In this document: one piece after another, positions 1-25,387 of the stretch | How the letters are laid out: every line of letters starts with the position of its first letter | How positions within the stretch are numbered: position 1 is the stretch's first letter | Virus record (IMG/VR): IMGVR_UViG_3300030060_005159 | Location: 1-25,387 of that record | DNA: 25,387 nucleotides | Strand: one strand, 5' to 3' | Source: a virus | Translations under genes and position numbers: made by a program | The notes under the pieces: model-generated | What the model saw: the letters and a program-made list of their open reading frames with translations, nothing else | Told to the model about the DNA's origin: nothing | Database searches by the model: none

Positions 1-93
1 GACAACGATGTTTTGAAGGAACAACGACCGGAGATGCCGATGAATATTAGTCGACAATCTCGCGTAACTTTTGGTGGTGGAAACAAATCCTAA
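1..93 (+). CDS. C-terminal end of an upstream gene (partial)
   Basis: The window opens inside a reading frame that runs 30 codons from base 1 to a TAA at 91-93; the other two plus frames hit stops within this stretch. The tail ends in RVTFGGGNKS. Its position directly before the decoration and capsid genes would suit a scaffold, head maturation or portal-associated protein, but 30 residues are too few to recognise a family. Function unknown. Confidence 0.55.
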   Translation, partial: DNDVLKEQRPEMPMNISRQSRVTFGGGNKS

Positions 94-148
94 TTATTTG
101 GGAATATTCACTCCAAAGTAAAGTAAACAATAAAAGGAGAAAACAACT

Positions 149-727
149 ATGGCTAATGTAGCTGAAAAATATGGTCTAAGACCAGTAAGAAAGTTAGATG
201 GCTCTCCATTTATTAACGCACAAAACAGATACAGAATCGCAAGTGGCTATGCTACTGCAATTTTCCAAGGTGACTTGGTTAAACCTGTAACTGGTGGCGG
301 AATCGAAAGAGCAGTAGCTGCTACTTCTGATAAAGTCATTGGCGTTTTTAACGGAGTGTTCTACACAGACCCTACTACTCAGAAGCCTACTTTTAGAAAC
401 TCATACCCAGGTGGAGTTGCAGCTAGTGATATTATCGCTAATGTAATTGACGACCCGAGTGTAGTTTTTTCAATAGACTCTGATGGGGCGTTTGCAGTAG
501 CAGACATCTTTAAAAACTTTGCAATAACAAACGTAACAGGGAACACTTTAACAGGTATTTCTGAAGTCCAATTGGACCACAGCGTATCTGGATTAACAAC
601 AAGTGGAACTGTTCTTCAAGCAATTGACATTTCGCAAGACACGCAAAATGACACTGCTGGAAGCGCGAATGTAGATGTGTTGGTTAGAATTAATAACCAT
701 TTCTACAGTCAAGGCACAGGCTTATAA
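149..727 (+). CDS. Putative head decoration/structural protein upstream of capsid
   Basis: A 192-aa protein without membrane segment, rich in beta-forming, Gly, Thr and Asn residues, starting at an ATG with a strong AAAAGGAG ribosome site. It lies 19 bases before the major capsid gene. In many tailed phages this slot holds a head decoration or cement protein, and the composition (short beta stretches such as DKVIGVFNGVFY, then DIIANVIDDP and VDVLVRINNHFY near the end) fits a virion component. I recall similar proteins next to the capsid gene in uncultured marine phages, but the exact role is inferred from position. Codons here are less AT-biased than in the oxygenase genes further on, as expected for a highly expressed virion gene. 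Confidence 0.6.
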   Translation: MANVAEKYGLRPVRKLDGSPFINAQNRYRIASGYATAIFQGDLVKPVTGGGIERAVAATSDKVIGVFNGVFYTDPTTQKPTFRNSYPGGVAASDIIANVIDDPSVVFSIDSDGAFAVADIFKNFAITNVTGNTLTGISEVQLDHSVSGLTTSGTVLQAIDISQDTQNDTAGSANVDVLVRINNHFYSQGTGL

Positions 728-746
728 TAATAGGAGATTATAAATT

Positions 747-1673
747 ATGGCTATATCACGATCACAACTAGTTAAAGAACTAGAGCCAGGTTTAAATGCA
801 CTATTTGGCCTGGAATACAATAGATACGACAATGAACATGCTGAGATCTTTACTACAGAAACTTCAGACAGAGCGTTTGAAGAAGAAGTAATGTTATCTG
901 GCTTCGGTACTGCGGCAACAAAAGCTGAAGGTGCTGGAGTGACATTTGATCAAGCAACTGAAGCGTATACTTCAAGATACACTCACAACACTGTGGCGTT
1001 AGCATTTGCTATCACAGAAGAGGCTATTGAAGATAACTTATACGACAGACTTGCTGGCAGATACACTAGAGCTCTTGCAAGATCAATGGCGCAATCAAAA
1101 CAAATCACTGCAGCGAACATTCTTAACAATGGTTTCGACAGCAACTTTACAGGTGGAGACGGGAAAGCTCTTATGACTACTGATCACCCACTTGCAAATG
1201 GTGGAACTTTCAGAAATGAACTTTCTACTGCTGCTGACTTATCAGAAACATCGTTAGAACAATCGTTAATCGATATCGCAGCGTTCGTAGATGAAAGAGG
1301 ATTAAAAATTGCTCTTCAAGGTAGAAAGATGATAATTCCAAAAGAATTACAATTTACTGCTGAGAGAATTATGAAGTCACCTTTATCTACAACAGCGGGT
1401 GGATCTAATGCGTTTGCTAAAAACGACATTAACGCAATGATGAACATGGGTATGATTCCTGAAGGTTACAGAGTTAACCATTTCTTGACTGATACTGATG
1501 CTTTCTTCATTATGACTGATGCACCTAACGGTATGAAACACTTCGTAAGATCGCCAATTAAAACAGCGATCGAAGGTGATTTCGACACTGGAAACGTAAG
1601 ATTTAAAGCTAGAGAAAGATACAGCTTCGGCTTCTCTGACCCTAGAGGAATCTTCGGATCTCCAGGAGCGTAA
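747..1673 (+). CDS. Major capsid protein (HK97 fold, Mu gpT-like)
   Basis: A 308-aa protein with the layout of a Mu gpT-type HK97-fold capsid subunit: a short N-terminal arm (MAISRSQLVKELEPGL), an acidic helical stretch around residues 35-50, a long helix near 95-125, the TDHPL segment around residue 145, and a C-terminal beta-rich domain closing with RYSFGFSDPRGIFG. It would assemble into the icosahedral shell. The start has an AGGAG site 8 bases upstream. A strong hairpin follows the stop codon. Sampled base composition (about 30-50% GC per line) is clearly higher than in the oxygenase genes. The order decoration protein then capsid is usual. The arm is partly copied at the start of a 56-aa basic protein at 6390. 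Confidence 0.85.
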   Translation: MAISRSQLVKELEPGLNALFGLEYNRYDNEHAEIFTTETSDRAFEEEVMLSGFGTAATKAEGAGVTFDQATEAYTSRYTHNTVALAFAITEEAIEDNLYDRLAGRYTRALARSMAQSKQITAANILNNGFDSNFTGGDGKALMTTDHPLANGGTFRNELSTAADLSETSLEQSLIDIAAFVDERGLKIALQGRKMIIPKELQFTAERIMKSPLSTTAGGSNAFAKNDINAMMNMGMIPEGYRVNHFLTDTDAFFIMTDAPNGMKHFVRSPIKTAIEGDFDTGNVRFKARERYSFGFSDPRGIFGSPGA

Positions 1674-1683
1674 TAAAATACAT

Positions 1684-1710
1684 TATAGGGGCGTACTTTA
1701 CGCCCCTATA
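1684..1710 (+). terminator. Hairpin after capsid gene, likely terminator or attenuator
   Basis: A perfect 12-bp stem (arms 1684-1695 and 1699-1710, GC core GGGGCG) closes on a 3-base loop 10 bases after the capsid stop codon. The downstream tract is TTTAAAGTTT rather than a clean T run, so it may be a partial terminator, an RNA 3'-end protector, or a bidirectional stop. The next gene starts only 26 bases later, so read-through is likely needed. Confidence 0.65.
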
Positions 1711-1735
1711 TTTAAAGTTTATAATAGGATTTATT

Positions 1736-2056
1736 ATGTCATTCAAAAGCGATATACAAGCAACGAGATCTACTGCTGCGGCAGGTGCTACAGCTATCAT
1801 AGAGCAACCAATAAGACTGAGAGGAATTATTGTTGCATCTGATGGCACAGGAGCTGGCACTTTAGAACTTTCAACAACATCAAATTCAGGAACAACATTA
1901 TTTCAAGCAGACGTACCGTCTGGAGATGTTATTAATTTTAATTTTCCTGAAGATGGAATTCTTTTTCCAAAAGGACTTTTTTGTAAAACAAAAACTAAAG
2001 TAACAGCATACACTTTACTTACAGATAAATATTCTGCACCAGGATTAACAGCATAG
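1736..2056 (+). CDS. Small beta-rich virion protein, unknown role
   Basis: A 106-aa protein with no membrane segment and alternating beta-type residues with Gly/Thr/Ser turns. It starts after an AGGA ribosome site downstream of the capsid hairpin. Its size, the pattern of an N-terminal basic strand, a central TLELSTTS strand and a closing strand (KVTAYTLLTDKY) resemble the 116-aa protein at 18409, so the two may share a small beta-sandwich fold; by eye this is structural resemblance, not clear homology. The position next to the capsid gene suggests a head or neck component. A minus-strand reading frame over the same bases looks like a shadow. Confidence 0.55.
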   Translation: MSFKSDIQATRSTAAAGATAIIEQPIRLRGIIVASDGTGAGTLELSTTSNSGTTLFQADVPSGDVINFNFPEDGILFPKGLFCKTKTKVTAYTLLTDKYSAPGLTA

Positions 2057-2063
2057 GTAAAAC

Positions 2064-2384
2064 ATGGATTACTATGCTGACTTAGGTATAGAGATCGATG
2101 GTTTCGCAAAAGGTGGAATGCCTACACGAAACAAAAAAAACTATAGATCTACAAAATCAGGTGCTGGAATGACTGCAGCAGGGGTTCGTGCTTACAGAAG
2201 AATGAATCCTGGATCTAAATTAAAAACAGCAGTAACAGGTAAAGTTAAAAAAGGTAGTAAAGCTGCAAAAAGAAGAAAGTCATATTGTGCAAGATCAGCA
2301 GGTCAGATGAAAATGCATAATGTAAATTGTAGTAAGACACCACAAAAAAGAATATGTGCTGCAAGAAGAAGATGGAAATGTTAA
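2064..2384 (+). CDS. Highly basic Cys-containing protein (KRRKSYCARSAG type)
   Basis: A 106-aa, very Lys/Arg-rich protein. The C-terminal half (about residues 58-106) has the pattern GxVKKGSKAAKRRKSYCARSAG, then NCSKTP and RICAARRRWKC, with four cysteines. I recall the same small domain, usually annotated only as a domain of unknown function, in marine phages and some large algal viruses. The middle (SGAGMTAAGVRAYRRMNPGS) is also a typical phage segment. The N-terminus MDYYADLG carries a YY-x-D-L motif like the C-terminal motif of the small basic proteins at 6390-8172. DNA- or RNA-binding, or packaging with the genome, is plausible from charge alone; no catalytic motif is visible. Confidence 0.65.
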   Translation: MDYYADLGIEIDGFAKGGMPTRNKKNYRSTKSGAGMTAAGVRAYRRMNPGSKLKTAVTGKVKKGSKAAKRRKSYCARSAGQMKMHNVNCSKTPQKRICAARRRWKC

Positions 2385-2521
2385 ATATATTAAAAAAATT
2401 TTTAGGTATTGATAAATTAGAATATAAAATTAGGATATTAGAAAGAAAAAATTATTGGAGAGAAAAATACAAACATGTCTTACCTGAACGCAAATCTTCC
2501 ACCAATTTACTGCAAAATTAG
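2378..2521 (+). CDS. Possible 47-aa basic microprotein
   Basis: A short frame starting inside the end of the basic gene before it (ATG at 2378, or 2372 adding two residues) and ending at TAG 2519-2521, overlapping the next gene by 47 bases. The peptide begins MLNILKKFLGIDKLEYKI and is basic and amphipathic. The supporting sign is that its core (KxLG..DKL..KI..L) matches the 33-aa microprotein at 3188, on the other side of the 235-aa gene. No strong ribosome site precedes it and the next gene overlaps it, so it may be non-coding. Confidence 0.35.
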   Translation: MLNILKKFLGIDKLEYKIRILERKNYWREKYKHVLPERKSSTNLLQN

Positions 2522-3182
2522 AAAGGAGTATCTTTATGACTTACAAAAACATCATGGAGAAAGTGAAGACTGTGTTATCTTCGGTCTCACATCAATATCA
2601 GGGCGTGCGCTCTTGTTTAACATCATGTTACCAAACGGTGCGTGCTACTGGCGTTTACCTATATCAGCATTTTATCAAAAAACTTTTGATAGATCCGACG
2701 TGCCAAATATGCAAACGCATGAATTGGAATTGTGGAATTGTTTTAGTTATTGGCCTAGTGTTACTTGTTTTGATTGGCTGGATGGTGTAAAGGGCAAATA
2801 CCTCGGCTTAGACAAAAAATTTTATCATGGTAAATATTTATTTACGATTGATTGGGCACATCCAGACGTTAACATATTGGATACTGAACATTCCGAAATA
2901 CCTCAAGAACATAAGTGTGCACATATATTGGAGCTTGATAACGGTAATTATGCAGCTCAGCCTAATAATCGTCTTTTGTGGCACATTAATAGTTACACTA
3001 CTGATATCAGTTGGCCTGATTACAAAGTCCAAACTACATATTGGGATGCAGAAGATAACAATATGGTTACAGAAGATAGTGATAAAATGTTCTATGAAAT
3101 GAAAGAGATAAAAGACAAAAAAAGAACTTACGAATCCTATAAAGAATTTGCCTCTGATATGTCATTTGAAAATAAGGGTTAA
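2475..3182 (+). CDS. Conserved marine-phage protein, unknown function
   Basis: A 235-aa soluble protein, rich in Trp, Tyr, Cys and His. I recall its opening (LPPIYCKIRKEYLYDLQKHH), its central FTIDWAHPD segment and its HKCAHILELDNGNYAAQPNNR segment as conserved across marine cyanophage and other phage hypothetical proteins, which supports this frame over the alternatives here. The C-terminal 50 residues (WDAEDNNMVTEDSDKMFYEM onward) are acidic, then charged. No catalytic motif can be assigned. The ribosome site is TTGGAG, 14 bases before the ATG. An out-of-frame 84-aa reading frame (2536-2790) with its own Shine-Dalgarno-like AAAGGAG lies inside. Confidence 0.75.
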   Translation: MSYLNANLPPIYCKIRKEYLYDLQKHHGESEDCVIFGLTSISGRALLFNIMLPNGACYWRLPISAFYQKTFDRSDVPNMQTHELELWNCFSYWPSVTCFDWLDGVKGKYLGLDKKFYHGKYLFTIDWAHPDVNILDTEHSEIPQEHKCAHILELDNGNYAAQPNNRLLWHINSYTTDISWPDYKVQTTYWDAEDNNMVTEDSDKMFYEMKEIKDKKRTYESYKEFASDMSFENKG

Positions 3183-3187
3183 TTTTT

Positions 3188-3289
3188 ATGGATGCTTTAA
3201 TTTACAAAATTTTAGGTAGTCTAGACAAACTGATTTTAAAGATAGATAATTTATTTACACATAAAAAAAAGAAAAAAGTAAATAAATGA
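3188..3289 (+). CDS. 33-aa amphipathic basic-tailed microprotein
   Basis: ATG at 3188 opens a 33-codon frame ending at TGA 3287-3289, which overlaps the ATG of the next gene (ATGA), the joining style used throughout this window. The peptide has an amphipathic first half (MDALIYKILGSLDKLILKI) and a run of lysines at the end. It could be a small membrane-associated peptide in the lysis block. Its core resembles the possible microprotein at 2378. The coupling to the next gene and tidy spacing make it likely real. Confidence 0.55.
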   Translation: MDALIYKILGSLDKLILKIDNLFTHKKKKKVNK

Positions 3290-3621
3290 ATTTAGTAGAT
3301 CTTTTAAAAAAAAATATAGTTATGGTCCCTGTTGTAGCCTCCGTGCTAGTCGGGACATTCACTGGTGTAAAATACATCGTTAACTTAACAGACACAATCA
3401 ACGCCAATCAAGCAGAAATACAAGAATTAAAAACTATGGAAGTTGAAAATATCCGTAGAGATATGAAAGTATTAACTAATAATGTAAATACTGTTATCGC
3501 AAAATTAGAAAGAGCTGAGGGAACATGGGAGATGGCCGAAAACTTATATGAAGTTTTAGCCGATAAAGTAAGACAAATGGAATATGATATTAAGGATTTG
3601 AATAGGGAAATAAATTATTAG
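3286..3621 (+). CDS. Membrane-anchored coiled-coil protein, holin- or spanin-like
   Basis: A 111-aa protein with one membrane segment (about residues 10-32, IVMVPVVASVLVGTFTG) followed by a long charged helical region (36-110) with heptad-like hydrophobic spacing, expected to form a coiled coil. This N-in or signal-anchor topology is found in inner-membrane spanins and some holin-like proteins. It begins a run of three single-TM proteins (here, 3645, 4171) that ends, after two inserted enzyme genes, at an M15 peptidase, which is why a lysis role is proposed. Start is fixed by the ATGA overlap with the 33-aa gene. No lipobox or direct holin signature is seen. Confidence 0.6.
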   Translation: MNLVDLLKKNIVMVPVVASVLVGTFTGVKYIVNLTDTINANQAEIQELKTMEVENIRRDMKVLTNNVNTVIAKLERAEGTWEMAENLYEVLADKVRQMEYDIKDLNREINY

Positions 3622-3644
3622 GATGAATTATGGAGATAGCCAAG

Positions 3645-4178
3645 ATGAATTATTATTTTACAGGTTTTTTAATTATCTTATTATGTCTATTAGCTTGGGT
3701 AGGACCAGCATATCCTAGAAATGAATATCTTAATAATAGTGATCGATGTGGAGAGCTCGAGGCTCGTATAGAAAATTATCAAGCCGATACAAATTACAAT
3801 TCATCTAGTAGCACAGATTATAATTCAGAAAATTATAGATTTAATTTATCATTTAGAAAATATTTAGGTACAGATTGTAAAACTTCAAAAGAAAATATGA
3901 TTTTAAAACAACAACTTGAATTAATGAAAATGTGTAATAAAGTAAATAGAAATCCAAGTCTGGCACAAAACCCAAATTTTTATTTATTAGTATCAAAATG
4001 TAGAGGGGTTGTACCACAAACAGATGAAGCAGAAGCTATGCCTACAGGCAGTCTTTGGGATGATTTAAAAAATGATTACATAAAAAAAAATCCAGAATCC
4101 AAGACTTTAGATAATAATAACAGTGTATTGAAAATACCACCAAAAGATTATAAGCTACCTAAACCAAAAGATGACTAA
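3645..4178 (+). CDS. Exported or membrane-anchored Cys-containing protein
   Basis: A 177-aa protein (182 if started at ATG 3630). The start at 3645 is preferred slightly because GGAG lies 9 bases upstream, but 3630 also has AGGA in range. The N-terminus is a signal peptide or anchor (YYFTGFLIILLCLLAWVG) followed by a small-residue/Pro region where cleavage could occur. The rest is hydrophilic, Asn/Ser/Tyr-rich (tract of Ser around residue 55), has several cysteines (NSDRCGEL, GTDCKTS, MKMCNK, SKCRG) that could form disulphides in the periplasm, and a Lys/Pro-rich tail. It overlaps the next gene by 8 bases (ATGACTAA). A periplasmic lysis accessory role is possible; family not recognised. Confidence 0.6.
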   Translation: MNYYFTGFLIILLCLLAWVGPAYPRNEYLNNSDRCGELEARIENYQADTNYNSSSSTDYNSENYRFNLSFRKYLGTDCKTSKENMILKQQLELMKMCNKVNRNPSLAQNPNFYLLVSKCRGVVPQTDEAEAMPTGSLWDDLKNDYIKKNPESKTLDNNNSVLKIPPKDYKLPKPKDD

Positions 4179-4590
4179 ACCATTAAAAATTTCTGAAGAG
4201 GCTGCCGTGCAAATGCCAATGAAGACGGTTGCTAGTTTGATAATTATTGTAGCACTTGGCACGATGGGTTATTTCCAAATAATAGAACGTTTAAATGTTG
4301 CAGACACTCGTATACAAATAATGGAAAAGGATCTAGAAGAGAATACAGAGTTTAGAATAAAATGGCCACGAGGTCAACTTGGATCATTGCCCGCAGATAG
4401 TGAACAATACATGATGATCGAAGATTTGTACAAGACCAGTGATAAGTTAAGTAAACACATTGACTCAATGGCTTTAAATAAAGTTAACATAGAATTTTTA
4501 ACAAAACAAATGGATAAAGTTTTAGAGGATATTGAAGAGTTAAAAGATGGTGCAAGAGATATGCATTACAAAAATGGTAATGGACAATGA
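4171..4590 (+). CDS. Single-TM coiled-coil protein of the lysis block
   Basis: A 139-aa protein with a membrane segment at about residues 18-38 (VASLIIIVALGTMGYF) then a mostly helical exterior domain. A conserved-looking turn, KWPRGQLGSLPADSEQYMM (about 64-82), splits two charged helical stretches; I recall this motif in uncultured marine phages. Start and end overlap neighbours by 8 and 4 bases, so translation is coupled. Topology like an inner-membrane spanin is possible, but there is no lipoprotein partner visible. Function otherwise unknown. Confidence 0.6.
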   Translation: MTKPLKISEEAAVQMPMKTVASLIIIVALGTMGYFQIIERLNVADTRIQIMEKDLEENTEFRIKWPRGQLGSLPADSEQYMMIEDLYKTSDKLSKHIDSMALNKVNIEFLTKQMDKVLEDIEELKDGARDMHYKNGNGQ

Positions 4591-4796
4591 CCGAGTATGT
4601 TGTAGCTTTACTTATGTTTTGGAACGGAGAGATTAAGGAACACAGAATACAAGACAATATGGCTACATGTTTACGTGCAAAGCGTGTAGCAGAGCGTCAA
4701 TTCAGTGAATCGGTATCCTATAAATGCCTAAAATCTATGGCAGAAACAGAAATTTATTTAGGTGAAAAATCTATAAAAAAACTTATACTTAATTAA
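4587..4796 (+). CDS. Small two-cysteine phage protein
   Basis: A 69-aa protein joined to its neighbours by ATGA (start) and TAATG (end). The N-terminus MTEYVVALLMFWNG is hydrophobic and could be a weak secretion signal; the body has two cysteines (NMATCLRAKR and VSYKCLKSM) about 19 residues apart, which suggests a disulphide-bonded helical hairpin outside the cytoplasm. Similar small proteins occur with the lysis genes of marine phages as I recall. No catalytic motif. Confidence 0.6.
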   Translation: MTEYVVALLMFWNGEIKEHRIQDNMATCLRAKRVAERQFSESVSYKCLKSMAETEIYLGEKSIKKLILN

Positions 4797-5296
4797 TGAA
4801 AATTATAGATAATTTTTTATCTAAAGAAGAATTTAAAGAATTAAAAGATACTATAATATCTGATTCTTTTCCTTTCTATTTTTCAAATTATGTATCTGAC
4901 TCCAGCGAAAAAAAAGACGTTGCTATGTTATATTTTTTACATACTGTTTACACTGGGGGAAACCCCACAAGTGAATGTTTTCCGTTAATTGCTAAAAATT
5001 TACTTTCTAAATTAAATATTTTATCTTTGTTAAGAATAAAAATTAATTGTTACCCCAGAACAGAAAAAATAATATCACACGGTAAGCACAAAGATTTTTC
5101 TAACAATCATAAAGGGGGTATAAACGCAGTATTATTTTCTCTTAATACATGTGATGGATCAACTGTTTTAGAAAATGGAACAGAAGTAAAATCTGTAGCA
5201 AATCGAGCTTTATTTTTTGATTGTATGACTATTCATAATAGTACAAGTTGCACTGATAAAAAGGCAAGATTTAATATAAACATTAATTATTTTTAG
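4796..5296 (+). CDS. 2OG-Fe(II) oxygenase-like protein
   Basis: A 166-aa protein with the iron-binding triad of the 2-oxoglutarate/Fe(II) dioxygenase fold: H98-x-D100 (GKHKD), distal H147 (MTIHNST) and R158 for the 2OG carboxylate, with the jelly-roll strands INAVLFSLNT and RALFFDCM between. Enzymes of this fold hydroxylate proteins, nucleic acids or small molecules using 2OG and O2. The N-terminus (MKIIDNFLSKEEF) is the usual beginning of phage family members. The start overlaps the upstream stop (TAATG) and a sulfotransferase follows after 2 bases, so the two form a pair. It is much more AT-rich than the capsid genes and splits the lysis block, which looks like an inserted cassette. Substrate unknown. 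Confidence 0.75.
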   Translation: MKIIDNFLSKEEFKELKDTIISDSFPFYFSNYVSDSSEKKDVAMLYFLHTVYTGGNPTSECFPLIAKNLLSKLNILSLLRIKINCYPRTEKIISHGKHKDFSNNHKGGINAVLFSLNTCDGSTVLENGTEVKSVANRALFFDCMTIHNSTSCTDKKARFNININYF

Positions 5297-5298
5297 TA

Positions 5299-5883
5299 AT
5301 GTTAATAAACAATAAAGTATATTTTATACACATACCTAGAACTGCAGGTAGATTTTTATTTAATTTATTAGAATTAAATAATCAAACCATTGAAGTTTCT
5401 GATTTTAATATTTTATTTAGAGGAAAAGAATCACCTCATTTAACTTATCCTGAACATTGCTTATATACAAACCATCGTTCTTTAGAAAGATTTTGTATTG
5501 TGAGAGATCCAGTAGATAGATTTATTTCAATGATCAAAGGAAGTTGGTTATTTGATCAAGAAAAAATAGATAAAATGTTTAGTAGCCAAAGCTATTTTGA
5601 TGAAACAGTTAGTAATCTTTGTTTAAATGTTGATGGTAATTGGTTTATACCTCAAATTAATTTTATAGATTATAAGACAAAAATATGGAGGTTTGAAAAT
5701 AATTTAGATAGTAAATTTTTTGATTGGTTGTGGTATAATTTTAATATTAAAATTACCAAATTTAATGATAAACATCATGCTAAAGTTGGAGAATCAAATC
5801 GTAACGATGTTATTTTAAATAGCAAACAAATAGGGTATATTAAAGATTATTATTATAAAGATTATAAAATTTTAAATTATTGA
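5299..5883 (+). CDS. Sulfotransferase family protein
   Basis: A 194-aa protein with the two hallmarks of PAPS-dependent sulfotransferases: an N-terminal 5'-phosphosulfate loop, VYFIHIPRTAGRFLF (residues 7-21), and the 3'-phosphate motif FCIVRDPVDRFISMIKG (65-81). This family moves a sulfo group from PAPS to a hydroxyl or amine on a glycan, protein or small molecule. It follows the oxygenase gene by 2 bases and overlaps the M15 peptidase start (TGATG). One sampled line of the gene is about 17% GC. At 194 aa it is short but both cofactor motifs are present. The target could be a phage or host glycan; this is inference. Confidence 0.75.
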   Translation: MLINNKVYFIHIPRTAGRFLFNLLELNNQTIEVSDFNILFRGKESPHLTYPEHCLYTNHRSLERFCIVRDPVDRFISMIKGSWLFDQEKIDKMFSSQSYFDETVSNLCLNVDGNWFIPQINFIDYKTKIWRFENNLDSKFFDWLWYNFNIKITKFNDKHHAKVGESNRNDVILNSKQIGYIKDYYYKDYKILNY

Positions 5884-6359
5884 TGAAACTTTCTCGAAAC
5901 TTTACACTTTTAGAATTGATTAAATCAGACACAGCTGTCCGTAAAGGAATTAATAATAATCCTAACGCAGGACAAATAGAAAAATTAAAATTATTGTGTG
6001 AAAATATACTACAACCAGTACGTGACCACTTCGGCAGAGTTAAGGTGACCAGCGGATTCCGTAGTCCAGAGTTGTGTGTGGCCATAGGATCTAGTTTGAC
6101 CAGTCAACATTCAAAAGCGGAAGCGATTGATTTTGAATGTGTTGGAGTAGATAACGCTGAGGTTTTTGATTGGATCAAAGCAAACCTCGATTGGGATCAA
6201 ATGATACTTGAGTTCTACACTCCTGGGGAACCCAATTCGGGATGGGTTCATTGTAGTTGGGTTGCAGAAAATCCTCGTAAACAATTATTAAGAGCGTTCA
6301 AAGAAGATGGTAAAACAAAATATAAGCCAATACTAGGAAAAGCAAAAGATTTGCTATAA
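5883..6359 (+). CDS. M15 family zinc endopeptidase (endolysin-like)
   Basis: A 158-aa Peptidase_M15_3-type protein: FTLLELIKSD at the start, VKVTSGFRSPEL at 53-64, the zinc motif SQHSKAEAIDF with H76 and D83, and GWVHCSW with the third ligand H123; E110 is a candidate catalytic residue. The family cleaves peptidoglycan stem or cross-bridge peptides. The ATG at 5883, overlapping the upstream TGA, is preferred over an upstream TTG at 5880. There is no signal peptide, so release would need a holin, for which the single-TM proteins at 3286-4590 are candidates; it could also be virion-associated. In the usual motif a Gly sits where A/E is found here (SKAEA), a minor variation. Confidence 0.85.
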   Translation: MKLSRNFTLLELIKSDTAVRKGINNNPNAGQIEKLKLLCENILQPVRDHFGRVKVTSGFRSPELCVAIGSSLTSQHSKAEAIDFECVGVDNAEVFDWIKANLDWDQMILEFYTPGEPNSGWVHCSWVAENPRKQLLRAFKEDGKTKYKPILGKAKDLL

Positions 6360-6389
6360 AATATAATGTAATAATTATTTGGAGATAAG

Positions 6390-6560
6390 ATGGCTATAAC
6401 AAGAGGACAAATCCCTAGTTTATTAGAACCTGGTCTAGGTAGAAATTGGGGTAAAAAAACTAGAAAAAAATTTAAGGTAAAATCAAAACCTATCAAAGGC
6501 TTGGGTTCCTATTATGACGATCTCTACAAAAAATCCAATAGCAAAAAAGTTAAGGTCTAG
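6390..6560 (+). CDS. 56-aa basic protein with capsid-like N-terminus
   Basis: ATG at 6390 after a TTGGAG ribosome site opens a 57-codon frame ending in TAG 6558-6560. The first 16 residues, MAITRGQIPSLLEPGL, match the capsid protein arm MAISRSQLVKELEPGL at 10 of 16 positions; the rest is Lys/Arg-rich (GKKTRKKFKVKSK) and ends near a YYDDLY motif like the C-terminal motifs of the next genes. A virion-bound small protein is likely; function unknown. Fits the gap between the endopeptidase and the next basic gene exactly. Confidence 0.65.
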   Translation: MAITRGQIPSLLEPGLGRNWGKKTRKKFKVKSKPIKGLGSYYDDLYKKSNSKKVKV

Positions 6561-6562
6561 AA

Positions 6563-6600
6563 ACTTTAGATCTAAAGTGATACAATCAAAAAAATTGTAT
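6563..6600 (+). promoter_or_regulatory. Two tandem inverted repeats in the gap before the basic-protein run
   Basis: A perfect 16-base palindrome (ACTTTAGATCTAAAGT, 6563-6578) is followed at once by a second inverted repeat (ATACAAT 6580-6586, seven-base A-rich loop, ATTGTAT 6594-6600). They start 2 bases after a stop codon and end 19 bases before the next ATG. They could be a terminator/processing site or an operator; no T tract follows the first. Confidence 0.4.
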
Positions 6601-6619
6601 AACAGAAAAAGGTTTAAAA

Positions 6620-7015
6620 ATGACAAAACTATGTCCTAGAGGCAAGGCTGCAGCGAAGCGAAAATTTCGAGTATATCCGTCCGCATATGCGAACGCCTAC
6701 GCTTCAAAAATTTGTGCAGGTAAAATTAAAGATCCATCTGGTGTAAAGAGAAAAGATTTTAAGGGACCTAAACCAGCAGGAAAAGTTTCAGGTGGTGAAG
6801 CAAAAATTAAAAAAGTTGCAAGTGCTTTACATAAAGCATCTTCACTTCATAAAGCTCAAGCTAAAACTTTAGATTCCATGACAAAAGCAAGTAAAGGTGA
6901 ATTTGCACAAAAACTTCAACCATATGATGGTAGTTATGTAAAAGGCGATTTAGCTGGTCATAAAGTTTCAAATAAAAGTTTAAGTAATTATTATAAGGGT
7001 ATGATCAATGACTAA
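6620..7015 (+). CDS. Basic Cys-containing protein (YPSAYANAYAS domain)
   Basis: A 131-aa highly basic protein. Residues 4-45 contain LCPRGKAAAKRKFRVYPSAYANAYASKICAGK, split here as LCPRGKAAAKRKFRV and YPSAYANAYASKICAG, a small domain I recall from cyanophages and large algal viruses with no known function. The middle is helical and Lys/Ala-rich (VASALHKASSLHKAQAKTL). The C-terminus SLSNYYKGMIND carries the YY-x-x-[LM] motif shared with the following genes. It overlaps the next gene by 8 bases. The ribosome site is weak (AAGG). A genome-associated or virion cargo role is plausible. Confidence 0.65.
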   Translation: MTKLCPRGKAAAKRKFRVYPSAYANAYASKICAGKIKDPSGVKRKDFKGPKPAGKVSGGEAKIKKVASALHKASSLHKAQAKTLDSMTKASKGEFAQKLQPYDGSYVKGDLAGHKVSNKSLSNYYKGMIND

Positions 7016-7193
7016 AAAGAAAAAAGAAAAAATTTTTAAAAATCCTTTTGATGCAAGAAAAGCTGCAGATGATGAAGATAGAAAAAAATTTAGAGAAGAT
7101 AAATCAATAGAAGCAAAAGGTTTGAAAAATGGTGGCATGTGCCGTGGAGCAGGAGCCGCTATCAAGGGGACAAAATTTGAAGGTGTTTTCTAA
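7008..7193 (+). CDS. 61-aa basic protein (RGAGAAIKGTKFEGVF type)
   Basis: A 61-aa protein coupled to the genes on both sides (8-base overlap at the start, TAATG at the end). The N-terminal two thirds are charged (Lys, Asp, Glu), and the end, GGMCRGAGAAIKGTKFEGVF, is a motif I recall as the usual C-terminus of small marine phage proteins. Unlike its neighbours it lacks the YY motif. Function unknown; context suggests a virion or packaging accessory. Confidence 0.6.
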   Translation: MTKKKKEKIFKNPFDARKAADDEDRKKFREDKSIEAKGLKNGGMCRGAGAAIKGTKFEGVF

Positions 7194-7468
7194 TGGGACT
7201 AAAAAAATGGTTCGATCAAAAATGGGTAGATATTGGGAGCAAACGAAAAGATGGTTCATACGCACCCTGTGGTCGTTCAAAATTAGCAGCGGATCGAAAA
7301 CGGAAGTATCCAAAATGCGTCCCTGCTGCAAAAGCAGCAAGGATGACAGACTCTCAAAGGAAGAGTGCCGTTGCGAGGAAAAGAGCTAAACCTCAAGGAG
7401 TAGGTGGTAAACCAACAAATGTGAGTACCTTTACCAAAAAGTATTACGGTGGTATGATTGAAGTATGA
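7193..7468 (+). CDS. Basic Cys-containing protein (APCGR...YPKC domain)
   Basis: A 91-aa, strongly basic protein. Residues 9-60 have the pattern KWVDIGSKRKDGSYAPCGR, then KYPKCVPAAKAARM, followed by a Lys/Arg helix. I recall this compact Cys-Gly-Arg domain in marine phages and giant viruses as a domain of unknown function. The C-terminus, FTKKYYGGMIEV, has the YY-x-x-[LM] motif. Start by TAATG with the gene before, end by ATGA with the gene after. A nested frame at 7129-7389 is judged a shadow. Confidence 0.65.
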   Translation: MGLKKWFDQKWVDIGSKRKDGSYAPCGRSKLAADRKRKYPKCVPAAKAARMTDSQRKSAVARKRAKPQGVGGKPTNVSTFTKKYYGGMIEV

Positions 7469-8172
7469 GTGAAAAATTATTTAAAGCAGGTCAATCTTTA
7501 ACAAGAGCCTATAAAAAATTTGACGATTTCGCACAAAAAGGTTTAATTAAAACTTTAAAAGAAAGATTTAATAAAGGTAAAGCACCTTTAAGTACAAGTA
7601 AAGAATTAACAGTGTTTGATTCAAAGAAAGCACTGCCTTCTTCAAAGTTACCTAGTACTGCAAAAAAAATTGGAAAATTAGGTACACTTGGAAAAGTTGG
7701 AAGAATAGCCAGAGCTGCAACACCTGTTGGATTAGGAATTGAAGCAGGAATTCTTGCTTATAAAGTTGCAACAAGAACTCCTGAACAAAAAGCAAGATCA
7801 AAAGCATTAAAAACAAAATTAAGTAAAACAAGTACAAAAGATTATCATAAAGATTTATTAAAAATGAGTATAGGAGGAGAGACAATGTTAAAGAACCCAA
7901 AAAAAGCAGACCTAGATAAAGATGGCAAATTATCTAGTTATGAGAAAAAAAGAGGAAAAGCCATTGAACAAAACATGAAAGCAAAAAAAGGTAAAATGAT
8001 GTATGCTAATGTTGGTATGGCTGCTAAAAAAGTTAGAGAAAAAGATATGATGAAAGCATCTATGGGTAAATCTGTTAGAGGTTATGGCGCAGCTAGAACT
8101 TCTGGCATGGGTTTACAAGACGAACAATTACCACCAGGAAAATCTTTAGATTATTATAAAGATTTAATGTAA
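7465..8172 (+). CDS. Basic two-part protein with EF-hand-like loop and internal start
   Basis: A 235-aa basic protein that looks like two modules. Module 1 (1-138) has a hydrophobic helix (about 85-100, TPVGLGIEAGILAYK) and ends in STKDYHKDLLKM. Module 2 (141-235) starts at an in-frame ATG (7885) with a perfect AGGAGG (7872-7877) 7 bases upstream; it contains a canonical EF-hand calcium loop at 149-160 (D149, D151, D153, G154, E160) and ends KSLDYYKDLM. Both modules thus end in nearly the same motif, which suggests a fusion of two formerly separate genes, or production of a 95-aa short form from the internal start. The GYGAARTSGMGLQ stretch near the end is typical of marine phage proteins. 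Role unknown. Confidence 0.65.
   Translation: MSEKLFKAGQSLTRAYKKFDDFAQKGLIKTLKERFNKGKAPLSTSKELTVFDSKKALPSSKLPSTAKKIGKLGTLGKVGRIARAATPVGLGIEAGILAYKVATRTPEQKARSKALKTKLSKTSTKDYHKDLLKMSIGGETMLKNPKKADLDKDGKLSSYEKKRGKAIEQNMKAKKGKMMYANVGMAAKKVREKDMMKASMGKSVRGYGAARTSGMGLQDEQLPPGKSLDYYKDLM
7872..7887 (+). promoter_or_regulatory. Consensus internal ribosome binding site and ATG
   Basis: AGGAGG at 7872-7877, 7 bases before an ATG that is in frame with the surrounding gene (codon 141). This is among the strongest ribosome sites in the window, stronger than the one at the gene's own start, so translation of a separate 95-aa C-terminal product is likely. Confidence 0.6.
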
Positions 8173-8178
8173 TGAATT

Positions 8179-9090
8179 ATGGCAACATCAGGAACTACAA
8201 CATTCGATTTACAAATCGATGATATTATTGAAGAAGCATACGAGAGATGTGGTATTCGTACTAATAGTGGTTATGATATAAGAAGTGCCAGAAGAAGTTT
8301 AAATCTTTTATTTTCAGAATGGGGCAACAGAGGTGTTCATCTCTGGAAAGTAAAGTTAAATCAAATTCAATTTACAGCTGGAGTTGCAACTTATTCAGTG
8401 CCTACTCAAGTCAATGATGTTTTAGAAGCTTATATATCTTCAACTGGTGCAGTTAATGGAACGTTGAATACTGCTCTTACAGACTCTGCAACAAGTGTTG
8501 TGCTTACAGATGCTACTGGATTTGCTTCAAGTGGTACAATTCAAATAGGTTTAGAATTTATTACTTACACTGGAAAAGGTGGAACTACTTTAACTGGTGC
8601 AACTAGAGGAGCTTTTGGTTCGTTAGCTGTGGCTCATTCAGCAGGTGTACCAGTGCAAAATACAACTGGCTCTGGAACTTCAAGCACACAAGATATCGCT
8701 TTAACAAAAATTGATAGATCAGCTTATTCTGCTTTACCAAATAAATTAACAACTGGACAGCCATCACAATATTTTGTTGATAGACAAACACAACCAACTA
8801 TTAATGTTTATCTTGCTCCAGATGCATCAACATACACAACATTAAAATTTTATTCAATTGACAGAATTGAAGATGCAGGAGTTTATACAAATAATCCAGA
8901 TGTGCCTTTTAGGTTTTTACCATGCATGTGTTCTGGTCTTGCATATTATTTGTCACAAAAAAAAGCACCAGATAGAATTCAATTATTAAAACAACTTTAT
9001 GAGGATGAATTATTAAGAGCTTTAAATGAAGATGGTTCAAGGACTTCTGTTTATATTTCACCTCAAACATATTTTGGAGATGGTGTATAA
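8179..9090 (+). CDS. Head-tail adaptor-like protein with inserted beta module
   Basis: A 303-aa protein with the layout of podovirus head-tail adaptors (T7 gp11-like or SU10 adaptor-like): an N-terminal helical region (IDDIIEEAYERCGI, then RSLNLLFSEWGNRG), a beta stretch (FTAGVATYSVP), GQPSQYFVDRQ and TINVYLAPDAS strands, then a C-terminal helix region (PFRFLPCMCSGLAYYLSQKK). It would form a ring between portal and nozzle. Residues about 95-160 are an insertion (SSGTIQIGLEFITYTG core) that also occurs in the nozzle gene at 16098. Start is 6 bases after the previous stop with little ribosome site, so it is probably translated by coupling. The adaptor call is from pattern, moderately sure. Confidence 0.6.
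   Translation: MATSGTTTFDLQIDDIIEEAYERCGIRTNSGYDIRSARRSLNLLFSEWGNRGVHLWKVKLNQIQFTAGVATYSVPTQVNDVLEAYISSTGAVNGTLNTALTDSATSVVLTDATGFASSGTIQIGLEFITYTGKGGTTLTGATRGAFGSLAVAHSAGVPVQNTTGSGTSSTQDIALTKIDRSAYSALPNKLTTGQPSQYFVDRQTQPTINVYLAPDASTYTTLKFYSIDRIEDAGVYTNNPDVPFRFLPCMCSGLAYYLSQKKAPDRIQLLKQLYEDELLRALNEDGSRTSVYISPQTYFGDGV
8461..8658 (+). repeat. Beta module copy 1 (shared with nozzle protein)
   Basis: Codons 95-160 of the adaptor-like gene. The pattern GTLN, then SSGTIQIGLEFITYTG, LTGATRG and AHSAGVPV matches codons 210-284 of the gene at 16098 (SGTIKVGAEFISYTG, LTGITRA, AHSDGASV). It is a protein-level repeat, probably an immunoglobulin-like or beta-roll surface domain moved between tail genes. 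Confidence 0.6.
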
Positions 9091-9545
9091 TGGCTTACGC
9101 AAGTGGTAAAAGATCAAAAGCAATATCTGATAGATCAGGACAAGCTTTTCCATATAGAGAAATGGTAAAAGAATGGACTGGAGCTTTAGTACATATATCA
9201 GAATTTGAGCCTAAACATCCACAACTTGATCCACCTTATCATAAAGCAGATGCTGTTGCTCTACAAAATCCAAGAACAATGAAATTTCAACAACCTACTG
9301 ATATATCAACAATAAATCCACAAGCTCCAAACGATGATACTATTGCAGATTCGGGTGGAATATTTGTAGGAGTTGCTAATCTTACTTTACCAGGAAATTT
9401 TGCATTTAAAACTCAAGATATAGAAATTGTTAGAAATGGAGTTACAACTATTATGCACAGTATGATTCCAGAAGATCCTGCTTTACAAAATAGAAGAAGA
9501 GAGCTTTTAGCTTCAGTAGGATTTGTGGGGGTAAATATTACATAA
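9090..9545 (+). CDS. Virion structural protein (GKRSKAISDRSGQAFPY family)
   Basis: A 151-aa protein joined to both neighbours by TAATG. The N-terminal half (GKRSKAISDRSGQAFPYREM, VKEWTGALVHISEFEPKHPQ) is a pattern I recall in many marine phages, annotated only as structural protein. The C-terminal half is beta-rich (IFVGVANLTLPG, DIEIVRNGVTTIMHSM). Position between two adaptor-like genes suggests a connector-zone component. The basic/aromatic start could bind DNA or a partner ring; no catalytic residues seen. Confidence 0.6.
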   Translation: MAYASGKRSKAISDRSGQAFPYREMVKEWTGALVHISEFEPKHPQLDPPYHKADAVALQNPRTMKFQQPTDISTINPQAPNDDTIADSGGIFVGVANLTLPGNFAFKTQDIEIVRNGVTTIMHSMIPEDPALQNRRRELLASVGFVGVNIT

Positions 9546-10216
9546 TGTCTATAACACATTCATCATTTTTAACTCAAGTGAGAAACTATACTGAAGTAGA
9601 TAGTGTTGTTTTAACTGATGCTATTATTCAAGATTTTATTAAATCTGTTGAATTAGATATAGCAGGAAAAGTGGATTACGATGATTTAAGAAAATATGCT
9701 ACATCAAATTTTACAATAGGTAATAGGTACGTAGTTTTACCTGGTGATGCTATTATTGTTAGATCAGTACAAGTAATTGATAGTAGTAATAATAGAATTT
9801 TTTTAGAAAAGAGAGACACTAGTTTTATTTCTGAATTTGCACCTAATGATAATACAACAGGGACTCCAAAATATTGGGCAAATTGGGAGGATAATGTTCA
9901 ACAAGGACCTGTAATATTAGTAGCTCCAACACCTGCTGCAGCAGATACTGTACAATTGAATTATATTAAGTCTCCACCAGAATTTACAAGTACAACAAAT
10001 ACCTACTTATCAACAAATCAGGAATCTATGCTATTACACGGTGTGTTAGCTGAAGCATTTAGATTTTTAAAAGGACCTGATAATCTATACAATCTATATA
10101 ATTCGAAGTATAATGAAGAAACACAAAATTTTGCCCTACAACAAATGGGTAGAAGAAGACGAGGAGAATATCAAGACGGGGTTCCAAGAATCAAGGTCGA
10201 TTCTCCTAGTCCATAA
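9545..10216 (+). CDS. Second head-tail adaptor-like protein
   Basis: A 223-aa protein with the compact adaptor layout: N-terminal helices (FLTQVRNYTEVDS, IIQDFIKSVELDI), a beta section (RYVVLPGDAIIVRSVQ, RIFLEKRDTSF), the GTPKYWANWEDN and VILVAPTPAAADTVQLNY strands, and a C-terminal helical section (ESMLLHGVLAEAFRFLKG) with a basic tail (GRRRRGEYQDG). This is similar in organisation to the gene at 8179 without its inserted module. Such proteins join portal and tail in podoviruses. Having two may mean two stacked rings, or one adaptor and one neck protein. Start by TAATG overlap. Confidence 0.6.
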   Translation: MSITHSSFLTQVRNYTEVDSVVLTDAIIQDFIKSVELDIAGKVDYDDLRKYATSNFTIGNRYVVLPGDAIIVRSVQVIDSSNNRIFLEKRDTSFISEFAPNDNTTGTPKYWANWEDNVQQGPVILVAPTPAAADTVQLNYIKSPPEFTSTTNTYLSTNQESMLLHGVLAEAFRFLKGPDNLYNLYNSKYNEETQNFALQQMGRRRRGEYQDGVPRIKVDSPSP

Positions 10217-10233
10217 ATTATAAGGAGAAAATT

Positions 10234-10677
10234 ATGGCTATAACAACTAATGCTATATGTGATTCTTTTAAAAAAGAATTACTACAAGGAAAACATGATT
10301 TTGATACATCATCTGATACTTACAAATTAGCTATGTATACAAACTCGGCAACTTTAGGTAAATCAACTACAAATTACACAACTTCAAACGAAGTATCTTC
10401 ATCAAACTATTCAGCTGGTGGAAGTGCTTTAGTAAATCAAGGTGTTAAAGTTTCATCTTCAGTAGCGATTACTGATTTTGCTGATTTATCTTTTCAAAAC
10501 GTAACTCTTACTGCAAGAGGAGCTTTAATTTATAACACAACAACAGATGGTGGTTCAGGAACTACTGATGCTGTAGCTGTTTTAGATTTTGGTGGTGATA
10601 AAACTGCAACGTCTGGAACTTTTACAATTCAATTTCCTGCGTTCACAACTTCTGCTGCCATATTAAGATTAGCTTAA
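10234..10677 (+). CDS. Conserved marine-phage virion protein, unknown role
   Basis: A 147-aa protein after an AAGGAG ribosome site. The start, MAITTNAICDSFKKELLQGK, then the DTYKLAMYTNSATLG stretch, is a pattern I recall in many cyanophage and marine phage structural proteins. The rest is a Thr/Ser/Ala-rich beta region (VTLTARGALIYNTT, AVAVLDFGGDKTATSG, FTIQFPAF), like a small beta-sandwich. It opens the tail-fibre section and may be a tail or adhesin-assembly protein. Confidence 0.6.
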   Translation: MAITTNAICDSFKKELLQGKHDFDTSSDTYKLAMYTNSATLGKSTTNYTTSNEVSSSNYSAGGSALVNQGVKVSSSVAITDFADLSFQNVTLTARGALIYNTTTDGGSGTTDAVAVLDFGGDKTATSGTFTIQFPAFTTSAAILRLA

Positions 10678-10694
10678 TTTAAAGGAGGAGCCTA

Positions 10695-11672
10695 GTGGCT
10701 GATATTACAGTTATAGTACAGTCACCAGGCTCTGAATATTGGGGACAATCCACTTGGAGTGCTAATGACTGGGGTGGATCAGGACTTTCAATAACTACAA
10801 GCCAAGGTTCAGTCACAACAGATGGTAATGCAGATGTAGGTGTCACTGGAATTCAATTAACATCATCAATAGGAACATCAGTTGGTGGAACTTCTGCACT
10901 TGTTCAAGTAACTGGAAGTTTAGAATCTATGGCTGTTGGAAGTACAGTTGTAGGAATAGGAGTGCCAGTTACAGGAATTTCTTCTACTTCTAGTATTGGT
11001 TCTACAACAGTAGATGAATCACAGTTAACTGGAGAGGGATGGGGAAGAAGAACTTGGGGTAATCTTGCTTGGGGTGGAGCATTTTCTGTTATTCCTACAG
11101 GTCAAACAATAACTTCTTCTATTGGAGCTGCTACAGGTTCTGCTAGTTTTGATGCTGCTGTAAGTGGTGTTCAAGCCTCGTTTTCATTAGGGAGTTTCTC
11201 ATTAAAAATAGATCAAGATATAACTGTTTTTGCTTCTGAAGATCAACTTGATTTTACATTTGGGACTCTAGCTTTTGAAGGACACGCAAATGTAAGTGTT
11301 ACTGGACAGTCATTAACATCATCCCAAGGAAATACAGTTGGTGGTTTAAAAACTCCAGTAGATGTTTCTGGTATACAAGCTTCGTTTTCAATAGGTAATT
11401 TTACATTATCTCAAACAACAACAGAATCACCTAGTGGAATTCAAGCAACTATGTCTATTGGTGCAGCTGTCGGTGTACCAGGTGTAGAGGTTGGTGTTAC
11501 TGGATTATCAATTACTTCAGCTTTAGGAGAAGATAGTATTACTGCAAATGGTTTAGTAGTCCCTACAGGCATAGCTTTAACATCTAGTATTGGCACAGTT
11601 AATGTCACTGCATGGCAAGAGATAGACCCTGGCGTAACTAATACTTGGACAGAGGTTGATTTGGCAGCATGA
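10695..11672 (+). CDS. Repetitive Gly/Ser/Thr-rich tail fibre-like protein
   Basis: A 325-aa protein started at GTG with an almost full ribosome site (AAAGGAGG). It has about ten copies of a short unit, consensus [VP][TS]G-x-x-[ILTA]-x-S-[IL]-G, for example VTGIQLTSSIGTSVGG, VSGIQASFSIGNF and PTGIALTSSIGTV. Two Trp motifs (YWGQSTWSANDWGG at 15-28 and GWGRRTWGNLAWGG at 115-128) precede parts of the repeat. Regular spacing suggests a beta-solenoid or trimeric fibre. No cysteine or membrane segment. The high Ser/Thr content makes it a conceivable substrate for the glycosyltransferases and oxygenases here, but nothing shows this directly. Confidence 0.6.
   Translation: MADITVIVQSPGSEYWGQSTWSANDWGGSGLSITTSQGSVTTDGNADVGVTGIQLTSSIGTSVGGTSALVQVTGSLESMAVGSTVVGIGVPVTGISSTSSIGSTTVDESQLTGEGWGRRTWGNLAWGGAFSVIPTGQTITSSIGAATGSASFDAAVSGVQASFSLGSFSLKIDQDITVFASEDQLDFTFGTLAFEGHANVSVTGQSLTSSQGNTVGGLKTPVDVSGIQASFSIGNFTLSQTTTESPSGIQATMSIGAAVGVPGVEVGVTGLSITSALGEDSITANGLVVPTGIALTSSIGTVNVTAWQEIDPGVTNTWTEVDLAA
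10842..11609 (+). repeat. Ten-copy degenerate Gly/Ser/Thr repeat within fibre gene
   Basis: Protein-level repeats at irregular spacing with consensus [VP][TS]G, two variable residues, then S[IL]G. Examples are VTGIQLTSSIG, VTGISSTSSIG, PTGQTITSSIG, VSGVQASFSLG, VTGQSLTSSQG, VSGIQASFSIG, PSGIQATMSIG, VTGLSITSALG and PTGIALTSSIG. The nucleotide sequence has drifted, so it is an old repeat. Confidence 0.6.
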
Positions 11673-11706
11673 TGAATGTATAATTATAATTATTTAGGAG
11701 AATTTT

Positions 11707-12405
11707 ATGTCAAGTAGTTTTTCAAGCGATCTAAAACTTGAACTGATGGTAACTGGTGAAAATGCCGGTACCTGGGGTGACAATACAAACAATAATTTAA
11801 ATCTAGTACAACAAGCAATTGCTGGATATCAAGCAATAGATGTAGCCTCTTCAGATGTTGCATTAGTAATGACTGATAAGACTATTTCAAATGCTAGAAA
11901 TGCAACTTTAAAATTGACAGGCACATTAGCAGCAAACAGAACTGTAACTATTCCAAATAGTATAGAAAAAGTTTATAATGTTGTTGATGGCACAGACCAT
12001 GCTGGTTATACATTAACTTTTAAAACAGTTAGTGGAACTGGTGTTTTACTTTGTGAGGGCAATTGTTATGTCCTTTATTCTGATGGAACAAATGTTGAAA
12101 AAGCAAACGAATATAGAAAATGGAGAACTGTAACAGCTAGTGAAACAGTACAAGCTGGTGCTCAACTTTTTGTTGACACAAATGGTGGAGCTGTAACAAT
12201 TACACTACCTGCATCACCTGCTAATGGTGATGAAGTACACTTTATAGATTCGAGATTTACTTTTGATGCCAACGCATTGACTGTAGGACGAAACAGTTCT
12301 AAAATAGCAAACGCAACTTCAGACTTGGTCGTTAATACTGAAGGAGCTGGTTTTGGATTAGTTTATTCTGGTTCAGATGTCGGCTGGACTTACATGGAGA
12401 AATAG
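11707..12405 (+). CDS. Tail fibre-region protein (SSFSSDLKLELMVTGENAG family)
   Basis: A 232-aa protein starting after TTAGGAG. The first 30 residues (FSSDLKLELMVTGENAGTWG, then DNTNNNLNLVQQAIAGY) are a conserved marine phage pattern that I recall as the attachment end of fibre proteins. The rest is a series of beta strands with Thr/Gly turns (NRTVTIPNSIEKVYNV, GYTLTFKTVSG, VLLCEGNCYVLYSDG, AVTITLPASPANGDEV). Followed 3 bases later by a collar-domain fibre gene. Likely part of the adhesion apparatus. Confidence 0.65.
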   Translation: MSSSFSSDLKLELMVTGENAGTWGDNTNNNLNLVQQAIAGYQAIDVASSDVALVMTDKTISNARNATLKLTGTLAANRTVTIPNSIEKVYNVVDGTDHAGYTLTFKTVSGTGVLLCEGNCYVLYSDGTNVEKANEYRKWRTVTASETVQAGAQLFVDTNGGAVTITLPASPANGDEVHFIDSRFTFDANALTVGRNSSKIANATSDLVVNTEGAGFGLVYSGSDVGWTYMEK

Positions 12406-12408
12406 AAT

Positions 12409-12996
12409 ATGTCAAATTACGAAGCAACAAGATACGATTTTACTGGAGCAAATCTTACAGGTATCGAGGGTACTGCTACGGGAACTATTTTACCGTGGTC
12501 TTCAGCATCAGTCCCAACTGGATTTTTAGAATGTGATGGATCAGCAGTTTCGAGATCAACTTATTCTGCATTATTCGCAGTCGTTTCAACAACTTATGGA
12601 GTTGGAGATGGGGCTTCTACTTTTAACTTACCAAATTTAGCTGATAATGTTCCAGTAGGAAAATCTAACACTAAAGCTTTAGCATCAACTGGTGGAGCTA
12701 ATACTGTAACTTCAACAGGGAATGTTGCAGGTTCAACAGCTAATGCAACTTTAACAACAGCACAACTTGCATCTCATGCTCATGATGGATTAGTACCTGG
12801 TGGTTCTGGTCATTTTACTAATTATACAACTAACGTACAAACTAGAGGTCCATCATTTACTACACCGGGTGGTAATAAAACTTTAACCACTGGTTCTGGT
12901 TCAGGCCACTCCCATAACATGAGTGCAAACTTTGCCGGAGATGCAACTTCAGTTATACAACCTTATTTAACACTAATTTATATTATTAAGACGTAG
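12409..12996 (+). CDS. Tail collar domain fibre protein
   Basis: A 195-aa protein with a phage tail collar domain at about 26-90: GTILPWSSASVPTGFLECDG, then YSALFAVVSTTYGVGDG and TFNLPNLADNVPVGK. This domain is typical of fibre/collar tips of tailed phages. After it come His/Gly/Ser-rich segments (LASHAHDGLVPGG, SGHSHN) that in fibres often form metal-binding coils, and a final IQPYLTLIYIIKT, the usual end of this family. The GGAG ribosome site sits inside the end of the previous gene. Its likely role is host receptor contact. Confidence 0.8.
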   Translation: MSNYEATRYDFTGANLTGIEGTATGTILPWSSASVPTGFLECDGSAVSRSTYSALFAVVSTTYGVGDGASTFNLPNLADNVPVGKSNTKALASTGGANTVTSTGNVAGSTANATLTTAQLASHAHDGLVPGGSGHFTNYTTNVQTRGPSFTTPGGNKTLTTGSGSGHSHNMSANFAGDATSVIQPYLTLIYIIKT

Positions 12997-13004
12997 GAGA
13001 AAAA

Positions 13005-13361
13005 ATGGCAACTAATGCAAATTGGACAGTAATATTTGATGATAAAAAAATTATAAAACAGACAGGAGAATATAGTCCTCGTGCTTTTGATATTGACGAT
13101 GATGCTTTTTGGAATGATTCTAAATGGTCTAATATTTGGGCTATTCAATATGTGAGTGATAATTTAGACCATATGGATACTGTAGAACATAGAGACACTA
13201 CTCCACATAAATCTTGGAACCAAGCAGAATTAGGTGATTTTAGTTCTCAATTTATATCTAGATGGGATGCAGAGCTTTTGAAAGAGTTACAATTGAGTTG
13301 GGATGAAGACTCTAGAGATGAATCTGAAAAAGGCGCAAGACCTACTTCTTATTCTTCATAA
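13005..13361 (+). CDS. Small acidic phage protein after fibre genes
   Basis: A 118-aa protein after AGGAG. It is acidic and Trp-rich (NWTVIFDDKKIIKQ, FWNDSKWSNIWAIQYV), ending in a charged helical region. I recall similar proteins following fibre genes in marine phages but with no known function; a fibre-assembly chaperone would fit the position. Its stop lies 13 bases inside the convergent oxygenase gene on the other strand, so the two coding ends overlap and no terminator separates them. Confidence 0.55.
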   Translation: MATNANWTVIFDDKKIIKQTGEYSPRAFDIDDDAFWNDSKWSNIWAIQYVSDNLDHMDTVEHRDTTPHKSWNQAELGDFSSQFISRWDAELLKELQLSWDEDSRDESEKGARPTSYSS

Positions 13362-13855
13362 TCCTTTATAAATAAAGTAGCCGTATACCTTTTAAGATTA
13401 GGTATATTACTAGCATGTGGAGAATGAAATTTATCTGAAGGAAAAATTATCCCTCTATTTTCTCTAAATCCTACATGAATATCTAATTGTTGTTCTGTAT
13501 AAAATACAGTTCCATTTGTGACCGCAGTGGGACCAGCTATCATTATTAAAATATTTATTTTTGCTCCTTCTTTTATGTCAATGTGTGGTTTAAAAGTATC
13601 TAAATTTCTTTGATCAATACCACAATTATTTTCATCTATTTTTTTTATTTTTATTTTAAATTTTAATTCAGCTTGTTCTATAAATAATTTTAATAAATTG
13701 GGTTCATTTTTTAATTTCCACTGATTACCATAAAAACTTTTTTTATTTTTTTCTTTATTGTTATATGCAGGTGTATAAAATGCTTTGGTTAGAGCAAAAT
13801 TTTTTACTGCTTCAAAATCTTTTTTGTTAAAAAAGTCATCTATAATTCTAATCAT
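13349..13855 (-). CDS. 2OG-Fe(II) oxygenase-like protein
   Basis: A 168-aa protein and the last of four minus-strand genes. Ligands: H91-x-D93 (KPHIDIKEG), distal H144 (or H147, KFHSPHASN), and R156 (NLKRYTATLF) for 2OG. The start MIRIIDDFFNKKDF is the usual opening of phage family members and resembles the gene at 4796. It begins directly after the stop of the upstream gene (TAAATG). The very AT-rich sequence and position between a fibre-region gene and the nozzle gene suggest an inserted cassette. Substrate unknown. Confidence 0.7.
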   Translation of the reverse strand: MIRIIDDFFNKKDFEAVKNFALTKAFYTPAYNNKEKNKKSFYGNQWKLKNEPNLLKLFIEQAELKFKIKIKKIDENNCGIDQRNLDTFKPHIDIKEGAKINILIMIAGPTAVTNGTVFYTEQQLDIHVGFRENRGIIFPSDKFHSPHASNIPNLKRYTATLFIKDYEE

Positions 13856-14344
13856 TTAATTTTCTTTCGTAGTGTTAAAAGATATTATTAACCTCTGTTC
13901 ATCTTTTTTTAAAGATCGTACTTCATGAGGAGTCATTGAGGGAAACATTAATAATGTATTTTTTTTAAATTTATGCTGATATACATTATTAAACAAACTA
14001 TCGTAAAAAACAGTTGGACTAGGTTCTAGCCCATCCAAATAAATTATTCCTGAATAAACTGACCCATAATGACAGTGAACAATATGTTTATTGTTACTAT
14101 TATAAAATTGAGCCCAATTATTTTTTAATATTAAATTATGTTTTTCTAAAATGTTAATTATTTGTTTTTTTAAATTTTTTAAAATAGGAAAATTCAAAAT
14201 GTTGAAAGAGTCAAAAGTGCTTTTTTTATCTTTAGTTTTTTCATTTTTAATTAAAATTAAAACTTGATTAATTTCCTCTGTTGTTATTTTAACTTTATAT
14301 TCATAAAACAAATGCTCATGTAAAAAAGGATCAAATTTATTCAT
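13856..14344 (-). CDS. 2OG-Fe(II) oxygenase-like protein with HxH motif
   Basis: A 162-aa protein (168 if the upstream ATG at 14362 is used; 14344 is preferred because its ATG overlaps the upstream stop as TAATG). The fold pattern is that of the TIGR02466-like group: WAQFYNSNNKHIVHCHYGS with H90-C-H92 in place of the usual H-x-D, then SGIIYLDGL, NTLLMFPSMTPHEV with H140, and R151-LIISFN. The second ligand position is His rather than Asp, as I recall for this subgroup, so the iron site may differ from the other five. It is the third gene of the minus-strand run; one sampled line of it is about 20% GC. Confidence 0.6.
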   Translation of the reverse strand: MNKFDPFLHEHLFYEYKVKITTEEINQVLILIKNEKTKDKKSTFDSFNILNFPILKNLKKQIINILEKHNLILKNNWAQFYNSNNKHIVHCHYGSVYSGIIYLDGLEPSPTVFYDSLFNNVYQHKFKKNTLLMFPSMTPHEVRSLKKDEQRLIISFNTTKEN

Positions 14345-14937
14345 TATCTTAACATCATCCAAGATGTCAAAATATATTTTTCACCTGACAAAGGTGGATT
14401 GCCTCTATGTAGATATGGAAAGCCAGATGGCCATATAACTATTCTACCTGTTTTTGGTTTGACTCTTTTTGAAAAATGTAAAAATTCTGTTTCTCCACCA
14501 TCTTCAACATCATTTAAATATACAGAAAATACAAAAGCACGGGGCTCATTATTATAACCTGCACCATGTTCTATATGCCAAACATGATATCCTTCAGTTG
14601 GTAAAGTTTTTTGTATTTTTAAATCGGTCAATCGAAAAGGAACTCCGTAAGCCTCATTTGCGCCAATGTTTTCTGCATAATGTTTAAAAGCCATTTCATA
14701 ATTAAATATTAAACTTTTTAATTCGTCCCACCATACTTTAATATTAAAAGGAGCTGCGAAAAATTGTTGATCTTGTTTTTTAAGTATTGACGCTTTTTCA
14801 AAACCTATTCTATTAACAGTTTTATTAAATTTGTCTTGGTCTTCAAACAGTTGAATAGCTTTTTTACATTCCTCTTCTGTAATATAATTATCGTATACAC
14901 CAATAAAATTGTCTATGTTAACTGTTTTTTCCTTCAT
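14344..14937 (-). CDS. Prolyl 4-hydroxylase-like 2OG-Fe(II) oxygenase
   Basis: A 197-aa protein closest in pattern to P4H-type enzymes: YHVWHIEHGAGY with H121-x-E123 as metal ligands, the strand AFVFSVYLNDVEDGGETEF, distal H177 in PYLHRGNPP, and K187 where P4Hs use Lys to bind 2OG. The Glu in place of Asp is a recognised variation in phage homologues, as I recall, but deserves testing. P4H-type enzymes act on peptidyl proline or other protein residues, which would fit modification of a virion or host protein. Starts 30 bases after the previous gene and its stop overlaps the next start. Confidence 0.75.
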   Translation of the reverse strand: MKEKTVNIDNFIGVYDNYITEEECKKAIQLFEDQDKFNKTVNRIGFEKASILKKQDQQFFAAPFNIKVWWDELKSLIFNYEMAFKHYAENIGANEAYGVPFRLTDLKIQKTLPTEGYHVWHIEHGAGYNNEPRAFVFSVYLNDVEDGGETEFLHFSKRVKPKTGRIVIWPSGFPYLHRGNPPLSGEKYILTSWMMLR

Positions 14938-14967
14938 TAATATATTTTTCTACAATAATTATTTGTT

Positions 14968-15483
14968 CTATTCAACCTTTCTATCATAAGCGTGTTCTCT
15001 ATTAGGACCGTTTTGATCTACATAATGAAAAAAAACTTGTGCCATTCCTTCACCTTTATAAACTCCAGGACGACCATGTTTTTGATCACACCCTGCATAT
15101 AAAACTGCATCTCCCTCTTTAATTTCAAAAGATTCATCTTCTACAGTAATAGGCCAGTTATCATATTTTTTTATACAAGCAGTTACACTTATTTCACAAG
15201 CAGGTCTATCAGAGTGTTTAGATAGGGTTGCTCCAAAAACATAATATCTCCAATAAGCATAGGTTGGAAATAATTTTAGATTAGATTGTTTTTCTACTAT
15301 AGGTAATTTTATATCTAATAAAGAAGTCATGAGTGGATCTTGATACCAAGCGGGAGAAAAAGATTGAATGTCTAATTCATAGTCTTTGTTTTTATCAAGC
15401 TTATTAAAACAATATTTTTGAAGAATTTCTAATTCTTGTTGTTTAAAAAAATTTTTAATTAATTTATATTTTACTTTAACCAT
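14968..15483 (-). CDS. 2OG-Fe(II) oxygenase-like protein
   Basis: A 171-aa protein, second in the minus-strand run, overlapping the first gene by 13 bases. Motifs: H90-x-D92 (LSKHSDRPACEISV), H136 (CDQKHGRPG) and a following FFHYVDQNG strand. The usual Arg about ten residues after the distal His is not obvious, K143 being the nearest candidate, so 2OG binding may differ. Strands around ITVEDESFEIKEGDAVLYAG fit the jelly-roll. It is a different subgroup from the other three, judged by the WRYYVFGATL and GMAQVFFHY segments. Confidence 0.65.
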   Translation of the reverse strand: MVKVKYKLIKNFFKQQELEILQKYCFNKLDKNKDYELDIQSFSPAWYQDPLMTSLLDIKLPIVEKQSNLKLFPTYAYWRYYVFGATLSKHSDRPACEISVTACIKKYDNWPITVEDESFEIKEGDAVLYAGCDQKHGRPGVYKGEGMAQVFFHYVDQNGPNREHAYDRKVE

Positions 15484-16016
15484 GCAACAATACTATACCT
15501 TGTCCCTTTCGTAATAGGTTGAATACCATGTGGATAAATAAAATTACTAGGAAAAAAAACTATAGAACCTTTATTTAATTTTAATCTTTTAATTTCTTTT
15601 TCTTTTTGATCTGTAAAAATTAAATCTCCACCTTCGTATTCACTGTTTAAATTTAAAATAACACTTAAATGTCTAGATAGAGCTGAATGATGGTCTGTAT
15701 GAATTTCATATTTACCACCTGGGTTATATTTTAACAAATCTATTTGACCAATTACTGAACTCGTTATTCTTGGAAATTTACTTTTATAAAAAATATAAAG
15801 TCTTTCTATTTCCGTTTTTATAAAGTTCCAATAAAATAAATTAGTTGGAGTTTCTAGATTTAAACGATAGCCTTTTACATTTCTCACATTTTTATCTAGA
15901 CCTCCAAATGTTGTTAAATTTTTTGATGCTTTTTTATTTATTAAGGGTATTATTTTTTTTATGAATTCGTCAGAAATAACATTTTTAATTTCAACTACTG
16001 CCTCTAAATGATCCAT
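15471..16016 (-). CDS. Canonical 2OG-Fe(II) oxygenase (P4H-like)
   Basis: A 181-aa protein and the first gene of the minus-strand run. All four key residues are in place: H106-x-D108 (YEIHTDHHS), H163 (IYPHGIQP) and R173 (GTRYSIVAWL), with HLSVILNLNSEYEGGDLIF and KGSIVFFPSNF between, the hallmark of the P4H/2OG-Fe(II) group. An AGGAT ribosome site precedes the ATG. Probably transcribed leftwards from the intergenic region at 16017-16097 through all four genes to 13349. The substrate could be a protein residue, but this cannot be read from sequence. Confidence 0.8.
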   Translation of the reverse strand: MDHLEAVVEIKNVISDEFIKKIIPLINKKASKNLTTFGGLDKNVRNVKGYRLNLETPTNLFYWNFIKTEIERLYIFYKSKFPRITSSVIGQIDLLKYNPGGKYEIHTDHHSALSRHLSVILNLNSEYEGGDLIFTDQKEKEIKRLKLNKGSIVFFPSNFIYPHGIQPITKGTRYSIVAWLK

Positions 16017-16097
16017 ATAATTTATCCTTTTGAAGCTCCTTTTATACTACATTTACAAAGTATTTAAATAACATTCTTTCTAGGGTATAATACCCAT
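16017..16097. promoter_or_regulatory. Divergent intergenic region with small hairpin
   Basis: The 81 bases between the start of the minus-strand oxygenase run and the plus-strand nozzle gene. It contains GGGTATAATACCC (16083-16095), a 5-bp stem with a TAA loop that includes a TATAAT hexamer, 2 bases before the nozzle ATG; no good -35 lies at standard spacing. On the minus strand a TATAAA lies before an AAGGAG. It is the natural place for promoters of both directions, but neither is certain. Confidence 0.35.
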
Positions 16098-18248
16098 ATG
16101 CCTTTAACAAATGTACAAATTAGACCTGGTTTTAATAAACAAGTTACACCTGCTGGAGCTGAAGGTCAGTGGACAGATGGTGATTTTGTTAGATTTAGAT
16201 ATGGGCTCCCAGAAAAAATTGGTGGTTGGGAACAAATAACAAACTCTACATTTTGTGGAGCTGCTCGAGATCAATTACAATGGGCTGATTTAGATGGTAG
16301 AAGATATGCCGCTATTGGCACTAATAAAGTTTTGTTAATATATTTTGAAGATTCTTTTTTCGACATAACTCCATTAGATACAGCTATAACTGGCGCAACA
16401 TTTACTACTGTAAATACAAGTCCAACTGTTACTGTTAACAAAATAGCTCATGGGTTTTCACCAGGAGATTTGTTTACTTTTACTTCAGTCACACCACCAA
16501 GTGGTGCTGGATATTCCTCTTCCGATTTTGAAACAAATACTTTTCAAGTTGTTACTACACCGTCTTTAGATACTTTTACTATTACTATGGCTTCTAATGC
16601 GGGAACAAGTGTTTCAGCTAGTGGTGCAGCTACAATAAACCCTTACGTTAAAGTAGGACCATTAAGTCAGACATCAGGATTTGGTTGGGGCACAGCGCAA
16701 TGGGGTGGAGGTTCTGGAATTATAACAACTTTGAACGGTGCACTTTTAGATGACACCGCTGGAACTGGAGGTTCAGGTACCTCAATTACATTAACGTCTG
16801 TTGTAGGTCTACCAACTTCTGGAACTATAAAAGTAGGTGCAGAATTTATTTCTTATACTGGAATTTCTTCTAATAATTTAACAGGGATAACAAGAGCTGT
16901 CGCTGGTACAAGATCTGCCCATAGTGATGGTGCTTCAGTAGAAGCTTTTACAGCTTGGGGAAATGCTAGTCTATCTGGAGGGGTTACATTAGATTCGGCA
17001 TCTTGGTCTTTAGATCATTTTGGATCTAAATTAATTGCAACAATAAAAAATGGAAAAACTTTTGAATGGGATACTGTAAGTACTACTCCTGGAGCTTTGA
17101 CTACTAGAGCCACTGTTGTAAGTGGAGCCCCAACAACTTCTGTTATGTCTATTGTTTCAGAAAGAGATAGACATCTAGTAATGCTTGGCACTGAAACAAC
17201 AATTGGAACAACTACTTCACAAGATAAAATGTTTATTAGATTTTCTGATCAAGAAGATATTTCTGATTACGCTCCTACTTCAGTAAATACAGCAGGAACT
17301 TTTAGAATAGATTCAGGAACTAAAATTGTAGGAGCCGCTAAAGGTAAAGATTATATATTGATCCTTACTGACACTTCAGCATATGTAATGCAATTCGTAG
17401 GTCCACCATTTACTTTTTCTATAAGACAAGTGGGAAGCAATTGTGGAGCTATAGGTCAACATTCAATAAAATATGTAAACGGTGCAGTTTGGTGGATGGG
17501 TCAATCAGGAGGATTTTTTGTTTACGATGGTACTGTTAAATCTGTTCCATGTTTAGTAGAAGATTTTGTATTTACAGATAAAGGAGATAACCTAGGTATA
17601 AGTTATGGTAATGGTGAACAAGTTTATGCAGGTCTTAATAGTCTTTATGAAGAGGTAAGTTGGTTCTATCCAAAAAGTGGTTCTGCATTAATAGATAGAG
17701 TTGTAACTTATAATTATGCTGAACAAACTTGGACAACTGGATCATTATCTAGAACAACATGGAATGATGCAACATTATATGACAAACCATATGCAACTGA
17801 ATTTAATTCTACAAACATACCATCATTTCCAACAATACAAGGCGTTACAAATATTAATGGTGCTTCTATTTATTACGCACACGAAGTTGGTAATAATCAA
17901 GTTGATTCTTTAGGTGCTAAAACTGCCATACCTGCTTTTATTCAATCAGGAGATTTTGATTTATCTCAAGGTGGAGATGGTCAATTTTTTATGAGCATGA
18001 GAAGATTTATTCCTGACTTTAAATTGATTACTGGAGATGCACAAGTGACTATAAATTTAAGAAGATTTCCTGCTGACACTGCATCATCCTCGCCTCTCGG
18101 ACCTTTTACAATAAATAGTACAACAGAAAAAGTAGACACAAGAGCCAGATCAAGGTTCGCTAGTATAAAAGTTGCAAATACCTCCACTGATCAGAATTGG
18201 AGATATGGAACTTTTAGGGCAGACGTACAACCAGATGGTATGAGATAA
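16098..18248 (+). CDS. Tail nozzle-like protein (P22 gp10/T7 gp12-like)
   Basis: A 716-aa, beta-rich protein. The opening RPGFNKQVTPAGAEGQW then DGDFVRFRYGLPEKIGGWEQ is the usual beginning of podovirus tail stabilisation/nozzle proteins. Residues 110-180 look like an Ig-like domain (TVTVNKIAHGFSPGDLF), 194-205 carry a Trp-Gly motif (GFGWGTAQWGGG), 210-284 are the beta module also found in the gene at 8179, and the rest has beta-propeller-like units such as RHLVMLGTETT, DYILILTDTSAYVMQF and GAVWWMGQSGGFFVYDG. It would close the tail below the adaptor. The strong ribosome site is missing; the ATG sits beside the hairpin at 16083. A small gene follows by TAATG. Confidence 0.7.
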   Translation: MPLTNVQIRPGFNKQVTPAGAEGQWTDGDFVRFRYGLPEKIGGWEQITNSTFCGAARDQLQWADLDGRRYAAIGTNKVLLIYFEDSFFDITPLDTAITGATFTTVNTSPTVTVNKIAHGFSPGDLFTFTSVTPPSGAGYSSSDFETNTFQVVTTPSLDTFTITMASNAGTSVSASGAATINPYVKVGPLSQTSGFGWGTAQWGGGSGIITTLNGALLDDTAGTGGSGTSITLTSVVGLPTSGTIKVGAEFISYTGISSNNLTGITRAVAGTRSAHSDGASVEAFTAWGNASLSGGVTLDSASWSLDHFGSKLIATIKNGKTFEWDTVSTTPGALTTRATVVSGAPTTSVMSIVSERDRHLVMLGTETTIGTTTSQDKMFIRFSDQEDISDYAPTSVNTAGTFRIDSGTKIVGAAKGKDYILILTDTSAYVMQFVGPPFTFSIRQVGSNCGAIGQHSIKYVNGAVWWMGQSGGFFVYDGTVKSVPCLVEDFVFTDKGDNLGISYGNGEQVYAGLNSLYEEVSWFYPKSGSALIDRVVTYNYAEQTWTTGSLSRTTWNDATLYDKPYATEFNSTNIPSFPTIQGVTNINGASIYYAHEVGNNQVDSLGAKTAIPAFIQSGDFDLSQGGDGQFFMSMRRFIPDFKLITGDAQVTINLRRFPADTASSSPLGPFTINSTTEKVDTRARSRFASIKVANTSTDQNWRYGTFRADVQPDGMR
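16725..16949 (+). repeat. Beta module copy 2 (shared with adaptor-like protein)
   Basis: Codons 210-284 of the nozzle-like gene carry TLNGALLDDTAG, SGTIKVGAEFISYTG, NLTGITRAVAG and AHSDGASVEAF. They align with codons 95-160 of the gene at 8179. Both copies sit as insertions inside tail proteins, suggesting a portable surface domain. Confidence 0.6.
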
Positions 18249-18412
18249 TGGCTAGAGTAGATATAGTTATTCCCGAACCAACACCAGAATATAGTGAAGA
18301 TAATCAAAGGCAAGTTTCTCAATCTTTACAAACATTAAAAGATAAGCTAAATACTTCTTATCAACAAGAATTAAAAAATGAACAGGATGCCTTTAACTAC
18401 TTTTTATCATGA
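18248..18412 (+). CDS. 54-aa helical virion-associated protein
   Basis: A 54-aa frame joined by TAATG to the nozzle gene and by ATGA to the next. It starts MARVDIVIPEPTPEYSED and continues as a Gln/Asn/Leu-rich helix (NQRQVSQSLQTLKDKL) ending in FNYFLS. I recall this peptide as a conserved small gene next to nozzle genes in marine phages. It lacks Cys and membrane segments; probably a small tail part or chaperone. Confidence 0.65.
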   Translation: MARVDIVIPEPTPEYSEDNQRQVSQSLQTLKDKLNTSYQQELKNEQDAFNYFLS

Positions 18413-18759
18413 CCATTAGATATAAAAACCAAGGTTTTAAACAAGCTAGTACAGGTAAGACTACAGTGCTTACATGTCCAAATGATGCAACATTAATTAT
18501 TAAAAGTGTTTATTGTGCAAACAATGATGCTTCTTCAGCTATTGTAGTAAACATGAATTTAGTAGACTCTTCTGATTCAAGCACAGAGTATGAATTTTTT
18601 AGAGATGATTTAGCTGCTAAATCACAAGTTAATTCTACCCCTCAAGGTTTAAATTTAGAAGCAGGTGATGCAATAACAGTACAAGCAGCTACAGGAAGTA
18701 GTAAAATACAAGGTGTAATAAGTTATGCACTTATAGACCGATCACAGGAAAATGGATAA
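18409..18759 (+). CDS. Small beta-rich virion protein
   Basis: A 116-aa protein with alternating beta stretches (TTVLTCPNDATLIIKSVYC, AIVVNMNLVD, TEYEFFRDDL, AGDAITVQAATG, KIQGVISYALI). It overlaps the following oxygenase gene by 8 bases and the previous gene by ATGA. The size and strand pattern resemble the protein at 1736. Likely a small head or tail decoration subunit; not assigned to a family. Confidence 0.6.
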   Translation: MTIRYKNQGFKQASTGKTTVLTCPNDATLIIKSVYCANNDASSAIVVNMNLVDSSDSSTEYEFFRDDLAAKSQVNSTPQGLNLEAGDAITVQAATGSSKIQGVISYALIDRSQENG

Positions 18760-19366
18760 TAAAAAAATAAATTATAAATTTTTTTATTGGGGTCCTTTTT
18801 TATATAAAACAACTCTAAATGAGGAAGAGATACAAAAAATAAAAAATTTATGTAATAAAAAAGGTGAAGATGTTAGAGCCAAACTAGCTGGGCTGATGAA
18901 TCAGGAATATAAACTCAATCGTAAAAAAATTTTTAAAATAATTGCTCCTTACTTACAAAGTTATTTACAAGCATATGTAGAACATTACGGAAAATTTGTT
19001 TCACCAAAGATAGAACTGACATCTGCTTGGGTTAACTATATGACTAAATATGAATCTAATCCTCTTCACCACCATGAAGAAGATTTATCTTTTGTTTTAT
19101 TTCTTAATGTGCCAGAAAAATTAGAAGAAGAATATAAAACCAGAAAAAGTACAAGCAAACCAGGCGTTATTAATTTTATGAATAAATTACAAGAGGATGA
19201 TATGTATCTTAACAGCCATAGTTTTTTTCCTAGAGTTGGTGATTTTTATATTTTCCCTGCTAACTTACCACACTACGTTAATGGTTTTAGTTGTGATGGA
19301 GAAAGAATATCTGTATCTGGTAATGTTAAATTTCATACACCTAAAAAGAAAAAATTAAATGGCTAG
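18752..19366 (+). CDS. 2OG-Fe(II) oxygenase-like protein with HHHEE cluster
   Basis: A 204-aa protein of the phage TIGR02466-like/2OG-Fe(II) type. The metal-binding stretch is ESNPLHHHEEDLSFVLFLNV, giving H106-x-H108 or H107-x-E109, followed by GDFYIFPANLPHYVNGF with distal H174 and ERISVSGNVKF with R185 for 2OG. Residues 122-150 are a charged insertion. The start overlaps the previous gene by 8 bases and the end overlaps the next start. It is the only 2OG-like gene outside the two other clusters and sits just before the glycosyltransferases, so it may act in the same pathway. Whether the HHHEE cluster binds iron in the usual way is unclear. Confidence 0.65.
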   Translation: MDNKKINYKFFYWGPFLYKTTLNEEEIQKIKNLCNKKGEDVRAKLAGLMNQEYKLNRKKIFKIIAPYLQSYLQAYVEHYGKFVSPKIELTSAWVNYMTKYESNPLHHHEEDLSFVLFLNVPEKLEEEYKTRKSTSKPGVINFMNKLQEDDMYLNSHSFFPRVGDFYIFPANLPHYVNGFSCDGERISVSGNVKFHTPKKKKLNG

Positions 19367-19487
19367 ACAAAAATTTGTACATTTTGTGCCTAGACCAAAG
19401 CCTCGTAAACGGCCTCGTAGACATAAAAAAAGTCTTTCAAAATCAGAAAAAAGATCGTATAAGAAATATAATCGACAAGGGAGATAA
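19359..19487 (+). CDS. 42-aa extremely basic protein (RPRRHKKSLSKSEKR)
   Basis: ATG at 19359 lies inside the end of the oxygenase gene and the frame ends at TAA 19485-19487, just before the next ATG. 18 of 42 residues are Arg or Lys (for example PRKRPRRHKKSLSKSEKRSY). I recall this peptide as a conserved small gene in marine phages. The charge suggests nucleic-acid or capsid binding. Confidence 0.6.
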   Translation: MARQKFVHFVPRPKPRKRPRRHKKSLSKSEKRSYKKYNRQGR

Positions 19488-19489
19488 TT

Positions 19490-19687
19490 ATGAACGATAT
19501 ACCAAAAATACCAGTTGAAGCAAAAGAAATAATTAAAAATAAAAGAACAGGAAAAATATACGCTAGTAAAGATGATTTTGATTCTGATGTTGCTGATCCC
19601 AATACTGATACTACTGCAGATGACTTTAGACAAGATTTGGAAGTTAAAGTAACAAGAGTAACGTTAGGTGCAAAGACTAAAAAATAA
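19490..19687 (+). CDS. 65-aa acidic small phage protein
   Basis: A 65-aa protein with a GGGAGA ribosome site; charged, with no membrane segment. The stretch KIYASKDDFDSDVADPNTDT, then DDFRQDLEVKV, is a pattern I recall as conserved in marine phages. It follows the 42-aa basic protein by 2 bases and precedes the GT-B gene by 3. The acidic nature next to a very basic peptide could mean pairing, but nothing proves it. Confidence 0.6.
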   Translation: MNDIPKIPVEAKEIIKNKRTGKIYASKDDFDSDVADPNTDTTADDFRQDLEVKVTRVTLGAKTKK

Positions 19688-19690
19688 TTT

Positions 19691-20626
19691 ATGAAACCAA
19701 GAGGTGCTACTGAACTTCAAATGGAAATGCTAGAAAAGCATGTCTCAAAAGATATTTTAGATCAAACACAAATTTGTACATCAATACCTGGTAAAGTACC
19801 AATAGACCCAAACAAATTAAATATTTTGTGGCAAAAAAATTCTTATGACCAACCCAACTTACAAGAATTTTTTAAAAATCCAAAGAGACATAAAGAGTAT
19901 GATTGGTATGTTTTTAACAGTCATTGGAACTATGAAAAATTTAGATATTTTTTTGGCATACCTACTGATAGGTGTGTTGTTATTAAAAATGGTATGGACA
20001 ACTTTCCAATAAGAAAAATTTACAAAAAAGATGAACCTATAAAGTTAATACATCATTGTACTCCATGGAGAGGAATTAATGTTTTACTTCGTGCTATGCA
20101 GGAAATAAATGATCCAAAAATTTCTTTAGATGTTTATTCATCTACTCAAGTTTATGGTTCTGAATTTAGTAAAGTACATGATGATGAATTTAAACCATTA
20201 TATGAACAAGCTAAAGAATTACCAAATGTAAATTATATTGGATATAAACCAAATGAATATATAAAAGAAATGATGCCTAATTATGACATGTTTGTTTATC
20301 CTTGTATATTTGAAGAAACTTCTTGTGTTTCTGCATTAGAGGCTTTGTCATCTGGAGTACATGTAATAACAAATAATTTTGGTGCCTTATATGAAACTTG
20401 TGCAGAGTGGCCAGTATATGTTAATTATTCTACAAACTATGAACAAATGGCAATTGATACAGCATCTGCAATTAAAACTGCAGCTAACTATTTACATGAA
20501 GATTCAGTTCAAAATCATTTAAATGAACAACAAAAATATTATAAAAAATTTTATAACTGGAAAAATAAAGGAGAAGAATGGACACAATTTTTGAAAGGAG
20601 CTTTGGATGAATGGAAAAAAAGATGA
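19691..20626 (+). CDS. GT4-like (GT-B fold) glycosyltransferase
   Basis: A 311-aa protein with the C-terminal nucleotide-sugar domain of the GT4 group: IKLIHHCTPWRGINVLLRAM (118-137), NVNYIGYKPNEY, and FEETSCVSALEALSSGVHVI with E209 and E217 as the E-x7-E pair (207-226). The N-terminal half contains VFNSHWNYEKF and VVIKNGMDNF, the typical acceptor-side pieces. GT4 enzymes transfer a sugar from a nucleotide donor. At 311 aa it is on the short side for a full GT-B, but both halves are present. The end overlaps the next GT gene by 20 bases. Targets may be virion proteins or host glycans. Confidence 0.75.
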   Translation: MKPRGATELQMEMLEKHVSKDILDQTQICTSIPGKVPIDPNKLNILWQKNSYDQPNLQEFFKNPKRHKEYDWYVFNSHWNYEKFRYFFGIPTDRCVVIKNGMDNFPIRKIYKKDEPIKLIHHCTPWRGINVLLRAMQEINDPKISLDVYSSTQVYGSEFSKVHDDEFKPLYEQAKELPNVNYIGYKPNEYIKEMMPNYDMFVYPCIFEETSCVSALEALSSGVHVITNNFGALYETCAEWPVYVNYSTNYEQMAIDTASAIKTAANYLHEDSVQNHLNEQQKYYKKFYNWKNKGEEWTQFLKGALDEWKKR

Positions 20627-21488
20627 GTATATAAATGAAGACACTTATCAAACTTTGAAAGAGTTTAGAATAGACCCACCTCCTCATCAAAAATCAATAG
20701 AGCCAATGTGGAAAAAAAAAGAAAGTAAACCAGAATCTCCATATAAAATTTTTGTAGCAAGTCCTGTACACAGTGACGTATCAATGCATTATGCACAAGC
20801 TCTTTTGGAGTTTCAAAAATTAGCTTTGGATAAAGGAGTTTTAACAAGATTTAATTTGATGAAATCTTCTCTAGTAACACAAGGTAGAAATTTATGTGTA
20901 TCAGGTTTTTTAGAAAGTGATTACACCCATTTATTATTTGTTGATTCTGATATTTGGTTTCATTCACCCTCTATATTTAAAATGATTGAAAAAGACAAAG
21001 ATATTATTTCAATACCATATCCATTAAAAACCATGATGTGGGATAAATTATTTAATAAAATTCAACAAGGTAAAGTAGAAAAACCTGAAGACTTAAAAAA
21101 ATATTTAAATACCTATCCGATGAAAGTTGCAGATCCAAAAAGTATTATATTAGATAATGGTGTTATGGAAGTAACGCACAGTCCAACTGGTTGTATGTTA
21201 ATAAAAAGAGAGGTATTTTTTAAAATGATTGAAGCCTATCCTGAAAAAAGTATTGTACAAAAAACTGTGATAAATGGTAAATATGTTGATAGACCTCATA
21301 TGTGGAATTTTTTTGACTGCTTACACGATCCAATAACTAAAACATATTTAGGTGAGGATTTTTCTTTTTGTAAACTTTGGAAAGATATAGGGGGTAAATG
21401 TTATGCCTATGTTGACGGTCCTATTGCTCATGTAGGAGAACACTCTTATGAGGGTCGATTTAGTGATGAGTTGATAACTAAAGAGTAA
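20607..21488 (+). CDS. GT-A fold glycosyltransferase
   Basis: A 293-aa protein with a KIFVASPVHSDVSMHYAQAL start (47-66), a QGRN segment, the donor-binding DxD motif D113-S-D115 in HLLFVDSDIWFH, and the phage GT pattern GEDFSFCKLWKDIGGKCYAYVD followed by HVGEHSYEGRF (249-285) with conserved H275 and H279. Residues 1-45 are a charged leader. The start has AAGGAG six bases upstream and lies 20 bases inside the previous gene, so the pair is co-translated. It could be the second step after the GT4 enzyme, or act independently on a hydroxylated protein. Confidence 0.75.
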   Translation: MNGKKDEYINEDTYQTLKEFRIDPPPHQKSIEPMWKKKESKPESPYKIFVASPVHSDVSMHYAQALLEFQKLALDKGVLTRFNLMKSSLVTQGRNLCVSGFLESDYTHLLFVDSDIWFHSPSIFKMIEKDKDIISIPYPLKTMMWDKLFNKIQQGKVEKPEDLKKYLNTYPMKVADPKSIILDNGVMEVTHSPTGCMLIKREVFFKMIEAYPEKSIVQKTVINGKYVDRPHMWNFFDCLHDPITKTYLGEDFSFCKLWKDIGGKCYAYVDGPIAHVGEHSYEGRFSDELITKE

Positions 21489-21523
21489 AATGGTAATATA
21501 TCCATTAATTAGGAAATTACTAT

Positions 21524-22408
21524 ATGGATCCATTTACATTAGCATTAGCCACATTTGGTGTACAAAAACTTCGAGGTAAATCAACTAAAAGAGCATTAAG
21601 AGATGCAGCAATTGTTGGTGGTGGTACACAATTAGCAGGTATGTCAAATGTTGGTCCTTTTCAAGCATTTGGTTCAACTGGTAATACAGTTGCATTTGGT
21701 GAAACTCTTCCTGGAAGAGGAATATCATCTTTAATAGGAACTCCAGATGTGTCTAGAGAAAAAGCAATAGAAGCTTTAAAAAAAGAAGGAACTGAAGTTA
21801 CAGATAAATCTATAAAAGCATTTATGGCTCAATCAGGTTCTGGTTTTAAAGGTTTACCAACCACAGGTAAAGTTTTAACAGCATCAGCATTTTTACCTTT
21901 TTTAGAAGGTTCAGATGAGGTAAAAAAACCATTTACTGAAGATGATTATAGACAAGCTTACAAAGAACAGTCAGGAAAATTAGAAGGGGCATTTCAACCA
22001 GTAACAAATGCTTTACCTTCAACATCAGAAGTTTTTGGATCTAATATGTTTTATGCAAATCAAGGTGGCCTCGCTACAGCAATACCTAAATATAATCAAG
22101 GTGGTATAAATTATTTACCATCTAAAGTAGATCATAATGAAAATGATGTTAATAATTATGTTAGAGCTAAAGGGTACGTAGAAGATGGAGCTGGAGTTGG
22201 AGATAAAGATGAAGATACTATGTTAGCACAATTGGCTGATGGAGAATTTGTATCACGTGCTGATGCAGTTTTAGGTGCAGGTATTTTATCTGGTGGTGAT
22301 CCCAAAAGTTTTAAAAGTATGAGAAAAGCTGGAGCAGACTTTTTTTATGATCAACAAAAAAAATTTAAAAGAATATACGATTTAATAGATGCAAGTAAAA
22401 AAAATTAA
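21524..22408 (+). CDS. Internal virion/ejection-type protein
   Basis: A 294-aa protein with a Gly/Ala-rich helical first third (LALATFGVQKLRG, AIVGGGTQLAGM), then GGLATAIPKYNQGGINYLPS, and a C-terminal region containing LADGEFVSRADAVLGAG (237-253), which I recall near the ends of internal virion proteins of marine podoviruses. It is preceded by a TTAGG site and overlaps the next gene by 20 bases. Its likely role is in genome ejection or core assembly; not certain. Confidence 0.6.
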   Translation: MDPFTLALATFGVQKLRGKSTKRALRDAAIVGGGTQLAGMSNVGPFQAFGSTGNTVAFGETLPGRGISSLIGTPDVSREKAIEALKKEGTEVTDKSIKAFMAQSGSGFKGLPTTGKVLTASAFLPFLEGSDEVKKPFTEDDYRQAYKEQSGKLEGAFQPVTNALPSTSEVFGSNMFYANQGGLATAIPKYNQGGINYLPSKVDHNENDVNNYVRAKGYVEDGAGVGDKDEDTMLAQLADGEFVSRADAVLGAGILSGGDPKSFKSMRKAGADFFYDQQKKFKRIYDLIDASKKN

Positions 22409-22850
22409 AATAAAAAAACAAGTAGAGGTTCTTGAAATTGTTCCTGATATGGTCGATGAATATTGGAATTTAGTTGAGTTTATGTTGAGGGAAGGTTTAA
22501 AATATGATGGTGATCCAATGAATATAAATTATTTAAAAAAAATAATTAAAGAAGGTGGAATGCAACTTTTTATTATGTTTGGTTCTGATGACGGTAATCA
22601 ATATAAAGTATTTGGTGTTTGTGTTACACGAATCACGGCTCTTCCTAATTTTAATCAATGTGAAGTAATATTATTAAAAGGAGATAAAAGAGAATTGTGG
22701 CAGGATGAACTTGCTGATACAATAGAAAAACTTGCAAAATCTGCAAAATGTAAAAGAGTGGCAGTTCATGCAAGGCCAGGATGGCAACCTTTTTTAAAAA
22801 CTAAAGGTTGGGGTGTTAAAAGATATTTATATACAAAGGAGATTAAATAA
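22389..22850 (+). CDS. GNAT-fold protein, T7 gp13-like
   Basis: A 153-aa protein with an acyltransferase-like layout: a helical stretch (MVDEYWNLVEFMLREGL), a beta strand (YKVFGVCVTRI, 73-83), a helix (DELADTIEKLAK) and a strand-helix end KRVAVHARPGWQPFLKTKG that matches the GNAT tail (GRxGWxxxLxxxGF). This type is found as T7 gp13-like proteins in podovirus tail regions, where the fold is probably structural rather than catalytic; I cannot see a clear acetyl-CoA loop. It overlaps the previous gene by 20 bases and ends in an overlap with the next ATG. Confidence 0.6.
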   Translation: MQVKKIKIKKQVEVLEIVPDMVDEYWNLVEFMLREGLKYDGDPMNINYLKKIIKEGGMQLFIMFGSDDGNQYKVFGVCVTRITALPNFNQCEVILLKGDKRELWQDELADTIEKLAKSAKCKRVAVHARPGWQPFLKTKGWGVKRYLYTKEIK

Positions 22851-23686
22851 TGAGTTTTATTTTTGGGGGTGGAGGTAGTGCTCCAACTGAATCAGGTTCA
22901 TCTGTCGTAACACAAAGAGAGGCTCCTGGTGTTGAAGCTAGAAAACTTTCATTATACGATCAAGCTGCTAAATTAGCAGCACAACCAGTTTCTTTACCTG
23001 CAATTCAAGTTGCGCCAATCTCTGGTATAGAACAAGCAGCAATTACTCAAGCAGGTCAAACTGGAGTAGGTGCTGGAACAGTTGGCCAAGGAATTTCTGC
23101 ACTACAAGGTGCTCAAGCTGCTCCAAATATTTCACAATTTTTAAATCCCTTTCAATCATTTGTTACTGATGAAATTACAAGACAAGCACAAATGGCGACT
23201 AATAGATTAGGTGCCCAAGCTGTTGGAGCTGGTGCATTTGGTGGAGGAAGACAAGGAATTGCAGAAGCAGAAATAGAAAGAGCTAGACTTGCAAACATCG
23301 GTCAAGCACAAGCCCAAGGTTTTCAAACTGCATTAGGCGCAGCTCAAACTGAAAGAGCAAGACAATTAGCCAGTGGTCAAGCATTAGGTCAATTAGGTGC
23401 CCAACAACAAGCCATGTCCCTTGCAGATATTCAAGCTCAATTACAAGCTGGTGGAGTCCAAAGAGGAATAGGTCAAGCTGCTTTACAAGCTCAAAGACAG
23501 ACTGCATTACAAAGAGCATATGAACCATTCCAAAGAATAGAATTTTTAAAAGGTATTATGACAAATTTACCAACAACACAGAGTACACTTACAGCTACTA
23601 CAGCTCCAGGTTCTAATCCAGTTGGACAAGCATTAGGTGCCGGATTAGGTGCATACTCTGCTTACAACTTGATGCAACCGAGGTAG
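22850..23686 (+). CDS. Gln/Ala-rich internal virion protein
   Basis: A 278-aa, Gln/Ala/Gly-rich protein. A central helical region has QSFVTDEITRQAQMATNRLG, then AFGGGRQGIAEAEIERARLA and IGQAQAQGFQTALGAAQTER, with QRAYEPFQRIEFLKGIM near the end. I recall this pattern in internal virion/ejection proteins of marine and other podoviruses. No catalytic motif. It is coupled to the GNAT-like gene by TAATG and followed by another internal protein after 2 bases. Likely stacks inside the head and helps genome delivery. Confidence 0.65.
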   Translation: MSFIFGGGGSAPTESGSSVVTQREAPGVEARKLSLYDQAAKLAAQPVSLPAIQVAPISGIEQAAITQAGQTGVGAGTVGQGISALQGAQAAPNISQFLNPFQSFVTDEITRQAQMATNRLGAQAVGAGAFGGGRQGIAEAEIERARLANIGQAQAQGFQTALGAAQTERARQLASGQALGQLGAQQQAMSLADIQAQLQAGGVQRGIGQAALQAQRQTALQRAYEPFQRIEFLKGIMTNLPTTQSTLTATTAPGSNPVGQALGAGLGAYSAYNLMQPR

Positions 23687-23688
23687 TC

Positions 23689-24585
23689 ATGGATAAAGTT
23701 TTAACAAGAAAATTATTTAAGGATAGATATTTTAAACATCATAAACCTGCAAAGTTTAATACTGGTGGTATAGCAAATATACAAAAATTTAGTAATGGTG
23801 GTTTGACAAGTCAGGAAAAAGCACTTTATGCTGCAACATTAGCAGCTCCATTGTTAGCATCAACTCAAAGGCCTGGAGAAAATGTTTTGTCTAGCGTAGG
23901 AAGAGCTATAGGAGAAGGAGTTGGAAAATTACCTGCTACTATGATTTCTTTGGCAGAGCTACAAAGTAAAAAGAAAGATAAAGGTATAAGATCAGCTACT
24001 GAAGCTGAAAAAAAAGAATTAGGGTATAATGTAAAAGACAGATTAATTGTTAAGGTAGAAGATGGTGTAGTAACTGATATTAAAGATAAACCTACTTTTG
24101 GAGAAAGAGAAAAAGCTGGTAAAAGATACACTACTTTAAGTGCTGCTGATGATATTTTAAATGATATTGCTAAAGGTGCAGACTCTGGTCCTATAGAAGG
24201 TAGATATGCAAAAGCAACAGCTGCTTTAGGTTTTAATGCAAAAGCTGCTAACTTCAATACAAAATTAGAAACATTTAGAAAAGAAGCTATTGCTGCATTA
24301 AGGGGTGCACAGGTCGGTCCTTTAGAAGAAGCAAGTTTTAATGCTATTCTTCCATCAATAACAGATCCTGAAAATGTTATAGTAGAAAAAATTAAAGTTG
24401 CAAAAAATAAAATTCAACAACTTGATGATAGACTTGGTGCAGGTGGTACAGTGGTAGACCCAAATACAATAGATTATTATAATTCTGCTTTTTCAAAATT
24501 TGGTATCGATGCAGAAGATATAACTTACAATCCTTCTTTAGATTATTATTCTTTTAGTGAAGAAGGTGAACTTGTAAAGGATTAA
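23689..24585 (+). CDS. Internal virion protein, unknown role
   Basis: A 298-aa protein starting with basic and Gly-rich segments (AKFNTGGIANIQKF, SNGGLTSQEKALYAATLAAP), then a hydrophobic helix and a charged helical body (LSAADDILNDIAKG, AALRGAQVGPLEEASF, KIKVAKNKIQQLDDRL). The GGIANIQKFSNGG stretch resembles the NQGG parts of the gene at 21524, so these may be related internal proteins. Its place directly before a large open gene at the window end fits an ejection-protein cluster. Confidence 0.6.
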   Translation: MDKVLTRKLFKDRYFKHHKPAKFNTGGIANIQKFSNGGLTSQEKALYAATLAAPLLASTQRPGENVLSSVGRAIGEGVGKLPATMISLAELQSKKKDKGIRSATEAEKKELGYNVKDRLIVKVEDGVVTDIKDKPTFGEREKAGKRYTTLSAADDILNDIAKGADSGPIEGRYAKATAALGFNAKAANFNTKLETFRKEAIAALRGAQVGPLEEASFNAILPSITDPENVIVEKIKVAKNKIQQLDDRLGAGGTVVDPNTIDYYNSAFSKFGIDAEDITYNPSLDYYSFSEEGELVKD

Positions 24586-24586
24586 C

Positions 24587-25387
24587 ATGGGACAAATTAA
24601 TGTCAAAGGTCTTGGAGTAGTAAACATTGAGGGTGATAAACCAACACCTGATGAAGCTGCAAAAATTAAAAGTGCTTTAACAGAAATAAATCAAAATTTA
24701 GTTGGAGATTCTGTAGCTGATGAAGCGACTGAAGAGTATATGCAAAGCCCATCTATGGGTAGATTACTTACTGAAGCTGGTCTTTCTATTGTAGGTGCTT
24801 TAGGTACTGGAGCAAGATATTTACCTGGTATTGCAGGTAGGGTAGGAATGCTATCAAAACCTTTTATAAATAGATTGCTAAAAACTTCTGCAGGAGCTGC
24901 AGCAGGAGGTGGTGCAGGAGCTATAGTTTCTCAAACATTTGATCCAAAAGATAACGTTGTTAATGAAGTAGTTAGAGCAGCCAGTGAGGGTGCAGCAGCA
25001 GAATTAATTGGTGGACCAATTGTTATAAAAGGGGGTCAATATGTTTCTAAAATTTTAGGGAAACCAAAAGCATATGCACAACTATTAGAGGGTGCCAATG
25101 AAGCAGAAACTACATTAAGAATGAAAGCAAATGAAATTTTGTACGGAAAAACAGCAGCTAACTTTATAGCAAAAACCACTGATGGTGCAATAAGACCTAT
25201 AAAAGAACAAGTAGAATTACAAAGTAAAAAAATTGTAGATGATGAAGCAATTAAAAAATTTATGAAAGAAAATAATATACCAGAGTCAAAATTTCAAAGT
25301 TTAAAAGACACTGCACAAGAAATGCAAAAAGGTTTGACACCTGGTGTTAAAACAGAAAATAGAACATTAAATATTATCGAAAATGTC
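24587..25387 (+). CDS. N-terminal part of large internal/ejection protein (partial)
   Basis: A frame of 267 codons open at the window edge. It starts with INVKGLGVVNIEGDKPTPDE, which I recall at the N-terminus of very large internal virion proteins of marine podoviruses. Two Gly/Ala hydrophobic stretches (about 65-88, AGLSIVGALGTGARYLPGIA; and 101-115, SAGAAAGGGAGAIVS) could insert into a membrane during ejection. From residue 175 on it is charged and helical. Ribosome site AAAGG. The full length and any lytic domain lie beyond the window. Confidence 0.7.
   Translation, partial: MGQINVKGLGVVNIEGDKPTPDEAAKIKSALTEINQNLVGDSVADEATEEYMQSPSMGRLLTEAGLSIVGALGTGARYLPGIAGRVGMLSKPFINRLLKTSAGAAAGGGAGAIVSQTFDPKDNVVNEVVRAASEGAAAELIGGPIVIKGGQYVSKILGKPKAYAQLLEGANEAETTLRMKANEILYGKTAANFIAKTTDGAIRPIKEQVELQSKKIVDDEAIKKFMKENNIPESKFQSLKDTAQEMQKGLTPGVKTENRTLNIIENV

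What the first reader, a model, noticed from the sequence alone, without database searches (positions are those of the whole stretch)
4796..21488. Six divergent 2OG-Fe(II) oxygenase-like genes, one sulfotransferase and two glycosyltransferases among virion genes
Seen: six proteins with readable HxD/HxE/HxH...H...R/K motifs (4796, 13349, 13856, 14344, 14968, 15471 to 16016, plus 18752), counted as 4796, four in the minus-strand run at 13349-16016, and 18752; one PAPS-type sulfotransferase (5299); a GT-B and a GT-A enzyme (19691, 20607). They occupy separate insertion points in an otherwise ordinary podovirus late region. Known: 2OG enzymes make hydroxyls, and glycosyltransferases and sulfotransferases use hydroxyls as acceptors, as in collagen hydroxylysine glycosylation. 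Inference: a phage-coded pathway that hydroxylates, then glycosylates or sulfates a virion protein (fibre or decoration) or a host surface molecule. Having six different subfamilies suggests several substrates or arms-race diversification.
Basis: partly seen in the sequence, partly recalled or inferred. Interest (0 to 1): 0.8.

Follow-up and report, generated by a model that had tools for sequence, protein, structure and literature searches.

The report
Tail-linked hydroxylase island in pelagiphages
This ocean virus of SAR11-type bacteria carries seven iron-dependent hydroxylase genes beside its tail genes, plus two sugar-transfer genes and one sulfate-transfer gene; in related viruses the hydroxylases are inherited together with the tail tip, which suggests, but does not prove, that they chemically decorate the tail.

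Summary
The genes are real, and there are seven 2OG-Fe(II)-type genes, not six: 4796, five in the minus-strand run 13349-16016, and 18752. The sulfotransferase and GT-B pass Pfam cut-offs; the GT-A rests on a predicted fold and an invariant DxD. The window is a fragment of an HTVC023P-type pelagiphage. Multiple 2OG genes in this group were published before (PMC9599517).

New here: (1) The E gene (14968), called 'ferrochelatase' in PHROG, RefSeq and two papers, has a 2OG-oxygenase fold and no ferrochelatase domain. (2) Between tail tip and the 16098 gene, all 105 related islands read hold 2OG genes whose content shuffles. One tail-tip type always carries D (63/63), mostly on the minus strand; another always carries E (37/37). 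The E tree follows tail type (2 changes, the minimum); the adjacent 16098 backbone does not (8). (3) Sulfotransferase, tryptophan halogenase, carbamoyltransferase and methyltransferase genes share these sites; the GT pair is core (54/54). (4) Some bacterial E homologs sit in peptide-maturation clusters or beside TPR-sulfotransferases.

Most likely a tail-cognate protein-tailoring module. Own-tail substrate is inferred, not shown; host-surface modification is the main rival.

The parts
4796..5296 (+). A: 2OG-Fe(II) oxygenase-like (HxD..H..R), phrog_274 family mislabelled 'DNA endonuclease V'
   Evidence: PF13640 E=4e-4; H98, D100, H147, R158 in 85-89% of relatives; profile alignment to F
5299..5883 (+). 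ST: sulfotransferase (PF03567 / phrog_3347)
   Evidence: motifs HIPRTAG and RDPVDRFIS; relatives at the same site or inside the 2OG island
11707..12405 (+). tail fibre-like protein
   Evidence: phrog_31104 and tail families
12409..12996 (+). tail collar/fibre protein (COL), tail-tip module of this phage
   Evidence: phrog_9116, phrog_19618; used as anchor
13005..13361 (+). small conserved partner of COL, upstream border of the island
   Evidence: next to COL in COL-type relatives; no Pfam match
13349..13855 (-). B: 2OG oxygenase-like
   Evidence: H91, D93, H144, R156 invariant in 17 relatives; profile match to F
13856..14362 (-). C: PF13759-type 2OG-like protein, HxH..H; TTG start as listed, in-frame ATG 18 nt downstream
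   Evidence: PF13759 39.9 bits; conservation; start
14344..14937 (-). D: P4H-like 2OG oxygenase with HxE..H..K; present in every COL-type island
   Evidence: PF13640 44.8 bits; 63/63 COL islands; PDB relatives P4H/PHD2
14968..15483 (-). E: 2OG-oxygenase fold, mislabelled 'ferrochelatase' (phrog_2954)
   Evidence: AF2 pLDDT 96; top-50 PDB matches all 2OG oxygenases; no PF00762; H90 and D92 invariant, H136 at least 90%
15471..16016 (-). F: PKHD/P4H-type 2OG oxygenase, overlaps E by 13 nt
   Evidence: PF13640 67.1 bits; PDB relatives PiuC, P4H, PHD2, lysyl hydroxylases; overlap
16098..18248 (+). virion structural protein (phrog_3287), downstream border of the island and backbone marker
18752..19366 (+). 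G: PF13759-type 2OG-like protein (HxH..H), accessory
   Evidence: PF13759 51.5 bits; family profile matches PDB 3bvc and 2rg4; site variable
19490..19687 (+). 65-aa conserved charged protein just upstream of the GT pair
   Evidence: 56 copies in fetched loci
19691..20626 (+). GT-B glycosyltransferase (PF00534), core
   Evidence: PF00534 48.8 bits; followed by GTA in 54/54 loci
20607..21488 (+). GT-A-fold glycosyltransferase (phrog_1574), core
   Evidence: D113-S114-D115 invariant in 28; AF2 pLDDT 80; PDB matches STIV A197, COLGALT1, LH3

Best explanation
The window holds a tail-cognate protein-tailoring module of an HTVC023P-type pelagiphage. Shown: seven 2OG-oxygenase-class proteins, a sulfotransferase and a conserved GT-B/GT-A pair in the late region; a hypervariable 2OG island fixed between tail tip and the 16098 gene; an obligate 2OG member for each tail-tip type; exchange of tail tip plus its 2OG genes as one unit between backbones. 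Inferred: during virion assembly D (alone, or D/F with E in other tail types) hydroxylates side chains of tail-tip proteins; the two glycosyltransferases and, in this phage, the sulfotransferase add groups to that or another late protein; accessory enzymes (further 2OGs; in relatives halogenase, carbamoyltransferase, methyltransferase) vary the decoration. The likely benefit is a stable or chemically varied receptor-binding surface against a changing host.
For: Enzyme identity. Tail linkage: 63/63 COL islands hold D and 37/37 U1 islands hold E; 192 of 208 (COL) vs 2 of 86 (U1) 2OG genes on the minus strand; the 16098 tree needs 8 changes of tail type (6 of the COL label, all forced by supported branches), the E tree needs 2, the minimum, and COL and U9 E genes each form one clade at support 100. 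E is the nearest gene to 16098 in many U1 islands, so breakpoints fall between E and 16098 but not between E and the tail tip. The pairing recurs in other phages: HTVC008M (U9-like gene next to F-C-C-D-E-C, opposite strand, beside baseplate genes), HTVC033P (U9, U49, F, G, E), S-MbCM6 (tail fibre, fibre-like proteins, F, E). Protein as substrate: E homologs in Xanthomonadaceae RiPP clusters with precursor peptide, radical SAM, C39-ABC exporter and other 2OG genes; E-D-F after TPR-sulfotransferase genes, and a 2OG-TPR-GT41 fusion next to E. Interchangeable cargo: ST at the lysin site or between D and E; Trp halogenase, carbamoyltransferase, O-methyltransferase.
Against: No modified virion protein is known. 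Co-inheritance of neighbours could be physical linkage, and opposite orientation by itself hinders mixing of COL and U1 sets. A host receptor matched to the tail would give the same linkage. E occurs away from tail genes in P-SSM7 and ACG-2014f. No collagen-like repeats, and fibre proteins poor in Lys and Pro. GT-A similarity to COLGALT1/LH3 has low TM-scores and no sequence support. The 3-His site of C and G and the missing Arg/Lys in E leave their chemistry open. Only a few bacterial loci show the telling contexts (9 of 72 neighbours are 2OG genes).
Confidence: 0.42

Rival explanations
1. The enzymes change a host surface molecule (LPS, glycan or outer-membrane protein) late in infection, to block superinfection or free progeny from a receptor; the 2OG set is matched to the receptor that the tail recognises.
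For: Linkage to tail type fits equally well. Carbamoyltransferase, O-methyltransferase, epimerase and GT genes in relatives resemble polysaccharide decoration; PMC7824862 reads a cyanophage cluster of halogenase, carbamoyltransferase and 2OG genes as capsule decoration or a secondary metabolite.
Against: Known relatives of D/F act on protein residues; some E homologs sit in peptide-maturation clusters; genes lie inside the virion gene block.
Confidence: 0.25
2. Neutral or weakly selected cargo: the gap next to tail genes is a recombination hot spot, and 2OG genes travel with the tail without acting on it.
For: Content shuffles strongly (43 ordered contents in 63 COL islands); other sites also receive 2OG genes; adjacency alone gives co-transfer.
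Against: No empty island in 105; one obligate member per tail type; conserved active sites; cargo limited mostly to tailoring enzymes; same pairing in unrelated myoviruses.
Confidence: 0.15
3. Auxiliary metabolism: the enzymes act on small molecules (secondary metabolite) or draw down 2-oxoglutarate to steer host nitrogen signalling.
For: Proposed for cyanophages in PMC3037559 (2OG/NtcA) and PMC7824862 (secondary metabolite).
Against: Location in the late structural region, linkage to tail type, many diverged enzymes with separate active sites; not a set needed to consume one metabolite.
Confidence: 0.1
4. DNA or nucleotide modification or repair (AlkB- or TET/JBP-like), as PHROG labels 'DNA endonuclease' suggest.
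For: Labels phrog_274 and phrog_2297; weak AlkB-family matches of F; other members of the phage group carry DNA hypermodification genes (PMC9599517).
Against: No TET/JBP match in the window proteins; AlkB matches far below cut-offs; closest structures are protein hydroxylases; position with tail genes.
Confidence: 0.05
5. Published reading: 2OG oxygenases partnered with a phage ferrochelatase in iron/heme metabolism.
For: Annotation of E homologs as ferrochelatase in RefSeq, PHROG, PMC9599517 and PMC11561400.
Against: E has a 2OG-oxygenase fold and no ferrochelatase domain.
Confidence: 0.02

Closest known systems
2OG-Fe(II) 'auxiliary metabolic genes' of HTVC023P-type pelagiphages (PMC9599517)
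   Same: Same phage group; eight non-orthologous 2OG families, often near each other and next to 'ferrochelatase'; three GTs reported
   Different: That paper treats E as ferrochelatase; in the section read it gives no tail linkage, orientation rule or shared sites with sulfotransferase, halogenase and carbamoyltransferase
Fe(II)-oxygenase genes in metaviromic islands (PMC3909814)
   Same: Oxygenase genes among the commonest genes of variable marine phage islands, filed under host recognition
   Different: In the table read: no family resolution, partner genes or cognate relation to tail type
Collagen-type lysyl/prolyl hydroxylation and glycosylation (P4H, LH3, COLGALT1; viral vCPH and mimivirus lysyl hydroxylase-GT)
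   Same: D/F profile relatives and GT-A fold neighbours; one hydroxylase plus two GTs in the smallest sets
   Different: No Gly-X-Y acceptor; no LH3-like fusion; GT-A match weak; extra 2OG genes and sulfotransferase
Cyanophage cluster with carbamoyltransferase, halogenase and 2OG genes (PMC7824862)
   Same: Very similar enzyme kit
   Different: Described there as a capsule or secondary-metabolite system of large cyanophages, not a tail-linked island
Radical SAM / C39-exporter RiPP clusters of Xanthomonadaceae
   Same: E-family enzyme with other 2OG genes and a short precursor peptide
   Different: No radical SAM, exporter or precursor peptide seen in the phage island; the presumed substrate is a structural protein

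Membership tests
2OG-Fe(II) oxygenase superfamily | His-X-Asp/Glu ... His iron triad (A, B, D, E, F) | tested here: met
   A, B, D (HxE), E, F: conserved in relatives
2OG-Fe(II) oxygenase superfamily | carboxylate in the iron triad, for C (13856) and G (18752) | tested here: not met
   HxH..H conserved: C H98 88%, G H108 97%; so C and G are filed as PF13759-family proteins, not as proven canonical 2OG enzymes
2OG-Fe(II) oxygenase superfamily | double-stranded beta-helix fold | tested here: met
   E by AF2 and Foldseek; G by homology to PDB 3bvc/2rg4; D and F by homology to P4H/PHD2; A and B by profile alignment only
2OG-Fe(II) oxygenase superfamily | Arg/Lys for 2OG about 10 residues after the distal His | tested here: inconclusive
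   Present in A, B, D (Lys) and F; in C and G of the window but not conserved at 80%; absent at that position in E, where other conserved basic residues (R79, R93, R138) might serve
2OG-Fe(II) oxygenase superfamily | 2OG-dependent turnover | not testable with these tools
   needs an enzyme assay
Ferrochelatase (HemH, PF00762) | ferrochelatase domain and fold | tested here: not met
   No PF00762 match in eight E-family proteins; fold is 2OG oxygenase
DNA endonuclease V (phrog_274 label) | endonuclease V domain | tested here: not met
   A and B match no endonuclease family in Pfam and keep HxD..H..R
Sulfotransferase (PF03567) | score above curated cut-off; 5'- and 3'-PAPS motifs | tested here: met
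   24.3 vs 22 bits over residues 5-77; HIPRTAG and RDPVDRFIS
GT-B glycosyltransferase (PF00534) | score above curated cut-off | tested here: met
   48.8 vs 26.4 bits
GT-A glycosyltransferase | nucleotide-sugar-binding GT-A fold with DxD | tested here: met
   model pLDDT 80; Foldseek E 1e-8 to 1e-6 to GT-A enzymes; D113-S114-D115 invariant
GT25 / COLGALT | sequence membership | tested here: inconclusive
   no PDB match by profile; structural TM 0.36-0.43
Collagen-like hydroxylation-glycosylation pathway | Gly-X-Y acceptor | tested here: not met
   no (GXY)6 in window proteins; one in a relative's fibre (L088)

The most novel reading that the evidence does not exclude
Marine phages carry an exchangeable post-translational modification system for their own tail tips: each tail-tip type has a cognate P4H-class hydroxylase (D, or D/F with E), a core pair of glycosyltransferases extends the new hydroxyl, and a changing set of further oxygenases, sulfotransferases, halogenases and carbamoyltransferases gives each strain a different chemical coat on the receptor-binding surface.
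Probability: 0.22. Interest if true: 0.88.

Novelty: new variant of a known kind. Interest (0 to 1): 0.62.

Why it matters
2OG oxygenase genes are among the commonest non-core genes of marine phages, and their role has been open since at least 2010 (PMC3037559). The tail-type rule gives a concrete, testable substrate hypothesis in culturable phages of SAR11, among the most abundant bacteria. The correction of 'ferrochelatase' concerns a family found in 156 phage records here (many so annotated) and the wording of two published conclusions.

Tried and rejected
Ferrochelatase and endonuclease V labels: rejected by fold, Pfam and motifs. TET/JBP or AlkB: no adequate match in the window proteins. 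Collagen-like acceptor: none in the window. Searches of GT-A, E, B and ST against PDB sequences: no meaningful hits. PADLOC: only a generic CRISPR-associated 2OG model, not a defence system. A first profile script timed out. Co-occurrence of 2OG with GTs as a test: not informative, since the GT pair is nearly invariant. Promoter and terminator scan of the island: no more than shuffled.
Full report
What the window is. The window is a 25,387-base virus record. Megablast finds Pelagibacter phages HTVC023P, HTVC027P and 023Pt_psg01, and the gene order matches them. It is a fragment (major capsid to internal virion genes) of an HTVC023P-type pelagiphage.

Checking the genes. Seven proteins, not six, belong to 2OG-oxygenase families: A 4796, B 13349, C 13856, D 14344, E 14968, F 15471, G 18752. 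D and F pass the PF13640 cut-off and C and G pass PF13759. A and B are sub-threshold in Pfam, but keep HxD..H..R in relatives (some A relatives have lost parts of it) and align to F by profile with the motif in register. C and G have a conserved HxH..H instead of HxD..H; solved relatives are the uncharacterised 3bvc and 2rg4. D here is HxE..H..K. Genes in the minus run are packed (gaps 0, -19, 30, -13), as in an operon.

The 'ferrochelatase'. E matches phrog_2954 'ferrochelatase' at 3e-42, and 156 phage records have E homologs, many annotated ferrochelatase. The AF2 model (48 sequences, pLDDT 96) matches only 2OG oxygenases in the top 50 of the PDB: PiuC, P4H, PHD2, Chlorella virus prolyl hydroxylase. 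No E-family protein tested matches PF00762. H90 and D92 are invariant and H136 is kept in at least 90% of the 48 sequences. In ACG-2014f an E domain is fused to a PF13640 domain. So the reported partnership of 2OG oxygenase and ferrochelatase (PMC9599517; PMC11561400) is most likely a pair of 2OG-type enzymes. E lacks the usual 2OG-binding Arg/Lys position; its co-substrate use needs an assay.

The island. I fetched relatives by the 16098 protein and by the tail collar protein 12409, built profiles and mapped genes. Between the tail-tip gene and the 16098 homolog, 105 islands could be read. COL type (63): D in all; 192 of 208 2OG genes on the minus strand; 43 distinct ordered contents; 1 to 7 2OG genes. 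U1 type (37): E in all, with D or F; 84 of 86 on the plus strand. U9 type (5): F, G and E in all. These sets were sampled by similarity and include near-copies, so the counts are not independent. The tree of the 16098 protein needs 8 changes of tail type, and the COL label 6, all forced by supported branches. The E tree of the same loci needs 2, the minimum; COL and U9 E genes are each one clade with support 100. A larger E tree with truncated contigs still keeps COL to 2 changes and places HTVC008M and HTVC033P in a supported set with the U9 genes. D of COL islands is almost all HxE (63 of 67) and forms COL-only supported sets. Hence tail tip and 2OG set move together, while the adjacent backbone gene does not. 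Opposite orientation is a partial alternative explanation for the COL/U1 separation, but not for U1/U9, both on the plus strand. The trees are FastTree trees with some long branches.

Other sites. Accessory 2OG genes sit between 18409 and 19490 homologs (22 of 53 occupied by 2OG), between 19490 and GT-B (10 of 48), between GT-B and GT-A (5 of 52), and at the lysin site. The window's A+ST pair occupies the lysin site, which is empty in 6 of 12 loci and holds ST+A in L219. Sulfotransferase relatives also lie between D and E in L215. Tryptophan halogenase (PF04820, E=1e-88), carbamoyltransferase, RMNT_CmcI methyltransferase and epimerase genes occur at such places in relatives. The GT-B/GT-A pair is invariant (54 of 54). 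In 42 loci read from fibre to GT-A all have at least one 2OG gene, the smallest set being D alone (5) or D/F plus E (3).

Substrate clues. D and F profiles find prolyl and lysyl hydroxylases in the PDB. GT-A's model finds STIV A197, then COLGALT1 and LH3, with low TM-scores, so this is suggestive only. In bacteria, E homologs lie in a conserved Xanthomonadaceae cluster with a short leader-GG-core peptide (core ..WVKVGP..), radical SAM, C39-ABC exporter and further 2OG genes; in Thiogranum E-D-F follow TPR-sulfotransferases, and in an acidobacterium a 2OG-TPR-GT41 fusion is near E. A tally of 72 neighbours shows such contexts are a minority. These point to peptide or protein side chains. The window has no collagen-like repeat.

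Other phages. HTVC008M (myovirus) has F-C-C-D-E-C on the strand opposite to the neighbouring baseplate genes, next to a U9-like gene; HTVC033P has U9, U49, F, G, E; S-MbCM6 has tail fibre, fibre-like proteins, F, E. Exceptions: P-SSM7 and ACG-2014f carry E in the replication region.

Verdict. Enzyme classes: near certain for D and F, strong for E, good for A and B, open chemistry for C and G. Tail linkage: strong. Protein substrate: moderate. Own tail as substrate and the hydroxyl-to-sugar order: inferred. Multiple 2OG genes in these phages are known; the E correction, the tail-type rule and the mixed cargo were not found in the papers read here (only searched passages of them were read).

Noticed in passing
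window 16063-16097: TTTAAA-N17-TATAAT directly before the ATG of the 16098 gene, inside GGGTATAATACCC; TATAAT lies within 60 nt upstream in 32 of 36 U1-type relatives, suggesting a dedicated, nearly leaderless promoter at the island's downstream border.
   Followed up: partly
window 2064-2384, 6620-7015, 7193-7468, 7465-8172: Four Lys-rich proteins (15-19% Lys) among virion genes; role unknown, conceivable targets of lysyl modification.
   Followed up: no
window 2475-3182: PHROG phrog_3704 labels this 235-aa protein 'ferredoxin' at 1e-77; the label looks doubtful.
   Followed up: no
L132, L166, L204, L207, L210: Tryptophan halogenase genes on the minus strand inside the COL-type 2OG island, often with a small sulfotransferase-like protein (193 aa) and a methyltransferase-like protein (165 aa).
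   Followed up: partly
U0 family, e.g. in L010, L012, L028, L056: About 246-aa protein in 31 of 37 U1-type islands between tail tip and D; family not identified.
   Followed up: no
L133:3224-4099 and L134:5144-6019: DUF6817 domain fused to a PF13640 2OG domain in the island.
   Followed up: no
L113, L121, L123, L125: Conserved Xanthomonadaceae RiPP cluster with up to three 2OG enzymes, radical SAM, C39 exporter and a W-V-K-V type core peptide.
   Followed up: partly
U55 family, e.g. L009:3035-3271, L049:5713-5955: Conserved 72-99 aa protein directly after E in many U1-type islands (28 copies); overlaps or abuts E; unidentified.
   Followed up: no

What the first reader, a model, noticed from the sequence alone, without database searches (positions are those of the whole stretch)
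13349..16016. Four consecutive minus-strand 2OG-Fe(II) genes interrupting the tail module
Four oxygenase-like genes lie head to tail on the opposite strand to every other gene, with joins of TAAATG, TAATG, a 30-base gap and a 13-base overlap. Each has a different active-site version: canonical HxD...H...R (15471), HxD with no clear Arg (14968), HxE with Lys (14344), HxH (13856), HxD...H...R (13349). Tandem expansion of one gene should give similar copies; these instead look like different subfamilies collected together, a possible stepwise or multi-target modification operon inserted as one block.
Basis: partly seen in the sequence, partly recalled or inferred. Interest (0 to 1): 0.7.

Follow-up and report, generated by a model that had tools for sequence, protein, structure and literature searches.

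The report
Shuffled oxygenase operon in pelagiphage tail
Viruses of the ocean's commonest bacteria carry, backwards between two tail genes, a small operon of iron-dependent oxygenase genes that keeps one member constant and swaps the others from virus to virus; it probably tailors a protein or surface involved in attachment, but the target has not been shown.

Summary
Confirmed with one correction: there are five minus-strand genes at 13349-16016, not four. All five look like 2OG-Fe(II) oxygenases. They belong to five old, separate clades (about 22-27% identity to each other) and are under purifying selection. The 14968 gene belongs to a family labelled 'ferrochelatase' in phage databases. Its conserved HxD...H motif and predicted fold show a prolyl-hydroxylase-like oxygenase instead. 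The window is an HTVC023P-type pelagiphage. In 100 complete loci with the same flanks, oxygenases always fill the gap; they are wholly antisense in 89, in 69 different gene strings. An independent search by the flanking gene gave 65 complete loci, none empty, and the third gene (g3) in 65 of 65. Loci with 95-99% identical nozzle proteins differ in block content in 26 of 28 pairs. Some blocks add carbamoyl-, sulfo- or methyltransferases. So the block is a gene-by-gene turnover site around a constant core, not one inserted unit. Oxygenases beside 'ferrochelatases' in these phages were already published (Wittmers 2022). I found no report of the relabelling, the constant antisense core or the transferases in the papers I searched and read. 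The target is unproven; my first choice is the neighbouring collar-domain fibre protein.

The parts
15471..16016 (-). g1, first gene of the operon: 2OG-Fe(II) oxygenase, PF13640, HxD...H...R
   Evidence: Pfam 2.8e-18; motif conserved 128 of 128
14968..15483 (-). g2: phage 'ferrochelatase' family (phrog_2954), here reassigned to the 2OG-Fe(II) oxygenase fold; overlaps g1 by 13 bases
   Evidence: phrog_2954 2.6e-42; H90, D92, H136, R138, Q149 invariant; model pLDDT 95.1; PKHD/P4H/PHD2 folds
14344..14937 (-). g3, constant core gene: 2OG-Fe(II) oxygenase PF13640 with HxE...H...K
   Evidence: Pfam 2.5e-11; in 65 of 65 complete flank-query loci; 79% identical to HTVC027P gp73
13856..14362 (-). g4: 2OG-FeII_Oxy_5 (PF13759), HxH version; start may be ATG 14344
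   Evidence: Pfam 5.9e-10; HxH in 18 of 18; orthologue in HTVC027P gp72, 60%
13349..13855 (-). g5, last gene: diverged 2OG oxygenase, HxD...H...R
   Evidence: Pfam only below cut-off; H91, D93, H144, R156 invariant; model pLDDT 93.6; HIF prolyl hydroxylase fold
16017..16097 (.). divergent gap: TATAAT (16086-16091) six bases before the nozzle ATG, preceded by TTTAAA at 16063; operon start on the minus strand
   Evidence: consensus match only, promoter scan as a whole not above chance
13005..13361 (+). up118: short conserved gene at the 3' boundary, tail-to-tail overlap of 13 bases with g5
   Evidence: overlap with the last block gene in 71 of 88 loci
12409..12996 (+). collar-domain tail fibre protein (PF07484), proposed substrate
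   Evidence: Pfam 3.3e-21; divergence tracks that of g3
16098..18248 (+). nozzle/stabilization-like virion protein, 5' boundary
   Evidence: phrog_3287 2.4e-86; 63% and 56% identical to HTVC023P and HTVC027P
18752..19366 (+). oxB: further 2OG oxygenase (PF13759); its family occurs inside the block of relatives
4796..5296 (+). oxA: further 2OG-type gene, 2 bases before a sulfotransferase (5299-5883); its family occurs inside the block of relatives

Best explanation
The block is an antisense operon of small prolyl-hydroxylase-like 2OG-Fe(II) oxygenases, set in the tail module just upstream of a gene (nozzle) that appears to have its own promoter, so that gene gain and loss there does little harm. 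One gene, g3, is constant; g1 and g2 form a translationally coupled pair; the others come and go, presumably by recombination among related phages. I infer that the enzymes hydroxylate side chains of the phage's own distal fibre (collar-domain) protein during assembly. In a minority of phages, carbamoyl-, sulfo- or methyltransferases of the same operon would cap such hydroxyls, so the phages vary the chemistry of an attachment protein by swapping enzymes. Shown: fold (predicted), motifs, conserved place and strand, turnover, gene overlap, transferase families. Inferred: activity, hydroxylation as the reaction, the collar protein as target, effect on attachment.
For: Fold and motif. Purifying selection, dN/dS 0.13-0.42. 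g3 occurs in 65 of 65 complete loci found by the flanking gene up118. In the nozzle-query set it occurs in 4 of 4 loci with collar/up118, against 2 of 35 without them. g3 divergence tracks collar divergence (rho 0.33, p 0.002, 105 loci; 0.26, p 0.002, 97 single-collar loci) but not nozzle (0.045 and 0.011), nor up118 in single-collar loci (0.02), although up118 lies between them. g1-g2 overlap by exactly 13 bases in 112 of 118 adjacent pairs, and are one 362-aa protein in cyanophage ACG-2014f. Group-transfer families in 26 of 101 blocks (Pfam). Related arrays beside tail or neck genes in HTVC008M (antisense there too), Mosig and S-CAM8.
Against: No substrate or activity is known. Block content as a whole hardly correlates with collar, up118 or nozzle sequence (rank r 0.058, 0.073, 0.059, 108 loci), and g1, g2 and g5 do not track the collar, so most of the enzymes show no match to the fibre. 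The fibre and collar proteins have little proline (0.7-7.9% in nine proteins) and no collagen-like Gly-X-Y run, except one short run in a lysine-rich protein. g4 (HxH) and g2 (no Arg) may be inactive or use another cosubstrate. The collar-g3 test is exploratory: 28 comparisons, no tree correction. Some cyanophage relatives of g2 lie among replication genes (P-SSM7), not tail genes.
Confidence: 0.42

Rival explanations
1. The enzymes act on the host: they hydroxylate, and the transferases cap, a host surface glycan, lipid or protein, changing the receptor (for example to keep rival phages out) or host translation.
For: NodU-type carbamoyltransferase, sulfotransferase and methyltransferase families commonly act on sugars (recalled). 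The g2 model resembles a bacterial P4H solved with EF-Tu (4iw3). A glycosyltransferase family (GT311) lies downstream of nozzle in many relatives.
Against: The constant core gene goes with a tail-protein module and its divergence follows the collar protein, which host targeting does not predict.
Confidence: 0.23
2. Host metabolism: the genes draw on or set 2-oxoglutarate, iron or haem pools (auxiliary metabolic genes, with g2 a true ferrochelatase).
For: The published reading: oxygenases with partner ferrochelatases (PMC9599517); HTVC027P infection raises host iron-transport genes (PMC12753301, passages read); 2OG-level regulation is suggested in PMC9602691 (passages read).
Against: g2 has the oxygenase fold and motif, and no ferrochelatase model was listed for it or for ten relatives at E up to 1. 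Pool control does not explain five different enzymes, their swapping or the tail site.
Confidence: 0.12
3. DNA hypermodification: oxygenases hydroxylate bases in phage DNA and the transferases decorate them.
For: TET/JBP-type phage oxygenases exist (recalled); PHROG labels of DNA endonuclease on phrog_274 and phrog_2297; thymidine hypermodification genes occur in some HTVC023P-type clades (PMC9599517).
Against: The window proteins match PF13640/PF13759 and PHD/PKHD folds, not Tet_JBP (PF12851 only below cut-off in two cyanophage proteins). Up to nine different enzymes beside tail genes are not needed for one base change.
Confidence: 0.08
4. A tolerated cargo site: genes accumulate because the place upstream of a self-promoted gene is neutral, with no joint function.
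For: Fast turnover (26 of 28 close pairs differ), content almost independent of flanks, a conserved promoter-like element at the boundary whatever the first gene (74 of 101 loci, 16 classes of first gene, unassigned counted as one).
Against: Low dN/dS in all five, no empty site in 100 and in 65 complete loci of this type (the two sets share contigs), a preferred gene order (681 of 796 pairwise orders), and mostly oxygenase content.
Confidence: 0.1

Closest known systems
2OG-Fe(II) oxygenase plus 'ferrochelatase' partner genes of HTVC023P-type pelagiphages (Wittmers et al. 2022, PMC9599517; abstract, passages, section 7 and part 1 of section 10 read)
   Same: Same phage group, same gene kinds; they report eight non-orthologous oxygenases, often near one or two ferrochelatases with varying order.
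   Different: They take the ferrochelatase label at face value, call the oxygenases frequently nearby but not adjacent, and judged trees not feasible. In the sections I read there is no antisense block, constant core or transferases.
HTVC027P gp72-gp74 (MN698241)
   Same: Same place, same strand, orthologues of g4 and g3 in the same order with the same kind of overlap.
   Different: Three genes; first gene gp74 is another PF13759-type oxygenase; no g1, g2, g5 in the block.
HTVC008M oxygenase block (KC465899, Kyanoviridae, with T4-like neck and tail sheath genes)
   Same: Five overlapping genes on the strand opposite to the neck and flanking genes: g1-like, g4/G-like, G-like, g3-like, g2-like.
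   Different: Unrelated flanks and phage family; different gene order; sequences far diverged.
Cyanophage 2OG oxygenase sets (S-SCSM1, 24 genes; PMC9602691, passages read)
   Same: Many diverged PF13640/PF13759 oxygenases in one phage, functions not investigated.
   Different: The passages read describe no single operon or antisense site.

Membership tests
2OG-Fe(II) oxygenase superfamily (g1, g3, g4) | profile match above curated cut-off | tested here: met
   PF13640 67.1 and 44.8 bits, PF13759 39.9 bits, cut-off 27
2OG-Fe(II) oxygenase superfamily (g2, g5) | profile match above curated cut-off | tested here: not met
   g2 no such Pfam match; g5 PF13640 16.8 bits, cut-off 27
2OG-Fe(II) oxygenase superfamily (g2, g5) | double-stranded beta-helix fold with HxD...H | tested here: met
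   models pLDDT 95.1 and 93.6; best PDB matches are 2OG oxygenases; H, D, H invariant in alignments A2 and A3. So g2 and g5 are filed by fold and motif, not by profile
2OG-Fe(II) oxygenase superfamily (all five) | 2OG-anchoring Arg or Lys after the distal His | tested here: inconclusive
   Arg in g1, g4, g5, Lys in g3; g2 has invariant Gln there
2OG-Fe(II) oxygenase superfamily (all five) | Fe- and 2OG-dependent oxidation | not testable with these tools
   needs purified protein
Ferrochelatase (label of phrog_2954 and GenBank records) | match to a ferrochelatase profile | tested here: not met
   no such Pfam model listed at E up to 1 for g2 or for ten g2 relatives, eight of them from named phages with the label
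Ferrochelatase (label of phrog_2954 and GenBank records) | ferrochelatase fold | tested here: inconclusive
   not among listed structural matches; the 50 listed are 2OG oxygenase-type folds spanning most of the chain
Collagen-type prolyl 4-hydroxylase (g3) | HxD...H with Lys ten residues on (recalled) | tested here: not met
   H177 and K187 fit, but Glu replaces Asp in 124 of 125
Recent tandem duplicates | neighbours closer to each other than to genes of other phages | tested here: not met
   tree and identities

The most novel reading that the evidence does not exclude
These phages run a combinatorial tailoring system for their attachment apparatus: a constant hydroxylase plus an exchangeable set of hydroxylases and hydroxyl-capping enzymes (carbamoyl, sulfate, methyl) writes a phage-specific chemical pattern on the fibre protein, so that receptor binding diversifies by swapping enzymes, not by mutating the fibre. 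The same design has arisen or been passed on in T4-like pelagiphages.
Probability: 0.25. Interest if true: 0.88.

Novelty: new variant of a known kind. Interest (0 to 1): 0.66.

Why it matters
[quoted passage not shown] 2OG oxygenases are frequent unexplained genes of marine phages; one paper says their viral functions had not been specifically investigated (PMC9602691, passage read). A constant core gene tied to one tail module, in a group with a culturable member (HTVC027P), turns 'what do they do' into a test on one protein pair. Correcting the 'ferrochelatase' label would remove a false lead about haem from many phage records (156 match g2) and from a published AMG interpretation.

Tried and rejected
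Recent tandem duplication: rejected. Ferrochelatase for g2: rejected on fold, motif and lack of a profile match; its absence from the structure lists alone would prove nothing. Antisense ORF artefact: rejected by family matches and dN/dS. The minus ORF 19355-19633 as a second antisense gene: it looks like a shadow. I first thought the nozzle promoter was an answer to the antisense block; the same TATAAT-N4-8-ATG also stands in 41 of 71 loci whose upstream neighbour is in sense, so it is a general feature. Content-flank Mantel tests gave nothing strong. Collagen-like repeats in window fibre and neighbouring proteins: no run of four or more Gly-X-Y units in 8 of 9 proteins, one short run in a lysine-rich protein. 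up118 has no good PHROG match in 25 members and only HTVC027P among phage records. PDB sequence search with g2 gave weak matches only, nearly all to calcium-binding proteins. Expression timing of HTVC027P gp72-74: the parts of the paper I read do not give it. Bacterial relatives of g2: two lie near what I read by eye as an NRPS-like gene (L269) and a peptidase-domain exporter (L280), not scanned with profiles.

Limits of counts: loci were fetched by block genes, so their content is biased towards g2, g3, g4 and g5; only searches used flanks. Lists are the best 80 of about 600 or more matches and of 450, and several contigs recur between searches (165 loci reduce to 132 non-redundant). Family labels come from HMMs I built from single seeds. 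Four loci (L004-L007) were left out of the counts; HTVC027P (L005) is included in the 101. I removed near-copies before the tests (128 to 105). Not every block gene was scanned with Pfam; families A, C and the diverged g5 kin are below Pfam cut-offs.
Full report
WHAT THE WINDOW IS. The record is a 25,387-base virus contig. Its nozzle-like virion protein is closest to the pelagiphages HTVC023P (63%) and HTVC027P (56%) among 27 matching phage records, and other structural genes such as the capsid and collar protein match HTVC027P. So this is an HTVC023P-type podovirus of SAR11.

WHAT IS THERE. Five minus-strand genes, 15471-16016 (g1), 14968-15483 (g2), 14344-14937 (g3), 13856-14362 (g4) and 13349-13855 (g5), run head to tail between up118 and nozzle, both on the + strand. 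g1, g3 and g4 pass Pfam cut-offs for 2OG-Fe(II) oxygenase families; g2 and g5 do not. g5 has invariant H91, D93, H144 and R156 in an alignment of 39, and its model (pLDDT 93.6) is closest to HIF prolyl hydroxylases. g2 has invariant H90, D92, H136, R138 and Q149 in an alignment of 47, and its model (pLDDT 95.1) matches PKHD-type oxygenases, viral collagen prolyl hydroxylase, bacterial P4H and PHD2, with Z 14-17 over about 143-163 of 171 residues.

THE 'FERROCHELATASE'. g2 belongs to phrog_2954 (2.6e-42). 156 phage records match g2, and most listed rows carry the ferrochelatase label. None of ten g2 relatives shows a ferrochelatase profile in Pfam at E up to 1; the two long ones show PF13640 in their C-terminal part. 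PHROG 3531 matches g2 in its first half and g1 in its last third, and cyanophage ACG-2014f has both in one 362-aa CDS. In the loci collected here the two genes overlap by exactly 13 bases in 112 of 118 adjacent pairs, and g1 is the upstream neighbour of g2 in 118 of 147 cases. The rest have another gene there, mostly an oxygenase of family G or D. The label is best read as a database error; g2 is an oxygenase-fold partner of g1.

NOT DUPLICATES. Pairwise identity among the five is 22-27%. In a tree of 108 rows and 13 oxygenase groups, g2, g3, g4 and g5 are each one supported group and g1 needs two changes, with one origin not ruled out. Long branches make deep joins unsafe. dN/dS against the nearest relatives is 0.13-0.42 in all five (NG86, four pairs per gene).

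SAME PLACE IN RELATIVES. Of 139 loci with both boundaries, I counted 135, leaving out four phage records. 100 have collar/up118 upstream: 89 with all oxygenases antisense to the flanks, 11 mixed, none without. 35 have only the fibre genes upstream: 19 sense, 14 without oxygenase, 1 mixed, 1 antisense. The 100 hold 69 different gene strings, and the window's occurs once. An independent scan with up118 gave 80 loci, plus the window: 65 complete, 15 ending at the contig end, 1 other. Of the 65, 61 are antisense and 4 mixed; none is empty; there are 36 different strings; g3 is in 65, g1 in 34, family F in 34, g2 in 22, D in 11, g5 in 10, g4 in 4. In the nozzle-query set 12 of 39 complete loci have the fibre gene directly beside nozzle.

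TURNOVER AND ORDER. Among pairs of loci with 95-99% identical nozzle, 26 of 28 differ in block content; at 99-100%, 0 of 7. Order is not free: 681 of 796 pairwise orders follow the commoner direction, roughly 1-2-F-3-5 in the direction of transcription. Genes are packed: 332 of 347 neighbours overlap or lie within 10 bases. A 28-29 base element, CTTTCAT...TATATAA, stands before nozzle in 74 of 101 loci with 16 classes of first gene (unassigned counted as one), and once in each of 120 loci that have it. The window has another allele of this gap, with TATAAT six bases before the nozzle ATG. This fits exchange between conserved edges, which is inference.

OTHER ENZYMES. 26 of 101 blocks (12 of 65 in the flank set) hold a gene of a group-transfer family: NodU-type carbamoyltransferase (also split in two genes), sulfotransferase-like, methyltransferase or a putative glycosyltransferase. 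Some of these labels rest on weak or no Pfam matches: ST1 and GT249 had none and were named by eye, ST3 was below cut-off. They lie in the first third of the operon in 23 of 30 cases. One locus adds an APS-kinase-like gene (7.2e-12) near a sulfotransferase-like gene (L089).

OTHER PHAGES. HTVC027P has g4, g3 and another oxygenase in the same place and strand. HTVC023P has oxygenases in sense, elsewhere in the tail module and just before nozzle. In HTVC008M, a Kyanoviridae pelagiphage with T4-like neck and sheath genes, a g1-like, a g4/G-like, a G-like, a g3-like and a g2-like gene overlap each other on the strand opposite to the neck genes. Mosig has a similar array between tail fibre and neck genes, and S-CAM8 between a carbamoyltransferase and a tail fibre gene. 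P-SSM7 is a counter-example, with the g2 relative among replication genes.

WHAT IT DOES. The constant partner of the collar/up118 module is g3. Across 105 loci, g3 and collar distances correlate (rho 0.33, p 0.002, the floor of 500 permutations); g3 with nozzle 0.045 (p 0.29); g3 with up118 0.12 (p 0.018). In 97 single-collar loci the values are 0.26 (p 0.002), 0.011 and 0.02. Collar also correlates with nozzle (0.26), so linkage or shared history is not excluded, and only family F among the four accessory genes tested follows the collar (0.42); F follows up118 (0.54) and g3 (0.71) even more. Content as a whole does not follow the flanks. I therefore put the fibre protein first, at 0.42, with host surface, metabolism, DNA and neutral cargo as rivals.

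WHAT WAS KNOWN. Wittmers et al. 2022 (PMC9599517) described eight non-orthologous oxygenases in these phages with adjacent 'ferrochelatases' and varying order. In the parts I read I saw no antisense block, constant core, transferases or relabelling. My paper searches over an open-access library listed no paper that, by title, abstract start or the passages I opened, describes this block; subscription journals are mostly absent from it. Passages only were read of PMC12753301 (plus section 12), PMC10149686, PMC9146016, PMC9602691, PMC10504331, PMC11598899 and PMC11094077. The place of HTVC027P gp72-74 is visible in its GenBank record.

Noticed in passing
4796-5883: A 2OG-type gene (labelled DNA endonuclease V in PHROGs) is followed after 2 bases by a Sulfotransfer_2 protein (PF03567, 4e-05): a possible hydroxylate-then-sulfate pair.
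   Followed up: partly
4796-5296 and 13349-13855: PHROG names 'DNA endonuclease V' (phrog_274) and 'DNA endonuclease' (phrog_2297) cover proteins that here look like 2OG oxygenases; the names look wrong, like 'ferrochelatase'.
   Followed up: partly
2475-3182: Protein of phrog_3704 labelled ferredoxin (1.3e-77) has no Pfam match at E up to 0.1; another doubtful label.
   Followed up: no
16060-16098: Nozzle seems to have its own promoter with TATAAT five to six bases before the ATG, suggesting a leaderless mRNA; seen in many relatives whether or not the neighbour is antisense.
   Followed up: partly
L150, L204, L240, L303 (blocks of relatives): NodU-type carbamoyltransferase split into N- and C-terminal genes, N gene first in 5 of 5 counted blocks.
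   Followed up: no
19490-19687: Conserved 65-aa + strand ORF (59 tblastn matches) between oxB and the glycosyltransferase; the overlapping minus ORF seems its shadow.
   Followed up: partly
L263 (GTDB contig labelled Maricaulis): A bacterial-bin contig carries what look like g1, g2, a methyltransferase and g3 against an up118-like gene: a more diverged block, most likely a phage contig in the bin (by eye).
   Followed up: no
L269 and L280: Bacterial relatives of g2 lie near what looks by eye like an NRPS-like gene (Rhizonema bin) and a peptidase-domain exporter (Luteibacter), which would fit peptide hydroxylation.
   Followed up: no
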